A stretch of 64,000 nucleotides of DNA. Origin: Nonomuraea basaltis (GTDB taxonomy: Bacteria > Actinomycetota > Actinomycetes > Streptosporangiales > Streptosporangiaceae). The stretch is taken from NCBI RefSeq assembly GCF_005893125.1, contig NZ_VCJS01000038.1, forward strand, positions 1-64,000, given 5' to 3'. The notes under the pieces were generated by a model that was given only the letters and a program-made list of their open reading frames with translations, made no database searches and was not told the DNA's origin. A program made the translations under genes and the position numbers. Of the stretch, positions 1 to 64,000 are shown one piece after another. Position 1 is the stretch's first letter, and every line of letters begins with the position of its first letter.

Positions 1-1192
1 GAGCGGCGACGGAACGTCGCCGCTCCGCGCGGTCGAGCCCCTTGGCCGACAGCAGGTCGTCCAGTACGCCGAGGCAAGCGAAGGCCGCTTCCACTCCCGC
101 GGGCTCGATCTCGAGCGAAGTCCGCCGTCGCTCCTCCAAGAGCCGGAAATGACGCACTATGTCGGGCCCGTGTCGTCGTGTCGGCGTGCTGACGGCAATC
201 CGCAGACAGGAGTCGAGCACTCGCGACGCGTCATCCCGCCCCAGATGAAGCTCGGCTCCGACGGCGTCGAAATCAGCATGGTCATCGACCGACCACGCGC
301 GCAGCCGTCCGCCGTTCCTGGCCGCGATGAAGCTCAGGACCCGGCCGGGCCCCAGCTCCACGGCGGCACCGACACCGTCGGTGAGCAGGCGGCTCTGCAC
401 GCCGTCCCAGCGCACCGGCCGGACAAGCTGGTCGGCGAGGAGCGCCGCGCCGGCGGCACCACCGGGGTGCGGTCGAGCGTCGACGCCGGAGAGCACGGGA
501 ACCGCGGTCTCGGCGATCGTCACGCCGGCCAGCGCTTCCAGCAGTTCCTCGGCCGCCGGGCGCATCAACGGGCTGTGGAAGGGCCCGCTGACACGGAGGG
601 GGAACACCCGCGCACCACGCGCCTCGAACTCGGCGGCCGCACGCCTCAGGTCCGTGCCGCGGGCAGAGATCGCGACCTGGCGCGGGCCGTCGACGATGGC
701 CGGATAGACCGCGAAACCGTCCTCGGTCCAGTGCCGGCAGACTCGTTCCACTCTGTCCGCGTCCAGATCAAGAACCCACATCATTCCGCCGTCCAGCGCC
801 TCGGCGGCCCTGCTGACCGCCTCGCCCCGGAGCCGGACCAGCCGCACCGCCTCAGCCAGCGGCAGCGCGCCGGCACAGCACAGGGCGGTGTACTCGCCCA
901 GGCTGTGCCCGGCCAGGTGGGTGACCGGCAGGCCAATCTCCTCGCGGAACACCCGGTACAGGGCGACCCCCATCGCCAGGAGAGCGAGCTGCGACTCCAC
1001 CTGCCGATTCAAGCGGTCGCCGGCCGCCGGGTCTTCGCACAGTCCGGCCAGGTCGAGACCGAGCTCGTCCGATGCCTCATTCAGGGTCTCACGAAAAGTG
1101 CCGTACCGGCGGGACCATTTGGCCGCCATTCCAGGATATTGGGAACCCACTCCGGGGAAAAGAAACGCCAACCTCGGCCACGGAATCGACAT
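1..1192 (-). CDS. ACP malonyltransferase (FabD/MAT-like), partial at window edge
   Basis: An open minus-strand frame starts at ATG 1192 with GGAGG about six bases upstream, and runs off the left edge without a stop (397 codons visible). The N-terminus reads LAFLFPGVGSQYPGM, and the nucleophile elbow GHSLGEY is the malonyl/acyl transferase signature. The second catalytic region VSGPFHSPLM carries the expected His. Such enzymes load malonyl or another acyl group onto a carrier protein. The protein continues at least 100 residues beyond the usual end of a FabD domain, so it may carry an extra C-terminal region. It is divergent from the decarboxylase gene and shares a promoter region with it. In vicenistatin-type pathways a related acyltransferase (VinK) moves a beta-amino acyl dipeptide between carriers, so that role is an alternative to malonyl loading. 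Confidence 0.85.
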   Translation of the reverse strand, partial: MSIPWPRLAFLFPGVGSQYPGMAAKWSRRYGTFRETLNEASDELGLDLAGLCEDPAAGDRLNRQVESQLALLAMGVALYRVFREEIGLPVTHLAGHSLGEYTALCCAGALPLAEAVRLVRLRGEAVSRAAEALDGGMMWVLDLDADRVERVCRHWTEDGFAVYPAIVDGPRQVAISARGTDLRRAAAEFEARGARVFPLRVSGPFHSPLMRPAAEELLEALAGVTIAETAVPVLSGVDARPHPGGAAGAALLADQLVRPVRWDGVQSRLLTDGVGAAVELGPGRVLSFIAARNGGRLRAWSVDDHADFDAVGAELHLGRDDASRVLDSCLRIAVSTPTRRHGPDIVRHFRLLEERRRTSLEIEPAGVEAAFACLGVLDDLLSAKGLDRAERRRSVAA

Positions 1193-1516
1193 TCCTCACC
1201 TCCGTGATGAGCTCGTCCGGTCGATTGCCGAGACGGGAGTCAACCACGGCCCACGCCCTCGTTCAACCGGACGTCTCAGCAGTTGAACATCGGAGAATTC
1301 CACATAACGGCCTCGTGACCAGGCACGGTGCCCCGCCGGAGGGGCCGCACTAACCAGGTGAGTGAGCGAAGAACTGTGCAGGAGAGGTCCATTGATGACG
1401 GAACTCGACATCCTGTACTGTGCGCCCCACTGCAATTTCCGCCATCTGCACTCGTAACAGCGGACTTCTTCAACAGGGGCTTCATCAGCAGGTCGAGGAG
1501 AAAGAGAACAATCATC
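1193..1516. other. Divergent intergenic region of the biosynthetic cluster
   Basis: About 320 bases separate the acyltransferase start (1192, minus) from the decarboxylase start (1517, plus). The region holds one StrR-like palindrome, listed separately. I see no clear -35/-10 pair and no convincing small gene. Codon third positions here are not G/C-biased, unlike the neighbouring genes, which supports a non-coding reading even though an open frame extends upstream of 1517. Confidence 0.6.
1261..1288. promoter_or_regulatory. StrR/NovG-like activator binding palindrome
   Basis: The half-sites GTTCAACCG (1261-1269) and CAGTTGAAC (1280-1288) form an inverted repeat resembling the StrR-family consensus GTTCRACTG-N11-CRGTYGAAC. 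The spacer here is 10 rather than 11 bases. It lies 69 bases upstream of the acyltransferase start. A StrR-like gene is in the same cluster at 17.06 kb, so it is the obvious candidate ligand. That link is inference from family knowledge. Confidence 0.6.
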
Positions 1517-3034
1517 GTGACCGCCGCACCCGAATATCCGGCCTGGGCATTCCCGTTCGCTGGAACTCCTGATGGACTCAAAGATCTCCGAACTCTGTGC
1601 GAACTCGCCCTGGACGTGATGTCAGAGGTACGGCACGACCGCTCGGGTCCCGGTCCGGCCGGTGGTTACCACGGCGTGGCCGAGTCGGCCCGGGCGCTGA
1701 TGGCCGGCCCGCTCCTCCCGGAACTCGGCGGAGCGCCCCACGATGTCCTCGCCGACGTCACCCGCGCCTTCGCCGCCGGATCGGTCGACCTCACTCACCC
1801 GGCGGCTCTGGCCCGCATGCAGCCTCCCTCACTGGCTGTCGCGGCGGCGGCTGAGCTTGTCGTGGCCACCCTCAACCAGTCCTTGCACGCCTGGGAGAGC
1901 GGTCCGTTCGCGCTCGAGATCGAGCGCTTCGTCACCGCCGAGCTGGCCACCCTCATCGGCTACGGCTCCGGCGCGGGGGGCACCCTCACCTCGGGCGGCA
2001 GCGTCTCCAACCTGATGGCGATGACCATGGCCCGAGACTCGGTCCTGGCCCGCCGTCTGAGCCGTCGTCCCGGCCAGGAAGGGGTGGCCGGTCTCCACCG
2101 CCGCCCGGTCGTGCTCGCGCAGGAGGCCATCCACTTCTCGATCGGCCGGGCGCTGCGAATCCTCGGAATCGGCGAGGACCAGCTGATCCCGGTCGCCGTC
2201 GACGCCGACGGCCGCACCAGTGCGGCGGATGCCCGCCGGGTGCTGTTCGGCCTGCCCGGCACGGATCTGCCGTTGGCTCTGGTCGCCCTTGCCGGTTCGA
2301 CCGACCTCGGCGTGATCGACCCGCTCCGTGAGCTGGCGGAGGTGGCGCGCGAGCACGATCTCTGGCTGCACGCCGACGCCGCCTATGGAGCCGGCGCGTT
2401 GTTCTCCGAGCGGCTGCGCCCCCTGCTGGACGGCCTCTCGGAGGCCGACTCGGTCACCATGGACCTGCACAAGTTCGGGTGGCTGCCCAGTTCCTCGGCG
2501 ATGCTGCTGGTCAAGTCTCGCGGCGACCTGCAGGACTCCTTCGGCCTGGCGACCACGACCTGTCTGACCTCCGCCGACGACACAGAGCAGGGCTATCACG
2601 GCCTGCAGGGCGAGTCGTTGCAGACGACACGTCGCGCGGACGCTTTCAAGATCCTCGTAGCGCTCCGCTGCCTCGGCCGTGAGCGCTTGAGCGCCATGGT
2701 CGACGCCTGCCATGACCTGGCCATCCACGCAGCGGAACGGATCCGCGAAGAGCCGCGCCTGGAGCTCGTCGCCCACCCTCCTCTCGGTGCGGTCCTTTTC
2801 CGGTACCTCACCGACGATCCCGGCAAGGCCGATGAGGTCAATGGGGCCGCGCGCCGCGAGCTGATGGCCACCGGGCGTCTCCTGCTGGCCCGCACGCACC
2901 TGGTGGACGGCGCAGGCGTCCAGCGGGTCTACCTCAAGCTGCTGTTCCTGAACCCCGAGACAGCGCCCGAGCAGGTCGACGATGTCATCGCGATGTTCCT
3001 GACGACCGCCCGGAGGATCGAGGCGGAGGGCTGA
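1517..3034 (+). CDS. PLP-dependent amino acid decarboxylase (group II)
   Basis: A 505-residue protein, the normal size for group II decarboxylases (glutamate, diaminobutyrate, aromatic amino acids). It shows the PLP-binding HADAAYGAG segment and the Schiff-base lysine in TMDLHKFGWLP. The start is GTG 1517: third-position G/C bias begins there, and the upstream extension of the frame looks non-coding. GAGGAG at 1494-1499 is farther upstream than usual. The next gene begins three bases after the stop and the glutamate mutase genes follow. By analogy with VinO of vicenistatin biosynthesis, a plausible substrate is 3-methylaspartate, free or carrier-bound, giving a methylated beta-amino acid. Sequence alone does not exclude diaminobutyrate, aspartate or other substrates. 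Confidence 0.85.
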   Translation: MTAAPEYPAWAFPFAGTPDGLKDLRTLCELALDVMSEVRHDRSGPGPAGGYHGVAESARALMAGPLLPELGGAPHDVLADVTRAFAAGSVDLTHPAALARMQPPSLAVAAAAELVVATLNQSLHAWESGPFALEIERFVTAELATLIGYGSGAGGTLTSGGSVSNLMAMTMARDSVLARRLSRRPGQEGVAGLHRRPVVLAQEAIHFSIGRALRILGIGEDQLIPVAVDADGRTSAADARRVLFGLPGTDLPLALVALAGSTDLGVIDPLRELAEVAREHDLWLHADAAYGAGALFSERLRPLLDGLSEADSVTMDLHKFGWLPSSSAMLLVKSRGDLQDSFGLATTTCLTSADDTEQGYHGLQGESLQTTRRADAFKILVALRCLGRERLSAMVDACHDLAIHAAERIREEPRLELVAHPPLGAVLFRYLTDDPGKADEVNGAARRELMATGRLLLARTHLVDGAGVQRVYLKLLFLNPETAPEQVDDVIAMFLTTARRIEAEG

Positions 3035-3037
3035 TCC

Positions 3038-4258
3038 TTGGAATCCCCGATGAAGTACGAGGCAGAGGCCTCGGGCCTGCGAATCTCCGCACCCGTGGAC
3101 GGGGTACGCGAGTCGATGCGCCGCCTGCCCGGTGCCTTCGCCGTCCCCCTGACCCTGCTCACCGGCAAGCCCCACGCCGGGCAACGACCGGTTCGCTTCA
3201 CTCCGACCAGCCATCTGATCAACGCGATCTGCTCGACCACCGCCGGCCTCACGATCTCCTGCCTGGCGTTGGCCTCCGGTGGCCTGGCTCTGTTCGCGCT
3301 GCCGGCGGGCTGGGCGGTCACGCTGCACGGCCTCCGAAATCTGCGCATGATGATCTACCACCAGTGCGCGCATAGGAACATGTGGCGCCGGCGGCGCCCC
3401 GACGACCTGCTCGGGCGCGTCATCGCCGCTCTGCTGATCGTCCAGCGCTTCGATGACTACCGCGCCGAGCATGTGGCCGACCACCACGCGCTGCACCACA
3501 TGACCGTCCGGGACCCCACGGTCCGCGCCTTCCTGATCGGGCTGGGACTTCAGCCGAGGATGTCCCGCCGGGAGATGTGGTCCCGCGTGCTCCGGCTGCT
3601 GGCGTCACCCGTGTTCCACGTCAGGTTCCTGACGTCACGGATCCGCTCGCACGTGAAGGGAATGTCACGCGAAGAGCGCGTCTGGACCTTCGCCGGCTAT
3701 GCGACCGTGGCCGGCCTGGCGACCTGGCTCCAGCTTTGGCCGTTCGTCCTGATCGCCTGGATCGTACCGGTGACCGTCCTGTTCCAGGTGAGCAACACCC
3801 TCCGGCTCTGTGTCAAGCACACCTTCCCACTCCCCGGCCAGACCGACCGTCGCGGCCGGGCCTACTTCTGCAGCCTGACGAACGCGATCTTCATCGGCGA
3901 GCCGGCCCCGGATCCCCGCCTGCCAGGCGGGCACCGAGCGCTGGCTTGGCTACGCTGGTGTGCCCGCCTGGCCGTTGTCCACTTCCCCGCCCGCTATCTG
4001 GTGCTGACCGGCGACACCGTCTGCCACGACTTCCACCACCGGCACCCGATGGATCGGCGCTGGGCGGACTACATCTTCGAACGGGAGGCCCGGCTCGCTT
4101 CGCTGACGCCCGGCGATCCACACTACCGGCACGTCTGGGGTCTGATCCCCGCGATCGACGTGGTCTTCGACTCGCTGCGCGCGGCCGATCCAATGGAGTA
4201 CTCACGAGAGCTGGCCGCAGCCGAGCACCATGACGTCTTCGCCGCTTTCGACGACTGA
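3038..4258 (+). CDS. Membrane fatty-acid-desaturase-like diiron enzyme
   Basis: The 406-residue protein carries three histidine clusters typical of integral membrane desaturases and hydroxylases: HQCAH near residue 105, HVADHHALHH near 145, and CHDFHHRH near 330. Hydrophobic stretches lie between them (for example residues 65-95 and 215-255). The start is TTG 3038, well spaced from GGAGGG in the end of the preceding gene; ATG 3050 is an alternative. Family members desaturate, hydroxylate or acetylenate acyl chains, sometimes on a carrier protein (JamB-type). Set between a decarboxylase and the glutamate mutase genes, it more likely tailors the product of this cluster than membrane lipids. The substrate is unknown. 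Confidence 0.8.
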   Translation: MESPMKYEAEASGLRISAPVDGVRESMRRLPGAFAVPLTLLTGKPHAGQRPVRFTPTSHLINAICSTTAGLTISCLALASGGLALFALPAGWAVTLHGLRNLRMMIYHQCAHRNMWRRRRPDDLLGRVIAALLIVQRFDDYRAEHVADHHALHHMTVRDPTVRAFLIGLGLQPRMSRREMWSRVLRLLASPVFHVRFLTSRIRSHVKGMSREERVWTFAGYATVAGLATWLQLWPFVLIAWIVPVTVLFQVSNTLRLCVKHTFPLPGQTDRRGRAYFCSLTNAIFIGEPAPDPRLPGGHRALAWLRWCARLAVVHFPARYLVLTGDTVCHDFHHRHPMDRRWADYIFEREARLASLTPGDPHYRHVWGLIPAIDVVFDSLRAADPMEYSRELAAAEHHDVFAAFDD

Positions 4259-4285
4259 CCCGACGACGAACCCCCGGGAGGATCC

Positions 4286-4741
4286 ATGACCGCCGACGCC
4301 GGAGAGCGCCTGATCATCCTCGGCGTGTCCGAAAGCGACGCGCACGCCGTGGCGAACCAGTTGATCGCGATGCACTTGCGTGAACAGGGCTTCACCGTGA
4401 TCAACCTGGGTGTGTGCACCCCGCTGAGCGACTTCGCCGCCGCCTGCGACCAGTACCCGCACGCGGAAGCCGTGCTCATCGGCAGCCTCAACGGACATGC
4501 CTATCAGGACCTCGCCGAACTGCCGGCGCTGCGGGCGGCGGGGCGGCTACGTTGCCCGCTGGTGGTCGGCGGCAACGTCTCGGTCGGCCAGGACACCACG
4601 AGCGAACAACGCAGGCGGCTCCTGACTCTCGGTATCGATCATCTGCTGACCGATGCCTCACAGATCGTGCCTCTCCTGGACATGCTGCGCTCAGCGCGCG
4701 ACACCCATGCCTCCCCGGCCCATGACGCCCGAATCTGCTAG
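4286..4741 (+). CDS. glmS: Methylaspartate (glutamate) mutase, small B12-binding subunit
   Basis: The 151-residue protein matches the cobalamin-binding S/sigma subunit of glutamate mutase. LGVSESDAHAVANQLI contains the base-off B12 motif (DxHxxG), with the lower-ligand His kept but the Gly replaced by Ala. FTVINLGVCTP and the CPLVVGGNVSVG region follow, as in GlmS. With the E subunit it interconverts L-glutamate and (2S,3S)-3-methylaspartate using adenosylcobalamin. The RBS GGGAGG precedes ATG 4286 by a few bases. The 3' end overlaps the E-subunit gene, so translation is probably coupled. In antibiotic clusters (vicenistatin, friulimicin) this pair supplies 3-methylaspartate rather than fermenting glutamate. 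Confidence 0.92.
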   Translation: MTADAGERLIILGVSESDAHAVANQLIAMHLREQGFTVINLGVCTPLSDFAAACDQYPHAEAVLIGSLNGHAYQDLAELPALRAAGRLRCPLVVGGNVSVGQDTTSEQRRRLLTLGIDHLLTDASQIVPLLDMLRSARDTHASPAHDARIC

Positions 4742-6137
4742 CCCTCTCGACGATCTCGCGCTCTCCCCGCACCTCACGGCCACGCTGCCGCGGTGGGAGC
4801 AGATCATGGCAGAGCTCCGCGAACCCGGCCCGCACATCGTCGACGTCCTGCGGATGGCGGACGCCACCGGACGCCCGGCGGTCCAGCCCCGCTGCGGCGT
4901 CGGTGGCCACCGGGAAATGCTGCGGCTGCTCGAAGAGCTCAGCACCACCGGAGCCGATGTCCTCACCGTCACCATCGATTCGCACACCCGGCTCAGGCAG
5001 TACGCCACCGCGCAACGCCTGTTGTGTGACTCCCCCGGCGACCTGAACGGTTATCCGCTGGTCGCGCACGGCTGGCGGCGTGGCCGCGAACTCCGTGCCC
5101 GTGTCCCGCACCCCCTTCAGGTACGGCACGGCTCGCCGGATGCCCGCGATCTGTTCGCCATCGCCCTGGCCTCCGGCATCACGTCGTTCGAGGGTGGCGG
5201 GATTGACTACAACCTGCCCTATTCCAAGGACATCCCGCTCAGGACCACGCTCGGATCCTGGCGGCGGATAGACGCGGTATGCGGTGTCCTTGCCAAGGAC
5301 GGCGTCCTCGTAGACCGTGAACTGTTCGGGACGCTCAGCGCCGTCCTCATGCCGCCCTCGATCAGCTTGGCGATCACCCTGCTGGAGGCGGCGGCCGCGG
5401 CGCGCGAGGGCGTCAGGTGCGTGTCGCCCGCCTACCCACAGTCCGGGGAGATGCACCAGGACATCGCCGCGCTGCGCGCCATCAGGGTTCTAGGGCAGCG
5501 CTACCTCGGGCCGGACATCGAAGTTTTCCCGGTCCTGCACGAGTTCATGGGCCCCTTTCCCCGCACCCCGCAGTACGCGAACTTCCTGATCATGTACGGC
5601 GGGCTCACCGCCCGGCTCGGAAGGGCGAGCAAGGTGGTCAGCAAGACGGCCAAGGAGGGCTACGGGATCCCGGACGCCGCCGCCAACACCGAGGGCATCC
5701 TCAACACGATCCTGGGGACCAGCGACCTGCTCGACTTCGTCCGAGTGGACGAGGACCGGATAGCCGAAGAGGAGTCCTGGATCCTGCAGGAGGTCGGCGA
5801 GCTCGTGGAGCCGCTGTTCTCCGCCGAGGACCTGCTCGGCGGCGTCGTCGAGGCGTTCCAGACCGGACGGCTCGACATCCCGTTCAGCGCCAGCGTCCAC
5901 GCGCACTCGGACGTGGTGCCCGCGCGAGACCGCGGCGGTGCTGTCCGCTACGCCGACCCCGGGGCGCTGCCGTTCTCGAGCGCCACCCGCTCGCGGCACG
6001 CCCGGCAGCTGTCCGCCCGGGCGGGGGCCGCCAACCGCACCACCAGCCTGATCGAACGGATCACCCGCGACATCAACTACTTCCTCGACAAGGAGAGGAC
6101 TGTGTTGCCCGCAATCGACGAAAGGCCACTGCCGTGA
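4722..6137 (+). CDS. glmE: Methylaspartate (glutamate) mutase, catalytic epsilon subunit
   Basis: About 471 residues, the usual length for GlmE. The substrate-binding segment FEGGGIDYNLPYSKDIPL is well conserved against the family, followed by YPQSGEMHQD and HEFMGPFP-type segments of the TIM barrel. The start is uncertain: ATG 4722 (used here), ATG 4707 and ATG 4653 are in frame, none has a strong RBS, and all overlap the S-subunit gene. The stop overlaps the next gene as GTGA. Partner subunit, tight overlap and order support a working glutamate mutase that makes 3-methylaspartate for this cluster. Confidence 0.92.
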   Translation: MTPESASPLDDLALSPHLTATLPRWEQIMAELREPGPHIVDVLRMADATGRPAVQPRCGVGGHREMLRLLEELSTTGADVLTVTIDSHTRLRQYATAQRLLCDSPGDLNGYPLVAHGWRRGRELRARVPHPLQVRHGSPDARDLFAIALASGITSFEGGGIDYNLPYSKDIPLRTTLGSWRRIDAVCGVLAKDGVLVDRELFGTLSAVLMPPSISLAITLLEAAAAAREGVRCVSPAYPQSGEMHQDIAALRAIRVLGQRYLGPDIEVFPVLHEFMGPFPRTPQYANFLIMYGGLTARLGRASKVVSKTAKEGYGIPDAAANTEGILNTILGTSDLLDFVRVDEDRIAEEESWILQEVGELVEPLFSAEDLLGGVVEAFQTGRLDIPFSASVHAHSDVVPARDRGGAVRYADPGALPFSSATRSRHARQLSARAGAANRTTSLIERITRDINYFLDKERTVLPAIDERPLP

Positions 6138-7522
6138 CAGCCTCCGGATCCTCCGCCGTAGCGCCCGATCCCGCCTTCGGAGCGGCTGTCACCGCCGCCG
6201 ACCGGCGCTACCTGGTCCAGTCCTGGTCGACGCAGGGAAACGTCGACGCCATCCCGGTCGACAGGGCCGAGGGCCGCTATTTCTGGGACTACGAGGGCAA
6301 GCGATACCTCGACTTCTCCTCGCAGTTCGTCAACCTCAACATCGGGCACCAGCACCCGAAGGTCGTCGCGGCGATCCAGGCTCAGGCCGGCAGGCTCTGC
6401 ATGCTGGCCTCGACACTGGCCAACCATCAACGTAACGATGCCGCCCGGCTCATCACCGAGCTGGCACCGGGCGACCTGAACCGGGTGTTCTTCACCAACG
6501 GCGGGGCGGAAGCCAACGAGAACGCCGTGCGGATGGCGCGCCTGCACACCGGCCGCCCCAAGATCCTCGCTGCCTACCGCTCGTACCATGGCGGGACCAG
6601 TACGGCGATCGCCCTCACCGGAGACCCGCGCAGGTGGCCTAACCAGCACGCCGGACACGCCGACGCCAACGTCGTCCACTACTTCGGGCCCTACCTGTAC
6701 CGCTCCAGCTTCAACGCGCGGACGGAGGCGGAGGAGTGCGAGCGCGCACTGGCGCATCTGGCGGAAGTCATCGAATTCGAAGGGCCGTCCACCATAGCCG
6801 CGATCATTCTGGAGCCGGTCGTCGGGACCGCTGGAATCCTGGTGCCGCCATCCGGCTACCTGGCCGGTGTCAGGAGGCTGTGCGACCGGCACGGCATTCT
6901 GCTCATCGCCGACGAGGTCATGACCGGCTTCGGCCGAACCGGCGCGTGGTTCGCGGTGGACCACTGGGGGATCGAGCCCGACCTGCTCACTTTCGCGAAG
7001 GGCGTGAACTCCGGCTACGTCCCGCTGGGCGGCGTCGTCGTCTCGGACGCGGTCTACGACACCTTCAGGACCCGGCCTTTCCCGGGCGGCCTGACCTACT
7101 CCGGTCACCCGCTGGCCTGCGCCGCCGCGGTCGCCACGATCACGGCGATGAAAGAGGAAGGCGTCGTCGACCACGCCGCCTGGCTCGGCGAGGCCGTGAT
7201 AGGCCCGGAGTTGCGCCGGCTCGCCGAGCGCCATCCTTCGGTCGGCGAGGTCCGCGGGCTCGGCGTCTTCTGGGCGGTGGAGCTGGTGCACGACCGCCGA
7301 ACCCGTCAGATGCTCGTGCCCTACGCCTCGTCAGGAGCCACGGCGGCGCCCATGGCCGCGGTGGTGGCGGCCTGCCACCGGCTCGGGTTGTGGCCGGCCA
7401 CGAACTACAACCGGATCCACGTGATGCCGCCGTGCAACACGACCGAGGCCGAAGCCCTGGAGGGACTGGCGATGCTCGACGAGGCGCTCGCGGTCGCGGA
7501 TCGTCACGCCGAAGGCGCGTGA
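6134..7522 (+). CDS. Class III (omega-amino acid type) aminotransferase
   Basis: The 462-residue PLP enzyme has fold-type I class III features: NGGAEANENAVRMAR, YRSYHGGT, EPVVGTAG, IADEVMTGFGRTG and the PLP lysine in TFAKGVNSGYVPLGG. The start is GTG 6134, sharing GTGA with the GlmE stop. Relatives include taurine-pyruvate, beta-alanine-pyruvate and GABA aminotransferases, which act on terminal amines. In this operon it could act on the beta-amine produced by decarboxylation, or form an amine on an aldehyde made elsewhere in the pathway. Its 3' end overlaps the convergent PPTase gene by 19 bases. No taurine or GABA catabolic genes are nearby. Confidence 0.85.
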   Translation: MTASGSSAVAPDPAFGAAVTAADRRYLVQSWSTQGNVDAIPVDRAEGRYFWDYEGKRYLDFSSQFVNLNIGHQHPKVVAAIQAQAGRLCMLASTLANHQRNDAARLITELAPGDLNRVFFTNGGAEANENAVRMARLHTGRPKILAAYRSYHGGTSTAIALTGDPRRWPNQHAGHADANVVHYFGPYLYRSSFNARTEAEECERALAHLAEVIEFEGPSTIAAIILEPVVGTAGILVPPSGYLAGVRRLCDRHGILLIADEVMTGFGRTGAWFAVDHWGIEPDLLTFAKGVNSGYVPLGGVVVSDAVYDTFRTRPFPGGLTYSGHPLACAAAVATITAMKEEGVVDHAAWLGEAVIGPELRRLAERHPSVGEVRGLGVFWAVELVHDRRTRQMLVPYASSGATAAPMAAVVAACHRLGLWPATNYNRIHVMPPCNTTEAEALEGLAMLDEALAVADRHAEGA

Positions 7523-8313
7523 TCCCCACGGTCCGCGACGGTGCCGATCAGGTCCGCGCCGTCGTGGACCAGCAGGGTCGCTGCTCGGCCGACGACCGCT
7601 ACCGCGGCCCGATACGGCGCCGGCAGCGGCGCGTCGATCAGCGAATACGAGTCCGGGCTCCCGAGCACGGCGGGAAGGGCGAGCACCCTCGGCGGTGCGC
7701 CCGAACCCGTCACCTCCACGTGGGCCGGATGGACCGCCAGGCCCTTGCCCACCGCTTTGAGTACGGCTTCCTTCCTGGTCCACCGGACCACGAAGTCGGC
7801 GTAACCGCCGCCTCGCGCGCGAAAGTCCCTGAGCTCGAACTCGGACAGCGACGACTCGAGGTGAGGGCCGACGGATTCGCGAACCGAGGCGTCCTCGACG
7901 TCGACGCCGACGGCGCCCCGCGATGTCACGGCCAGGACGGCCAGCTCTCCCGTGTGGGAAACCGAGATATCCACGTCCGGTTCGACCGGATCCACCACTT
8001 TCGGCTTGCCGTGATCGCCTCCGCAATACCGGCACGTACGGTCGAAGACGAAGCCCGAGGGATCACCACCCCACCGATCGGCCAGCACGAGCCGGGTCAG
8101 CGCCCATGCGGCAACGAAACGACGGCGGTCGTCCACTCCACGCAGTCGCCCTCGGCGCAGCAGATCCCGCTCGTTCAGCAGCACCACCAGTTCTTCCGGT
8201 ACGGCCGCGGCGCGGACGTACCAGACCTCGCAATCGACCTCGGAGTCCGGCACTCCGGCCTCGACGGCGTCAGGGAGCGCCACGGGCTCGCTCCCGATCT
8301 GCCCGCCGATCAC
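7504..8313 (-). CDS. Sfp-type 4'-phosphopantetheinyl transferase
   Basis: The 269-residue protein carries the PPTase signatures VGVDVED (Mg-binding Asp and Glu) and FVVRWTRKEAVLKAVGKGL (W-x-x-KEAxxK), plus a CRYCGGDHGKP segment typical of the Sfp family. The start is GTG 8313, sharing GTGA with the stop of the upstream thioesterase-like gene, so it is co-transcribed with the NRPS operon. It converts apo carrier domains to the holo form. The likely clients here are the two T domains of the NRPS and the free carrier protein. The last gene of the minus-strand operon, it converges on the aminotransferase. Confidence 0.9.
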   Translation of the reverse strand: MIGGQIGSEPVALPDAVEAGVPDSEVDCEVWYVRAAAVPEELVVLLNERDLLRRGRLRGVDDRRRFVAAWALTRLVLADRWGGDPSGFVFDRTCRYCGGDHGKPKVVDPVEPDVDISVSHTGELAVLAVTSRGAVGVDVEDASVRESVGPHLESSLSEFELRDFRARGGGYADFVVRWTRKEAVLKAVGKGLAVHPAHVEVTGSGAPPRVLALPAVLGSPDSYSLIDAPLPAPYRAAVAVVGRAATLLVHDGADLIGTVADRGDHAPSA

Positions 8314-9122
8314 CGCGTGATCCGGACGACGTACTCGACGAGCAGCGGGTCGGTGAGCAGATCCGATCCTGTCGCGGCATTCGGCCACGGCACGAACTCC
8401 CGCTCGGGACCCCCGCCGGCGACATGGTCCGGCGGTGAGATCTCGACGGTCCGGCAGCGCAAGCCGGTGGAGGTGTCCACGCTCGCCGACATGAGGAGGA
8501 AGCCGAGCCATGCGCGGTAGCGGTCGGACAGGTCCGCCATGAACACCTCCGCCTCGTCCCGCTCCAGGTCGAGGCCATCGACCAGGCCGGCCAGGCCGGC
8601 ATCGAGACGGGCCATGGCCATGGCCTGGACCGTGCCGGCGGGGGCGGCCCCCACGGGGAGGACGAAGCCTTCGCCACCGCCGACCTTCGCGAGAATCGCG
8701 TCGAACTCCGCCTGCACCTCGTCCGCTCCGGGGAAGCCTGGAGCGAGCAGCACACAACATCGAACGTCCGCGCCGAGCTTCGCCAGCTCGGAGACGATCG
8801 CCGTGGTGAGGGCAGCGCCGCCGCAGTATCCGACCACGTGGAAGACGCCGGCGCCGGCGGCTGAAAGGGCGGCGGCGTAGTCCTCGGCGAGGGCCGGGAT
8901 GCCGGGCAGCGAGCGGTCCGGCGAGTCGGCCATGCCGGACACCGGATCAAGACGGTAGACGCCCACGTCCGCCGTACCGCCGGCCAGATCGCCGGCCAGG
9001 GTGCCGCCGCCCTCCACCCCGAGGAACTCGACGACCAGAAGCGCTCCCCCGCCGTCGACCGCGGGTCGCAGGCACTGGACGTGCAGCCCCGAAGCAGTGC
9101 TGAGCTTCGCGGAAAGGGTCAT
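8310..9122 (-). CDS. Thioesterase-like alpha/beta hydrolase with Cys at the nucleophile position
   Basis: The 270-residue protein lies four bases downstream of the NRPS stop and resembles type II or NRPS thioesterases in length and in the segment IPALAEDYAAAL. The nucleophile elbow reads VVGYCGGAA, so Cys replaces the usual Ser. The C-terminal segment where most such enzymes have Gly-Asp-His-Phe reads LLTDPLLVEYVV, with no His at that point. Cys-nucleophile thioesterase domains exist in some NRPSs (obafluorin and sulfazecin systems), but the missing His is unusual. It could be a proofreading thioesterase, a cyclising or transferring enzyme, or a binding protein. Family assignment is moderate; function is open. 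Confidence 0.6.
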   Translation of the reverse strand: MTLSAKLSTASGLHVQCLRPAVDGGGALLVVEFLGVEGGGTLAGDLAGGTADVGVYRLDPVSGMADSPDRSLPGIPALAEDYAAALSAAGAGVFHVVGYCGGAALTTAIVSELAKLGADVRCCVLLAPGFPGADEVQAEFDAILAKVGGGEGFVLPVGAAPAGTVQAMAMARLDAGLAGLVDGLDLERDEAEVFMADLSDRYRAWLGFLLMSASVDTSTGLRCRTVEISPPDHVAGGGPEREFVPWPNAATGSDLLTDPLLVEYVVRITR

Positions 9123-9126
9123 CGGA

Positions 9127-12100
9127 TCAGACCTCGCAGCGCTCTGCGAGCATCGCCACGGTGGGAGCCTCGAACAGGTCCTGAAGACCGATCCGCGCGC
9201 CGAGCAGTGTCCTGACCCGGCCGACCAGGCGCGCGGCGTTCAGCGAATTGCCGCCCAGGGAGAAGAAGTCGTCATCCATCCGCACGTGGTCCACCCCGAG
9301 TATCTCGGCGAACAGGCCGCACACCGCCTTCTCGGCGCCCGATCGCGGTTCCCGCCCCGAGTCGCCTTCCACTCCTTCCGCCTCCGGCACCGACACGGGC
9401 AGGGCCTGACGATCCACCTTGCCGTTCGACGTCAGTGGCAGGCGATCGGCGAACACGAACACGTCGGGCACCATGTGCCGGGGGAGAATCGCGCCGAGCG
9501 CCCGTGACAGGACGACGGGTGGCACGGAGTCACCAACCAGGTGCGCCTCCAGACGCAGGGATCCCCGGGGGTCGGGCCGGGCCGTGACGGCTGCCTGACG
9601 CACCCCGGGCAGCCGCTCCAGCGCCGCCTCGACTTCTCCCGGCTCCACCCGGAAGCCGCGGATCTTCACCTGGTCGTCCACCCGCCCGACGTACTCCACC
9701 ACGCCCGACGCGGTCCACCGTGCCAGGTCCCCGGTCCGGTACATCCGGCTCCCATCGGCTGCGAAGGGGTCGGGGACGAAGCGCTCTCGGGTCAGCTCCG
9801 GCCGGTTCAGATAGCCGCGCGCGAGCTGGGCCCCCGCCGCGTACAGCTCCCCCACCACGCCGATCGGGACCGGGCGCTGAGCTTCATCGAGCACGTACAA
9901 CCGGACGTTCCACACCGGACGTCCGATCGGCACCGCGTCGGCGCCGATCGCTTCTCCTGCGGCGATGCGGTGGAACGTGCAGGCGACGGTGACCTCGGTC
10001 GGCCCGTAAAGGTTCGTCAGGTCGACATGGGGATGATCCCGCCGCCACTCGGCCAGTGCGGCGCCGTGTAGCGCCTCCCCACCGAGAACCAGGTCGCGCG
10101 TTGGCCATCGCGGGTCGTCCGGATCGCCGAGAAGAGGGAACTGACTCGGCGTCAGCTCCAGGAACGTCGGGCGCTCGGCACCGGGATCGGGCTCATCGAC
10201 CAACCAGGACGGGACGTCGACGAGCTCCACGGTCCCACCGGCTGTCAGCGGTGCCCAGAGCTGGGTGACCGCGCCGTCGAAGCCGAAGGAGAAGGTCACC
10301 GGTACCCTGCCGCGCATGCTCGGATACGTCTCGGAAGCCCACTGCAGGTAGTTGGCGAGCGCCCGGTGCGAGACGACCACCCCCTTCGGGCGGCCTGTGG
10401 ACCCGGAGGTGTAGATCACATATGCCGCACGGTCCGGTGCTCGCCCGCCGCCGTCACCGGGCCCCGCGGCGGGTCCGCGCACGGAGTCCGTCCCGGCCGT
10501 CCGTCCTGCCTCGTCGACGCGCACGACGGGAACGCCCTCGGGAACCGCGACAGGGCTGCCCGCCTCCAGCACCACGACGGCGGGTCGCGCGTCTTGGAGC
10601 AGCCAGCGGATGCGCTCGGCCGGGTACCCGGCATCGATGGGCACGTAAGCGGCTCCGGCCTTCCAGGCTCCCAGCATCGCGACGACAGCCCCGGCCACGC
10701 GCGGCATCGCGATCGCCACCAACGCCTCAGGTCCGGCACCGTGCCGCGTCAGGGCCTCCGCCACTTCCTCGGCACGCGCGCCGAATTCCGCGTAGGAGAT
10801 CACGACCTCGCCGCACACCACGGCGGGATGCGGCCCGTTGGCCGTCACGGCCGACTCCACCAGGGCGGAGGCATCGGTCGCCAAGGACTTTCGGGCACCA
10901 TGGGCGAAGTCGCCCAGCACCTGCCCCAGCTCGGCCTCGTCCATGACGTCGAGCTCTGACAACCTCCGGTCGGGTGCTTGGACGGCCGACCGGAGCAACC
11001 GTGCGAACCGGCGCAGCATCAGCTCGGCCGTCTCGCGGTCGAAGAGGTCTGCGGAGTATTCGAGTGCCAGGCCCACCCCTGCCGGCTCCTCATCACTGTC
11101 ACGCCGCTCGGTGGCGATGACCGTCAGGTCGAAACGACTGAAATCGAGGCCCGCCCGCAACGGCTCGCCGGACAGCCCCGGCAGCCTGAGCGGCGGCTCA
11201 GGCTCGCTCTCCAGAGCCAGCATGACCTGGAAGAGCGGGTTGCGCGCCGCGCTGCGCGGCGGGTTGACCGCCTCGACCAGCAGGTCGAACGGCAGCTCCT
11301 GATGAGCGTAGGCCTCCAGATCGCTCGCGCGGATCCGGCTCAGGAGAGCGCGGAACGTCGGGTCGCCGTCCGTCCGGGTCGGCAGGACCAGGGTGTTGAC
11401 GAACATTCCGATCACTTCGTCGAACGCCCGCTCGGTCCGGCCGGCCACCGGGCACCCGATAGGGAGGGCGGTTCCGGATCCCAGCCTGGTGAGCAGCGCG
11501 CCGAGGGCCGCCTGCAGAACCATGAACACGCTGGCCCGGTGTTCACGGGCCAGAGCGGCAAGCGCACGGTGCGACAGCGGGTCGAGCTCGCCCTCGACCT
11601 TCCCGCCTCGCCCGCTCCCGCGAGCCGGCCGCGCCCGATCGTTCGGCAGCGCCAGTTCGTCGGGCATTCCTTCCAGAGCCCCACGCCAGTAGGCAAGCTC
11701 GCGGGCATATCGGCTGTCAGGATCGGCGGGATCACCGAGCATGGATTCCTGCCACTGGACATAGTCCGAATAGCCGGCGGACAACGGCTTCCCGCCCGGC
11801 TCCGCACCCCGGGACCGGGCCTCATACGCTGTGGCGAGGTCGTCGACGAACAGGGTCTTCGACCAGCCGTCGAAACCGATGTGGTGGACCACGACGAGCA
11901 GGGCGTGGTCCTGCGGCGCGATCCGCAGCAGGCGGTACCGGACGGGAATCTCCCTCTCGAGGTCGAAACGGTGCGCCGCGGTCTCGTCGAACACGCGCTG
12001 GACGTCTTCCGGGCTCGCCTGCTCGGCTGCCGGGCACGGCAGGCAGGCCGCCGCATCCAGCACCCGGCGCCGTAGGACTCCTTCCTCCTGGACGAACAGC

Positions 12101-14154
12101 GTCCGGAGGGATTCGTGACGGGCCACAACGTCGGCGAGCGCGGCGTGGAGCTCGTCCGTGTCGAGCGGACCCTTGAAACGCGCACCATAGGCGAGGTTGT
12201 AGCCGAGGTCCGCCTCGTTCAGGCGGTTCAGGTACCAGAGACGTCGCTGCGCGTAGGAAGGGCGCGATGCGTGCCCGGCGTGATCGCCCGAGTCCCGGTG
12301 CGGGGCGGCTTCGTCCGTGTCCCCGATCATCTCGCAGAGCTCTCCGACGGTCGCGGCTTCGAAGACGTGCCGGACCGGGAAATCGACGCCCAGCGACGCG
12401 CGAAGGTGACCCACCAGGCGTGCCGCGTGCAGCGAAGTACCACCGAGAGCGATGAAATCGTCGCCGATCCCGACTCGGCCGATCCCGAGCACCTTGGCCA
12501 GCAGGCCGCACACCGCTTCTTCGACGGCGGTCCGCGGCGCGCGGTGTGCGTGATCGTCGAACGCGGGCGCGCGGCGTGCGTGGTCACCCAGGGCGCCGGA
12601 GCCCGGATCCGGGAGCGCCTGGCGATCCACCTTGCCGTTCGGGGTCAGTGGCAGTCGATCGACGACCTGGAACGCCTCGGGCACCAGGTGCCGCGGAACT
12701 ACGGCCAGCAGTCCTCGGGCAAGCCTGGAGGCCTGCAAGTTCTCGCCCACCACGTAGGCCACGAGGTGCGGGATTCCCTCAGCGTCCGGCCGCGCCACCA
12801 CCGCCGCCTGGTGCACACCAGGCAGGCGCTCCAGCGCGGCCTCGACCTCCCCCGGCTCCACCCGGAAGCCGCGGATCTTGACCTGCGCATCCGTCCGGCC
12901 GCGATACTCCAGAACGCCGTCGGCGTTACGGACCGCCAAATCCCCCGTTCGGTACATCCGCCGTCCGCCTGCGGCGAATGGGTCCGCGACGAAGCGCTCC
13001 GCCGTCAGTTCCGGGCGGTTCAGGTACCCTCGTGCCACCTGAAGCCCGGACAGATAGAGCTCACCGACTGTCCCGGAGGGGGCCATGCGCAGCCGCTCGT
13101 CCAGGATGTGCGCGTCGACATCCGGGAAGGTGACACCGATCGGCGCAGTGCCCGTCCCGGTCCCGTCGACCTCCGCGGACGTGGCCCACACCGTCGCCTC
13201 GGTAGGCCCGTACAGGTTCGTCACCCGCCGCGCCCGGGCGGCGAGTTCGGCACCGAGCGCGGCCGGGAGAGCCTCGCCGCCGACGAGGACCTCGAGACCG
13301 TCGACGACGCTGGGACACTCCGCAAGCAGCTCGCGCCACAGGGTCGGGGTCCCCTGCATGATGGTGGCGCCGGATCCGGCCATCAGCTCGCCGAGAGCGC
13401 TCGGGTGGAGGGCCTGGTCCGCGGTCGCGATGACCAGGCGGGTGCCGCGCAGCAATGGCAGAAGGTACTCCGGCACCGACATGTCGAAGCCGAAGGTCGT
13501 GGCCGACACCAGCCGGTCCGCGGGCTTGAGCGGGAAGCGCCGTTCCATGGCGGTGAGGAAGGCGGCCAGCGCCCCGTGAGTGATCATGACGCCCTTGGGG
13601 CGTCCGGTCGAGCCTGAGGTGTAGATGACGTACGCGAGGTCGTCCGGCGTCAGGGCATCGAGAGCGCCGGCCACGCCGGCCCGGCTCGGCGCCCCCATGC
13701 CGGTCCGCACCGCCGACCCCTCCTCCTGCGACGCGGCAGCCACCACGACACCGTCATCGAGGACCAAGCCGGCCGCATCGACGCGGACCGTCGGCAGCCC
13801 TGCCGGAACCGCCACCTGCGTGTCCGCTCCCAGCACCACGACGGAGGGCCGAGCGTCCTCGATCATCCACGCGATCCGCTCGGACGGGTAGGCCGGGTCG
13901 ATGGGCAGGTAGGCCGCCCCGGCCTGCCAAGCCCCCAGTATCGCGGTCACCGCGCCGATCCCCCGCGGCGCCACGACGGCCACGATCGACTCCCGTCCGG
14001 CCCCATGCCGCGCCAGCGCGCCGGCCACTGCGGCGGCCCTGGAATCCAACTCCCGGTGCGATACGGCCACCTGGCCGCACACCACGACCGACTCCGGGCC
14101 GGAGCAAGCGACACGCGTCGCCAGCAGTTTCGCGGCCACGCTCCGGGATCCCAT
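9127..14154 (-). CDS. Two-module NRPS, domain order A-T-C-A-T
   Basis: 1,675 residues. A1 (about 1-505) has YTSGSTGRPKG and YRTGD motifs; T1 (about 550-620) has LGGTSLHAAR; C (about 640-1075) has an intact HHIGFDG; A2 (about 1090-1590) has TSGSTGRPKG; T2 (about 1600-1672) has LGGNSLNAAR. There is no epimerase, methylation or terminal thioesterase domain. Specificity residues aligned by eye: A1 D-M-P-Q-L-G-L-V-W, close to glycine codes; A2 D-G-T-E-V-G-L-V-A, which I cannot assign. The start is ATG 14154, two bases after the carrier-protein stop. Beginning with an A domain marks it as an initiating dimodule; chain release or transfer must be in trans, perhaps by the TubC-docking/TE protein at 18.1-19.9 kb. 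Confidence 0.93.
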   Translation of the reverse strand: MGSRSVAAKLLATRVACSGPESVVVCGQVAVSHRELDSRAAAVAGALARHGAGRESIVAVVAPRGIGAVTAILGAWQAGAAYLPIDPAYPSERIAWMIEDARPSVVVLGADTQVAVPAGLPTVRVDAAGLVLDDGVVVAAASQEEGSAVRTGMGAPSRAGVAGALDALTPDDLAYVIYTSGSTGRPKGVMITHGALAAFLTAMERRFPLKPADRLVSATTFGFDMSVPEYLLPLLRGTRLVIATADQALHPSALGELMAGSGATIMQGTPTLWRELLAECPSVVDGLEVLVGGEALPAALGAELAARARRVTNLYGPTEATVWATSAEVDGTGTGTAPIGVTFPDVDAHILDERLRMAPSGTVGELYLSGLQVARGYLNRPELTAERFVADPFAAGGRRMYRTGDLAVRNADGVLEYRGRTDAQVKIRGFRVEPGEVEAALERLPGVHQAAVVARPDAEGIPHLVAYVVGENLQASRLARGLLAVVPRHLVPEAFQVVDRLPLTPNGKVDRQALPDPGSGALGDHARRAPAFDDHAHRAPRTAVEEAVCGLLAKVLGIGRVGIGDDFIALGGTSLHAARLVGHLRASLGVDFPVRHVFEAATVGELCEMIGDTDEAAPHRDSGDHAGHASRPSYAQRRLWYLNRLNEADLGYNLAYGARFKGPLDTDELHAALADVVARHESLRTLFVQEEGVLRRRVLDAAACLPCPAAEQASPEDVQRVFDETAAHRFDLEREIPVRYRLLRIAPQDHALLVVVHHIGFDGWSKTLFVDDLATAYEARSRGAEPGGKPLSAGYSDYVQWQESMLGDPADPDSRYARELAYWRGALEGMPDELALPNDRARPARGSGRGGKVEGELDPLSHRALAALAREHRASVFMVLQAALGALLTRLGSGTALPIGCPVAGRTERAFDEVIGMFVNTLVLPTRTDGDPTFRALLSRIRASDLEAYAHQELPFDLLVEAVNPPRSAARNPLFQVMLALESEPEPPLRLPGLSGEPLRAGLDFSRFDLTVIATERRDSDEEPAGVGLALEYSADLFDRETAELMLRRFARLLRSAVQAPDRRLSELDVMDEAELGQVLGDFAHGARKSLATDASALVESAVTANGPHPAVVCGEVVISYAEFGARAEEVAEALTRHGAGPEALVAIAMPRVAGAVVAMLGAWKAGAAYVPIDAGYPAERIRWLLQDARPAVVVLEAGSPVAVPEGVPVVRVDEAGRTAGTDSVRGPAAGPGDGGGRAPDRAAYVIYTSGSTGRPKGVVVSHRALANYLQWASETYPSMRGRVPVTFSFGFDGAVTQLWAPLTAGGTVELVDVPSWLVDEPDPGAERPTFLELTPSQFPLLGDPDDPRWPTRDLVLGGEALHGAALAEWRRDHPHVDLTNLYGPTEVTVACTFHRIAAGEAIGADAVPIGRPVWNVRLYVLDEAQRPVPIGVVGELYAAGAQLARGYLNRPELTRERFVPDPFAADGSRMYRTGDLARWTASGVVEYVGRVDDQVKIRGFRVEPGEVEAALERLPGVRQAAVTARPDPRGSLRLEAHLVGDSVPPVVLSRALGAILPRHMVPDVFVFADRLPLTSNGKVDRQALPVSVPEAEGVEGDSGREPRSGAEKAVCGLFAEILGVDHVRMDDDFFSLGGNSLNAARLVGRVRTLLGARIGLQDLFEAPTVAMLAERCEV

Positions 14155-14156
14155 CG

Positions 14157-14405
14157 TTACAGGAACCTCTCAGCGATACGGTCCAGGGTGCGGAAGTCGT
14201 CGATCGCCAGTGAGCCGACGTCGATCGGTTTGCCGGAGAGTTCTTCCAACAGGCCAATGAACTCCAGGAACGCCAATGACTCGATGAGCCGGGTCTCGAT
14301 CAGGTCGGTGCCCGGAGGAACGTCGCCTTCCAGGTCGGGGTTCTTCGACCGGATCCAGGCGACGATCTCGTCCACCCCGGCCTCCTTGACTCCCCTGAGA
14401 TCCAT
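14157..14405 (-). CDS. Free-standing acyl/peptidyl carrier protein
   Basis: An 82-residue acidic helical protein with the carrier-protein core LIETRLIESLAFLEFIGLL. Ser in ESL stands where the phosphopantetheine arm attaches (DSL in most carriers). The start is ATG 14405. The gene follows the ligase by about a dozen bases and precedes the NRPS by two. Its position directly after an aminoacyl-tRNA-synthetase-like ligase is that of the dedicated carrier charged by amino acid:[carrier protein] ligases. It is therefore probably aminoacylated in trans and then donates the amino acid to a downstream enzyme. Confidence 0.88.
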   Translation of the reverse strand: MDLRGVKEAGVDEIVAWIRSKNPDLEGDVPPGTDLIETRLIESLAFLEFIGLLEELSGKPIDVGSLAIDDFRTLDRIAERFL

Positions 14406-14416
14406 GCCCTGGTCTC

Positions 14417-15253
14417 CTATCCGATCGAACCGTGGACAACGGCAAGGGCGCGCTCGGCCCCGCCGTGTGTTCGGATCAAGGTGTGGACCCACCGTTCCAC
14501 ACCGAAGGCGAGACAGCTGCTGTAGGCCGGAGCACCGTCGTGCTCGATGCCCAGCCGCTCGCCGAAGAAGTTGCGGTGGCGGTTGACCGAGCCGATCGCG
14601 GTGCCGTCCGTGGCCACGAACTCGATCTTGACCGGATCCATCCGGCTGAGCAGCGCACGTGAGCCTTCGTCCAGGTAGAAGGGGTCCGTGGCCGGCAGCT
14701 CATCGAGTTCGATGCCGAGCCCTGTGGCCAGGTCGCGCACCTGGTCTCCCGCCTTGCGCAGATGTTCCACCGCGCCTTCCTTGCTTCCGACGTAGAGAAC
14801 CTCCCGCATGTGGAATGCCCTGAGGCGGCGTAGGCCGTCGTAGACCTTCTCGTTGCGGTAGCAGCTGCCGATCGCGGTGAGCAACCGTGACGTCTGGAGC
14901 TTCTGTTGCCGGAACATCATGAGCAGCCCGTAGCAGGTGGCCGTCGGCAGGAGGCAGCCTGTCGGCTCCAAAGCGTCCTCGGGCGTGGGTGCCTGCTGCT
15001 CCTTTCCGGCCAGCCGTGCAACCACCTCCTCCGCGTACCCGGATACCGGGAGCGCGAGGTGGGGGAAGTTGGCGAAGAAGTCGAGCCGGGTCAGCAGCTC
15101 GGCGGGGAGCATCGCCGGGCCGACGATCGGCCGTGCGCCCAGTTGTTCGGCGATGCGGAGGAAACGGGCGTCCAGAGCACCGAAGATCTCGGCCTCAGCG
15201 GAGTCGAGCACCACGACTCCCGGCGCGAGGAACATGGTCATGGGTGCTCCCAT
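14417..15253 (-). CDS. Amino acid:[carrier protein] ligase (SerRS-like class II fold)
   Basis: The 278-residue protein lacks a tRNA-binding arm and matches the catalytic core of atypical seryl-tRNA synthetases. Motif 2 is visible as SCYRNEKVYDGLRRLRAFH, and motif 3 as AFGVERWVHTL. Three candidate zinc ligands are in the places known for archaeal-type SerRS: Cys in PTATCYG, Glu in HMREVLY and Cys in SSCLAFG. Such truncated homologues adenylate a small amino acid and load it on a carrier protein instead of tRNA. The adjacent carrier gene (14157-14405) supports this. The start ATG 15253 overlaps the oxygenase stop as TGATG; an internal ATG 15241 is possible. Confidence 0.85.
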   Translation of the reverse strand: MGAPMTMFLAPGVVVLDSAEAEIFGALDARFLRIAEQLGARPIVGPAMLPAELLTRLDFFANFPHLALPVSGYAEEVVARLAGKEQQAPTPEDALEPTGCLLPTATCYGLLMMFRQQKLQTSRLLTAIGSCYRNEKVYDGLRRLRAFHMREVLYVGSKEGAVEHLRKAGDQVRDLATGLGIELDELPATDPFYLDEGSRALLSRMDPVKIEFVATDGTAIGSVNRHRNFFGERLGIEHDGAPAYSSCLAFGVERWVHTLIRTHGGAERALAVVHGSIG

Positions 15254-16119
15254 CAGTCGAACAGGCCGATACGCCGGTAGAAGGAGACGGTTCGTTCGGT
15301 GATGCGGTCGTGCACGGCTTGCCGGGCAGGGTCGGCCAGCACGGTGGCGCGGAACCGTGACGGCGAGGCGATTCCGGCGTCGCGGTAGGCGTCCACGCTG
15401 TACAACATCTGGATGATGAGATCGATGTAGCGACGCAGATAACCGGCGACGTCCCGCACGGCGTCGGCCGAATGACCGGCCTTGACCTGATTGAAGAGCG
15501 CAGAGACCAACTGGCCGCCGAAGGCGATGTGCCGGGACTCATCGCGGTGGTGGATGCGGTTCACCTCCCGGACGGTCTCCGGGAGGCCAGGATCCGCAGC
15601 CATCCTGGCATTGAAGAAATCACCGATCTGCTCGAAGATCAATATCTGGCTGAACACGATGAAGTTGTTCAGCTCCGGCGAGCGCTCGGCGGCGGGGAAG
15701 ACCATGCGCCGGTCTGGATAGATGCGACCGCCGTACCGGAGACAGAATTCGGCGAAGAACCACATGTGCTCGTTCTCCTCGCCGATGAAGTGGTGGAAAT
15801 AGGGCGTCGGGATCTCGTAGCCGGGGGTGTGGATGCGGCGCATCACCTCGATGAGCAGCTCCCTGATCCCGTGGGCGATCAGGCTGTAGAGGTTGACGCT
15901 CTCCCAGCGAGAGAGCTCGACCAGTCGCTCCGGCGGGATGTCCCGCTCCACCGCGGTGCCGTGAATCGAGAGCAGTTCCCTGCTCATCCACAGCGACGCG
16001 GGCTTGATCTCGTCCGGCCACTGGAAGGCGCGATAGGGGTTGTAGTAGTCCTCGACCGAGGCCTCCGTGAGCCTGTTGACGGCCTTGGAGAACTCCTGTG
16101 TCCACTCAAGCGCCGACAT
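15253..16119 (-). CDS. AurF/CmlI-like diiron oxygenase (possible N-oxygenase)
   Basis: A 288-residue, largely helical protein. Candidate diiron ligands lie in GEENEHMWFFAEF (E-x-x-H) and HHRDESRHIAF (D-E-x-x-H), the arrangement of the AurF/CmlI family, which oxidises aryl or alkyl amines to hydroxylamine, nitroso or nitro groups; some relatives hydroxylate carbon. GGGAGG stands five bases before ATG 16119; ATG 16122 is adjacent and in frame. It is the first gene of the minus-strand operon that continues through the ligase, carrier, NRPS, thioesterase-like protein and PPTase. The substrate could be an amino acid tethered to the carrier protein. The N-oxygenase role is inference from family resemblance. 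Confidence 0.72.
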   Translation of the reverse strand: MSALEWTQEFSKAVNRLTEASVEDYYNPYRAFQWPDEIKPASLWMSRELLSIHGTAVERDIPPERLVELSRWESVNLYSLIAHGIRELLIEVMRRIHTPGYEIPTPYFHHFIGEENEHMWFFAEFCLRYGGRIYPDRRMVFPAAERSPELNNFIVFSQILIFEQIGDFFNARMAADPGLPETVREVNRIHHRDESRHIAFGGQLVSALFNQVKAGHSADAVRDVAGYLRRYIDLIIQMLYSVDAYRDAGIASPSRFRATVLADPARQAVHDRITERTVSFYRRIGLFD

Positions 16120-16388
16120 CATGTCCTCCCGTCCCCGGCACGAGGCAGAATTCGAAGTCGCTGCCCCCACTGGCGTTCACATCGATCGGCATCGTGGTCC
16201 GCCGGCGTCGACGGCCTCGAACACCCGGTTTCATGGGCTCGGGAAGCCTGGTTCCCCGAATCACCCACCCCACTGAATCCACACCGACTCGCAATCCGCA
16301 GTCATGAAATCTCTTTCGGTGCGCTCCACCACCGACCGCGGACTTTCCGGAGATCGGTGTATGGGGACTTTCGCCGCGGTATTCAACA

Positions 16389-16402
16389 TTGGTCGCGACC
16401 AA
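16389..16402. promoter_or_regulatory. Perfect 14-bp palindrome
   Basis: TTGGTCGCGACCAA is a perfect inverted repeat in the long intergenic region, 270 bases upstream of the diiron oxygenase start. Its form suits a dimeric repressor or activator. No ligand is identified. Confidence 0.4.
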
Positions 16403-16619
16403 CCCCAATACGAGAGAGGAGCACAGTCCATCACGTGCGGCAGCACACTGCCATATCCGTCCCAGGAGCGTCAGCCTGGACGAGCGCCACGTCGAACGCA
16501 CCACGAATCGCCGCGGCTTTTCCGACTCCCGCCATTATCACGCCCGGCGTCAGTTGATCCAGAGCCGTCCACGAGACGGCACGGACGGATACCCAGACCG
16601 GCCCGGCCGGCACCGAAAC

Positions 16620-16648
16620 TTTCAACTGCTCAAAGCAACCGGTTGAAC
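16620..16648. promoter_or_regulatory. StrR/NovG-like activator binding palindrome
   Basis: TTTCAACTG (16620-16628), an 11-base spacer, then CGGTTGAAC (16640-16648). This matches the StrR-family consensus GTTCRACTG-N11-CRGTYGAAC in spacing and in nearly all bases. It lies between the oxygenase operon and the StrR-like gene, 414 bases upstream of the latter. Together with the site at 1261-1288 it places one copy in each divergent promoter region of the cluster. Confidence 0.72.
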
Positions 16649-16768
16649 AGCTTCGCACCATTGGTGTCACGCAGTGACGATCCTCGATCGTGTCCACGCG
16701 GCCGAGCACGCCGCCGATCGGGGGATCGTGCGGCGGTTGACGGCTATCCGCGGAAAGCCACTGAGCGC

Positions 16769-16846
16769 GAGGAGGCCCAGGTCGGGAGGACAGCACTTTC
16801 CCGCATAGAGGAGGCCCAGGTCAGGAGGACAGCGCTTTCCCGCATA
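16769..16846. repeat. Two tandem 39-bp direct repeats
   Basis: Units 16769-16807 and 16808-16846 begin GAGGAGGCCCAGGTC and end CTTTCCCGCATA. They are head-to-tail and differ at two positions. They are about 220 bases upstream of the StrR-like gene. Recent duplication or a doubled binding site are both possible. Confidence 0.75.
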
Positions 16847-17061
16847 CCGCGAACATACCGCCCGACCTTATATTCAGCCCGGATCGCGCACGCATTAAGG
16901 GAGACGGCTGTGCATGCTCCGCCAATACATCCATGCCGGTGCTCTGCGGACCACGCTCCTTCATCGCGGCCCGACGACGTCAACGCGACGGCCCGCCCAC
17001 GTGGAGACAACGCCATGATCATGGCGATCCGCGATCGCCGTAACTATCGGGAGGAAGCTTC

Positions 17062-18033
17062 GTGGAGAGAAGCGTTTCAGAGTTGACGAACCGAGGGAGC
17101 GGTTTTGTCGCTGACGATATCGTACGCGTGATGCTCGATGATTTGACGGAGGCGGATTCACCACGCTGTCAGGGAGTCGATCTCGACCATGTTCACGCAC
17201 TCGCCGAGGTGGAGAATCCGCTTCCGCCCATACTCGTGCATTTCGACACCATGCGCGTCATCGACGGAATGCACCGTCTGACTGCCGCACGGTTGCTCGG
17301 CCGCTCCGACATCGAGGTGCAGTTCTTCCACGGAGACCCCGACGAGGCATTCCGGTTCGGGGTTCAGGCGAACGTCTCACATGGTTTACCGCTGTGCTTG
17401 GCCGATCGGAAGGCGGCCGCGGCACGCATCATCTGGTCGCACCCGCATCTCTCCGACCGGGCGATCGCGTTGTCGGCAGGATTGGCGGCGGCGACCGTGG
17501 CGTCGATGCGCAAGCAGAACGACAGGTTTGGGGAAGCCACGGCCAGGACCGGCGCAGACGGTAAAGTCCGGCCGCTGAACGCCGCGAAGGGGCGGCTGGT
17601 CGCCAGTGAGGTGCTTGCCGAGCACCCGGATGCGACGCTCCGGGAGATCGCGCAAGCGGCGGGGATCTCGATCGCGACCGCGCAGGACGTGCGCCGGCGC
17701 GTCCTCGCGGGCGAAGACCCCGTGCCCGAGCGATTGAGGTCCGCCGAAGAGGATGTGTCTCAGCACAAGGCATCGGCGAACGGCCCCGCCGGCACCGCGG
17801 AGCGGATCGACCTCACACGGGTGATCGACATCCTGCGGCGGGATCCGTCACTTCGCTATTCCGAATCCGGCCGCATGCTGCTCAGGTGGCTGGACTCCAG
17901 GACCGTGACGACCACGCAGTGGGCAGAGGTCGCGGATAACATTCCGCCGCACTGCCTGGCCTCCATCTCCAAGGTGGCGAGGGAATGTGCTCGGACATGG
18001 TCGGAGATCGCCGAGATGGTCGATGACGTCTGA
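17062..18033 (+). CDS. StrR/NovG-family cluster activator, ParB-like, with a TTA codon
   Basis: The 323-residue protein has the ParB/RepB-type N-terminus of StrR-like activators: HVHALAEVENPLPPILVH, TMRVIDGMHRLTAAR and ANVSHGLPLCLADRKAAA. A helix-turn-helix region follows (HPHLSDRAIALSAGLAAATV), with a second at about 190-215 (TLREIAQAAGISIATAQDV). The family activates streptomycin, novobiocin and related clusters through GTTCRAC-type palindromes, two of which are in this cluster. The start is GTG 17062 with GAGGAAG six bases upstream. Leu in SHGLPL is encoded by TTA (17386-17388), a rare codon in such genomes read by the bldA tRNA, so translation is probably development-dependent. It converges with the docking/TE gene. 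Confidence 0.9.
   Translation: MERSVSELTNRGSGFVADDIVRVMLDDLTEADSPRCQGVDLDHVHALAEVENPLPPILVHFDTMRVIDGMHRLTAARLLGRSDIEVQFFHGDPDEAFRFGVQANVSHGLPLCLADRKAAAARIIWSHPHLSDRAIALSAGLAAATVASMRKQNDRFGEATARTGADGKVRPLNAAKGRLVASEVLAEHPDATLREIAQAAGISIATAQDVRRRVLAGEDPVPERLRSAEEDVSQHKASANGPAGTAERIDLTRVIDILRRDPSLRYSESGRMLLRWLDSRTVTTTQWAEVADNIPPHCLASISKVARECARTWSEIAEMVDDV
17386..17388 (+). promoter_or_regulatory. bldA-type TTA codon in the regulator
   Basis: In the regulator frame the codons are GGT-TTA-CCG (Gly-Leu-Pro). TTA is rare in high-G+C actinomycetes and often marks pathway-specific activators under control of the leucyl tRNA bldA. The codon is plainly visible; dependence on bldA is established for Streptomyces and is inferred here. 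Confidence 0.75.
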
Positions 18034-18111
18034 CCGTATGTGATGGCTCTCCGGCGCACCCGGCTCCGTCCCACTCAGAAGACCGGCGTGATCTCAGGTC
18101 GACGACGGAGA

Positions 18112-19875
18112 TCAGCGGTCCCTTGAGGGAGCTGTACCCTCCTCGGCTCCGTCTCTGCTCCAGGACTTCATCCGGGTGTTGAGATGCGCGCCGATGCGCG
18201 CCATGGCTTCCGGGCCGGCCATGTCCAGGTGGCCGCAGTCCAGCTCAACCCGATCGACGCCGCGCACGTGGCCGTCCCAGCGCCGCGGATCAACCACGAT
18301 CCGGCTGGGCTGCCGGGACGTGCTGGCGAAGAACGTCAGCTCACCGTCGAAGACTCCTGGCACATGGTCCAGCAGCAGACGGAAATGGTTCACCGTGGAC
18401 GCCATGAGCCTCTCGATCGTCGCGAGGCCGAGTTCGGGGAAGGTCGGGTTGTGGATTTTGATCTGACGCTTCAGGTCTTCGGCGGTAGCGTCCGCGGGCA
18501 ACTCGGCCATCGCCAGGTCGGCCGCTTCGTCGCTGCCGAGCAGGGTGCTGAGCGCCTCCCGGACGAGCTCCTCCTCGCTGACCTCCCCGAGCGCCGGGAG
18601 CGGTGCCGCGTCCATGACGGCCAGCACGGCCACCTCCTCTCCTGACTCCTGGAGCAGCACCGCCAACCGGTGTGCGATGAGACCACCGAACGACCAGGAG
18701 AGGAGGTGATACGGGCCGTGCGGTTGGATTCTGCGGATTTCGCGAAGATGGCCGTCCGCGATCTCCTCGACGCTCGACGCGAGGTATCCGGGGGACCGCA
18801 GGGACGCCGTCTGCAGGCCGTACACGGGGTGGTCCTGGGCCAGGTGGCCGAGCAGCATCACGTAGCACCAGCTCAGCCCGAGCGCCGGGTGAACGCAGAA
18901 CAGCGGCGGCTCGGTGCCGGCCGGCCTCAGAGGGAGAACGACTCCGAACAGGTCGTGCGCGTCGCGGGCAGCGCTACGCTCCGCCTCCTCAGAAGGCGTC
19001 TTGGAGCCGGGACCGCCCAACCCGGATGGTGAGCCGCCCGGGCCAACGGGAGCAGCCGCTCCTGACGTCAGCGTCGCAAGCGACCGTTCGGGATCCCCGA
19101 GCATCTCCGGAACCAGCATGCTGATCTTCACCGCCAGCTCGCGGCAAAAATCCTCGCCGACCTCCTCGCTGCCCCGCGCCACCTCCAGCCCGATTCGTCC
19201 GGGCTCGTCCACCACGCTCAGAGTGACCGCGTTGCCCCCGCTGAGGCCGGCGTCAGGCCCCTCGGCACCCACGTAGTCGAAGAATCCGTCCACCACCGGA
19301 TCCTCGTGGATATTTCTCCGCTCGGCGGAGGTGATCTGGAAGCGAATCTGTCCGAGGTATTCCTGGATGGTCTGTTCACTGTCGGGAGCCACTCGGATCA
19401 GCTCGAGATTGACCGGTGGACCGGCCGTCGAGGACGCTCCGGCATCTGCCCGCACCTCAACCGGAAATCCCACCACCGATTCGGGACGACCACCGATGTC
19501 CCGCAGGGCAAGAGCATAAGCAGCGAGGTAGAACAGCGGCGGCGCAAGCGCGTTCTCCTCGCAGAACCTCCGGACCGCTGAAGCCACGTCAGCGCCGAGT
19601 TCCAGGCGGACGCTTCGGAAGTCTCCCGCTTCGTGGACATCCTCCAGGTGAATCGGCGCAGCCGACCCACCGGGCACTTGAGCCGGATCGACGTCAGCGG
19701 ACAGAGCCCGCATGATGGCATCCTTCTGCTCCGCGACCCGCGCCAGCAGCTCCGGTCCCACCACACCCCGGCGAGCCTCCATCCGGAGGTTCCCGTCTTC
19801 GACCCGGAGCCGCACGCCCAGCCGGCGCAGGCTTGTCGTCAGCTCGCGTACCTCATCCGCGATCCTCGAATGCAT
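18112..19875 (-). CDS. TubC-docking / half-condensation / thioesterase protein
   Basis: 587 residues from ATG 19875, which has AGAGGAG upstream and where G/C third-position bias begins; the frame extends to ATG 20007, but the extra 44 residues look non-coding. Residues 1-58 form a TubC-type N-terminal docking domain (LRRLGVRLRVEDGNLRMEA). Residues about 75-260 resemble only the C-terminal lobe of a condensation domain (VVGFPVEVR and after), with no HHxxxDG. Residues about 310-575 are an NRPS-type thioesterase with LLSWSFGG (Ser), an Asp in VMDAAP and a His in DCGHLD. It looks like a docking-C-A-T-TE termination module with its middle removed. It may dock to an NRPS or PKS and release the product. 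Confidence 0.8.
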   Translation of the reverse strand: MHSRIADEVRELTTSLRRLGVRLRVEDGNLRMEARRGVVGPELLARVAEQKDAIMRALSADVDPAQVPGGSAAPIHLEDVHEAGDFRSVRLELGADVASAVRRFCEENALAPPLFYLAAYALALRDIGGRPESVVGFPVEVRADAGASSTAGPPVNLELIRVAPDSEQTIQEYLGQIRFQITSAERRNIHEDPVVDGFFDYVGAEGPDAGLSGGNAVTLSVVDEPGRIGLEVARGSEEVGEDFCRELAVKISMLVPEMLGDPERSLATLTSGAAAPVGPGGSPSGLGGPGSKTPSEEAERSAARDAHDLFGVVLPLRPAGTEPPLFCVHPALGLSWCYVMLLGHLAQDHPVYGLQTASLRSPGYLASSVEEIADGHLREIRRIQPHGPYHLLSWSFGGLIAHRLAVLLQESGEEVAVLAVMDAAPLPALGEVSEEELVREALSTLLGSDEAADLAMAELPADATAEDLKRQIKIHNPTFPELGLATIERLMASTVNHFRLLLDHVPGVFDGELTFFASTSRQPSRIVVDPRRWDGHVRGVDRVELDCGHLDMAGPEAMARIGAHLNTRMKSWSRDGAEEGTAPSRDR

Positions 19876-20279
19876 CAGAACACGAACTCCTCTATGTTTC
19901 CGCCAGACCGGCTCGCGGTCTCCCCCGCCTCGGTGAGCGCCGGGTGGAGCCAATTCCGGCCCAGCCCCTCCGGGCTCCCCAGGAGGCGACGCATGAGTGT
20001 CATTCATCCCTGAAAGAGCAGGTCCACGTCAAGTGACGACGAGCCCGGCTCCTCTTGGTGTGCGCCCTCCGCTTGATCTTCAACCTGTCTGTGCGGGACT
20101 GTACGGTCTGCGCCGTGAGGCGCGGTGAATCGAAGGAGGTGCAAGACCTCCTCGCCGGGTTGTCGCAGCAGCCTGGTGGGAGCTGAGCGCAGTCCGACCA
20201 TAGGGCACACAGAAAGCTCACCCACTTCTGTGTATCCCCCGGGCCCGGACCCGGAAAGGGTGCGTGCCCGGAAGGGCGG
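19876..20279. other. Intergenic region upstream of the docking/TE gene
   Basis: About 400 bases. It probably carries the promoter and leader of the minus-strand docking/TE gene. One inverted repeat is clear: AGGAGGT (20133-20139), spacer GCAAG, ACCTCCT (20145-20151). No StrR-like palindrome was found here. I see no gene. Confidence 0.5.
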
Positions 20280-20620
20280 TCAGGGGCCCAGGGGCTGGGC
20301 GGCGGCCATGACGCCGTGGACGGCCTGGCCGATGCGGTCGGCGGCCTGATCGGGGTCGGGCCGGCCGGCGTCCAGCCAGGCGATGACGGCCTCGATGGTC
20401 ATTGTGGGAATCAGGCCCGCGGCCCAGTCCAGCCACGGACCCGGGGGAATCCTCCTGGCCAGGTTGTGGTGGGCGATCTCGCGGGAGGCTGCCGTGATGG
20501 AGTCAATCAGGTCGCGGAAGTCGGGCTCACGAACGGCGTAGCGGAACAGCAGCCGGAAGCCGTCGGGGTCGGCCGCGGCGGCGCGGAGCAGCGCGGGAAT
20601 GGTGGTCTCGTCGAACTCGC
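20280..20620 (-). pseudogene. TetR-family regulator, C-terminal fragment
   Basis: The readable part starts around EFDETTIPALL and continues through FRDLIDSITAASREIAHHNL to a normal stop at 20280. This resembles the C-terminal ligand-binding half of TetR regulators (TetR_C). The N-terminal helix-turn-helix is missing: upstream the frame runs into sequence that belongs to the P450 remnant on the other strand. I read it as a truncated, non-functional gene joined to another fragment near 20630. Confidence 0.65.
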
Positions 20621-20639
20621 CGGTGCCGCGCCTGCTCGG

Positions 20640-20956
20640 CCGGGGCGGTGGCCGCCGCCGGCCCACCCGCCGACCTGCACGCCGCCCTGGCGCTGCCGCT
20701 GCCGATCGCGGTCATCTGCGAGCTGCTCGGGGTGCCGTACGAGGACCCCGCCGCGATGGGCATGTTCCTGCTGTTCGCCGGGCACGAGACCACGGTCTCC
20801 GCGATCGGCAAGGGCGCGATGTGGCTGCTGGCCAACCCGGAACAGTGGCAAGCGCTGGTCGCCGATCCGTCCCGGATCGCCACAGCGGTGGAGGAGCTCT
20901 CCTTCGACACGGACGTGCTGACCGCCGGCCTGACCGCGCTGCCGGTCACCTGGTGA
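20640..20956 (+). pseudogene. Cytochrome P450 fragment with internal deletion
   Basis: GPPADLHAALALPLPIAVI and ELLGVPYEDPA match the B-D helix region of actinobacterial P450s. The frame then jumps directly to MFLLFAGHETTVSAIG, the I-helix with the Thr of A/G-G-x-E-T-T, so over 100 residues are missing. After AVEELSFDTD the match stops and a stop codon follows. The K-helix ExxR and the heme Cys loop are absent. It cannot be an active P450. Confidence 0.7.
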
Positions 20957-21097
20957 CCGGCAGGTCCTCGACGAAGGCGAGCGTGCGGCGGCCGATCTTC
21001 GGCCGGGCGTATCCGAGGATGGCCCGCGCCATGGGCCGAAGCCGCGGCGGCGCGGGTACTCAAACCCGGCGGGCAGATCCGCTTCCTGGAGCCCTGC
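20946..21097. pseudogene. Further gene scraps (minus-strand tail, plus-strand methyltransferase-like piece)
   Basis: A 28-residue minus-strand tail (20946-21032, beginning MARAILGYARPKIG and ending at a TGA) is followed by a plus-strand piece (about 21038-21097) reading AARVLKPGGQIRFLEP. The latter resembles motif III of class I SAM methyltransferases (L-K-P-G-G). Neither is a complete gene. With the TetR and P450 pieces they suggest repeated deletion at the right border of the biosynthetic cluster. Confidence 0.4.
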
Positions 21098-21219
21098 CCG
21101 CGCGCTAGGCGATCGGCATCGCCTGCCCCGGCCGCCCGGTCCAGGCGGAGAGCCACCTGGGAAGCGCACGCGCCGTGCGAGCCCGTCCCCACGACACCGC
21201 GGTCCGCCTCCCGGGCGTC

Positions 21220-22122
21220 TTACCAGTCGCCCTTGTAGAGCTGGCCGCGCACCGCGCCGCCCGGGAACTGCGCGGTGTGCAGGTTCGCGTACCAGTTCTT
21301 CGGGTTGTTCGCGATGCGGCCGGCCACGTCGGCCGTGGTGGTCGCGGAGCCGGCGAGGCCGTTGACGCCCTTCGGCAGGCCCTTCTCGGCGGCGAAGAAG
21401 GGCACCGCCACGGGCCCGTTCGTGCCCTTCGGGGCGCGGTGGATGTGCGCGGCGGTCGGCTTGCCGACCTTCGCCCAGGTGGAGGCGAACCACACACGCG
21501 TGCCCTGCACCTGCACCAGCCACTCGGCATGGCCGTTGGGGTCGCCGACCCTCGTGTCGGGCGCCTTCACTTCTTGATCTCCGTTGGCCTGCGAGGTGAG
21601 CGTTTCCTTGGTGAATCCGTGCGCCAGCACGCTCTCCAGCTCCACAGGGCGGATCTGGTGGAGCTGAGCCCGTACGGCGCCGCCGGCGAACTCGGCGTTG
21701 TGCAGGTTGGCGTACCAGTTGTCGGGGTTGTTGACGATGCGGGCGAGCAGGTTGCCGTCCTTGACCTGGACCGTGCCCTTGACGGCGTGGAGCGTGTTGG
21801 GCAGCGCCACGCCGAAGAACGGGATCACGACGTCGCCGTTCTCGCCGTCCTCGCCCTTGTGGATGTGGAATCCGCTCGGCGCGGTCACCTTGTCCCAGCG
21901 GATGGCGTAGTCGACCTGGTTGCCACGGATCCGGAACACGGCGAGCGCGCTGGCGTCGTCGTCACCGACCTTCGTCCCCGGCGCCGGTACCTCGTTCTCG
22001 CCCACGAGCGAGGCGGCCAGGTATATGGCGGTGCTCGCCTGCGCGGTCGCCGGCGTGAGGGAGGAAGCGATCATCGTCGTGGCGACGACCAGGCCGGGGA
22101 CGGTGAGGGTGCGCATATTCAT
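21220..22122 (-). CDS. Secreted protein with two CHRD domains
   Basis: The 300-residue protein has a Sec signal peptide (hydrophobic core LVVATTMIASSL, cleavage near AQAS). Two CHRD-like repeats follow, one at about 35-160 and one at about 185-298. Each has a GFHIHKG or AAHIHRAP strand and an NWYANLH(N/T)AxFxGGAVR ending, the typical bacterial CHRD signature. The start is ATG 22122 with AAAGG upstream. CHRD domains occur in chordin and in many secreted bacterial proteins; their bacterial role is not established. Nothing links it to the neighbouring glycosidase genes except shared strand and secretion. Confidence 0.85.
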   Translation of the reverse strand: MNMRTLTVPGLVVATTMIASSLTPATAQASTAIYLAASLVGENEVPAPGTKVGDDDASALAVFRIRGNQVDYAIRWDKVTAPSGFHIHKGEDGENGDVVIPFFGVALPNTLHAVKGTVQVKDGNLLARIVNNPDNWYANLHNAEFAGGAVRAQLHQIRPVELESVLAHGFTKETLTSQANGDQEVKAPDTRVGDPNGHAEWLVQVQGTRVWFASTWAKVGKPTAAHIHRAPKGTNGPVAVPFFAAEKGLPKGVNGLAGSATTTADVAGRIANNPKNWYANLHTAQFPGGAVRGQLYKGDW

Positions 22123-22275
22123 GGTTGGCCTTTCAGTTGCCTCGTCTGCGAGGCCCTAAATGGTCGGACGCCTGTGGTACGGGCGGCCTCCTAGGAAGGG
22201 TTCAATCATGAATTGCGGATAAATACACATTCTCGGTAATCCGTCCCCTGGCCTGTCCGCTCGGCGAGGACTTCG

Positions 22276-23976
22276 TCAGGGGGACGAGACGTCGACGTAG
22301 TCGACGTTGGGGCCGCCGTTCGCGGTGGTGGCCGTGGCGCGGACGGTGTTCGCGCCGGCCGCCAGCGGCACGGTGAAGGTCGAGTCCGCCCAGGTGGCCC
22401 AGCTACCGGTGCCGTTGAAGTCGCGGGTCAGGGTGGTGCCGTTCGCGGTGATGGTCATCGGGCGGTTGGCGGTGGTGCCGTTGGAGTAGCGCAGGGTGAG
22501 CGTCGCGTTCCCGGCCGCGGCGGAGGTCACGGTGAACTCGACGTACGAGCCGGTCACGTTGACGTAGTTGACGAACCCGGCGCCGGAGAACCCGGCGTGG
22601 TTGGACTCGGCGGCGCCCTGCGAGATCGTCGCGTCCTCGGCCTCGTACCGCTGGACGGCCAGCGGGCGAGCGCGGATGAGGCGCGTCTCCCCCGGCCGGA
22701 GCGTGGCGCTGTAGGAGGAGGCCACGGTGCCCTCCGACGCGCCCGACCACAGGTTCGTGACCGCGGCCGGTCCGGTGAAGCCTGCCTGCGACCAGGTGAC
22801 GCTCACGGTCGAGTTGCCGGACGTGCCGGTGTTGTAGAGCGCGACGATGTAGTCGCCGTTCGATTCCCGCTTGCGCCACACCTGGTTGACGCCGCTGTTG
22901 ACGATCCGCTGCGCGGCGACGCCGTCCTGGTTGACCGCGATGAGCCTGTCGTTGCGCAAGATCGCGAGGTCGACCGAGGTGAGCGCGGTCAGGTCGGTGC
23001 CGAGCAGCAATGGGCTCGCGATCATCGCCCAGTGCGTCATGTGCGAGCGGCGCTGGTCGGCGGTGAGCCCGACCTGGTCGCCGTTGCCGATCTGCAGCGA
23101 GTCGTAGTCGTTCCAGCCGCCGGGACCCGCGTACGGCTGCCACGAGGCCGCCGAGTTGAACCGGCTCACCACGTGCGCCCAGTCGGTGAGCGGGTAGCCG
23201 CTGCCGTTCGGGCCTGAGCCGCAGTAGCACTCGATGTCGCCCTGGGTGCGCCAGCTGTTGGCCAGCCGCCGCCAGGTGGTGGCCTGGGCGATCGGCAGGT
23301 TGTTGGACAGCGCGAAGTTGATCGGCCTGCCGGTCTGGCGCAGCGCCCGGTCCCACGCCTCCACGTCGGCGATCGTGGTGGCGTCCACTCCGTCGATCTT
23401 GAGGTAGTCCACGCCCCAGGAGGCCATCTGGTTCGCCCACGAGTTGATGAACGCCTGCGTGCCCGGATGGGAGAACTTGAGCCGGTACATGTTCTTGCAG
23501 TTGTAGTTCTTGTGCGTCTGCGTCGTGTCAGCGATGTCCCGCGCGCGGTACGAGGTGCCCTCGATCGGCGTGTTGGCGGTGACGGCGTTCTTCGCGATGC
23601 CGGGCGTGACGTAGAAGCCGAACTTCAGCCCCTTCGCGTGCACGTAGTCGGCCAGCGCCTTGATCCCGGACGGGAACTTGGCGGTGTCGACCGCCCACCG
23701 GCCGTAGGAGTCGACGGCGAAGCCGTTCGCGTCGCACTTCTGGTAGAAGTCGTCGAGGTTGACGTAGACGTAGCCCTTGGCGGCCAGGCCGCTGCTGACC
23801 AGTGCGTCCGCCTGCGCCTTCATCTTGTTCTCGTCGGGCCAGCGGCGGATGAAGCTCCAACTGCTCCAGCCCATAGCGGGCCTGATCGACAGCCCGTTGT
23901 CCGAGGCGGCGGCCGGGCCGGCGGGCACGACCAGGCACGCGGCGACGAGCGCTAACGCGGAGAGCACCGCTTTCAT
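22276..23976 (-). CDS. Secreted GH27 alpha-galactosidase with C-terminal CBM35-like module
   Basis: The 566-residue protein has a signal peptide (about 1-24). The GH27 barrel (about 30-420) starts with PAMGWSSWSF. The nucleophile Asp is in VDYLKIDGVD, and the probable acid/base Asp is in SWRTQGDIECYC. AGPGGWNDYDSLQIGN also matches the family. Residues about 440-566 form a beta-sandwich module (RYEAEDATISQG to VDYVDV) of the CBM35/CBM6 type, closely similar to the C-terminus of the fucosidase upstream. It hydrolyses terminal alpha-galactosyl (or related beta-L-arabinopyranosyl) residues outside the cell. GAAGGAG precedes ATG 23976. A TnpB element lies directly upstream, between it and the fucosidase gene. 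Confidence 0.92.
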   Translation of the reverse strand: MKAVLSALALVAACLVVPAGPAAASDNGLSIRPAMGWSSWSFIRRWPDENKMKAQADALVSSGLAAKGYVYVNLDDFYQKCDANGFAVDSYGRWAVDTAKFPSGIKALADYVHAKGLKFGFYVTPGIAKNAVTANTPIEGTSYRARDIADTTQTHKNYNCKNMYRLKFSHPGTQAFINSWANQMASWGVDYLKIDGVDATTIADVEAWDRALRQTGRPINFALSNNLPIAQATTWRRLANSWRTQGDIECYCGSGPNGSGYPLTDWAHVVSRFNSAASWQPYAGPGGWNDYDSLQIGNGDQVGLTADQRRSHMTHWAMIASPLLLGTDLTALTSVDLAILRNDRLIAVNQDGVAAQRIVNSGVNQVWRKRESNGDYIVALYNTGTSGNSTVSVTWSQAGFTGPAAVTNLWSGASEGTVASSYSATLRPGETRLIRARPLAVQRYEAEDATISQGAAESNHAGFSGAGFVNYVNVTGSYVEFTVTSAAAGNATLTLRYSNGTTANRPMTITANGTTLTRDFNGTGSWATWADSTFTVPLAAGANTVRATATTANGGPNVDYVDVSSP

Positions 23977-24001
23977 CGACTGCTCCTTCGCTGGAGACCT
24001 C

Positions 24002-24068
24002 GGGCTTCAGCCCTGGGGAGGAAGGCGAACCTGCCGCGTAGCGGCACATGGGCGTCAGCCTCGCTGAC
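24002..24068 (+). repeat. Left-end hairpins of the TnpB element, with a right-end-like motif
   Basis: Three consecutive hairpins: GGGCT-TC-AGCCC (24002-24013), TGCCGC-GTA-GCGGCA (24032-24046) and GTCAGC-CTC-GCTGAC (24054-24068). The first is followed by TGGGGAGGAAG (24014-24024), the same motif that ends the element at 25323-25333. IS200/IS605 elements are bounded by subterminal hairpins. The motif on the left may be the right end of an earlier copy at the same locus. Confidence 0.6.
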
Positions 24069-24119
24069 AAGGTGGAATGACGTTAAGCAGAATCGATGCG
24101 TCCTGCTAAGATCTTGGGT

Positions 24120-25319
24120 GTGCGGACGGCGTACAAGTGTCGGGCCTACCCGAGCCCCGAACAGGCTGCGGTATTGAATCGCACGTTCGGGTGCGTGCGC
24201 GTGGTGTGGAACCAGACGCTCGCCTGGCGGCACCAGCGCTGGCATCAAGAGCGCGTCTCCACCAACGTGCCGCAGGCCAACGCCTTCCTCACCCAGCTCA
24301 AGCGGAGCGAGGAGTTCGCCTGGCTGAACGAGGTGTCCTCGGTCCCGTTGCAGCAGGTGCTGCGCACTCAGCAGCGGGCGTACGCCAACTTCTTCGCCGG
24401 GCGCGCCCGCTACCCGAGGTTCAAGTCCCGGACCGGCCGCCAGAGCGCGGAGTACACCCGGTCGGGGTTCCGCTGGCGAGAAGGTCGCCTGTTCCTGGCG
24501 AAGACCGACGCGCCGCTTGAGTTCGTGTGGTCGTGGCCCGAGGTTGACCCTGCCTCGATCGACCCGTCCACGGTGACCGTCTCGCGTGACCCGTGCGGAC
24601 GCTGGCATGTGTCGTTCGCCGTCGAGGTTGCCGATCCGGATCAGGCTCCGGCTACCGGCGCCGTTGTCGGCGTGGATCTGGGCGTCAAGGACTTCGCGGT
24701 CACCTCCGGGGGCGATAAGATCGCCAATCCTCGGAAGCTGGCGAAGCGGGAACGCAACCTCGCCCGCTATCAGCGGCGTATGGCCCGCAAACAACGCGGA
24801 TCGAACAACCGCAAGAAGGCGAAGGCGAAGGTCGCCCGAGCGCACCGGAAGATCCGTGCGTCCCGGGCGGATTTCCTGCACAAGACCAGCACGCGTCTGG
24901 TCCGCGACCACGATGTGATCGTGATCGAAGACCTGAACATCAACGGCATGGTCCGCAACCGGTCTCTCGCCAAGGCGATCTCCGACTCCGGGTGGGGCGC
25001 CTTCCGCCGCATGCTGGAGTACAAGACGGCCAAGTACGGCCGCCACCTTGTCGTGATCGACCGCTGGTACCCGAGCTCGAAAACCTGCTCGGCGTGCGGG
25101 CACCTGCTCGCCGAACTCTCGCTCAAAACCCGGCACTGGACGTGTCCGGGCTGCGGCACCCGGCACGACCGGGACGTCAACGCCGCGAAGAACATCCTGG
25201 CGGCAGGTCTTGCCGTGTCGGCCTGTGGAGGTGACGTCAGACACTCCGAGTCCTCTCGGGTGCAGTCGCCCGTGAAGCAGGAACCCCAGCCTGTGAAGGT
25301 TGGAATCCCCCGCCTTTAG
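24120..25319 (+). mobile_element. tnpB: IS200/IS605-family TnpB (OrfB), RNA-guided nuclease-like, no tnpA
   Basis: 399 residues from GTG 24120 (YKCRAYPSPEQAAVL is the usual beginning); ATG 24096 would add eight residues. RuvC-like residues are visible: Asp in VGVDLGVKDFAV, Glu in VIVIEDLNINGM and Asp in TRHDRDVNAAKNIL. A zinc ribbon (CSACGHLL, CPGCG) separates the last two. TnpB proteins are ancestors of Cas12 and cut DNA with an omega RNA made from the element's right end. No TnpA transposase is adjacent, so the element may need one in trans. It sits on the plus strand between two minus-strand glycosidase genes, with its right end at the fucosidase stop codon. The catalytic set looks complete. 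Confidence 0.92.
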
Positions 25320-25333
25320 GCGTGGGGAGGAAG
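25307..25333 (+). ncRNA. TnpB element right end / probable omega RNA 3' scaffold
   Basis: The hairpin CCCCCGCC-TTTA-GGCGTGGGG (25307-25327) is followed by AGGAAG. The tnpB stop codon lies in its loop region. In characterised IS200/IS605 elements the omega RNA spans the tnpB 3' end and this hairpin and continues into flanking DNA as the guide. Here the guide would begin at about 25334 and read the last codons of the fucosidase gene in antisense. The scaffold boundary is by analogy. Confidence 0.55.
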
Positions 25334-27472
25334 TCAAGAGAGGCCTCCTGTCTCGACGTCGATGTAGTCGAGGTTCGGGTTGCCGCCGGCCGTCGTCGCG
25401 GTCACCCGCAACGTGTTGGACCCGGCGGTGAGCGGGACGGTGAAGGTGTCGGTGGCCCACGTGCTCCAGGAGCCGGTGGCGGCGTGGTCGCGGGACGCGT
25501 ACGCCGTCGTCCCGTTGACGGAGACGGCCGACGGGCGGTTGGCCGTCGTGCCGTTCGCGTAGCGCAGCGCGATCGTGGCGGTCCTGGCCGCCGTGGACGG
25601 GATCGTCCACTCCACGTACGACCCCGCCACGTTGTCGCCGTTGACGAAGCCGGACCCGGAGTAGCCCGCGTGGTTGGACTCGACGGCGCCCTGGGAGATC
25701 GTCGCGCTCTCGGCCTCGTGGCGGGTGCCGGAGCCGCCCGCGTACTGGCCACCGATCCACGCCTCGTCCACGCGCCAGCGGGCGGCACCGTGGTGGCCGG
25801 TCTTGGTGAGCCTGACGTAGCGGGCGGTGACGGCGGTCAGGTCGATGAACTGCACGCCGCGCGCGTTGGGCACGGTGCCGGTCTTGACCGGGCTGCCCCA
25901 GCTCGACCCGTTGGCGCTGACGTGCACCTGGTAGCCGGAGATCCGCGCCGAGCCGGAAGCCGGGTGGACGGTGGAGTCCTCCCGCTGGTTGATCGCCAGG
26001 TACCGGATGCGCTTGGCGGAGCCGAGGTCGAAGGTGAGCGTGGCGGGTTCGGCGGCGTTGCTGTCCCAGTAGGTGAGGTAGTCGCCGTCTCCCGCGGCGG
26101 CGGCGCCGTGGCCGCTGGTGGAGGAGTTCGCCGAGAGGGTGACACCGGAGTAGATGCCCTGGCGGCCGCTCGAGATGACCTTGAAGACCGTGTCGTACGG
26201 GTCCCAGCTCGTGATCCCGCTCAGCGTCAGCGTGCCGCCCGACTGGGTGAAGGAGACCGGCGCGCCGGTGCGCAGGTTCGTCACCGAGGTGATCCGGTAG
26301 CCGTTGTCCCGCAGCGCAAGCGTGCTGCCGGACGGCGGCGTGATCACGTGGACGTAGTGGCGGTTCGGGTCGTTCTTGGCGATCGTGGTCACGCCGTGCG
26401 CGCCGTTGTTCCAGAAGCCCGGTTTGAGGCCGCCGTACATGTAGCCGCCGCCCTCGGTGCCGGCCAGCGACTCCCGGATGGCCTGCAGGTAGGTGTTCGC
26501 GAAGGTGTTGAAGCCGGCCTGCTGGGCGGGGAAGCGGCCGTTGACCATGGGGGTCTCGGCCATCAGGGCCTTGACCGACGATCCGGCGTTGGTGATGAGC
26601 CGGCCGAGCGTGAGCTTGCGGTCCACGGCCTGATCGGAGCCGCCGTACCACCAGGGGCCGCCGGTGGGGAGCTTGAAGTCGGCCTCGATCAGGCGGGGCA
26701 GCGCCGTGTAGATCGCCTGCGGGTAGTCGTACGACGGCGTCATGCCGGTCTTCTGCTCGTTGCTGATCATGTCCATGATCGGCGTGTCTTCGTTGTTGTT
26801 GGAGATCGTCATGTCGGGGCGCTGCTGGTAGATCTTGGCGTAGAGGCCGTTGCGCTCCCAGTAGGCGTTGTCGTTGTCGATCCAGAACCCGGCCAGCTTC
26901 GGGTAGCGCCGCATCTGCTCGAAGAACTGCAGGTAGCTGAACTCGCCGAACCCGTCCCGGGTGGTCAGGTCCACGGTGTGGCCGACGTGGCTGGAGAAGG
27001 CCGCGGAGTTCAGCCACGATCCCGACGACAGCCCCTCGTTGTGCCACTGCGGGTCGTCGGTCATGTAGTGGATGACCTTCAGGCCCTGCGCGTCCGCGGC
27101 GTCGATCAGCTCGCCGAGGAAGTCGCGCGTGGTGCGGCAGGAGCCGGGGATCTCCGACGGGTACGGGCGCGCGTACCCGAGCCTGCTGTGGAAGGTGGCC
27201 AGCACGATGTACTGGGCGTGCAGCTTCCTGGCCTCGTTCACCCAGTAGGAGGCGCTCCAGCCGCCGTTGGTGACGTCGGCCTCCCAGGCGCTGCAGCTGT
27301 TGTGCTGCGGCGAGGTGCGCTGGCCCCAGTGCAGGAAGAGGCCGGCGATCGAGCCGCGCAGGAACGCCTGGCGGGGATGCTGCAGGTCGGCCCGCGCGGG
27401 GACGGCGGTGAGCAGGCCGAGCAGCAACGCGAGCACGGCGAGGACCGCCGTCCGCGGCAAGGCACGGGACAT
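25334..27472 (-). CDS. Secreted GH29-type alpha-L-fucosidase with CBM32 and CBM35-like modules
   Basis: 712 residues from ATG 27472 with TAGGAGA upstream. A signal peptide covers about 1-28 (core VLAVLALLLGLLTAVPA). The catalytic barrel includes SIAGLFLHWGQRTSP and LAGFWIDNDNAYWE, whose Asp is the likely nucleophile by comparison with GH29. A discoidin (F5/8C, CBM32-like) module at about 455-585 is followed by a CBM35-like module at about 590-705, closely like that of the GH27 protein. It should remove alpha-linked fucose from polysaccharides or glycans. The frame reaches back to 27631, but those residues are not signal-like. Substrate is inferred; some relatives act on other deoxysugars. Confidence 0.82.
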   Translation of the reverse strand: MSRALPRTAVLAVLALLLGLLTAVPARADLQHPRQAFLRGSIAGLFLHWGQRTSPQHNSCSAWEADVTNGGWSASYWVNEARKLHAQYIVLATFHSRLGYARPYPSEIPGSCRTTRDFLGELIDAADAQGLKVIHYMTDDPQWHNEGLSSGSWLNSAAFSSHVGHTVDLTTRDGFGEFSYLQFFEQMRRYPKLAGFWIDNDNAYWERNGLYAKIYQQRPDMTISNNNEDTPIMDMISNEQKTGMTPSYDYPQAIYTALPRLIEADFKLPTGGPWWYGGSDQAVDRKLTLGRLITNAGSSVKALMAETPMVNGRFPAQQAGFNTFANTYLQAIRESLAGTEGGGYMYGGLKPGFWNNGAHGVTTIAKNDPNRHYVHVITPPSGSTLALRDNGYRITSVTNLRTGAPVSFTQSGGTLTLSGITSWDPYDTVFKVISSGRQGIYSGVTLSANSSTSGHGAAAAGDGDYLTYWDSNAAEPATLTFDLGSAKRIRYLAINQREDSTVHPASGSARISGYQVHVSANGSSWGSPVKTGTVPNARGVQFIDLTAVTARYVRLTKTGHHGAARWRVDEAWIGGQYAGGSGTRHEAESATISQGAVESNHAGYSGSGFVNGDNVAGSYVEWTIPSTAARTATIALRYANGTTANRPSAVSVNGTTAYASRDHAATGSWSTWATDTFTVPLTAGSNTLRVTATTAGGNPNLDYIDVETGGLS

Positions 27473-27816
27473 GGTGGCTTCTCCTAGGGGGTGCTCCTGG
27501 TCGGGGGATGCCTCGGGCAGAGATTGGAGCTTTCCATCGTGTTCCCATAAAGAGCCACAGGCGTCAACTCTTGGAACGATCCAATTTTTAGGAAAGTTTC
27601 CTAAGCTTTTGTGTCGACACATCCGATGCATGCGGGCCGTGGGCAGGCGCCGAGCATGGATTCGTGCCGGAAAGGCGCACGGAGATCGGAGCCATGCCTC
27701 GCCGCCCGGCCGCGCCGAATCGATGGTCCGGCATCACATCTCGCCAGCTCCCAAGTGATACATGGGATGTCTTGGACGTCCGAAAGTATGCGTTGCCGCC
27801 CGACCGATCGGCCGAA
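27473..27816. other. Upstream region of the glycosidase operon
   Basis: About 340 bases. It contains two dyads, TTGGA-ACGA-TCCAA (27571-27584) and the CsnR-like box (27588-27604). No gene is convincing here. Confidence 0.55.
27588..27604. promoter_or_regulatory. ROK-repressor (CsnR-like) operator
   Basis: TTAGGAAA-G-TTTCCTAA is a perfect inverted repeat about 115 bases upstream of the fucosidase start. It contains the AGGAAAGTTTCCT core known for CsnR, a ROK-family repressor of a Streptomyces chitosanase gene. A ROK-family sugar-responsive repressor is therefore a likely ligand; none is encoded in this window. Confidence 0.65.
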
Positions 27817-29019
27817 TCAGATCGGGCCGTTCCGGCGATGAGCCGCGGCGATGCGGGTCAGGATCTCCTCGAGGTTCGCCGGGCTGGTCGCGAAGTTGAG
27901 GCGGGCGAACGAGGCCGTGTCGACCTCGGTGTCCTGGGAGAACTCGGCCCCCTCGCTGAGCTTGACCCCCGCCCGGCGCTCGAGACGGGCGGCGGGGGCG
28001 CGGTCCCCGATCGGGGTGCCGGCGAAGTCCAGCCAGCTCAGATAGGTCGCCTGCGGGGTGTGGTGGCGCAGGTCCCATGGCAAGGCCGCCGCCCACCGCG
28101 CGACCATGAGCCGGTTGGCGTCGAGGGTTCGCATGAGGTCCTCGAGCCAGGCGCCGGCCTCCCTCCAGGCGGCCACGGTGGCGGCTCGGCTGAGGATGCT
28201 GGGGGTGCCGAAGTAGTCCAAGGGGGCCTTGGCCAGCGCGTTCTGGACGCGATCCGCCCCGATGTGGGCGACGGCGCAACGCAGGCCGGCGATGTTGAAC
28301 GCCTTGGTGGCCGAGGTCGCGGTGATCGTACGTGCGGCGGCCGGCGCGCCGAGCGAGGCGAAGGGCACGTGACGGTGCGGCGCGAAGACGAGGTCGGCAT
28401 GGATCTCGTCGGCCAGGACCACCAGGTCCAGTTCCTCGGCCGCCTCGGCGACGGGGGTCAGCTCCTCGGGGGTGAAGACGCGGCCGGTCGGGTTGTGCGG
28501 GTTGACCAGGACGATCATGCGGCATCCGTGATCGCGCAGGCGACCGGTCAGCCCTTCGGCCGAGAAGCCCCAGCCCGTCTCGCTCCACCGCATCGGCAGT
28601 GGCACGATCCGGCGGCCGGAGCGGGCGATGCTCGCCAGGAACGGCGGGTACGCGGGGACGTGGAGCGCGATGCCGTCACCCGGCTCGGTGGCGTGCTCGA
28701 TCATGACCTGGAGGATCTGGATGAGGTCGGTGAACACGCGCGTCCGCCCGGGTCGCGGCCTCCATCCGTGACGCCCGGCCATCCGTTCTTCGAACGCCTC
28801 GGCCACCGGATCCTCTCCGGGCCAGAACGGATATCCGAAGTCCTCGCGCTCGGTGACGCGGATGACGCTCTCGCGTACGGCGGGCGGGACCCCGAAGTCC
28901 ATGTCGGCGACCCAGGCGCCGATGGTGCGGGCGGGCAGCGATCCCCACTTGACGCCGTACCCCGAGCGCAGGCGCGCGACGTCGATGGCCTCGAACGGCC
29001 CGGACGGCTCGTGGTTCAC
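27817..29019 (-). CDS. PatB/MalY-type aminotransferase-like C-S lyase
   Basis: The 400-residue fold-type I PLP enzyme shows WVADMDFGVPPAV, LVNPHNPTGRVFT, VVLADEIHADLVF and the PLP lysine in TSATKAFNIAGLRCA, all characteristic of MalY/PatB cystathionine beta-lyases. These cleave C-S bonds of cystathionine or cysteine conjugates. The start ATG 29019 overlaps the DinB gene stop by four bases, so the two are co-transcribed. A DinB/mycothiol-type partner makes detoxification of cysteine (mercapturate-like) adducts a reasonable guess. Confidence 0.85.
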   Translation of the reverse strand: MNHEPSGPFEAIDVARLRSGYGVKWGSLPARTIGAWVADMDFGVPPAVRESVIRVTEREDFGYPFWPGEDPVAEAFEERMAGRHGWRPRPGRTRVFTDLIQILQVMIEHATEPGDGIALHVPAYPPFLASIARSGRRIVPLPMRWSETGWGFSAEGLTGRLRDHGCRMIVLVNPHNPTGRVFTPEELTPVAEAAEELDLVVLADEIHADLVFAPHRHVPFASLGAPAAARTITATSATKAFNIAGLRCAVAHIGADRVQNALAKAPLDYFGTPSILSRAATVAAWREAGAWLEDLMRTLDANRLMVARWAAALPWDLRHHTPQATYLSWLDFAGTPIGDRAPAARLERRAGVKLSEGAEFSQDTEVDTASFARLNFATSPANLEEILTRIAAAHRRNGPI

Positions 29020-29495
29020 CTGCCGCTCCCCGTGGGCTGCCCGGCCAGCAGGGCGTCGCGCAGGATCTCCATCTGGCCGTGGTGCTGCGCGAGCTCCTCG
29101 TAGACGTGGAGCAGGGCCGCGCCCTGGGTGAGCTCGCGGTCGGGGCCGAGGAAGCCGGGCGGCGGGGTGGTGCGGAGTCGTTCGCCCGGCACGGCGGCCC
29201 GCACGTCCTCGGCGAGTTGCGCGCGTACGATCGCCGCCTTGGCGAGGAGCGGGCGCAGCGTGCCCGCACTGGTGAACTCGCCGTCGCGATCGCGGACGAC
29301 CTCGCGTCCCGCGACCAGCGCGCCGGCCCAGTAGGAGACCACTCCCAGGGAGTGGGTGAGCAGCGCGTACGGCGAGTTCGCCCCGGGCAACGGCGGCCTG
29401 CGGTTGGCAAGCTCGTCGCCCAGCTCCGCCACGATGCCGATCATGCCGTCCAGGGCCCGGTACGCGAAGTACAGGTAGTCCTCATCAGTGATCAA
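29016..29495 (-). CDS. DinB-superfamily (DUF664-type) protein
   Basis: 159 residues from TTG 29495, which has GAGGAG upstream and begins LITDEDYLYFAYRALDGM, the usual start for this family. The frame extends to 29552, but that stretch overlaps an operator palindrome. A four-helix bundle with candidate metal ligands, including His in the C-terminal QHHGQMEILRDAL, is typical of DinB/DUF664 proteins, some of which are mycothiol- or bacillithiol-dependent transferases. It overlaps the PatB-like gene by four bases and is divergent from the CGNR regulator. Confidence 0.75.
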   Translation of the reverse strand: MITDEDYLYFAYRALDGMIGIVAELGDELANRRPPLPGANSPYALLTHSLGVVSYWAGALVAGREVVRDRDGEFTSAGTLRPLLAKAAIVRAQLAEDVRAAVPGERLRTTPPPGFLGPDRELTQGAALLHVYEELAQHHGQMEILRDALLAGQPTGSGR

Positions 29496-29523
29496 CTCGG
29501 CTCCTCGGCCGTCGAGATACTCC

Positions 29524-29587
29524 GTCACCTGTTGAGCAGGTGACGACAACATTGCGACTCCAAGCCGTCACCTGTCAAGATGGTGAC
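29524..29587. promoter_or_regulatory. Twin palindromes GTCACC-N9-GGTGAC
   Basis: Two 21-bp inverted repeats of identical design, at 29524-29544 and 29567-29587, are 43 bases apart in the divergent region between the DinB and CGNR genes. The second ends immediately before the CGNR start codon; the first lies just upstream of the DinB start chosen here. They look like operators for one dimeric regulator controlling both directions, most simply the CGNR protein. Confidence 0.7.
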
Positions 29588-30145
29588 GTGAGCTTCGTAT
29601 TCGTGAGTGGCAACCTGGCGCTCGACTTCGCCGGCACGCTCAAGTGGCGGCGGAGCGAACCTGAGGAGTTGCTGGGCATGCCCGGTGACCTGGCGCGATG
29701 GGCGGTGGAGGCGGGCATCCTCACCGAGGAGCCCGCCCTCGACGCCGCGGACCTGCGGCGGCTGCGTACCTTGCGCGAGGCGATCTATCGGCTCGTGATC
29801 CACAGCATGCGCGGGCGTCCGTGGCCCGTCGACGATCTGGCCTTGGTGAACGAGGAGACGAACGGCACGCCGGCCCGGATGTCCCTGACGCCCTCCGGCG
29901 TCGTGCGGGCCGGCGACGCCGGGGCCATCGCCTCCGGCGTGGCCCGCTCGGCGGCCGGGCTGCTGGGCGAGATCGATGGGCTGCGGATCCGTGAGTGCGC
30001 GGGCGCGGAGTGCACCCGCATCTTCATCGACCGCTCCCGGGCCGGCAATCGGCAGTGGTGCGGGATGGAGGAGTGCGGCAACCGCGTCAAGGCGGCGAAC
30101 TACCGGTCGCGAAAGAGCATGGCAGGTGCCAAGACCCCTCAGTGA
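29588..30145 (+). CDS. CGNR zinc-finger transcriptional regulator (ABATE domain)
   Basis: 185 residues from GTG 29588 (VSFVFVSGNLALDFAGTL, the typical ABATE N-terminus). The C-terminal CGNR finger is clear: CAGAECTRIFIDRSRAG, then WCGMEECGNRVKAANYRSR. Cys pairs bind zinc and the CGNR helix contacts DNA. Family members are stress- or substrate-responsive regulators. Its start codon abuts one of two identical palindromes, consistent with autoregulation and control of the divergent DinB/PatB pair. Confidence 0.85.
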   Translation: MSFVFVSGNLALDFAGTLKWRRSEPEELLGMPGDLARWAVEAGILTEEPALDAADLRRLRTLREAIYRLVIHSMRGRPWPVDDLALVNEETNGTPARMSLTPSGVVRAGDAGAIASGVARSAAGLLGEIDGLRIRECAGAECTRIFIDRSRAGNRQWCGMEECGNRVKAANYRSRKSMAGAKTPQ

Positions 30146-30155
30146 CCTGCGCGGG

Positions 30156-31430
30156 TCACGGGTTCAGGGGAGGAAGCGGCTTGTCGTACAGCCAGGCGGA
30201 CAGCAGCGGCCCGACCGATCGCGAGGTGTGCCGCTGGACGTGCCCGGCGAACTCCTGGGTGGTGACGCTCCCGTGCCGCCGCTCGGCGGTCCAGGCGCGC
30301 AGCACGGGGAAGAAGACCTCGTCGCCCAGGGCCCGGCGCAGCGCGTGCAGGGTCAGCGCGCCCCGCTTGTAGACACGGTCGTCGAACAGCATGGGCGGGC
30401 CGGGGTCGGCCAGCACGAAGTCCTGCGCGAGCCGGGCGACCCGGTCGTGCCAGCGCCGGGCGAGGTCGGCGGCGGGCGGACCGCCCGACGCCTCCGACCA
30501 GAGCCACTCGGCGTAGGCGGCGAAGCCCTCCTGCAGCCAGATGTCGCGCCAGCAGGCCACGGTGAGACTGTTGCCGAACCACTGGTGCGCCAGCTCGTGC
30601 GCGATCAGCCGTTCGAACCCGCGCCCCCCGTCCACGTGGTTCCTGCCGAAGACCGACATGCTCTGGGCCTCGACCGGGATGTCCAGGTCGTCGTCGGCCA
30701 CCACGACGGTGTAGCCGGCGAACGGATAGGGCCCGAACAGGTCGGTGAACAGCGCCATCATCTCCCCCTGCCGGCCGAAGTCGTGCCGCACGCGGGTGGC
30801 GAGCCGCGCCGGGTGGGCCAGCCGGGTTCCGGCGATCTCGGAGAGCTGGTAGCGCCCGATCTGCACGCTCGCCAGGTAGCTCGCCATGGGCTCGGCCTGC
30901 TCGTAGATCCACGTCGTGGTCCCGGCCGCGCGGCGCTTGGCCACGAGCACGCCGTTCGCGATGACCTGGTACGGCGACGCGGTGGTCACGGAGATCCGGT
31001 ACGACGCCTTGTCACCGGGCCGGTCGTTGCACGGGAACCAGGAGGGGGCGCCGATCGGCTGGCCGGCGACGAGGGCGCCGTCGGTCAGCTCCTCCCAGCC
31101 CAGGCCACCCCAGAAGCTCCGCACCGGCACGGGACTGCCCGAGTAGCGGACCTCGACGTCGGCGCGCGCTCCCACGGGCAGCAACCGGGGCACGGTCACA
31201 CGCAGCTTGCCTTGGCTGTGCGAGTAACGCGCGGCGGCGCCGTCCACGGTGACGCCCGAGACCCGGAACTGGCCGAGGTCCAGGTCGAGGGTGGTGAGAG
31301 GCCCGGCGGACAACACCGTCAGCCGGGCCACGCCGTCGAGCCGGTTGGCCGGGACCCGGTACGTGAGCGTCAGGTCGTAGTGCGAGACGCCGTACCGGTG
31401 ATCGCCGTGCCTGGGAAAGTACGACGTCAT
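30156..31430 (-). CDS. M1-family zinc metallopeptidase (aminopeptidase-like)
   Basis: 424 residues from ATG 31430. The zinc motif is HELAHQWFGNSLT, with the downstream Glu ligand in LQEGFAAYAEWLW. A beta-rich N-terminal domain precedes it, and the C-terminal helical domain of full M1 enzymes is absent, as in short actinobacterial forms. No signal peptide is seen. The gene overlaps the Pls-like synthetase gene by four bases (ATGA) and must be co-translated with it. Zinc aminopeptidases that degrade epsilon-poly-lysine are known in producers, so trimming of the synthetase product, or self-protection, is a plausible role. Confidence 0.88.
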   Translation of the reverse strand: MTSYFPRHGDHRYGVSHYDLTLTYRVPANRLDGVARLTVLSAGPLTTLDLDLGQFRVSGVTVDGAAARYSHSQGKLRVTVPRLLPVGARADVEVRYSGSPVPVRSFWGGLGWEELTDGALVAGQPIGAPSWFPCNDRPGDKASYRISVTTASPYQVIANGVLVAKRRAAGTTTWIYEQAEPMASYLASVQIGRYQLSEIAGTRLAHPARLATRVRHDFGRQGEMMALFTDLFGPYPFAGYTVVVADDDLDIPVEAQSMSVFGRNHVDGGRGFERLIAHELAHQWFGNSLTVACWRDIWLQEGFAAYAEWLWSEASGGPPAADLARRWHDRVARLAQDFVLADPGPPMLFDDRVYKRGALTLHALRRALGDEVFFPVLRAWTAERRHGSVTTQEFAGHVQRHTSRSVGPLLSAWLYDKPLPPLNP

Positions 31431-34400
31431 CGCCACGCCGAGATGGGGTTGCCGAACCAACGCGTGCGGCCCGGCACGGCCTCGCCGCGCATGACCAGCG
31501 AGGCCGGCCCGATCGTGGTGTCGGCGCCCACCCGGGCGGCCGGCAGCACCACGCCGTGCGGGCCCAGCGTCGCGCCCGCCTCCAGCGTCACCGCGTCCAT
31601 GCTCATGACCCGATCGTGGAACAGGTGCGTCTGCAGGACGCAACCCCGGTTGACGCACGCGCCGTCGCCGAGGCTCACCAGATCCGCCTCGGGCAGCCAG
31701 TACGTGTCACACGTGACCCCATGACCAATGCGTGCCCCGAGCGAGCGCAGCCACACGTTCAACGGCGCGGTCCCCAGCCACGGCTGCGCGAACCAGGGCG
31801 CCGCCAGCACCTCGACGAAGTTGTCCGCCAGCTCGTTGCGCCACACGAACGAGCTCCACAGCGGCCGGTTCCCGGCCCTGATCCGGCCGACCAGGGCCCA
31901 CTTGGCGGCCGTCGCGACCGCCGCCGCGAGCACCCCGGCGGCCAGCATGACCACGCCGCCCAGAGCGGCCGCCGCGGCGAAGCCGTACCGGGCCGCGAGC
32001 CCTTCGAAGGCGGCGGCGACCAGGACGGCGAGCGCGACCGCGAACATGGCGGGCACCACGCGGAACGCCTCGACGAGCGCCCGGGCGGCCTTGTACCGCG
32101 CGGGCGGATCGTAGGTGCGGCGCCGGTCGCCCTCTTCCGCGGTGCGGCGCAGCTCCATGGGCGGCATGCCCACGTATGACGAGCCGGATTTGGCCTTCTT
32201 CGGCGTCGCCGACAGCACCCCGACCAGGCCGTCCTTCGGCACCTTGCGGCCGGGCGCGGTCATCCCGGAGTTGCCGAGGAAGGCGCGCTTGCCGATCCGC
32301 GCGGACGCGATGCGCATCCAGCCGCCGTCGAGCTCGTACGGGGCGACCATCGTGTCGTCGGCCAGGAAGGCTCCGTCGCCGACCGACGTCATCGTGGGCA
32401 GCGCGAGGACCGTGGACAGCTCGACGCCGCGGCCCACCTTCATGCCGAGGGCGCGCAGCCACGCGGGGGTCAGGACGCTCGCGTACAGCGGGAACAGCCA
32501 GACGCGGGCCGAGGCCATCAGCCGTCCGGTCGCCCACGCCTGCCAGGCCTGGCGGCTGTGCACCGGGTGGTGGCCGGGGCGCAGGCGCAGGCCGAGCAGC
32601 CGCACGCTGACCAGCGTGATCAGGGCGAAGGCGGCCATGCCGGTGACTGTCGCCAGGGGCACGGCGGGCAGGGCGGCGGTGAGCGCCGCGCCGAGCGTGC
32701 GGGCGTCCCGGGCGAACGCGGCCAGGACGGCGAGGCCGGCCCCGGCGGCGACCACGGGGAGCAGGCTGAGCGCGATGGCGGTCAGGCCGTACAGGAACGC
32801 CCAGAGGCGGGAGCGGGCCGCCCGCTCGGGGGGCCGCCTCCTGCGGGACTTGCCCTGCCTGAACGCCGGCACGCCGGCCCAGAGTTCGCCCGAGGGTACG
32901 GTGCCGGCGATCGCCGATCCCGGGGCCACCTGGGCGTTCTTCCCGATCCGTGCACCGGGGAGCAGCGTCGCGCGGGAGCCGACGGTGGCGCCGGCGCCGA
33001 TCCGGATCTCGCCGAGGTGCAGGCGGTCGCCGTCGTACCAGTGGCCGCTGAGGTCGACCTCCTGCTCGACCGACGCGCCCCGGCCGATCTTGAGCAGTCC
33101 CGTGATGGGCGGGGGCGAGTGCAGGTCGGCGTCCGCGCCTATCTGGGCGCCGAGCAGCCGGGCGTACCACGTCATCAACGGCGCGCTGGCCAGGTCGGGG
33201 ACGCCGAGCCTGGCCGCGAACTGCTCGGCGAACCACAGCCTCAGATGGACACTGCCGCCGCGCGGGTGGCTGCCCGGCCGCACGCCGCGCAGCAGCAGCC
33301 GGGCGAGCGCCGCGGACAGGCCCATCCGCCCCATGGGGGTGACGAACGCCAGCCCGCCCAGGGCCACCCACCACCACGACAGGGCCGGCGCCCACGGCGG
33401 GGCGAGCAGGTTGCCGAGCGCGGCGAGCAGCACGATCCAGCGCATCGCGCCGGCGGTGAGCAGCGGGATCATGAGCGCCGACTGGGCCAGTGCGGCCCGC
33501 CGGGGCATGGGGACGACCGGCGGCCGCGCGGACTCGCGCTCGCCCCGCGCGCCCAGGAGCCGCGCCAGCCCGGCGAGCGTCGGCTGCGCGTACACGTCGC
33601 CCACCGCCACGTCCGGGTAGTCGGGGCGCAGCACGGACACCAGCCTGGCCGCGGCGAGGCTGGTGCCTCCGTCGGCGAAGAAGTCCGCGCCGGGGCCTTC
33701 GGGAGCCACGCCGAGGATGCCGGTCCACCGCTCGGCCAGCATCGCCTCGGCCGGGGTCAGCTCTTCCGCGGGCGCGGCCGGCTCGGCCAGCGGCCAGGGC
33801 AGCGCGTCGCGATCGATCTTGCCGGAGGTCCTGGTCGGGAGGGAGTCCACCGGCGCCAGGCGGGGCACCAGGGCGGCGGGCAGCGAGTCGGCCAGCAGCT
33901 CGCGCGCCTCGCCGGCGTCGAAGCCGGGTCCGGTGACGACGTACCCGACGAGCACCTGGTGCCCGCCGCCCGCGGTGCGGACGGCGGCGGCCGCGCCGGT
34001 GACGCCCGGCAACGCCTGCAGCGCGGCGTCCACCTCGCCCAGCTCGATCCGGCGCCCGCCGAGTTTCACCTGGTCGTCGGCGCGGCCGACGAAGATCAGA
34101 CCCTCGGGGTCGGCGCGCACCAGGTCACCGCTGCGGTAGGCGCGTTCCCAGCCCAGCGACGGCAGCGGCGCGTACTTCTCGGCGTCCTTCACCGGGTCCA
34201 GGTAGCGGGCCAGGCCCACTCCCCCGATGACCAGCTCGCCGGTCTCCCCCATGGCCACCGGCTCGCCCGAGCCGCCGATCACCGCCAGGTCCCATCCGTC
34301 GAGGGGCAGCCCGATGCGTACGGGCCCGTCGCCCGTGAGCCGCGCCGCGGAGGCCACCACCGTCGCCTCGGTGGGCCCGTAGGTGTTCCACACCTCTCGT

Positions 34401-35266
34401 CCCGGTACGGCCAGCCGCTCCGCCAGCTCGGGAGGGCATGCCTCCCCGCCGAAGATGAGCAGCCGGATCCCGCCGAGGTGCTCGACCGGCCAGAGGGCGG
34501 CCAGCGTCGGCACGGTCGAGACGGCCGTGATGCGCTGAGCGGCCAGCCAGGGTCCCAGGTCCATCCCGGTGCGTACCAGGGCCCTGGGGGCGGGCACCAG
34601 GCAGGCGCCGTTCCGCCAGGCCAGCCACATCTCCTCGCACGAGGCGTCGAAGGCCACGGAGAGCCCGGCCAGCACCCGGTCGCCGGGGCCCAGCGGCCGC
34701 TCCGGCAGGAAGAGTCCCGCCTCGGCGTCGGCGAACGCGGCGGCGGACCGGTGGGTCACCGCGACGCCCTTCGGCTTGCCGGTGGACCCGGAGGTGAAGA
34801 TGATCCACGCGTCGTCGTCCGGTACGGGCGTCGCGGGAGCCGTCCTCGCGTCGCCGCGCACCGTCAGCTTGTCGGTGATGACGGCGTCGACCGCGGCCTC
34901 GGCGAAGACCAGTTCGGCCCGCTCGTCCGGGTCGTCGGCGTCGACGGGCACGTACGCGGCGCCGGCCGCGAGCACGGCGAGGATGGAGACGTACAGCTCG
35001 GCGGTGCCCGACGCGACGCGCACGCCGACCCTGGCGCCGCGGCCGATCCCGGCCTCCGCGAGCTCGGCGGCGATCCGGTCCACCTCGGCGCGCAACGCGC
35101 GGTAGTCGAGGCAGACGGTGCCGTCGTCGAGCGCGGGCGCCTCGGGATGCAGGCGCGCGGTCTCGTCGAGGATGTCGAGGAGCGTGCGGGGTGGCGGCGC
35201 CAGCAGGCCCGCGGGATAGATCGCGGACTCGGTTCTGGGGCGTAAATCAGCCAAGTTCTGACGCAA
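31427..35266 (-). CDS. Pls/PosA-type membrane NRPS (epsilon-poly-amino acid synthetase-like)
   Basis: 1,279 residues, similar to epsilon-poly-lysine synthetase (about 1,320). The A domain (about 1-510) has IFTSGSTGKPKG and YRSGD; T (about 525-595) has ADGGTSLAAARLVS. Six hydrophobic segments then alternate with three soluble domains carrying hexapeptide-like repeats (IGAGATVGSRATLLPGARIG; VGRGVELSTV; LEAGATLGPHGVVLP). This is the Pls/PosA C-terminal architecture, with no classical C or TE domain. Specificity residues read by eye are D-A-E-S-I-G-T-V-V, close to lysine codes. The start is TTG 35266 with GGGAG upstream. It probably makes a cationic isopeptide homopolymer or short oligomer at the membrane. 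Confidence 0.88.
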   Translation of the reverse strand: MRQNLADLRPRTESAIYPAGLLAPPPRTLLDILDETARLHPEAPALDDGTVCLDYRALRAEVDRIAAELAEAGIGRGARVGVRVASGTAELYVSILAVLAAGAAYVPVDADDPDERAELVFAEAAVDAVITDKLTVRGDARTAPATPVPDDDAWIIFTSGSTGKPKGVAVTHRSAAAFADAEAGLFLPERPLGPGDRVLAGLSVAFDASCEEMWLAWRNGACLVPAPRALVRTGMDLGPWLAAQRITAVSTVPTLAALWPVEHLGGIRLLIFGGEACPPELAERLAVPGREVWNTYGPTEATVVASAARLTGDGPVRIGLPLDGWDLAVIGGSGEPVAMGETGELVIGGVGLARYLDPVKDAEKYAPLPSLGWERAYRSGDLVRADPEGLIFVGRADDQVKLGGRRIELGEVDAALQALPGVTGAAAAVRTAGGGHQVLVGYVVTGPGFDAGEARELLADSLPAALVPRLAPVDSLPTRTSGKIDRDALPWPLAEPAAPAEELTPAEAMLAERWTGILGVAPEGPGADFFADGGTSLAAARLVSVLRPDYPDVAVGDVYAQPTLAGLARLLGARGERESARPPVVPMPRRAALAQSALMIPLLTAGAMRWIVLLAALGNLLAPPWAPALSWWWVALGGLAFVTPMGRMGLSAALARLLLRGVRPGSHPRGGSVHLRLWFAEQFAARLGVPDLASAPLMTWYARLLGAQIGADADLHSPPPITGLLKIGRGASVEQEVDLSGHWYDGDRLHLGEIRIGAGATVGSRATLLPGARIGKNAQVAPGSAIAGTVPSGELWAGVPAFRQGKSRRRRPPERAARSRLWAFLYGLTAIALSLLPVVAAGAGLAVLAAFARDARTLGAALTAALPAVPLATVTGMAAFALITLVSVRLLGLRLRPGHHPVHSRQAWQAWATGRLMASARVWLFPLYASVLTPAWLRALGMKVGRGVELSTVLALPTMTSVGDGAFLADDTMVAPYELDGGWMRIASARIGKRAFLGNSGMTAPGRKVPKDGLVGVLSATPKKAKSGSSYVGMPPMELRRTAEEGDRRRTYDPPARYKAARALVEAFRVVPAMFAVALAVLVAAAFEGLAARYGFAAAAALGGVVMLAAGVLAAAVATAAKWALVGRIRAGNRPLWSSFVWRNELADNFVEVLAAPWFAQPWLGTAPLNVWLRSLGARIGHGVTCDTYWLPEADLVSLGDGACVNRGCVLQTHLFHDRVMSMDAVTLEAGATLGPHGVVLPAARVGADTTIGPASLVMRGEAVPGRTRWFGNPISAWR

Positions 35267-35385
35267 ACGCTGCTCCCTGAGTCAGGCGGTCGGTGTCCCC
35301 TGAGGCATATGCCATGGGATCCGAATCATCCGCCACCGTCGTGGCGTTCGCGCCACCCCCGTGCCCAACGGCGCCGCCGCCCGTC

Positions 35386-37407
35386 CTATTCCGGTCGACC
35401 GCTGCCGATGACGGCGGGCTCCTCGGTGCGCTTGTCGCGGATGATGTCGAGGGTGAGCAGGGCGAGGTTGGCGGTGATGGCCGCACCGACGATCGCGGTG
35501 AGCGCGCCGGCCAGGCCCTCGCCGGCGTGGAAGCCCAGCCAGGCCCCCAGGAAGGATCCGGCCAGCGCCGCCGCCAGGCCCCGGTACCGGGTCCGGGGCG
35601 ACCAGTCGCGGTGGACCCAAGCCCAGTAGACGCCGAGCCCGATCGCGGTGCCCACGGATACCACGACCACGGCGAGGCTGCCGGCGAACACCGCCGGCCA
35701 CAGGCTCGACACGATCAGGACGGCCAGGCACCAGCCGCCGAGGCCTGCGATCAGGGGGGCGAGAGCGCGCAGCCAGGTGCTCGCCCCGGGCCCGAAGCCG
35801 CCCCGGCGACGGACTCTGCGGGCCATCCCGCCGAGCAGCGCGATCGCGATCAGGGCGAGGCCGGCCAGCGTACCGGCCAGGATCTTGGCGACGGTGGACA
35901 TGGTGAGGGCGCCGACCTCGAACTCGACCTCGCGCGTGTCGTACAGGGAGTCGTCGGCCTCTCCACGGTCGAAGAACGCGCTCAGCAACCGCTTGCCGGC
36001 GTCGGGCCGGTAGGCCCAGAAGTCGTCGGAGTGCCCGAGCTCGGCCAGGATCACCTGATGACCGTTCGGCAATGCGGGCAGCAACTCGTCGGTGGCGACC
36101 TGCGCCGGGGTCGAGAAGTCGACCGTGCCGCCGATCAGCAGCGTCTCCACCTCCGTCGGCCGCACCTGCCGGTAGGCCGCGTGGTCCGGGCTCGCCGGCC
36201 ACGCCTTGGTCAGCCGCCCGCCGGCCCACAGGAAGTCGGCGGCGGCGTTGCCGAGAATCGAGCCGGGATCGCCGCCGCTCCTGTAGTAGGCGTCGACCGC
36301 CTCCGCGTCGATCATGCCCGACGCGGCGAACTCGCCCCAGACGAACGACTCCGGGAAGACCAGGTCGGCCAGCACCGACAAGGCCCAGAACCCGCTCGGG
36401 TCGCCGCCGGCCGCCGCCAGCCAGGCGTCGATCATCGTCGGCGCGTTCAGCGGCGCGGCCGCCTCGGTCGTGTGGAACAGTCCCGACAACGTGGCCGTTC
36501 GGACGTTTCCCTCCTTGATCGGCAGGAGCCCCCAGCGGCCGGGCATGTCCGCCGCGGTGGCGCGCATGGCGGCGGCGAGATCGCCGGTACGTGCTGCGCA
36601 CCCGTCGTCTTTGCCGCACAGCCTGGCGTAGTGGCCGAGCTGGTCATCGGTGATCGCCGGATCCCACAGGAGGTGGCCGGGCGGGTTCACCGCGATCATC
36701 GCCGATCGGTGGATCGACTCGGGATGGCGCCAGGCGTAGATCATCGCTGTCCGGGTCCCCGCGCTCGAGCTGATCAGGTTGATCCGCTCGTAGCCCAGGG
36801 CCCGGCGCGCCGCTTCGAGGTCGTCGGCGCGCTGGGGCAGCGAGTAGCCGGCGAGATCGATGCCCTCCCCGGCCAGCCGCCGCGCGCAGCCGGCGAACGC
36901 CCCGGCGTACCGGCGCAACGACTCCTCGCCCGCGAAGTCGGCCGACCGCCGCAGCGCCGACGTCACCTCGGGGCAGTCGAGGACCGCCGACCCGTCGACG
37001 CCCCGGTAGCCGACGAGGACCACGTCGTGGCGGTCGGTCAGGCGGCTCGCGGCCGGGAACGACATGTTCGTGATGCCCGGGCCGCCTCCCAACCGGAAGA
37101 TCGGCTCCGCCGGATCACCGCCGGTGGCCCGGAGGCGGACCACCGGCAGCGCGATCAGGTTCGAGCCCGGATCCCGCCGGTTCTCCGGGACCGCCAGCGT
37201 GCCGCAGTCGGCCGCGAGGCTTCCCTCTTCGGTGTCGTACGTACACGGCCGCAGGGTCAGATCGCCGGGCCGCGCGCCCGCGGGCACCGCCGGTCGAGAG
37301 CCGTCCGGCAGTCCCAGGTAGGCGAGCCCGGCCGCCATGAGCCCGATCACCGCCAGAGCCACGATCCGGGCGCCGGTGAAACCTCGTAATTGCGGCCGCA
37401 GAGCCAT
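35386..37407 (-). CDS. Membrane-anchored alpha/beta hydrolase (TAP/prolyl aminopeptidase-like)
   Basis: 673 residues from ATG 37407 with AGAGGGAT upstream. An N-terminal membrane anchor (VALAVIGLMAAGLAYLGL) is followed by an extracytoplasmic hydrolase domain. This shows an oxyanion region FRLGGGPGITN, the elbow NLISSSAGTRTA (Ser nucleophile; the first Gly of GxSxG is Ser), an Asp in GTVDFSTP and a His in LGHSDDFWA. Four or five C-terminal transmembrane helices (from about residue 510) complete it. Serine hydrolases of this type release N-terminal residues from peptides. It lies upstream of the Pls-like gene on the same strand, about 120 bases away, so co-expression is possible but not certain. 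Confidence 0.75.
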   Translation of the reverse strand: MALRPQLRGFTGARIVALAVIGLMAAGLAYLGLPDGSRPAVPAGARPGDLTLRPCTYDTEEGSLAADCGTLAVPENRRDPGSNLIALPVVRLRATGGDPAEPIFRLGGGPGITNMSFPAASRLTDRHDVVLVGYRGVDGSAVLDCPEVTSALRRSADFAGEESLRRYAGAFAGCARRLAGEGIDLAGYSLPQRADDLEAARRALGYERINLISSSAGTRTAMIYAWRHPESIHRSAMIAVNPPGHLLWDPAITDDQLGHYARLCGKDDGCAARTGDLAAAMRATAADMPGRWGLLPIKEGNVRTATLSGLFHTTEAAAPLNAPTMIDAWLAAAGGDPSGFWALSVLADLVFPESFVWGEFAASGMIDAEAVDAYYRSGGDPGSILGNAAADFLWAGGRLTKAWPASPDHAAYRQVRPTEVETLLIGGTVDFSTPAQVATDELLPALPNGHQVILAELGHSDDFWAYRPDAGKRLLSAFFDRGEADDSLYDTREVEFEVGALTMSTVAKILAGTLAGLALIAIALLGGMARRVRRRGGFGPGASTWLRALAPLIAGLGGWCLAVLIVSSLWPAVFAGSLAVVVVSVGTAIGLGVYWAWVHRDWSPRTRYRGLAAALAGSFLGAWLGFHAGEGLAGALTAIVGAAITANLALLTLDIIRDKRTEEPAVIGSGRPE

Positions 37408-37462
37408 GGCGATCCCTCTGGTGCGAGTGAAGTGGGAGGGGCGACGCTTCGCCCCGCGTCGC

Positions 37463-37482
37463 GACTCGATCGGAATCGAGTC
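37463..37482. terminator. Stem-loop between the GNAT and hydrolase genes
   Basis: GACTCGAT (37463-37470), loop CGGA, ATCGAGTC (37475-37482). It lies downstream of the minus-strand GNAT stop and upstream of the hydrolase start. It could end GNAT transcription or be an operator for the hydrolase. There is no U-rich tract. Confidence 0.4.
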
Positions 37483-37604
37483 TGGTGCGGGCACCTCCCC
37501 GGCTCATTGCCGCCACCCGGTGTATCCGAGGTAGGGAGAGCCTTACCCGACGAGGACCTGCCGCTCTTCCAGCGGGCGCAGGGCCTGGCCGGGGGCAGCG
37601 GCGT

Positions 37605-38513
37605 TCACGTCACCGGAGAGCTCACCTGCGACCGCTCGCCATTCGCGAGCGGCTCGTATCGGGCGCGCCGGGCGATGACGGAGAATCCGAGACGCTGGAA
37701 GAGGGCGGCGGACGCGGGGTTGTTGACGTTGATGTCCAGGAAGACCTCGGTGTCGCCATGACGGCGCATGCGTTCCATGGCGGTGGCGGCGAGTGCCCTT
37801 CCGAGGCCGCCCCGCCGCCATTCCGGTATGGAGCCGACCTGGACCAGAAACCCTTCCGCGCAGGCCACGAAGCCGGCGGGCGTCCCGTCGGCTGTTCGCG
37901 CCACCAGGGAGCACTGGGGCAGGAACTCGTCGTCGACCAGCCAGTCGATCCACTGCTCTTGCGACCAGCCGGGAAAGCCGGGACGATCCGCAAAAGAAGC
38001 CTGGTAGGCCTCATAGAAAGCGCCTTGATTGTTCGCCGTCCATTCCTCGAGCCGAATGCCCTGGGGAAGGGGAATTTGCGAAAGGGGACGCGTCAGGTCG
38101 CATCGGCAGACATCTTCGGCGAACGTCTGCCGGAGACCCCGCGACAGGAAAAGCTCATGGGCCTCCTGCGTCAGCGACTCGGTCTCCACCTGGAGGCGTT
38201 CTGATTGCCGCTTCGCCACGTCGAGTAGCCGGTCGAGGAGGCTGGACCCCAGGCCGCGCCCGCGGTGAGCGGGATCGACCAGCGCGGCTATGGCGGACGC
38301 CGCCTTCATGGGACGCACCGCTCCACAAGCGAGCAGCTCACCGTCGCCGAAGGCGCCCACGGCGGTTACTCCGGCACCGGCGTATCGCCGCGCCAGAAAG
38401 CCCGGCGATGTGGTCGCCCGGAGCCCGCCATCGCGCACCATGCACCTGCGGGCGAGATCGGCGATCTCCGCGATGTTCCCGTCGGCCAGCGCGGCCCATT
38501 CGACGTTCACCAT
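37605..38513 (-). CDS. Double-GNAT N-acetyltransferase
   Basis: 302 residues from ATG 38513, with GAGAGGAAA well placed upstream. Two GNAT folds are visible: the first has ALVDPAHRGRGLGSSLLDRL, the second IPEWRRGGLGRALAATAMERM. Both carry acetyl-CoA loops (R-G-x-G-L/R-G). FLDINVNNPASAALFQRLGF is the usual GNAT end. Tandem GNATs include mycothiol synthase and antibiotic acetyltransferases; nothing here decides the substrate. It is a single gene with its own leader. Confidence 0.8.
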   Translation of the reverse strand: MVNVEWAALADGNIAEIADLARRCMVRDGGLRATTSPGFLARRYAGAGVTAVGAFGDGELLACGAVRPMKAASAIAALVDPAHRGRGLGSSLLDRLLDVAKRQSERLQVETESLTQEAHELFLSRGLRQTFAEDVCRCDLTRPLSQIPLPQGIRLEEWTANNQGAFYEAYQASFADRPGFPGWSQEQWIDWLVDDEFLPQCSLVARTADGTPAGFVACAEGFLVQVGSIPEWRRGGLGRALAATAMERMRRHGDTEVFLDINVNNPASAALFQRLGFSVIARRARYEPLANGERSQVSSPVT

Positions 38514-38771
38514 CGATTTCCTCTCCATGGGGGCGATAAGCATATTGGCGAGCGTGCGAGAAAGCGTTCCATTATCCGTTCGTGCCGGCCGTCCTGGCGG
38601 CGTCGCGCCGGTTGGTGGCCTCGTCCAGCAGGAGCGCCTTGGGGCGGTGCGGCGCGGGTCGAGGACACGGCTGCCGGCACACCGGCCGGCGCCCGCGAGC
38701 CTCCTGGCCCTTGTGGATACTTACCGTTACGTTCGAATACCGAAAGCAGTCGATCGTGATGGGGGATCAAG

Positions 38772-38954
38772 ATGACTCAGAGCTTTGGTGCGGGCTCCGC
38801 CGGCGACACCGTGCAGAATGTCGTACGTTCGATAACGGAGTTTCTCCAGCAGGCCGGCGAGCGCCAGGACGTGCCGCAGGACATCCGCGACCGTGCCCGC
38901 GAGCTGCAGGCGGGCCTGACGCAGGTGTCCGGCGGACCGTCGATGTCGTTCTAG
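38772..38954 (+). CDS. Small 60-residue protein, unknown
   Basis: ATG 38772 has GGGGGATC close upstream. The peptide starts MTQSFGAGSAGDTVQNVV, is predicted mostly helical, and is charged in the middle (DIRDRARELQAG). Codon third positions are G/C-rich. No family is recognised. It lies alone, 160 bases before the GntR gene. Confidence 0.55.
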   Translation: MTQSFGAGSAGDTVQNVVRSITEFLQQAGERQDVPQDIRDRARELQAGLTQVSGGPSMSF

Positions 38955-39051
38955 GCGCTAGCCCGCCTGCCCGGTCTCGGAAACTCGGCGGCCTTCGCGG
39001 TCCAACGCGGAGGCCGCTTTCAGGCGCGCCCACTCGGCACAATATGCTGAA

Positions 39052-39062
39052 CAACATTGTTG
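39052..39062. promoter_or_regulatory. Palindrome upstream of the GntR gene
   Basis: CAACA-T-TGTTG, a perfect 11-bp inverted repeat 56 bases before the GntR start. Its size and position suit an autoregulatory GntR/FCD operator. Confidence 0.45.
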
Positions 39063-39117
39063 CCCATCTGTCGCCCTAGGTTTAGCCTCGTCAGGCATTC
39101 ACAGAGAAGGGCGACCC

Positions 39118-39813
39118 ATGCCGCACGAAGACGGCCCGATCAGCGGTGAGCAGGCAAAACAGCACGCGCTCGCGGGACTGCGCGAGGCCATCACGCAGGG
39201 CGACATGGTGCCCGCCCAGCGCCTCGTCGAGAGCGAGCTCGCGGAGCGGTTCGGGGTGACCCGGGGGAGCATCCGGGCCGCGCTGATCGACCTGACCGCC
39301 GAAGGGCTGGTCGAGCGCATTCGCAACCGGGGCGCCCGGGTGCGGGTCGTCAGCGTCGAGGAGGCGGTCGCCATCACCGAGTGCCGGATGGTCCTCGAAG
39401 GGCTGTGCGCGGCCAAGGCGGCGGCGCGGGTCACCGACGAGCAGCTGTCGGAGCTCACGGCCCTGGGCGAGGCGATGGTCAAGGCGGTCGCCGACGGCGA
39501 GCCGCTGACGTACTCGGCGCTCAACCGCGAGCTGCACGCCTGCGTCCGCGACATCTCCGGGCAACGACCGGCGGTCGAGTTGCTGGAGCGGCTCAACGCC
39601 CAGCTGGTCCGGCACCGGTTCCAGCTCGCCCTGCGGCCCGGGCGGCCGCAGCAGTCCCTCAGCGAGCACCTGGCGCTGATCGAGGCGATCCGCACCCGCG
39701 ACCCGGAGGCGGCCCAGGCCGCCGCGCACGCCCACCTGGCCAGCGTCATCGAGGCCCTGCGCGCACATGCACGCGATCAAGCAGACACCCGCGGCACCCC
39801 TTCTCCCGCCTGA
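39118..39813 (+). CDS. GntR-family regulator, FCD (FadR) subfamily
   Basis: The 231-residue protein has a winged HTH (RLVESELAERFGVTRGSIRAAL) and an all-helical FCD effector domain (about 80-220). Candidate metal or ligand residues include ECRMVLEGL, NRELHACV and the H in SEHLALIEAI. FCD regulators respond to organic acids. ATG 39118 follows AGAGAAGGG. No catabolic gene is adjacent on the same strand, so the target is unclear; the box operon begins some kilobases away. Confidence 0.85.
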   Translation: MPHEDGPISGEQAKQHALAGLREAITQGDMVPAQRLVESELAERFGVTRGSIRAALIDLTAEGLVERIRNRGARVRVVSVEEAVAITECRMVLEGLCAAKAAARVTDEQLSELTALGEAMVKAVADGEPLTYSALNRELHACVRDISGQRPAVELLERLNAQLVRHRFQLALRPGRPQQSLSEHLALIEAIRTRDPEAAQAAAHAHLASVIEALRAHARDQADTRGTPSPA

Positions 39814-39882
39814 GTCGCCGCGCGCCGGCGCGCTCATCCGGCGCCCGGCTGGACGGCCACGGTCGACCGCGCGATCGGTGCC

Positions 39883-40266
39883 TCAGCCCGCCGGCCGCCA
39901 CCGGCTGCGGTGCGGCCCGGCGCGCTGGTCGTCTTCGCCTCCCACGTAGCGGTAGACCTCCACGTCGTCGATGATCACCAAGCCCTCGGTGACGAGCTCG
40001 TCGAGCTCGGCGAGGAAGCCGGTGATCTTGGGTTTGGCGTCCACGATGACGATCGCGATCGGGAGGTCGTCGCCGAGCGAGAGCAGGTGGGGAGTATGGA
40101 TGCGGGAGGAGGCGCCATACCCCTCCAGCCCGCGGAACACGCTCGCGCCGGCCAGTCCCTTCTTGTGGGCTCGGTGGACGATCTCGGCGTACAGCGGCTT
40201 GTGGTGGTACTGGTCCGACTGCCCGATGAAGATCGTCAGCCGGGCCGCCGGTCCGTGCAGTCTCAT
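39883..40266 (-). CDS. DUF190-family (PII-like fold) protein
   Basis: 127 residues from ATG 40266. [20 protein letters not shown] and [19 protein letters not shown] are the DUF190 signature, followed by [14 protein letters not shown] and EVYRYV. DUF190 proteins adopt a ferredoxin-like, PII-like trimer fold and often accompany CrcB fluoride channels. It is divergent from a close paralogue at 40411-40752. Confidence 0.85.
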
Positions 40267-40410
40267 GGGCGGTGTCCTCTCGCCGCTGGCTCGGCCGGCA
40301 GGCCGTTCAGACCGGCCGCTCACCGGTCACGTTCCCATCCCGCGCGGCGGGCATCCGTCCTCTTACCTGCGGCGCACAATGAGAACAGGCACGTGTCAGG
40401 AGGCGAGCCA

Positions 40411-40752
40411 ATGAGGCTGTACGGCAGAGCCACCCGGCTGACGATCCTCGTGGGCGAGGACGACCAGTACGGCCACCGCCCGCTCTACACCGAGATCGTG
40501 CACCGCGCCCACGCGCGAGGGCTGGCCGGGGCCAGCGTGTTCCGCGGATTCGAGGGCTTCGGCGCGGCGTCGCGCGTGCACACCACCCGCATCCTGTCCC
40601 TCAGCGAGGACCTGCCCATCGCCGTCGTCATCGTGGACACCGAGGAGAAGATCTCCGAGTTCGTCGCGCAACTGGACGAGCTGGTCGCCGAGGGACTGAT
40701 CATCAAGGATCCCGTCGAGGTCTATCGCTACGCGGGCGGGGGCACCGCATGA
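40411..40752 (+). CDS. DUF190-family (PII-like fold) protein, paralogue
   Basis: 113 residues from ATG 40411 with AGGAGG upstream. It is about two-thirds identical by eye to the divergent neighbour, with the same [18 protein letters not shown] and [18 protein letters not shown] segments. The C-terminus is shorter. No crcB gene is visible near either copy, so the fluoride link seen elsewhere is not supported here. Confidence 0.85.
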
Positions 40753-40806
40753 CCTTGCCGCTCACAGCGGCCCTGGGCAACGCGGAGCACCGTCCCAGGT
40801 GACGGG

Positions 40807-41256
40807 TCAGGGGCGCGGCCAGGGTCGTCCGGAGAGGCGCTCGATGGCGGTGTTGAACCGTTTGAGGCAGCCGGCCAAGGTGGCGACCTCCTCGGGCGTC
40901 CAGTCGGCCAGGATGCTCTCGAAGGTATGGGTGCGCTCATCCCGCTCGGCGTCGAGGCGGCGCTCGCCTTCGCCGGTGATGCGGAACTTGCGGGCGATGC
41001 CCCCTTCCGGGTCGGGGATGCGTTCGACCAGTCCGGACCGCATCAAGGCGGCGGTCTGCCGGTTGAGGGTGGAGACGTCCAGGTCGAAGGCGTCGCTGAG
41101 CTGTCCGATGGACATCGGGCCCTGCATGCGGATGCGGCTGAGCAGGATGTAGGCGCTGCGGTCCAGCCGCTCGCCGTCCAGCTTGGCGTGGGCCAGGTGG
41201 ACGTGCCGTCCGAGCAGCATGGTCTCGTACTCGATCAAGTAAGCGAGCTCGTCCAT
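40807..41256 (-). CDS. MarR-family transcriptional regulator
   Basis: 149 residues from ATG 41256 (MDELAYLIEYETMLLG). The winged HTH includes MSIGQLSDAFDLDVSTLNRQTAAL and a wing with RKFRITGEGERRL. The frame continues upstream into the operator array, giving a Met/His/Cys-rich leader that I reject as coding. Divergent from the dehydrogenase at 41406, with three evenly spaced dyads between, it is the probable repressor of that gene and of itself. Confidence 0.87.
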   Translation of the reverse strand: MDELAYLIEYETMLLGRHVHLAHAKLDGERLDRSAYILLSRIRMQGPMSIGQLSDAFDLDVSTLNRQTAALMRSGLVERIPDPEGGIARKFRITGEGERRLDAERDERTHTFESILADWTPEEVATLAGCLKRFNTAIERLSGRPWPRP

Positions 41257-41327
41257 GCCGGTCCTTCTCCCGATCTGCGCGACTCCGAGGTTCTGCCTGG
41301 GCACGTCGGTATGTATACCACAATTCA

Positions 41328-41378
41328 TGTGCATCGCGCATATATTGTGCATCACGCACATGATGTGTAACGTGCACA
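41328..41378. promoter_or_regulatory. Three 15-bp dyads at exact 18-bp spacing (MarR operator array)
   Basis: TGTGCATCGCGCATA (41328-41342), TGTGCATCACGCACA (41346-41360) and TGTGTAACGTGCACA (41364-41378). The middle copy has perfect five-base arms; the outer ones each have one mismatch. The array occupies the divergent region between the MarR gene and the dehydrogenase gene. Confidence 0.75.
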
Positions 41379-41405
41379 TCACCGTCGAGCAGGAAGAGGA
41401 CCCTC

Positions 41406-42449
41406 ATGCCAACCATGAAGTCAGTACAGACCAGCGCGGCCGGCGCGGTCGAAGTGGTAGACCTCGAGCGCCCGGCCCCCGGCCCCGGCGACGTGCTGCT
41501 GCGGATACGCGCGTGCGGCATCTGCGGCACCGACGTGAGCTTCGTGCAGATGGGCGGCATGCCGCTGGGCCCGGACGGACGTACGGCGGCGCTGCCTCTG
41601 GGGCACGAGCCGGCAGGCGAGGTCATCGAGGTCGGAGCGGACGTCACCGGCCTCAAGGTGGGCGACCGCGTCGTCGTCAACCCGATGGCCGCCCCCTCCG
41701 GCATCATCGGCAACGGCGGCGCACTGGGCGCCATGCGCGAGTACCTGCTCATCGAGGACGCCGTCGTCGGCAAGAGCCTTGCGGTGTTCCCCGACACGGT
41801 CCCCTTCGACGTGGCCGCTCTCAACGAGCCCATGGCGGTGGCGCGGCACTGCGTCAACCGGTCCGAGGCGCGGGCGACGGACAAGGTCGTGGTGTTCGGG
41901 GCCGGTCCCATCGGGCTGGGCGCGGCGATCTGGCTGAAGCTCCGCGGGGTCGAGCACGTCGCCGTGGCCGACGTCATCCCCTCGCGCCTCGAGAAGGCGC
42001 TGGCCGTCGGGGCGGACGCCGTCATCGACTCCTCCCGCGAGGACGTGACGGCACGCCTCACGGAGCTGCACGGCACGGGGGCCAACGCCCTCGGCGCGGC
42101 CCGCCCGGGCACCGACATCTACATCGACGCGGCAGGCGTCCCCGCGGTCGTCAACACCGCGCTGGCCTCGGCCAAGTGGGGGGCGAAGCTCGTCATGGTG
42201 GCGGCGCACAAGAAGATGGCGCCCATCGACATCGCCGCGATGCTCAGGAGCGAAATGACCTTCACGGCGTCCATGGGGTACCCCACCGAGATCTTCGAGG
42301 TCACCCCGGAACTCGCCGAGCACTGGGAGCGCTTCGCGAAGCTGATCAGCCACCGCGTGCCCTTCCCCGACGTCGAGCGGGCGTTCCAGCTCGCGCTGAC
42401 GCCGGGAGCGGCCGAGAAGGTGGTCGTGACCTTCGACGACCAGCGGTAG
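41406..42449 (+). CDS. Medium-chain zinc-type alcohol dehydrogenase
   Basis: The 347-residue MDR protein has a catalytic zinc Cys in RACGICGTDVSF, the GHEPAGEVIEVG motif (His and Glu), and a Rossmann VFGAGPIGLGAAIW. The four-Cys structural zinc loop is absent, as in some sorbitol/threonine dehydrogenase-like members. ATG 41406 follows AGGAAGAGG. It is divergent from the MarR regulator, whose ligand is probably its substrate or a related compound. It lies next to the aromatic catabolic region, but no direct link is shown. The substrate is not predictable. Confidence 0.82.
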   Translation: MPTMKSVQTSAAGAVEVVDLERPAPGPGDVLLRIRACGICGTDVSFVQMGGMPLGPDGRTAALPLGHEPAGEVIEVGADVTGLKVGDRVVVNPMAAPSGIIGNGGALGAMREYLLIEDAVVGKSLAVFPDTVPFDVAALNEPMAVARHCVNRSEARATDKVVVFGAGPIGLGAAIWLKLRGVEHVAVADVIPSRLEKALAVGADAVIDSSREDVTARLTELHGTGANALGAARPGTDIYIDAAGVPAVVNTALASAKWGAKLVMVAAHKKMAPIDIAAMLRSEMTFTASMGYPTEIFEVTPELAEHWERFAKLISHRVPFPDVERAFQLALTPGAAEKVVVTFDDQR

Positions 42450-42500
42450 GCCGGGCCCGGTTCAGCAGCTCGGCCCGCGTGACTGCCGCCCAGTTTTACT

Positions 42501-42535
42501 CTACATTGGTATTGCGACGCATCATGAGAATGTAG
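42501..42535. promoter_or_regulatory. Candidate operator upstream of the enoyl-CoA hydratase
   Basis: CTACATT (42501-42507) and AATGTAG (42529-42535) are inverted. Within this lies GTATTGCG-N13-ATGTAG (42509-42535), a pattern repeated with the same spacing at 53172-53198 upstream of the box operon. It may be a shared regulator site of the catabolic island. Confidence 0.45.
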
Positions 42536-42550
42536 TGGATACTGGTTGGG

Positions 42551-43294
42551 GTGCTTCCGCTGAACGACACATTGAAGATCGAGGACGCGCGGGACCGGGT
42601 GCTGGTCCGGCTGGACCGCCCGCACGTGCGCAACGCGATCGACGCGGCGATGGTGGCGGACCTGCATGAGGTGTGCGCCGAGCTGGAGAGGCGGCCCCGG
42701 ATCCTGGTGATCACCGGGGCCGGCGGGATCTTCGCCGCGGGCGCGGACATCCGGGAGCTGCGCGAGCGCCGCCGCGAGGACGCGCTGGCGGGCATCAACA
42801 GCGGCCTGTTCGAACGGATCGCGCGGCTGCCGATGCCTTCGATCGCCGCGATCGACGGACCGGCCCTCGGCGGCGGTGCGGAGCTGGCCTACGCCTGCGA
42901 CTTCCGCATCGCCACCCCGCGGGCCCGGTTCGGCAATCCGGAGGCGGGGCTCGGCATCATGGCCGCGGCCGGGGCCTGCTGGCGGCTGCGCGAGCTGGTC
43001 GGCGAGCCCCTGGCCAAGGAGGTCCTGCTCGCCGGGAGGGTGCTGTCGGCCGAGGAGGCGCTGGCGGTCCGGCTGGTGAACGAGCTGGTCCCCGAGGACG
43101 AGTTGCCGGCCGCGGCGGATCGGCTGGTCTCGCGCATCGCCAGGAACGCGCCGCTGGCGCTGCGGCTGACCAAGCTCGCGCTCGCCGCTCCGCCCGGCGC
43201 GCACCCGAGCTTCGACAACGTGGCGCAGGCCGTGCTGTTCGAGACCGAGGACAAGCACGAGCGCATGACCGCGTTCCTGGAGCGGCGCCACTAG
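42551..43294 (+). CDS. Enoyl-CoA hydratase/isomerase (crotonase family)
   Basis: 247 residues from GTG 42551. The crotonase oxyanion loops are present: ITGAGGIFAAGADIREL and IDGPALGGGAELAYACD. One general acid/base Glu is present in NPEAGLGI; the other position in AYACDFRIA should be checked. It would hydrate or isomerise the unsaturated CoA ester (such as a dehydroadipyl-CoA) produced by the box pathway, before the 3-hydroxyacyl-CoA dehydrogenase encoded at the far end of the operon. It converges with that operon. Confidence 0.88.
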   Translation: MLPLNDTLKIEDARDRVLVRLDRPHVRNAIDAAMVADLHEVCAELERRPRILVITGAGGIFAAGADIRELRERRREDALAGINSGLFERIARLPMPSIAAIDGPALGGGAELAYACDFRIATPRARFGNPEAGLGIMAAAGACWRLRELVGEPLAKEVLLAGRVLSAEEALAVRLVNELVPEDELPAAADRLVSRIARNAPLALRLTKLALAAPPGAHPSFDNVAQAVLFETEDKHERMTAFLERRH

Positions 43295-43326
43295 AAACGA
43301 CAGCGAAGAACTCCGGGTGCCGGCCG

Positions 43327-43884
43327 TCAGGCGGTGCCGGCGGTGCTGTGGGTGCCGGCGGTCAGGTGGGCGCGGCCGGCGGCGGTGAGCACCCGGTCGT
43401 GGCCCTCGGTGACGATCAGCGGCGGTTCCGCCTTGTACAGATCGGCCACCGCCGCGCGCTCGAGCCCGGCCTCGCGGGCCGCCTGGTGCGCCTCCAGCTT
43501 GTGCATCCGATCGCCGGCGTCGGCGATCCGCTGGAGAAAGGTCCGGACGGGGTCGGCGGCGGGGGCGCCTGCGGGCTGGGGGCCGGGCAGTTCCAGCAGC
43601 ATCGTGAGCTGCTCGATGATGCCGAGCACGGTCTCACGCCAGGCGTCGGCGGTGGCCTCGCGATTCTCTCCGGCGCCGCCGGAGCCCTGCCAGGTCCGCT
43701 TCGGGAAGCGGTGCAGGTACTCGCGTTCGAGTTCGAACATGCGGGAGGTGTGGCGGGCGAACTGCTCGGCGCTGCCGTGCAGGAAGACCCAGTTGCGCGT
43801 CGCGTGCGCCAGGGCGCCCTGCCGTTCCAGTTCCTCGTCGCTGAGCTCGGCGGCCGGCCGGCCGTGGACGTCGTGGTGAGTCAT
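43327..43884 (-). CDS. Conserved-looking helical protein of the box operon, unknown function
   Basis: 185 residues from ATG 43884. The N-terminal half is helical and charged (ELSDEELERQGALAHATRN, VFLHGSAEQFARHTSRMFEL, LHRFPKRTWQG), followed by a longer helical region. No catalytic motif is recognised, though it resembles a small actinobacterial DUF (possibly DUF6158) that travels with box genes. It is the last gene of the operon, 13 bases after the PaaY-like gene. Confidence 0.65.
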   Translation of the reverse strand: MTHHDVHGRPAAELSDEELERQGALAHATRNWVFLHGSAEQFARHTSRMFELEREYLHRFPKRTWQGSGGAGENREATADAWRETVLGIIEQLTMLLELPGPQPAGAPAADPVRTFLQRIADAGDRMHKLEAHQAAREAGLERAAVADLYKAEPPLIVTEGHDRVLTAAGRAHLTAGTHSTAGTA

Positions 43885-43897
43885 CGGTCTCTTTCCT

Positions 43898-44425
43898 TCA
43901 CGGGTCGAGCCTGCGCAGTTCGTGCCGGTAGCGCTTGGCGTTGTCGCGGTACTCGTTCACGCCGAAGTCGATCCACTCGCTCTGTGCGGTGCCGTCCATC
44001 GGCCTGGGGCGGGCGGGCACGCCGAGCGCCATGTGACCGGCCGGGACCTCCAGGCCCTCGGGTACGAGCGCCTGCGCGCCGACCACCGAGCCCGCGCGCA
44101 CCACGGCGCGGTTCAGGACCACCGAACCCGAGCCGATGAGGCAGCGGTCCTCGACCGTGCAACCTTCGAGGTGGGCCCGGTGCCCGACGACGCAGTCGCT
44201 GCCGATCACGGTGGGCCACCGCTCGGTGGTGTGCAGGATGGTGCCGTCCTGGATGGAGGTGCGCTCGCCGATCTCGATGCGGCCGAAGTCGGCCCGCAGC
44301 ACGGCCGCCGGCCACACCGACGACTCCGCGCCGATGACGACGGTGCCGATGACGACGGCGTCCGGGTGGACGTAGGCGTCCGGATGGATCCGGGGGACCT
44401 GGTCTCCGAGGGCGTAGATGGGCAT
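43898..44425 (-). CDS. Gamma-carbonic-anhydrase-like hexapeptide protein (PaaY-like)
   Basis: The 175-residue left-handed beta-helix protein has repeats such as PDAYVHPDAVVIGTVVIG and ADFGRIEIGERTSIQDG. Candidate metal His residues are in ILHTTE and VVGHRAH, as in gamma-class anhydrases. PaaY, its counterpart in phenylacetate clusters, is a thioesterase that relieves dead-end CoA products, and a similar housekeeping role fits here. ATG 44425 is 28 bases after the ferredoxin stop. Confidence 0.85.
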   Translation of the reverse strand: MPIYALGDQVPRIHPDAYVHPDAVVIGTVVIGAESSVWPAAVLRADFGRIEIGERTSIQDGTILHTTERWPTVIGSDCVVGHRAHLEGCTVEDRCLIGSGSVVLNRAVVRAGSVVGAQALVPEGLEVPAGHMALGVPARPRPMDGTAQSEWIDFGVNEYRDNAKRYRHELRRLDP

Positions 44426-44453
44426 CGGTCACCTCCCGTTGGCGAGCACGGCC

Positions 44454-44783
44454 CTACCGGCCCGCGACCAGAGGCGTGTCAACGCCGACGCGGCCCGTCT
44501 TGTGCGAACCCCCCGGCGCGCCGAGGGCCGCGTCGCGGCCCGGCAGGGCCTCGACGAAGAAGCGGCGGTTGTCCTCGACGAAATCGGCGTGCTCGGCGGC
44601 GACCCGCCGGTCCTGGCTGATCGCCTCGACGGGGCACACGGGCTCGCACGCGCCGCAGTCGATGCACTCCTTGGGGTTGATGTAGAGCTTGCGGTCCCCT
44701 TCGTAGATGCAGTCGACCGGGCACTCCTCGACGCATGACTTGTCCATGACGTCGATGCAGGGTGCGGCGATGACGTACGGCAT
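44454..44783 (-). CDS. fdxA: 7Fe (3Fe-4S/4Fe-4S) ferredoxin
   Basis: 109 residues from ATG 44783. Two Cys sets are visible: PCIDVMDKSCVEECPVDC and KECIDCGACEPVCPVEAI, the arrangement of actinobacterial 7Fe ferredoxins. With the adjacent reductase it most likely feeds electrons to BoxB. In proteobacteria BoxA joins ferredoxin and reductase parts in one protein; here they are separate genes. It lies 14 bases after the reductase stop. Confidence 0.88.
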   Translation of the reverse strand: MPYVIAAPCIDVMDKSCVEECPVDCIYEGDRKLYINPKECIDCGACEPVCPVEAISQDRRVAAEHADFVEDNRRFFVEALPGRDAALGAPGGSHKTGRVGVDTPLVAGR

Positions 44784-44797
44784 GTGGATCTCCTGAA

Positions 44798-45796
44798 CTA
44801 GACCGGGGCGGGGTTGTCGGTCGAGTGCCCCGGGAAGAGCTGGGCGGCGGGGTCGAGGTGCACGGCGGCGTTGTTGACGGCCGTCGCCACCTCGCCGAAG
44901 CCGACCGCGATCAGGCGGACCTTGCCCTCGTAGTCGGCGATGTCGCCGGCCGCGAACAGGCCGGGCACGTTGGTGCGCATCGCGGAGTCGACCACCAGGT
45001 GACGGTTGTCGTGCAGGTCGAGCCCCCATTCGCGGAGCGGCCCGAGGTTGGCGGTGAAGCCGAGGGCCGCGACGAGCCGCTGGCACGGGAGAGCGCGGGT
45101 GCCTTCGGCCGCGCCGACCTCGATGTGCTCCAGCCGTTCGCCGCCGAGGGTGGCGGTGACCTGGGCGTTGGTGATGATCTCCACGGGGGACGCCTTGAGC
45201 GCCTCGACCGAGCCGTGGTGGGCGCGGAACGCGGCGCGGCGGTGCACGAGCGTGACGGTCCGCGCGACGGGGTGGAGCATGAGGGCCCAGTCCACGGCGC
45301 TGTCGCCGCCGCCGACGACCACGACGTCCTTGCCCGCGTAACCGGCGCTGTCGGGGACGAAGTACTCCAGGCCCCTGCCGAGGAACTCCTCCCCTGCCGG
45401 GAGCGGGCGGGGGGTGAAGGTGCCGATGCCGCCCGTCACGATGACGGCCCCGGCGGCGATCTCGACTCCGGCGCTGGTCTTGACCACGAGCAGGTCGGGC
45501 CCCTCGTCACGGGGCACGCGGTCGAGCCGCTGGGCCTCCTGGCCGAGCACGTACACGGGGTCGTACGGCGCGGCCTGCTCGACCAGGTTGCCGATGAGGC
45601 GACGGCCGGAGACGGCGGGGAACCCGGCGATGTCGAAGATCTGCTTCTCCGGGTACATCGCGCTGACCTGGCCGCCGACCTGGCTCAGCGAGTCGACGAC
45701 CGCCGTGCGCAGGCCGCGCACGCCGGCGTAGTAGGCGCCGAAGAGGCCGACCGGCCCCGCTCCGACGATCAGCACGTCGACCTCGAGCGCGCTCAT
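44798..45796 (-). CDS. Ferredoxin-NAD(P)+ reductase, thioredoxin-reductase-like
   Basis: The 332-residue flavoprotein has an FAD motif LIVGAGPVGLFGAYYAG and an NAD(P) motif VVVVGGGDSAVDWALML; the C-terminal GLFAAGDIADYEGKVRL binds FAD. The CxxC of thioredoxin reductase is absent, as in TrxR-type FNRs. ATG 45796 shares one base with the ligase stop (TGATG). With the downstream ferredoxin it forms the probable electron chain to the benzoyl-CoA epoxidase. Confidence 0.88.
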   Translation of the reverse strand: MSALEVDVLIVGAGPVGLFGAYYAGVRGLRTAVVDSLSQVGGQVSAMYPEKQIFDIAGFPAVSGRRLIGNLVEQAAPYDPVYVLGQEAQRLDRVPRDEGPDLLVVKTSAGVEIAAGAVIVTGGIGTFTPRPLPAGEEFLGRGLEYFVPDSAGYAGKDVVVVGGGDSAVDWALMLHPVARTVTLVHRRAAFRAHHGSVEALKASPVEIITNAQVTATLGGERLEHIEVGAAEGTRALPCQRLVAALGFTANLGPLREWGLDLHDNRHLVVDSAMRTNVPGLFAAGDIADYEGKVRLIAVGFGEVATAVNNAAVHLDPAAQLFPGHSTDNPAPV

Positions 45797-47376
45797 CAGC
45801 TCATCCCCTCGGCGATGATCTGGCGCACCCGGAAACGCTGGATCTTGCCGGTCGCGGTCTTGGGCAGCTGGTCGAGGAAGACCACCTGACGGGGGCGCTT
45901 GAACGCGGCCAGGCCGTCGCGGCACCACTGGATGAGCTCCTCGGCGGTGACCTCCCCGCGGGTGACGACGCAGGCGACCGGCTTGTCGAGCCCGTGCTCG
46001 TCGGCCATGCCGACCACGGCCGCCTCGGCGACGTCCGGGTGCTCCAGCAGGCGGGCCTCGACCTCGGTCGGCGACACCCAGATGCCGCCCGCCTTGAGCA
46101 GGTCGTTGCTGCGGCCCAGGCAGGTGTAGAAGCCGTCCGGCGAGCGCACGTAGGTGTCGCCGGTGTTGAGCCACTCGCCCAAGAACACGGTGCGGCTGGC
46201 GTTGGTGCGCCGCCAGTAGCCCAGGGCGATGGACTCGCCGCGCACGTGGAGGGAGCCGGGCTCGCCGTCGGGCACGAGCGTCCCGTCGGCGTCGCGCAGT
46301 TCGATCTCGTAGCCGGGCACCGGGCTGCCGGTGGTGCCCGGGCGCACCTCGCCGGGGCGGTTGGACAGGAAGATGTGCAGCGCCTCGGTGGAGCCGATGC
46401 CGTCGATGATCTCGACGCCGAAGCGGCGGGTGAACCGCTCCTGCAGCGGCGCGGGCAGCGCCTCGCCGGCCGACGTGCCGAGCCGTACCGACGTGAAGGT
46501 GTCGTCGGGCAGGTCGGCGGCGAGCAGGGCGGCGTAGAAGGTGGGGACGGCGAAGAACAGGGTCGGCCGCTCCGCGGCCATGCGCTCGGCGGTCACGGCG
46601 GGGGTGGGGCGGCGTGGCTCCAGCACGGTCGCGGCCCCGGCCGAGAGCGGGAAGAACATCGAGTTGCCGATGCCGTAGGCGAAGAAGAGCTTGGCGACGG
46701 AGAAGCAGACGTCGCCGGGGCTGATGCCCAGCACCTGGTCGCCGTAGGTCTGGCAGACGTGCCGGATGTTGGCGTGGCGGTGCATGGCGCCCTTGGGGGT
46801 GCCGGTGGTGCCGGAGGTGTAGAGCCACAGGGCCCAGGAGTCCTCCGGGGTGGCGGCGGGCTCGCGTGACTGCCCTTCGCCGGCCTTGAGCAGCTCCGCC
46901 CAGGTCCAGGAGGTGATCGCGGCTGGGGCGGGGGCAGGCACGGTGTCGCCGTCCCACACCAGGTGGCGCACCTCGGGCGCCATGGTGAGGGCCTCCTGAA
47001 TCTGAGGGGCGTACGCGGGACTCGCCACCACGACGGCGGCGCCGGCGTCGGCGATGATCGTGCCGAGCTCCTTCGCCCCCAGCATGGTCGAGACCGGCAC
47101 GGCCACGAACCCGCCGCAGAAGGCCGCGAGGATCCCGGCGAACATGGGCACGTCGTCGTTGGTGACGAACAGCACGCGGTCGTCGCGGCGCAGGCCGAGG
47201 GCGCGCAGCGCGGCGGTGACGGTGCCGACGAGGTCCGACAGCCCGGTGTACGTGAGTGTGACGCCGTCGCGGCGGACCGCCACCCGGTCGCCGCGGCCCT
47301 CCGCCACGTGGCGATGGGTGAGCCAGTCTCCGGCGTTGAATTGAGTGCCGACTGTGTCCATGGGTCGCTCGCTCAT
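45796..47376 (-). CDS. Benzoate-CoA ligase
   Basis: The 526-residue acyl-CoA synthetase has the AMP-binding P-loop LYTSGTTGTPKGAMH, GIGSTEALHIFLSN, LNTGDTYVRSPDGFY and the C-terminal lysine in KTATGKIQRFRVR. KLFFAYGIGNSMFFP and IGSTEALH are characteristic of benzoate-CoA ligase and relatives. It activates benzoate to benzoyl-CoA with ATP, the entry step of the box pathway. ATG 47376 lies two bases after the BoxC stop; MDTVG (47361) is another possible start. Confidence 0.92.
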   Translation of the reverse strand: MSERPMDTVGTQFNAGDWLTHRHVAEGRGDRVAVRRDGVTLTYTGLSDLVGTVTAALRALGLRRDDRVLFVTNDDVPMFAGILAAFCGGFVAVPVSTMLGAKELGTIIADAGAAVVVASPAYAPQIQEALTMAPEVRHLVWDGDTVPAPAPAAITSWTWAELLKAGEGQSREPAATPEDSWALWLYTSGTTGTPKGAMHRHANIRHVCQTYGDQVLGISPGDVCFSVAKLFFAYGIGNSMFFPLSAGAATVLEPRRPTPAVTAERMAAERPTLFFAVPTFYAALLAADLPDDTFTSVRLGTSAGEALPAPLQERFTRRFGVEIIDGIGSTEALHIFLSNRPGEVRPGTTGSPVPGYEIELRDADGTLVPDGEPGSLHVRGESIALGYWRRTNASRTVFLGEWLNTGDTYVRSPDGFYTCLGRSNDLLKAGGIWVSPTEVEARLLEHPDVAEAAVVGMADEHGLDKPVACVVTRGEVTAEELIQWCRDGLAAFKRPRQVVFLDQLPKTATGKIQRFRVRQIIAEGMS

Positions 47377-47378
47377 GA

Positions 47379-49064
<1,686 letters not shown>

Positions 49065-49192
49065 TGCGGGCTCCGTTTGGCGGGGGGACAAGTGACCTGG
49101 TTCCTAATGTTCGACGTTTCTTGGATGTAACGTCAAGAGTCTGTAGCATTTATTGCCGGGCGCGCATGGACGACGAGGCCGCCGCCCGTGAA

Positions 49193-50671
49193 CTAGAGGA
49201 GGCCTTCCTCGGCCAGGTGCACGTAGTCGAACTCGACCGGCTGGTCGTTGATGCCGGTCTGGGGCGGGGCGATCCAGCCGGCGAACTTGCCGTATTCGTA
49301 TTCGGGGACCATGAGGGCGGCCACGTTCTCGCGGTCCTGCGGCGTGGGCAGCCACTCGGCGTCCCGGGCCTGCCAGGCGGCCTCGTCGACGACCTCGCCG
49401 TCCGGGGTGATGTGATGCCCCGCGTACACGCCGACCTTGCGGTTGAAGCCCTCGTGCGGCAGGTAGAGCCGCTCGGCGAGCCCGGCGTCCTCCAGCGCCT
49501 GGTTCCAGCGGCGCACGCCGTTGGCGCAGTCGGCGACGTACTCGTCGCGCAGGTCGAGGTTGAGCGCGCTGAGCATCGGCACGGTCTTGGTCGTGATCTG
49601 GCCGTCCTCGACGTAGCTCAGCTCGCGGGTGGCGTCGAGCAGGACGTGGTCGTCCTTGCGCCGGGTCTCCATCCAGCGGCCCTTGAGGCCGGAGGTGAAG
49701 TAGTTGCCGGCGTTCGTCGACTGCTCGGAGCCGAACAGGTCCATCGAGACCGAGAACTGGAAGTTCAGGTACTTCTGGATCACGTCCAGCGGGATGCCCC
49801 CATGGGGGAAGACGTCGGCCGTGCCGTGCTCCTTCATGAGCTCCGCGGTGCGCTCCAGGATCCGCTGGACCCCGGTGGTGCCCACGAACATGTGGTGGGC
49901 CTCCTCCTTGAGCATGAACTCGCAGGTGCGCGCCAGCGGGTCGAAGGCCGACTCCTTCAGGGTGCCGAGCTGGTATTTCCCGTCCCGGTCGGTGAAGTAG
50001 GTGAACATGAAGAACTGCAGCCAGTCGGTGGTCTCCTCGTTGAAGGCGCCGAGGATGCGGGGCGAGTCGAGGTCGCCGGAGTTGCGCTTGAGCAGCTGCT
50101 CGGCCTCCTCCCGGCCCTCGCGCCCGAAGTAGGCGTGCAGGAGGTAGACCATGGCCCACAGGTGGCGGCCCTCCTCCACGTTGACCTGGAAGAGGTTGCG
50201 CAGGTCGTAGATGCTCGGCGCGGTGTTGCCGAGAACGCGCTGCTGCTCGACCGAGGCGGGCTCGGTGTCGCCCTGCACGACGATCAGGCGCATCAGGTCG
50301 GCCCGGTGCTCGCCGGGCACCTCCTGCCAGGCGGGCTCGCCCTTGTGCTTGCCGAAGTTGACCTTGCGGTCGGGGTTCCGCTCGGCGAGGAAGATCCCCC
50401 AGCGGTACTCGTCCATGGGGACGTGCTCGAAGTGGGCCCAGCCGTCCCGGCCCACGGCGACGGCCGTGCGCAGGTAGACGTCCTTGGTCGGCAGGGCGGG
50501 GCCGAGCTGCTTCCACCAGTCGAGGAACTTCGGCTGCCACCCTTCGAGCGCGCGTTGCAGGCGGCGGTCGCCGGCGAGGTCGACGTTGTTCGGGATGCGT
50601 TCGCTGTAGTCGACCCGGCTGAGCGGGCCGGAAGGCGCGGGGGCGGAGCCGGTACGGGGGTCGGTGCTCAT
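49193..50671 (-). CDS. boxB: BoxB, benzoyl-CoA 2,3-epoxidase (diiron oxygenase)
   Basis: The 492-residue protein matches BoxB in length and sequence. Candidate diiron ligands lie in NVEEGRHLWAMVYLL and MLKEEAHHMFVG. NVDLAGDRRLQRALEGWQ near the start and the EYEYGKFAGWIAPP ending are typical. It epoxidises benzoyl-CoA at C2-C3 using O2 and reduced ferredoxin. ATG 50671 has CAGGAGAG upstream. About 130 bases separate it from BoxC, the largest gap in the operon, possibly a second promoter. Confidence 0.94.
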   Translation of the reverse strand: MSTDPRTGSAPAPSGPLSRVDYSERIPNNVDLAGDRRLQRALEGWQPKFLDWWKQLGPALPTKDVYLRTAVAVGRDGWAHFEHVPMDEYRWGIFLAERNPDRKVNFGKHKGEPAWQEVPGEHRADLMRLIVVQGDTEPASVEQQRVLGNTAPSIYDLRNLFQVNVEEGRHLWAMVYLLHAYFGREGREEAEQLLKRNSGDLDSPRILGAFNEETTDWLQFFMFTYFTDRDGKYQLGTLKESAFDPLARTCEFMLKEEAHHMFVGTTGVQRILERTAELMKEHGTADVFPHGGIPLDVIQKYLNFQFSVSMDLFGSEQSTNAGNYFTSGLKGRWMETRRKDDHVLLDATRELSYVEDGQITTKTVPMLSALNLDLRDEYVADCANGVRRWNQALEDAGLAERLYLPHEGFNRKVGVYAGHHITPDGEVVDEAAWQARDAEWLPTPQDRENVAALMVPEYEYGKFAGWIAPPQTGINDQPVEFDYVHLAEEGLL

Positions 50672-50714
50672 CGCTGCTCTCCTGTCACGGGAAAAGTTCT
50701 ACCGTTCTTTGACG

Positions 50715-52259
50715 TTATTGCGATATCGAGTCGAGGAACGCCGGGCCACCCTGCAGGGCGGTGCGCTGGAGGTGGGCGTACACGGCACGCAGCCCGCCCT
50801 CCTCCTGGCCGCCGCCCGCGCGGCCGGGCCCGCCGTGGACGAGCTGGGGCATGGGGATGCCGTGCCCGGTGGACTCCCCCGCGCTGTCGCGGTCGAGCAC
50901 GAGGATACGGCCGTGGTGGGCGGCCGCGCCGAGCACGACCTGCCGGACGAAGTCCCCGTCGCTGGAGACCACCGAGCCGGCCAGGGATCCCTCGCCGCGG
51001 GCGATCAGCTCGCCCAGCTCGGCGATGCCGCCATACGGCATGAGCGTGCTCACCGGCCCGAACGCCTCCACCTCGTGGGGTTCCTGGCGGGCCACGTCGT
51101 CCACGCGCAGCAGCAGCGGCGACAGGAACGCGCCGCGCTCGGCGTCCGCCCCCGCGACCTCGACCTTGTCCGGGTCGCCGGACACGATCGAGCCGGCCGA
51201 GGCGAGCCGCGCGACCGCCGCCCGCACGTCCTCGCGCTGCTGCAGGCCGACGAGCGCGCCCATCGTGACGCCCGCCGCGTCCGGCGCGCCCACCACGACC
51301 TGCGCGAGCCTGGCCGCGACCGCCTCGGAGACGGCGTCGATGAGGCTCGCCGGCACGAACGCGCGGCGGATGGCGGTGCACTTCTGCCCCGCCTTGACCG
51401 TCATCTCGGTGACGAGCGCGTCGGCGAACAGGTCGAACTCCGGCTGCCCCGGCACGGCGTCCGGGCCGAGCACCGAGCAGTTGAGCGAATCGGCCTCGGC
51501 GTTGAAGCGCGCCGAGCGGCGGGTGACCGCCGGGTCGGAGCGCAACCGGGCGGCCGTGTCCGCCGACCCGGTGAACCCGATGTGGTCCTGCCCGCCGAGC
51601 AGGTCGAACAGGCCGGGAACACCTCCCGCGACGAGCTGGATCGCCCCCGGCGGCAGCGCTCCCGACTCCTCGATGATCCGCACGGCGTGCGCCGCGATGT
51701 ACGCGGTCGGGGTGGCGGGCTTGACGATGGTGGGCAGCCCGGCGAGCAGGGCGGGCGCGAGCTTCTCCAGCATCCCCCAGACCGGGAAGTTGAACGCGTT
51801 GATCTGCACGGAGATCCCGCGCGGGGTGGTGAGGATGTGCCGGCCCGCGAACGTGCCGCCCTTGCCGAGCGGCACCGGGTCGTCCTCGACGATCAGCGTG
51901 TGGTCGGGCAGTCCCTTGCGGCCGAGACCGGCGTAGACGAGCGCCGTGCCGATGCCGCCGTCCACGTCCACCGCGGCGTCGCGGCGCGTCGCCCCGGCCC
52001 GCGCCGACAGTTCGTACAGCTCCTGCCTGCGCTCCTGCAGCGCCAGGGCGGCCGCCTTGAGGGCGGCGGCGCGCTGCGGGAAGGTCAGCTCGCCGAGCGC
52101 CGCCAGGCCGGTGCGGCGGGCGTACGCGACCGCGGCGGCGAGGTCGAGCCCTTCACTGGTGACCCGGGTGACGGTCTCGCCGGTCACCGCGTCGGCGACC
52201 GGGACCCCCTCCCCCGCGCCGGTGTGCCAGGCCCCTTCGAGATAGCTCCGCAGCGTCAT
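50715..52259 (-). CDS. boxD: PaaZ-type aldehyde dehydrogenase (3,4-dehydroadipyl-CoA semialdehyde dehydrogenase)
   Basis: The 514-residue ALDH lacks the C-terminal hydratase of full PaaZ. ISVQINAFNFPVWGMLEKLAP and IGFTGSADTA bind NAD(P); the catalytic Cys lies in VKAGQKCTAIRRAF and the Glu in RFNAEADSLNCSV. Family and position support oxidation of the BoxC product to 3,4-dehydroadipyl-CoA. Its start overlaps the hydroxyacyl-CoA dehydrogenase stop by four bases (ATGA), and boxB begins 43 bases after its stop. The symbol boxD is by function and context. Confidence 0.85.
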   Translation of the reverse strand: MTLRSYLEGAWHTGAGEGVPVADAVTGETVTRVTSEGLDLAAAVAYARRTGLAALGELTFPQRAAALKAAALALQERRQELYELSARAGATRRDAAVDVDGGIGTALVYAGLGRKGLPDHTLIVEDDPVPLGKGGTFAGRHILTTPRGISVQINAFNFPVWGMLEKLAPALLAGLPTIVKPATPTAYIAAHAVRIIEESGALPPGAIQLVAGGVPGLFDLLGGQDHIGFTGSADTAARLRSDPAVTRRSARFNAEADSLNCSVLGPDAVPGQPEFDLFADALVTEMTVKAGQKCTAIRRAFVPASLIDAVSEAVAARLAQVVVGAPDAAGVTMGALVGLQQREDVRAAVARLASAGSIVSGDPDKVEVAGADAERGAFLSPLLLRVDDVARQEPHEVEAFGPVSTLMPYGGIAELGELIARGEGSLAGSVVSSDGDFVRQVVLGAAAHHGRILVLDRDSAGESTGHGIPMPQLVHGGPGRAGGGQEEGGLRAVYAHLQRTALQGGPAFLDSISQ

Positions 52260-53128
52260 GCCTCACTCCAGTCGTAGAAGCCCTTGCCGGTCTTGCGCCC
52301 CAGATGGCCCTGCTCGACGAGCCGGACGAGCAGCTCAGGCGGGGCGAAGCGGGGGCCCAGCTCGCGTTCGAGGTAGCGCGCGATGCCCAGCCGCACGTCC
52401 AGGCCCACCAGGTCGGTGAGCCGCAGGGGCCCGGTCGGGTGGCCGTAGCCGAGCGTCATCGCGGCGTCGATGTCCTCGGCCGCGGCCACGCCGGACTCGA
52501 CCATGCGGATCGCCTCGAGCCCGAGGAGGACGCCGAGCCTGCTGCTGGCGAAGCCGGGCGCGTTCCTGACGACGACGGCGGTCTTGCCGAGCGCCGTCAC
52601 CCACGCGACGGCCCGGTCCCGGAGGGCGGGGCCGGTGGCGGTCGCGATGACCACCTCGACGAGCCTGCTCGCGGGGACGGGGTTGAAGAAGTGCAGCCCG
52701 AGGAAGCGCTCGGGCCGGGCGAGCGCCTCGGCGAGCGTGTCGAGCGAGATGCTGCTGGTGTTGGAGGCGATGACCGCGTCCGGTTCGACGGCGTCCTCGA
52801 CGGCGCGCAGCGTGGCGAGCTTGAGATCGAGGTCCTCGGGCACCGCCTCGACCACCAGCCCGGCTCCGGCCAGCCCGGCCTGGCCGGTGACCGTGGCCAG
52901 GCGGGACATCGGCTCGTCCGCGGCCGCGACGAGGCCTCGCTTGGCGCTGCCCTCGACGGCGCGGGCCACCCGGTCCCGGGCGGCGGCCGCGGCCTGCCCG
53001 TCGCGCTCCACCAGCGTCACGTCGCGGCCGGCGAGGAGCAGGGCGTGGGCGATGCCGGCGCCCATCCGCCCGCCGCCCACCACCCCGCAGCGCTCCGGCA
53101 GTGCGGGGGTGGTCCCGATCATGGCCAT
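52256..53128 (-). CDS. 3-hydroxyacyl-CoA dehydrogenase
   Basis: The 290-residue protein has an N-terminal NAD-binding CGVVGGGRMGAGIAHALLLAG and SNTSSISLDTLAEAL. The catalytic His is in FLGLHFFNPVP, and the C-terminal domain ends LGRKTGKGFYDW. It would oxidise 3-hydroxyadipyl-CoA to 3-oxoadipyl-CoA in the lower box pathway. It is the first gene of the minus-strand operon; ATG 53128 is preferred over internal starts. No thiolase for the final cleavage is present in the window. Confidence 0.9.
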   Translation of the reverse strand: MAMIGTTPALPERCGVVGGGRMGAGIAHALLLAGRDVTLVERDGQAAAAARDRVARAVEGSAKRGLVAAADEPMSRLATVTGQAGLAGAGLVVEAVPEDLDLKLATLRAVEDAVEPDAVIASNTSSISLDTLAEALARPERFLGLHFFNPVPASRLVEVVIATATGPALRDRAVAWVTALGKTAVVVRNAPGFASSRLGVLLGLEAIRMVESGVAAAEDIDAAMTLGYGHPTGPLRLTDLVGLDVRLGIARYLERELGPRFAPPELLVRLVEQGHLGRKTGKGFYDWSEA

Positions 53129-53171
53129 CTCTCACCTCGATGTACGTGCACACCCTAAACTTGCCACACTT

Positions 53172-53198
53172 GTATTGCGTTACGGAAGTCAGATGTAG
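53172..53198. promoter_or_regulatory. Shared motif GTATTGCG-N13-ATGTAG in the box divergent promoter
   Basis: GTATTGCG (53172-53179), 13 bases, ATGTAG (53193-53198), 44 bases upstream of the hydroxyacyl-CoA dehydrogenase start. The same words with the same spacing occur at 42509-42535 upstream of the enoyl-CoA hydratase gene. Orientation relative to the served gene differs between the two copies. Confidence 0.45.
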
Positions 53199-53327
53199 CA
53201 AATCGAGCGCCCTGGACACCGCGGAACCTCGGAACGGCCTCCCTAAGCGCGTCGTACAACATCACTCTGACCGCCGCCCAGCAGGCACGAGTACGTTACG
53301 ACACAGGTCTCGATTAATTACAGACCC

Positions 53328-53355
53328 TTGACGCCTCAACACGGAACTGTAGATT
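53328..53355 (+). promoter_or_regulatory. Candidate sigma70-type promoter of the transporter operon
   Basis: TTGACG (53328-53333), 16-base spacer, TAGATT (53350-53355), followed about 45 bases later by GAGGAG and the ATG at 53410. Local A+T richness supports it. The transcription start is not known. Confidence 0.5.
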
Positions 53356-53409
53356 CTGTGCCCACCATGTCAGCGCGACGCGCCGACGCCGATCTCCCGA
53401 GGAGTCGCC

Positions 53410-54618
53410 ATGGGTGTTCTCTCCGTTGTACTCCGCGCACTACGACCGGGCACGACCGTTGTCGTGGTCGCGACGGGCGCCCTCGTGCTGACCGGTTGCG
53501 CGGGTTCGAGCCTCAGCCAGTCCGGCGGCGAGCAGGCCGCCGGCGCCGTGAAGATCGGGTTGCTGGTGCCACTCTCGGGCGTGTACGCGCCGCTCGGCGA
53601 GGACATGCGCAACGGCTTCCAGCTCTACCTCGACCAGCATGGCGGCAAGCTCGGCGGGAGTACGGCGGAGGTCGTCAGCGCCGACGAGGGCGAGGGCCCG
53701 CAGACCGGCGTGCCCGCCGCCCAGAAGCTGGTGACCCAGGATCAGGTGACCGCGGTGGTCGGGGTGGTCAACTCCGCCACGGCGCTCGGCCTGCGGGACT
53801 TCTTCCACGAGTCCAAGAAGCCGCTGCTGATCGCCAACGCGGGCGCGAACGACATCACCGGCGCCCGCAAGTCCGAGTACGTGTGGCGGACCAGCTTCGC
53901 CAACGGCAAGGTCAGCGCCGCGCTCGGCGCCGCCGTCGCCAAGGAGGTCAAGGGCGACGTCTACCTCATCGCCGCCGACTACGCCGCGGGCAAGGAGATG
54001 GTCGCCGGGTTCCGCAAGACCTTCGAGGCGGCGGGCGGCAAGGTCGCCGGCGAGAAGTACACCCCGTTCGGCAAGACGCAGGACTTCCAGCCCTTCCTGT
54101 CGGCGATCCGCGGCTCCGGCGCCAAGGCGGTCTACAGCTTCTACGCCGGCGCCGAGGCGGTGAGCTTCGTCAAGCAGTACCGGCAGTTCGGGCTGGCCGA
54201 CGGCACGCCGCTGTACGGCACGGGCTTCCTCACCGAGGGCGGCGTGCTGGACGCGCAGGGCGAGGCCGCGGCCGGCGTGAAGACCTCCCTGCACTACTCC
54301 ACCGAGCTGGACACCCCGCGCAACAAGGAGTTCGTGGCCGCCTACCGCAAGGCGTACAACGAGGCGCCGACGGTGTACGCCGTGCAGGCCTACGACTCCG
54401 CGGCCGTGCTCGACAAGGCGCTGCCCAAGGCTCCGGGCGGCACCGGCGACGAGCTGGTCAAGGCACTGGGCGGCGTCGGCCCGGTCGACAGCCCGCGCGG
54501 CCAGTGGAGCTTCGGCGCCGACCAGGACGCCGAGCAGAAGTACTACCTGCGCGAGGTCCGCTCCAGCGGCGGCACGGTCGTGAACGCGGTCGTCGGCGAG
54601 CTGAGCGCGGTGCAATGA
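53410..54618 (+). CDS. ABC transporter substrate-binding lipoprotein (Liv type)
   Basis: 402 residues from ATG 53410 with GAGGAG upstream. The lipobox is LVLTGC near residue 27. The mature part is a type I periplasmic-binding fold of the branched-chain amino acid family (VKIGLLVPLSGVYAPLGEDM, AQDYD-like AVQAYDSAAV). Homologues in aromatic clusters bind benzoate-like acids. It begins a five-gene import operon with coupled overlaps, divergent from the box operon, so an aromatic acid or benzyl compound is the likely ligand. Confidence 0.9.
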   Translation: MGVLSVVLRALRPGTTVVVVATGALVLTGCAGSSLSQSGGEQAAGAVKIGLLVPLSGVYAPLGEDMRNGFQLYLDQHGGKLGGSTAEVVSADEGEGPQTGVPAAQKLVTQDQVTAVVGVVNSATALGLRDFFHESKKPLLIANAGANDITGARKSEYVWRTSFANGKVSAALGAAVAKEVKGDVYLIAADYAAGKEMVAGFRKTFEAAGGKVAGEKYTPFGKTQDFQPFLSAIRGSGAKAVYSFYAGAEAVSFVKQYRQFGLADGTPLYGTGFLTEGGVLDAQGEAAAGVKTSLHYSTELDTPRNKEFVAAYRKAYNEAPTVYAVQAYDSAAVLDKALPKAPGGTGDELVKALGGVGPVDSPRGQWSFGADQDAEQKYYLREVRSSGGTVVNAVVGELSAVQ

Positions 54619-55487
54619 CCGGACATCTGGTGAGCGTGCTCAACGGGCTGGCGATGGGCTCGCTGCTGTTCGCCATCGCGCTGGGGCTGTCGCTGGTGTT
54701 CGGCATGATGGACGTGCTCAATCTCGCGCACGGCGCGGTCTACCTGGTGGGCGCCTACATCGCGGTGGCGCTGGCCGCCGACGGCGCGAGCCTGGCGGCC
54801 TTCGTCCTGGCGGTGCTGGTCGCCGCCGTGGCGGGGGCTCTGCTCGGCGGCGTGCTGGCGGGCCTGACCCGGGCCACGCCGCACCATCTCGACCAGGCCC
54901 TGCTCACGCTCGGCATCTCCCTGGTGGTCGCCGAGTCGCTGTCGGTGGTCTTCGGCAACGACGTGCATTCCATCGCCGCGCCCGGGCCGTTCGCGGGGAG
55001 CGTCGCGGTGTTCGGCGAGATCTATCCGGTCTACCGGCTACTGGTGATCGGGTTCGGGGTGGTGCTGGCGGTGGCGGTCTACGTCCTGGTGGAGCGGAGC
55101 CCGCTCGGCTCGGTGATCCGCGCGACCGTGGCCGACCGCGGCATGGTGTCGGCGCTGGGCATCAACACCGGCCGGGTGCTGGTGGGGGTGTTCGCGGCGG
55201 GAGCCGCGCTGGCGGCCGTCGGCGGGGTGCTGGCCGGGCCGATCCTGGGCGCCCAGCCGGGGCTGGACGAGAAGGTGCTGCTGCTCGCGCTGGTCGTGGT
55301 GGTGATCGGCGGCCTGGGCTCGGTCCGGGGCGCGCTGCTCGGCGCGGTCCTGATCGGGCAGGTGCAGGCGCTCGGCACATCGCTGCTGCCGGAGTACGCC
55401 TCGTTCCTGGTCTTCGCCGCGATGGGCCTGGTGCTCCTGCTGCGCCCGGCCGGGCTGCTTCCCGCCCGCGGGGCGGTGCGCGCATGA
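54615..55487 (+). CDS. ABC transporter permease, LivH type
   Basis: 290 residues, starting at ATG 54615 (ATGA overlap with the binding-protein stop). About eight hydrophobic segments, with the LivH features LSLVFGMMDVLNLAHGAVYLV and VVIGGLGSVRGALLGA. It forms the membrane channel with the LivM-type partner encoded next. Confidence 0.92.
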   Translation: MTGHLVSVLNGLAMGSLLFAIALGLSLVFGMMDVLNLAHGAVYLVGAYIAVALAADGASLAAFVLAVLVAAVAGALLGGVLAGLTRATPHHLDQALLTLGISLVVAESLSVVFGNDVHSIAAPGPFAGSVAVFGEIYPVYRLLVIGFGVVLAVAVYVLVERSPLGSVIRATVADRGMVSALGINTGRVLVGVFAAGAALAAVGGVLAGPILGAQPGLDEKVLLLALVVVVIGGLGSVRGALLGAVLIGQVQALGTSLLPEYASFLVFAAMGLVLLLRPAGLLPARGAVRA

Positions 55488-56485
55488 AGACGACGACATC
55501 GACCGTCGACCGGGCGGAAGCCGTGGCCGGTGCCACGGCCCGGCCCGCGCACCGTAAGAAGGTGCTCGCCGTGGCCGTCATCGCGCTGCTGGTGGCTGCG
55601 CCGGTGGTGCTGGGGGCGTATCCGGTGACGACGATGACGCGGATGCTGGCCTTCGCGGTGCTGGTGCTCAGCGTCGACCTGCTGACCGGGGTCACGGGCC
55701 TGCCCACGCTGGGGCAGGCGGCCTACTTCGGCACCGGCGCCTACACGGCCGTGCTCGTCGGGCTGCACATCACCTCGGACGCGATGGTGCAGGCGCTCGC
55801 CGGGCTGGTGGCCGGCCTGGTCGCCGCCGCCGTCACCGGATGGGTGGCGGTCCGCGCCCGGGGCATCGTGTTCCTCATGCTGACGCTCGCGATCGGCGAG
55901 TCGGTGCATCAGGTGGCCGACACCTGGCCGGCGCTGGGCGCCGGCAACGGCCTGGCCGGGATGCCGCCGATCACCCTGTTCGGCGGCCCGCCGATGCTCG
56001 CCGCCGGGTTCGTCTACTGGTGGGTGCTGGCCGTGGCGGTCGCCGTGTTCGCGGCGGTGGCGCTGGTCGTCCGGTCCCCGTACGGCAGGACGCTGCGCGG
56101 CATCCGCGACAACGAGTCCCGGATGCGGGCGCTCGGCTACCGCCCGGCGCTCGCCAGGTACGGCGCCTTCTGCCTGGCGGGAGCCGTCGCGGGCACGGGC
56201 GGCGCGCTGTGGGTGGCGCAGGCCAGGTTCGTCTCACCAGGGGATCTGGGCTTCGAGGTGGCGGCGCTCGCCCTGCTCAGCGTCGTCATCGGCGGGGCGG
56301 GCAGCCTGTGGGGGCCGTGCCTGGGCGCGGCCGTGGTGCTGCTGGTGCGCGACAACCTGTCGGCCTCCATCGGCGGGCACGGTCCGCTGGTGCTGGGCCT
56401 GGTGTTCGTCGCCGTCGTCTTCCTGTTCCCGCGCGGTCTGGCCGGGCTCGCCGGTGGCCGCCGCAGAAAGGAGAGCCCGTCGTGA
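55484..56485 (+). CDS. ABC transporter permease, LivM type
   Basis: 333 residues from ATG 55484, overlapping the LivH stop. A cytosolic N-terminus of about 25 residues precedes eight to ten hydrophobic segments. GVTGLPTLGQAAYFGTGAY and VIGGAGSLWGPCLGAAVV are LivM signatures. It ends with a basic tail (GGRRRKESPS). Confidence 0.92.
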   Translation: MKTTTSTVDRAEAVAGATARPAHRKKVLAVAVIALLVAAPVVLGAYPVTTMTRMLAFAVLVLSVDLLTGVTGLPTLGQAAYFGTGAYTAVLVGLHITSDAMVQALAGLVAGLVAAAVTGWVAVRARGIVFLMLTLAIGESVHQVADTWPALGAGNGLAGMPPITLFGGPPMLAAGFVYWWVLAVAVAVFAAVALVVRSPYGRTLRGIRDNESRMRALGYRPALARYGAFCLAGAVAGTGGALWVAQARFVSPGDLGFEVAALALLSVVIGGAGSLWGPCLGAAVVLLVRDNLSASIGGHGPLVLGLVFVAVVFLFPRGLAGLAGGRRRKESPS

Positions 56486-57258
56486 CCCCTCTTCTGGAGC
56501 TGCGCGGGCTCACCCGCTCCTACGGCTCGCTCACCGCCGTCGACCACGTGGACCTGGCGGTGGTGCCGGGCGAGCGGCATGCCCTGATCGGGCCGAACGG
56601 CGCCGGCAAGTCGACGCTGTTCGCGACCGTGGCGGGAACGCTTCCGGCCACCGGCGGGAGCGTGCTGTTCGACGGCGTGGACGTCACGGCCCTGCCCGAG
56701 CACGAGCGGGCCCGGCGCGGGCTGCTGCGCACCTACCAGCACTCCAGCCTCTTCCTGGACTGCTCGGTGCTGGACAACGTCGCGCTCGCCGTCCAGCGGA
56801 TCCAGCGGGTGGCGTACCGGTTCGACCGGGCGGCGCGGCGCTTCCGGCGTACCGAGGCCGAAGCCCGCCGTCACCTGGAGTCGGTCGGGCTGGCAGGGCG
56901 GGCCGCCGACCGGGCGTCCGCCCTCTCCCACGGCGAACGCCGGCAGCTCGAGGTCGCGATGGTGCTCGCCGCGGAGCCCTCCCTCGTCATGTTCGACGAG
57001 CCCACGGCGGGCATGTCCGCGGCCGAGACGGAACGGTTCGCGGAGCTGGTGGAACGGCTGCCGGAGAGCCTGACCCTGCTGATCGTGGAGCACGACCTGG
57101 ACGTGGTGTTCCGGCTGGCCCGCCGCGTCACCGTCCTGCACCTGGGGCGGGTCCTGGCCTCCGGGCCGCCCGAGCTGATCCGGGCCGACGACGAGGTGCG
57201 GCGCGCCTACCTCGGCTCGGCCAGAACCGACGATCTCTTCACCGGAGGCCCCCGATGA
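56482..57258 (+). CDS. ABC transporter ATP-binding protein, LivG type
   Basis: 258 residues from GTG 56482 (GTGA overlap). Walker A IGPNGAGKST, signature LSHGERRQLEVAMVLA, Walker B SLVMFDEPTAGM and the switch His in IVEHDLDVVF are intact. The longer insert after the Q-loop (QRIQRVAYRFDRAARRF) is usual for LivG. Confidence 0.93.
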   Translation: MTPLLELRGLTRSYGSLTAVDHVDLAVVPGERHALIGPNGAGKSTLFATVAGTLPATGGSVLFDGVDVTALPEHERARRGLLRTYQHSSLFLDCSVLDNVALAVQRIQRVAYRFDRAARRFRRTEAEARRHLESVGLAGRAADRASALSHGERRQLEVAMVLAAEPSLVMFDEPTAGMSAAETERFAELVERLPESLTLLIVEHDLDVVFRLARRVTVLHLGRVLASGPPELIRADDEVRRAYLGSARTDDLFTGGPR

Positions 57259-57959
57259 CGGACGTGCTCACCGTGCGCGACCTGCGCGCGGGCTACGCGG
57301 GCAGCACTGTGCTCGACGGCGTCGACCTCACCGTGCCCGCGGGCGGCGTGGTCGCGCTGCTCGGCCGTAACGGCGCCGGCAAGACCACCTTCGTCCACAC
57401 GGTCATGGGCATGCTCAAGCCGTACTCCGGCAGCGTCCGCGTCGGCGACCGCGAGCTCGCCGGGGCGGCCGCGCACACCGTCGCCCGCAGCGGCGTCGCG
57501 ATCGTCCCCCAGGGCCGCCGGGTGTTCGCGCCGCTCACCGTGGAGGAGAACCTGCGCATCGCGGCCGGGCGAGGGCGCGACGGCTGGACGCCGGAGCGGG
57601 TCTACGAGCTGATGCCGCGGCTCGCCGAGCGCCGCGGCAACCGGGGCGACCAGCTGTCCGGCGGCGAGCAGCAGATGCTGGCGATCGGCCGGGCGCTGCT
57701 GCGCAATCCGCGCCTGCTGCTGCTCGACGAGCCGTCCGACGGCCTCGCGCCCGCGGTCGTCGACCACGTCGCCGACCTGCTGGAGGGACTGCGCGGCGAG
57801 GGCATCGCGGCCGTGCTCGTGGAGCAGGACCTGCACCTGGCCTTCCGGCTGGCGGACGAGGTGGCGGTCATGCAGAAGGGACGCATCGTGCACCGCAGCC
57901 CCACCCCTGAGTTCCGGGCAGACCGCGCCCGCGCGCATGCCCTGCTCGGCGTCGGCTGA
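57255..57959 (+). CDS. ABC transporter ATP-binding protein, LivF type
   Basis: 234 residues from ATG 57255, overlapping the LivG stop. Walker A LGRNGAGKTT, signature LSGGEQQMLAIGRAL, Walker B RLLLLDEPSDGL and the His-less switch EQDLHLAF are present (Gln replaces the usual switch His, as in many LivF proteins). It completes the importer. Confidence 0.92.
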   Translation: MTDVLTVRDLRAGYAGSTVLDGVDLTVPAGGVVALLGRNGAGKTTFVHTVMGMLKPYSGSVRVGDRELAGAAAHTVARSGVAIVPQGRRVFAPLTVEENLRIAAGRGRDGWTPERVYELMPRLAERRGNRGDQLSGGEQQMLAIGRALLRNPRLLLLDEPSDGLAPAVVDHVADLLEGLRGEGIAAVLVEQDLHLAFRLADEVAVMQKGRIVHRSPTPEFRADRARAHALLGVG

Positions 57960-58056
57960 CCGATGGACATCCGGGTTCCCTCATCCGGTCGCGCTGCATA
58001 CCATGCGCATACGTGTGCTCACCTGAGCGAACATGCACCACCTGGCGGAGGTCGCC

Positions 58057-59724
58057 ATGCGTACCAGCCACATCACCCCGATTTCCGCGAACGAGACCGG
58101 GCTGCGTCCGGAGATCGCACTGTCCTGGCGGCGCTGCCAGATGAGCGGCCTCGGTCCCTCGGCGCCCGACCTCCGCATCGAGCCGGACGCGGTCGATCGG
58201 CGCAGCCGCCTCGTCGCCGCCGCGCAGCCGGTCCTGCAACAGCTCGCCGAACAGCTCGGTGACGCGGACTTCTGCGTCATGCTCGCCGACCGGGAGTCGC
58301 GGATCGTCGACATGCCCATCGGGGCCCGGAGGCTGCGCAACCGGCTGGAAGGGCTGGGCGTGGTGGCCGGTGGCGTGTTCATGGAGGAGACCACCGGGAC
58401 GAACTCGATCGCCACGGTGTACGAGCTCCGCCGCGGCCTCGCGGTGCACGGCGAGGAGCACTATCTGGAGTCGTTCAAGCAGTTCAGCTGCTACGGGCAC
58501 CCGATCACGCACCCGGTGACCCGCAGGCTGGAAGGCGTTCTCGACATCACCTGCCTGTCCGAGGACGACTCCCCGCTGCTCGGCCCGTTCCTCACCCGGG
58601 CGGTGGCTGACGTCGAGGAGCGGCTCCTGCGCACAGCGCGCCACGCCGAGCAGCGCATGCTCGCCGCGTTCCAGGCCGCCGCGGCCGGGCACCACCGGCC
58701 GGTGCTGGTGCTCGGCGAGGGCGTGGTGCTGGCCAACTCCGCGGCCGTGGACCTCCTCGACCCCGTCGACCACATCCGCCTGCGCGAGCTGGCGGCCGAT
58801 CTGGGCGGCCGCGCCGGGCACTCGCGGAGCCCCGAGACGCGCTTCCTCGAGCTGTCCTCAGGACGGCGGCTCGCGGTCCGGCTCCAGGCCGTCACCCCCG
58901 GAGCCGACGGCGTGCTGTTCGATTTCACCGATCCGGATGAGACCCGCCAGGTCCCGCACCGCGCCCGCGTCGCGCCCGCTCGCCCGGGGACCTCGGTGTA
59001 CGTCGGCGGAGCGCCGGGAACCGGCCGCACGACGACCGTGCGGTCGCTGGCCGGGGAGGCCGGGATCGTGACGCTCGACGCCTCCGAGGCGGCCGTCAAG
59101 GGCGAAGGCGAGTGGCTGGCCGCCCTCGATGCCGCCGCGTCCGGCCATCCGGGGCTGCTGCTCGTCGAGGACACCCACCTGCTGCCCGACGCCTGCGCGG
59201 TTCACCTGCGGCACCTCATGGAGCGCGCCGCGCTGTGGATCGCCCTGACCGGGCCTCCGGCCGCCGAGCTGAGCGGCTACGCGGCCACGCTCGCCGCCGG
59301 GTGCCCCGCCCGGATCGAGCTGCCCGCGCTGCGGGACCGTGCCGGAGAGCTGCCGGGGTTGGTGCGGGCCATGCTCCACGACCTGGGCGCCGGCGATCGA
59401 GTACGTTTCACGCCCGCCGCCCTCGCGGCCCTGGCCGGTCACCCATGGCCCGGCAACCTGCGCGAGCTGCGCACGGTGCTCCAAACGGTGCTGGCGCATC
59501 GTTCGGCGGGCGACGTGACGCCCCGGGACCTGCCCGCGAGCTACCAGGTCAGCCCCCGGCTGCGGCGGATGACGCCGTTGGAGCGGGCCGAGCACGACGC
59601 CATCGCCGCCGCGCTGCGCGAGCTCGACGGCAACAAGCTGCGGGCCGCCCAGCGGCTGGGCATCAGCCGGACGACGCTCTACAGCCGGATGCGGGCCCTG
59701 CAGATTTCTGTGTCCAATAGTTGA
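58057..59724 (+). CDS. AcoR-like regulator: GAF, degenerate AAA+, Fis-type HTH
   Basis: 555 residues from ATG 58057, with GCGGAGG well placed; ATG 58033 is a weaker alternative. The N-terminus (IALSWRRCQMSGL, EETTGTNSIATVYELRRGL) is the GAF sensor of AcoR-like activators. The middle AAA+ domain is decayed: the P-loop reads VGGAPGTGRTTTVRSL, Walker B reads LLVEDTHLL, and the sigma54-contacting GAFTGA loop is absent. HPWPGNLRELRTVLQ and a Fis-like C-terminus (NKLRAAQRLGISRTTLYSRM) are kept. Actinobacteria lack sigma54, so it should work with sigma70-type holoenzyme. It precedes the alcohol/aldehyde dehydrogenase pair and probably senses an aromatic alcohol or aldehyde. Confidence 0.87.
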   Translation: MRTSHITPISANETGLRPEIALSWRRCQMSGLGPSAPDLRIEPDAVDRRSRLVAAAQPVLQQLAEQLGDADFCVMLADRESRIVDMPIGARRLRNRLEGLGVVAGGVFMEETTGTNSIATVYELRRGLAVHGEEHYLESFKQFSCYGHPITHPVTRRLEGVLDITCLSEDDSPLLGPFLTRAVADVEERLLRTARHAEQRMLAAFQAAAAGHHRPVLVLGEGVVLANSAAVDLLDPVDHIRLRELAADLGGRAGHSRSPETRFLELSSGRRLAVRLQAVTPGADGVLFDFTDPDETRQVPHRARVAPARPGTSVYVGGAPGTGRTTTVRSLAGEAGIVTLDASEAAVKGEGEWLAALDAAASGHPGLLLVEDTHLLPDACAVHLRHLMERAALWIALTGPPAAELSGYAATLAAGCPARIELPALRDRAGELPGLVRAMLHDLGAGDRVRFTPAALAALAGHPWPGNLRELRTVLQTVLAHRSAGDVTPRDLPASYQVSPRLRRMTPLERAEHDAIAAALRELDGNKLRAAQRLGISRTTLYSRMRALQISVSNS

Positions 59725-59752
59725 ACAGTGCACGGGGCGCACGCCGCCATAT

Positions 59753-59779
59753 TTTGCCAGTGAGAAACACACTGGCAAA
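59753..59779. promoter_or_regulatory. Perfect 10-bp-arm dyad before the alcohol dehydrogenase
   Basis: TTTGCCAGTG (59753-59762), seven bases, CACTGGCAAA (59770-59779). It lies between the regulator stop and the dehydrogenase start, and its last bases enter the AAAGGAG ribosome-binding site (from 59777). It could be the AcoR-like protein's site, a repressor operator or an mRNA hairpin masking the RBS. Confidence 0.7.
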
Positions 59780-59790
59780 GGAGCCGTAAC

Positions 59791-60891
59791 GTGCGCATCA
59801 CCGCCGCGCTGACCGAGACCAAAGGCGCTCCCTTCACCCTCGCCTCCCTCGAACTGGACGACCCCCGGCCGGGCGAGGTCGTCGTACGGATGGTGAGCTC
59901 CGGCGTCTGCCACACCGACCTGATCGTCCGCGACCAGTGGTACCCCGTGCCCCTGCCCGCCGTGCTCGGCCACGAGGGCGCCGGCGTCGTGGAGGCCGTC
60001 GGCGACGGCGTCACCTACGTGGCGCCCGGCGACCACGTCGTGCTCTCGTTCAACTCCTGCGGCGGCTGCCGCACGTGCGACCTGGGCCGCCCGGCGTACT
60101 GCGACCAGTTCTTCGCGTACAACTTCGCGGGCTCGCGCACCGACGGCAGCATGTCCCTGCACAGGGAGACGGGCGACGTGCACGGCGTCTTCTTCGGCCA
60201 GTCGGCCTTCGCCACCTACGCCCTGGCCAACGAGCGCAACGTGGTGAAGGTGGACCGGGACGCGCCACTGGAGCTGCTCGGCCCGCTGGGCTGCGGCATC
60301 CAGACCGGCGCGGGCGGCGTGCTCAACTCGCTCAAGCCGCCGGCGGGCAGCAGCATCGCGGTCTTCGGCGCGGGCTCGGTCGGCATCAGCGCCGTCATGG
60401 CCGCCGCCGTCGCGGGCTGCACCACCATCGTCGCCATCGACCTCAACGAGCAGCGCCTGGAGCTGGCCAAGGAGGTGGGCGCCACGCACGTGATCAACGC
60501 GACCGCGGGCGACACGGTGGACCGGCTGCGCGACCTCACCGGCGGCCTCGGCGTCGACTACACCGTGGAGACCACCGCGGTCCCCGCCGTGCTGCGGCAG
60601 GCGGTCGACTCCCTCAACCAGGGCGGCACCTGCGGCCTGATCGGCGCCGCCGCGCTCGGCACCGAGGTCTCCCTCGACATGTCCGTGCTGCTGTTCGGCC
60701 GCAGCGTGCGCGGGATCGTCGAGGGCGACAGCGTGCCGCGCCAGTTCATCCCCAAGCTCGTCGACCTCTACCGGCAGGGCCGCTTCCCGTTCGACAAGCT
60801 GATCAAGACGTACGCCTTCGAGGACATCAACCAGGCGGTGGAGGACTCCGAGAAGGGCACCACCCTCAAGCCCGTCCTGACCTTCGCCTGA
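59791..60891 (+). CDS. Zinc-dependent aryl/benzyl alcohol dehydrogenase
   Basis: 366 residues from GTG 59791 with AAAGGAG upstream. Catalytic zinc residues lie in SSGVCHTDLIV and LGHEGAGVVEAVG, and structural zinc Cys residues in CGGCRTCDLGRPAYC. The NAD site is IAVFGAGSVGISAVMAA. The sequence type is that of benzyl/aryl-alcohol dehydrogenases (AreB/XylB-like). With the next gene it would take benzyl alcohol to benzoate via benzaldehyde, supplying the box pathway. Confidence 0.88.
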   Translation: MRITAALTETKGAPFTLASLELDDPRPGEVVVRMVSSGVCHTDLIVRDQWYPVPLPAVLGHEGAGVVEAVGDGVTYVAPGDHVVLSFNSCGGCRTCDLGRPAYCDQFFAYNFAGSRTDGSMSLHRETGDVHGVFFGQSAFATYALANERNVVKVDRDAPLELLGPLGCGIQTGAGGVLNSLKPPAGSSIAVFGAGSVGISAVMAAAVAGCTTIVAIDLNEQRLELAKEVGATHVINATAGDTVDRLRDLTGGLGVDYTVETTAVPAVLRQAVDSLNQGGTCGLIGAAALGTEVSLDMSVLLFGRSVRGIVEGDSVPRQFIPKLVDLYRQGRFPFDKLIKTYAFEDINQAVEDSEKGTTLKPVLTFA

Positions 60892-60901
60892 GAGGAACCC
60901 G

Positions 60902-62350
60902 ATGATGGAACTCCGTTACGACACCTTCTACATCGGTGGCACGTGGGTCCGCCCCGCCACCGACCGGGTGATCACCCCGGTGAACGCCAGCACCGAGGAG
61001 CCCCTCGGCCAGGTGCCGGAGGGCAGCGAGGCCGACATCGACGCGGCGGTCGCCGCCGCCCGGCAGGCTTTCGACGACCCGTCCGGCTGGGCGAGCTGGG
61101 AGCCCGCCCGGCGCGCCGAGGTGATGGACCGCCTGGCCGACGCGATCGACCGGCGGGCCGACGGCTTCGTCGAACGGGTGAGCGCCCAGAACGGCATGCC
61201 GGTCGCGGTCGCCCGGCAGTTGGAGATCGGCTACCCCACCGCCGTGCTGCGGTACTACGCCGGGCTGGCGCGGGAGGCCGTCTTCGACGAGACCAGGGCC
61301 GGGCTGTTCGGCGGCTCGATCGAGGTCCGCCGCGTCCCGGCCGGGGTGGTCGCGGCCATCGTGCCGTGGAACTTCCCGCAGGCTCTGTCGATGTTCAAGA
61401 TCGCGCCCGCGATGGCGTCCGGCTGCACGCTCGTCATCAAGCCGTCGCCGGAGACCGTGCTGGACGCGTATCTGCTGGCCGAGGCCATCGAGGAGGCCGG
61501 CGTCCCCGCCGGGGTCGTCAACATCGTGCCGGCCGGGCGCGAGGTCGGCGCCTACCTGGTCGCGCATCCGGACGTCGACAAGGTGGCCTTCACCGGCTCC
61601 ACCGCCGCCGGGCGGATCATCGGCGAGACCTGCGGACGGCTGCTGCGCCCGGTCACCCTGGAGCTCGGCGGCAAGTCCGCGGCGATCGTCCTCGACGACG
61701 CGGAGCTGAACCTGGCCGAGATCGGCGAGGGCCTGTTCGGCTCCACGCTCCTCAACAACGGCCAGACCTGCTTCCTCGGCACCCGCGTCCTGGCCCCGCG
61801 CAGCCGCTACACGGAGGTCGTCGACGCCTTCACGGCCCTGGCCGGCTCCCTGACCGTCGGCGACGCCGGGGACCCGGCGACGCAGATCGGGCCCATGGCC
61901 ACCGCCCGGCAGCGTGACCGCGTGGAGACGTACATCGCCAAGGGGCGCGGTGAGGGCGCCCGCCTGACCCTCGGCGGCGGCCGGCCCGCGGGCCTGGACC
62001 GGGGCTGGTTCGTCGAGCCGACCATCTTCGCCGACGTCGACAACAGCTCGGTCATCGCCCAGGAGGAGATCTTCGGCCCGGTGCTGTCGCTCATCCCGTA
62101 CGACGACGTCGACGATGCCGTCCGCATCGCCAACGACTCGGACTTCGGCCTCGGCGGCACGGTATGGACGAGCAATCCCGAGCGCGGCGCGGCCGTCGCC
62201 CACCGGGTCCGCACCGGCACCATCGGCGTCAACCGCTACATCCCCGACCCGGCCGCGCCGTTCGGCGGCGTCAAGGCCAGCGGTCTCGGCCGGGAACTGG
62301 GACCGGAGGGCCTGGCGGCCTACCAGCAGATTCAGACCGTGTATCGGTGA
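60902..62350 (+). CDS. Aldehyde dehydrogenase (probable benzaldehyde dehydrogenase)
   Basis: 482 residues from ATG 60902 (a second ATG follows at 60905), ten bases after the alcohol dehydrogenase stop, with GAGAGGAA upstream. IVPWNFPQALSM, FTGSTAAGRIIGE, the Glu in TLELGGKSA and the Cys in NNGQTCFLGTR form the ALDH active site. Pairing with an aryl alcohol dehydrogenase and nearby benzoate-CoA ligase supports benzaldehyde as substrate; the sequence alone would allow other aldehydes. Confidence 0.88.
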   Translation: MMELRYDTFYIGGTWVRPATDRVITPVNASTEEPLGQVPEGSEADIDAAVAAARQAFDDPSGWASWEPARRAEVMDRLADAIDRRADGFVERVSAQNGMPVAVARQLEIGYPTAVLRYYAGLAREAVFDETRAGLFGGSIEVRRVPAGVVAAIVPWNFPQALSMFKIAPAMASGCTLVIKPSPETVLDAYLLAEAIEEAGVPAGVVNIVPAGREVGAYLVAHPDVDKVAFTGSTAAGRIIGETCGRLLRPVTLELGGKSAAIVLDDAELNLAEIGEGLFGSTLLNNGQTCFLGTRVLAPRSRYTEVVDAFTALAGSLTVGDAGDPATQIGPMATARQRDRVETYIAKGRGEGARLTLGGGRPAGLDRGWFVEPTIFADVDNSSVIAQEEIFGPVLSLIPYDDVDDAVRIANDSDFGLGGTVWTSNPERGAAVAHRVRTGTIGVNRYIPDPAAPFGGVKASGLGRELGPEGLAAYQQIQTVYR

Positions 62351-62356
62351 CCGTGA

Positions 62357-62407
62357 GGCTGCCCGCCCGCGCCGGTCACGCGGACGACCCTTCACGGGCG
62401 GGCAGCC
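62357..62407 (+). terminator. GC-rich stem-loop after the aldehyde dehydrogenase
   Basis: GGCTGCCCGCCCG (62357-62369) and CGGGCGGGCAGCC (62395-62407) form 13-bp perfect arms around a 25-base loop, six bases after the stop codon. No U-tract follows, as is common in actinomycete terminators. Confidence 0.6.
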
Positions 62408-62426
62408 ACACGCAGGCGCCTCTCCA

Positions 62427-62540
62427 CCCGGCACTGAACGTGTCCGGGCTGCCGCACCCGGCACGACCGGGATGTCAACGCGGCCAAGAACATCCTTGCG
62501 GCTGGTCGAGCCGTAGCCAGGCAGAGCCCTGGCGATGTCA
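62427..62540 (+). pseudogene. Decayed 3' fragment of a tnpB gene
   Basis: The sequence reads TGT-CCG-GGC-TGC onward as CPGCRTRHDRDVNAAKNIL, nearly identical to the zinc-ribbon and last RuvC Asp region of the intact TnpB at 24.1-25.3 kb. Just before it, the Trp codon TGG of the intact copy is TGA here. Everything upstream in tnpB is missing, and no right-end hairpin follows. Confidence 0.8.
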
Positions 62541-62614
62541 CCAGTGCGCATGCGTTCTGCCAAGTGTTGCCGTCACCGGCACTTCTTCGGGCGGCCGGCG
62601 CTAAGAAGAGGCCG

Positions 62615-64000
62615 GTGGGATCAAATAGCTCGTGGCTGCGCGCCGATCCATGGCGGGCGCTGCTGATACTGGTGGCCGTCTGCTACGGGATCGTCCAGCT
62701 CGTCGTGGTCACCCCCGGAATGGGGCTGGGGTGGGACGAGGCGGTCTATGTCAGTCAGGTCGATCCGCGCGTGCCCGCGGCCGAGTTCATCGCGCCTCGC
62801 GCCCGGGGGATCACTCTGCTGGTCGCCCCGTTGGTGCAGATCACCTCGTCGACGGAGGCGCTGCGGGTCTACCTGTGCCTGCTGTCCGCCCTGGCGCTGT
62901 ACGTGTCGTTCGCAACCTGGCTGCGCGTGCGCTCCGGGCCGATGGTGCCGATCGCCGCGCTGCTGTTCGCGTCCTTGTGGCTGTCGTTGTTCTACGGCAG
63001 CGAAGCCATGCCGAACCTGTGGGTGGCGTTCGGCGCGGTGGCCGCCGTCGGCTGCTTCCTGCGCTGCGTGCGGCCGGGCAGCGGGCGCGGCCCGGCAGCC
63101 GGGGTGGCGCTGAGTGTGGCCGCGGTGGCCCTGCTGCGCCCGCCGGACAGCATCTGGCTCGTCCTTCCGCTTGCGGCGGCCCTCGCCAGGCCGGGATGGC
63201 GGCAGGCCAAGGCCGGCGTCGCCCTTGTCGCAGGCCTGGTCGCGGGCTGGGCCGACTGGATCGTCGAGGCGTACGTCAGGTTCGGCGGGCCGGCCGCTCG
63301 CTGGCAGGCCGCCGGCGCGGCGAACGAGACCGGCCTGCACTTCTCGCTGTACGAGCACGCCCGAGCGCTCAACGGCCCGCTGCTCTGCCGACCCCCCGCG
63401 CACTGCGGGCCCGTCGTGCTGCCCTGGCTGCTCTGGTGGCTGGCGATTCCCGCCCTTGTCCTGCTCGGCCTGTACGCGGCCCGCCGCCGTGAACTCCTGG
63501 CCGAGTACATGGTGCCGGCCGCCGCCGGCCTGTCGCTGGCCGCGCCGTACGTCCTCCTGGTCGGCTACGCGGCGCCCCGCTTCCTGCTTCCGGCGTACGC
63601 GCTGCTGGCACTCCCGATCGCGCACGGCGTCCTCTGGTTGCTGGCAGAGCCGCTGAAGCCGGGGCTCCGATATGCCGTTTCCGGTCTCGTAGCCGCGGGC
63701 TTTCTCGGACAATTCGCCCTGCAGGGACTCACGCTGGAAAAGGTCGCCGCCCCTCGACTGGCCAAGCGCCAGGCCGACGCCCAGGTCGCTCGCGCCCTGA
63801 GCGCCCTGGGCCTGCGCCGGCCGTGCCTGGTGTACGGCGAGCACGCGGTGATGATCGCCTATCGGGTGGGGTGCGAGGCGCACACGGTCCTGCGCTGGCC
63901 GCAGGAGTCCGCGGCGCCCGCCCCGGTGCAGAGCGCCCAGCGCGCGGGCAAGCGCGTGGTCGCCGTCGACATGGGGCGGTCACCCGCGGCACCGTTCCTC
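62615..64000 (+). CDS. GT-C-like polytopic membrane glycosyltransferase, partial at window edge
   Basis: From GTG 62615 (AAGAAGAGG upstream) the frame is open to the window end, 462 codons. About nine hydrophobic segments are visible (for example LLILVAVCYGIVQLVVV, LCLLSALALYVSFATWL, LPWLLWWLAIPALVLLGLY). The first outer loop contains GLGWDEAVYVSQ, the acidic loop typical of GT-C/GT39-type glycosyltransferases that use polyprenyl-phosphate sugars. A soluble C-terminal part begins around residue 395. The start is uncertain because the frame continues upstream into the tnpB remnant. Substrate unknown. Confidence 0.65.
   Translation, partial: MGSNSSWLRADPWRALLILVAVCYGIVQLVVVTPGMGLGWDEAVYVSQVDPRVPAAEFIAPRARGITLLVAPLVQITSSTEALRVYLCLLSALALYVSFATWLRVRSGPMVPIAALLFASLWLSLFYGSEAMPNLWVAFGAVAAVGCFLRCVRPGSGRGPAAGVALSVAAVALLRPPDSIWLVLPLAAALARPGWRQAKAGVALVAGLVAGWADWIVEAYVRFGGPAARWQAAGAANETGLHFSLYEHARALNGPLLCRPPAHCGPVVLPWLLWWLAIPALVLLGLYAARRRELLAEYMVPAAAGLSLAAPYVLLVGYAAPRFLLPAYALLALPIAHGVLWLLAEPLKPGLRYAVSGLVAAGFLGQFALQGLTLEKVAAPRLAKRQADAQVARALSALGLRRPCLVYGEHAVMIAYRVGCEAHTVLRWPQESAAPAPVQSAQRAGKRVVAVDMGRSPAAPFL

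What the first reader, a model, noticed from the sequence alone, without database searches (positions are those of the whole stretch)
1..19875. Uncommon biosynthetic cluster combining glutamate mutase, PLP decarboxylase, carrier-protein amino acid ligase, AurF-like oxygenase and a short NRPS
Each part is recognisable, but I know no described cluster with this set. 3-Methylaspartate (GlmS/GlmE) could be decarboxylated to a methylated beta-amino acid as in vicenistatin. A second amino acid is charged on a free carrier by a SerRS-like ligase and may be N-oxygenated by the diiron enzyme. A dimodular NRPS with a glycine-like first A domain and a membrane desaturase add further chemistry. The product could carry an N-O, N-N or unsaturated group. 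The combination itself is read from the sequence; the chemistry is inference.
Basis: partly seen in the sequence, partly recalled or inferred. Interest (0 to 1): 0.88.

Follow-up and report, generated by a model that had tools for sequence, protein, structure and literature searches.

The report
Three-module natural-product gene cluster
An actinobacterium carries a gene cluster that joins a known kit for oxidising an amino acid's nitrogen to a second, barely described kit that reshapes glutamate, so it probably makes an unknown peptide-like compound with an unusual nitrogen-oxygen group.

Summary
The genes are there, plus a class III aminotransferase, a PPTase, a Cys-type thioesterase and a FabD-like acyltransferase cut by the contig end at base 1. 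The set is made of modules. (1) AurF / amino-acid:carrier-protein ligase / carrier protein matches the published glycine-nitronate cassette (enteromycin type). Of 80 related loci, 58 have an adjacent methyltransferase and 11 a nitronate monooxygenase, matching the two known fates; 11 have neither. Five of these 11 (Streptomyces) form one supported clade with the window. (2) Decarboxylase, membrane desaturase, GlmS, GlmE, aminotransferase is a portable operon: the same five genes in the same order occur in three Streptomyces genomes with no AurF cassette in the stretch read. (3) A short A-T-C-A-T NRPS with a glycine-like first A domain. Three Streptomyces genomes hold module 1 and the desaturase-GlmS-GlmE core of module 2 in one region; a fourth has desaturase and AurF genes 13 kb apart. 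So the pairing is neither accidental nor unique. The vicenistatin analogy is weak: a vicenistatin-like locus lies elsewhere in this genome. The product cannot be predicted and the left part is missing. Verdict: new variant of known kinds; a possible third nitronate fate is the interesting part.

The parts
2..1192 (-). Acyltransferase, FabD/trans-AT-like, with GHSLGE motif; cut by the contig end
   Evidence: PF00698, TIGR00128 below cut-off, PDB FabD and DisD hits, motif
1328..3034 (+). PLP decarboxylase; true start uncertain, somewhere in 1328-1676
   Evidence: PF00282; DABA-decarboxylase profile below cut-off; PLP lysine motif HK
3050..4258 (+). Membrane desaturase/hydroxylase-like protein
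   Evidence: PF00487; weak likeness to GntB arginine hydroxylase profile, below cut-off; His clusters
4286..4741 (+). Glutamate mutase S subunit (DxH kept, the Gly of DxHxxG is Ala)
   Evidence: PF02310; sequence
4722..6137 (+). Glutamate mutase E subunit
   Evidence: PF06368
6134..7522 (+). Class III aminotransferase, overlaps GlmE by 4 bases
   Evidence: PF00202; NF004718 739 bits, over cut-off
7504..8313 (-). Phosphopantetheinyl transferase
   Evidence: PF01648; 48-52% homologues follow the AurF cassette in related loci
8310..9122 (-). Thioesterase-like protein with Cys in place of Ser (GYCGG)
   Evidence: PF00975 below cut-off; motif
9127..14154 (-). NRPS A-T-C-A-T, first A domain glycine-like, second unassigned
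   Evidence: Pfam domains, motifs
14157..14405 (-). Free-standing carrier protein
   Evidence: No Pfam match; position, serine motif and homologues in related loci
14417..15241 (-). Amino-acid:carrier-protein ligase (SerRS-like)
   Evidence: NF005479 below cut-off; PDB 3mey
15253..16122 (-). AurF-family diiron N-oxygenase
   Evidence: PF11583; conserved Glu/His positions
17062..18033 (+). Regulator with HTH; ParB/StrR-like by my reading only
   Evidence: PF13412 weak
18112..19875 (-). TubC_N docking domain, partial condensation domain, thioesterase
   Evidence: Pfam

Best explanation
One biosynthetic gene cluster, cut at its left side by the contig end and built from three modules. (a) 14157-16122: the ligase loads glycine (inferred) on the free carrier protein, which the PPTase activates; the AurF enzyme oxidises its nitrogen to a nitronate/nitro group or oxime while it is bound. 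No methyltransferase or nitronate monooxygenase of the known cassettes lies on this contig, so the N-oxidised acyl unit is probably handed on as such. (b) 1328-7522: glutamate mutase makes 3-methylaspartate (established chemistry); desaturase-like enzyme, decarboxylase and aminotransferase turn it into an unsaturated or hydroxylated, decarboxylated amine or beta-amino acid (order and product inferred). (c) The NRPS adds glycine and one other residue, and thioesterases release the product. The edge acyltransferase suggests polyketide modules on another contig. Shown: gene content, module borders, conservation, absence of the two known follow-up enzymes. Inferred: every substrate and the product.
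For: Gene content. AurF with ligase and/or carrier beside it in 89 of 90 other loci (the 91st locus there, L009, is the window's own). Neighbours of 80 loci: 58 methyltransferase, 11 monooxygenase, 11 neither; window clade 100/99. No follow-up enzyme found on C347, C132, C77, C140 (best E 0.06) or, at E up to 1e-3, in six relatives. Five-gene operon in the same order in G866, G709, G848; in G848 GlmE and aminotransferase read as one 952-aa frame. AurF cassette and desaturase-GlmS-GlmE in one region in G323 and G556 and L021; desaturase and AurF genes 13 kb apart in G558.
Against: The modules also occur apart: the operon without an AurF cassette in the stretch read (G866, G709, G848), and the AurF clade without the desaturase (G557, G559). 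The relatives with both have LysW-type genes that I did not see in the window, and there the aminotransferase is another one (29-32%). Two Acidobacteriota loci (L049, L093) also lack both follow-up enzymes, so absence alone is not special to this clade. Several profile matches are below their curated cut-offs.
Confidence: 0.6

Rival explanations
1. Two neighbouring clusters: the plus-strand operon (1.3-7.5 kb) and the minus-strand AurF/NRPS set serve different products.
For: The halves run towards each other and meet at 7.5 kb; each half occurs without the other elsewhere.
Against: They share a region in G323, G556 and L021, in different orders, and desaturase and AurF genes are 13 kb apart in G558. 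Desaturase in 3 of 5 genomes reached through the AurF clade against 16 of 390 other sampled Streptomyces (Fisher p 0.0009, relatedness ignored).
Confidence: 0.2
2. Vicenistatin-like: 3-methylaspartate is loaded on a carrier, decarboxylated there to 3-aminoisobutyrate and passed by the acyltransferase to a macrolactam polyketide synthase.
For: GlmS, GlmE and a PLP decarboxylase together with an acyltransferase; pathway as in passages of PMC11284099.
Against: Acyltransferase matches PF00698 only, not VinK_C; no stand-alone adenylation enzyme; in G866, G709 and G848 the operon lies beside ATP-grasp proteins. The vicenistatin-like locus of this genome is C77/C140.
Confidence: 0.1
3. The ligase and AurF enzyme use another amino acid than glycine, for example the operon's own product, giving an N-hydroxylated unit.
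For: The window clade is set apart by a long branch (0.66) and by SLIAH for SLNVH or close variants in the 27 rows viewed.
Against: Its ligases are closest to those of the monooxygenase-type loci (49-55% for six of them against 38-42% for most methyltransferase-type ones).
Confidence: 0.1

Closest known systems
Glycine-derived nitronate cassette (enteromycin carboxamide, He & Ryan 2021, cited and described in PMC9967187; akazaoxime BGC, PMC9967187, passages)
   Same: AurF-family diiron oxygenase acting on carrier-bound glycine; ligase and free carrier beside it (the latter recalled for the published cassette)
   Different: No nitronate O-methyltransferase and no nitronate monooxygenase found on the contig; separate AurF clade
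Streptomyces clusters with LysW-type carrier (L020/G556, L021/G555, G323)
   Same: AurF-ligase-carrier-PPTase at 78, 60, 62-67, 48-52% identity, and desaturase-GlmS-GlmE; decarboxylase in the region in G323 and G556
   Different: They have LysW-type genes; I saw no counterpart of the window's aminotransferase, acyltransferase or docking-TE protein beside their cassettes, and NRPS likeness is only 35-37%
Five-gene operon in G866, G709, G848 (Streptomyces)
   Same: Decarboxylase-desaturase-GlmS-GlmE-aminotransferase, same order, 58-75% identity
   Different: No AurF cassette within about 20 kb; HypE, HypF, isochorismatase-like and two ATP-grasp proteins instead
Vicenistatin pathway (PMC11284099, passages)
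   Same: Glutamate mutase and a PLP decarboxylase
   Different: No VinN-, VinK- or VinM-type protein seen in the window; extra desaturase and aminotransferase
Althiomycin Alb2/Alb3 (PMC3445576, passages)
   Same: AurF-like enzyme proposed to make an oxime on an assembly line
   Different: No ligase or free carrier in its gene table; has an O-methyltransferase

Membership tests
Glycine-nitronate cassette | AurF-family diiron oxygenase | tested here: met
   PF11583 over cut-off; conserved Glu/His columns in 20 sequences; metal binding itself not tested
Glycine-nitronate cassette | Amino-acid:carrier-protein ligase and free carrier beside it | tested here: met
   Ligase; carrier by position and homology only
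Glycine-nitronate cassette | Substrate is glycine | not testable with these tools
   Inferred from relatives
Glycine-nitronate cassette | Follow-up nitronate O-methyltransferase | tested here: not met
   None found on C347 with two cassette-type queries, best E 0.08 in the window; whole genome not searched
Glycine-nitronate cassette | Follow-up nitronate monooxygenase | tested here: not met
   None found on C347 with two queries, best E 0.16 in the window; whole genome not searched
Vicenistatin-type beta-amino acid starter pathway | Glutamate mutase S and E | tested here: met
Vicenistatin-type beta-amino acid starter pathway | VinK-type acyltransferase | tested here: not met
   Window acyltransferase gives PF00698 only; C140 protein gives VinK_C
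Vicenistatin-type beta-amino acid starter pathway | Adenylation enzyme for 3-methylaspartate (VinN) | tested here: inconclusive
   No stand-alone A enzyme among the genes of 1-20 kb; second NRPS A domain unassigned
Vicenistatin-type beta-amino acid starter pathway | Decarboxylase orthologous to VinO | not tested
   No VinO sequence at hand; best profiles, below cut-off, are DABA and aspartate-1-decarboxylases

The most novel reading that the evidence does not exclude
The window and its Streptomyces relatives define a third fate of the glycine-derived nitronate: neither O-methylated nor denitrified, the carrier-bound nitroacetyl or oximinoacetyl unit (or a nitrile oxide made from it) is built directly into a peptide. 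There it is coupled to a new building block made from 3-methylaspartate by a membrane desaturase and a decarboxylase, perhaps a 2-methyl-3-aminoacrylate unit like the aminoacrylate half of enteromycin (that structure is recalled).
Probability: 0.3. Interest if true: 0.75.

Novelty: new variant of a known kind. Interest (0 to 1): 0.5.

Why it matters
It separates a recognisable, published cassette from what is not explained: an AurF clade with no known follow-up enzyme beside it, and a portable glutamate-mutase/membrane-desaturase unit (desaturase in 18 of 392 sampled Streptomyces genomes; GlmS and GlmE beside it in 19 of 20 loci read) for which I found no described product. Both can be tested with purified enzymes, and the second gives a genome-mining handle for a probably new amino acid building block.

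Tried and rejected
Azoxy/valanimycin reading (SerRS-like plus AurF-like): considered, set aside because the ligase best fits a carrier-protein ligase and a carrier-like protein sits beside it. Lipothrenin LitN (outline and passages of PMC10616846): AurF-like, but its gene table shows no such ligase. Fragin HamC (passages), Dob3 (passages) and althiomycin Alb2 (passages): AurF relatives in other gene settings.

Missing left part: a DNA search with window 1-160 found no end-to-end overlap with another contig. Candidate partner C132: a PKS/NRPS contig with an aminomalonyl-ACP-like set (3HCDH and acyl-CoA dehydrogenase by Pfam; a carrier and a serine-like A domain by my reading), no GHSxGE acyltransferase motif in its three KS proteins (a partial PF00698 match there), and an orientation that would fit the edge acyltransferase. 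Apart from C615 (334-aa frame), the window's is the only PF00698 frame under 700 aa in the own genome, but C542 also has an altered motif (GHGIGE), the VinK_C protein of C140 escapes PF00698, and nothing proves the join. No other match to the edge acyltransferase at E 1e-60 in 393 other class genomes (the tool scored the best 4 candidates of each).

Profile search of the AurF family against PDB: no match. No specificity could be assigned to the second A domain. No structure prediction or fold search was run. Fisher tests ignore relatedness.

Rows dropped or partial: one search kept 80 of 181 confirmed relatives; the tree used these 80 plus the window; alignment views used 27 of 81 and 20. L010 and L032 are the same genome by coordinates, so one search counts it twice. 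Of the 18 Streptomyces hits, 15 were fetched anew, G323 and G367 were held already, and G708 has the coordinates of G556 and was counted as it. Regions of G562, G870 and G701 are cut by contig ends. The transketolase and AONS queries held no data (wrong slice), so nothing is concluded from them. In G555 the decarboxylase gene lies at the end of a different contig (C40) from the AurF and desaturase genes (C21).
Full report
What is there. The window is bases 1-64000 of contig C347 (79,484 bases) in a 14.3-Mb, 670-contig assembly with 8% contamination. Gene calling and profile searches give, from the left: an acyltransferase (minus, cut by the contig end); PLP decarboxylase, membrane desaturase-like protein, GlmS, GlmE and class III aminotransferase (all plus; gaps 15, 27, -20 and -4 bases); on the minus strand PPTase, Cys thioesterase-like protein, NRPS A-T-C-A-T, carrier protein, amino-acid:carrier-protein ligase and AurF-family oxygenase; then a regulator (plus) and a docking/partial-condensation/thioesterase protein (minus). 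From about 20.3 kb to 29 kb the scanned genes are of other kinds. The family is probably Streptosporangiaceae: G084, listed as same family, gives a match at the same contig position (9164) as the Sphaerimonospora mesophila record L032; this is inference.

Module 1, the N-oxidation cassette. A scan of genome contigs with the AurF protein matched 231 stretches, 181 of them relatives, and kept the best 80. In these 80 and ten further loci, ligase and/or carrier homologues lie beside the AurF gene in 89 of 90; L038 is the exception. Neighbour clustering and a maximum-likelihood tree sort the 80: 58 have a TIGR00027/LCM-type methyltransferase within 5 kb, 11 a nitronate-monooxygenase family protein, 11 neither. 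Family names were checked on one representative of each (in NCBIfam the monooxygenase's best model is FabK, below cut-off). [quoted passage not shown] I did not see that paper; that its cassette holds this ligase and carrier is recalled. The two neighbour classes match the two branches in its title.

The third class. The window and L020-L024 (77-78% identical AurF) form one clade (100/99) with neither enzyme, sister (95/77) to a group of eight of which seven are monooxygenase type and the eighth, L026, is cut by a contig end. In the 27 rows viewed, all six clade members read SLIAH where the others read SLNVH or close variants. Two methyltransferase-type queries, a second methyltransferase and two monooxygenase queries found nothing convincing on C347, C132, C77 or C140 (best E 0.06) and nothing at E up to 1e-3 in six relatives' regions; L022 ends about 1.2 kb after its AurF gene, and L021, L023 and L024 reach about 10 kb each side. 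Results against: the Acidobacteriota loci L049 and L093 also lack both; L026, L038, L067 and L091 lack both but are short or cut near the gene; a DUF574-like methyltransferase (name recalled) lies in all five Streptomyces loci of the clade, not in the first 30 kb of the window.

Module 2, the glutamate-mutase operon. The desaturase-like protein is uncommon: 3 of 393 other class genomes, 18 of 392 Streptomyces. In 20 loci read (the 18, plus G539 and L021) GlmS and GlmE lie beside it in 19; G925 is the exception. A decarboxylase homologue (47-59%) is in the fetched region in 8 of 20 (G866, G709, G848, G853, G902, G323, G539, G556), and ferredoxin and reductase genes in 6 (G323, G539, G556, G853, G902, L021). 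G866, G709 and G848 carry the exact window order decarboxylase-desaturase-GlmS-GlmE-aminotransferase (58-59, 60-63, 68-72, 61-63 and 73-75% identity) with no AurF cassette within about 20 kb; in G848 GlmE and aminotransferase read as one 952-aa frame. So this is a portable unit. In those three clusters it follows ATP-grasp proteins.

Do the modules belong together? G323 and G556 (the genome of L020) hold both in one region, with a LysW-type carrier gene, and so does L021. In G558 desaturase and AurF genes start 13 kb apart; in G555 6.7 kb. G557 and G559 have the AurF clade without the desaturase; G539 has the operon and only a 53% AurF relative elsewhere; G367 has no AurF match at 1e-20. Desaturase in 3 of 5 genomes reached through the AurF clade against 16 of 390 other sampled Streptomyces gives p 0.0009, but these genomes are related. 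One cluster is most likely; two neighbours remain a live rival.

Module 3 and the edge. I read A1 as DMPQLGLVW, close to the recalled glycine code, and A2 as DGTEVGLVA, unassigned; the condensation motif and both carrier serines are present. The acyltransferase at the edge suggests polyketide modules on another contig; C132 is a candidate by orientation and need, without proof.

The vicenistatin analogy. The review PMC11284099 (passages) describes VinN loading, on-carrier decarboxylation by VinO, then VinM and VinK. The window has the mutase and a decarboxylase only. The same genome has a second GlmE split between C77 and C140, next to a second GlmS, a VinK_C acyltransferase, PKS genes, and P450-, glycosyltransferase-, hydrolase-, carrier- and adenylation-like genes that I named by eye; that is the vicenistatin-like locus.

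Novelty. The modules are known kinds or have relatives in public genomes; the exact set with this NRPS was not seen elsewhere in what I fetched. Literature searches listed no paper that describes the combination, in an open-access library only.

Noticed in passing
L159-L160 (G866), L161-L162 (G709), L163-L164 (G848): Upstream of the five-gene operon lie isochorismatase-like, HypE (TIGR02124, over cut-off; ends PRLC), HypF (TIGR00143, over cut-off), two ATP-grasp proteins and an MFS transporter (profiles for G866, homologues at 62-93% in the other two). I saw no HypC/HypD by eye. HypE/HypF in a biosynthetic operon could make a cyano group for a natural product.
   Followed up: partly
L004, L006 (own genome C77 end, C140 start): A second GlmS/GlmE with a VinK_C acyltransferase and PKS genes, split between two contigs: a vicenistatin-like macrolactam locus.
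   Followed up: partly
L120, L131 (own genome C132): PKS/NRPS contig with 3HCDH, carrier, acyl-CoA dehydrogenase and serine-like A domain (aminomalonyl-ACP-like), an aminotransferase-like domain in a PKS protein and no GHSxGE acyltransferase motif.
   Followed up: partly
L020-L024; L104-L105 and L141 (G323): Streptomyces clusters that combine LysW-type carrier genes, an alpha-oxoamine-synthase-like gene (by eye) and, in G323 and L024, sulfate-activation-like genes (by eye) with the AurF cassette; product unknown to me.
   Followed up: no
window 18112-19875: TubC_N docking domain fused to about 100 residues of a condensation domain and a thioesterase: an odd architecture.
   Followed up: no
window 24305-24901 (minus) and 24096-25319 (plus): Rfam Sernc389 antisense RNA match (113.6 bits) overlapping, on the other strand, a TnpB/OrfB_IS605-like gene.
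   Followed up: no
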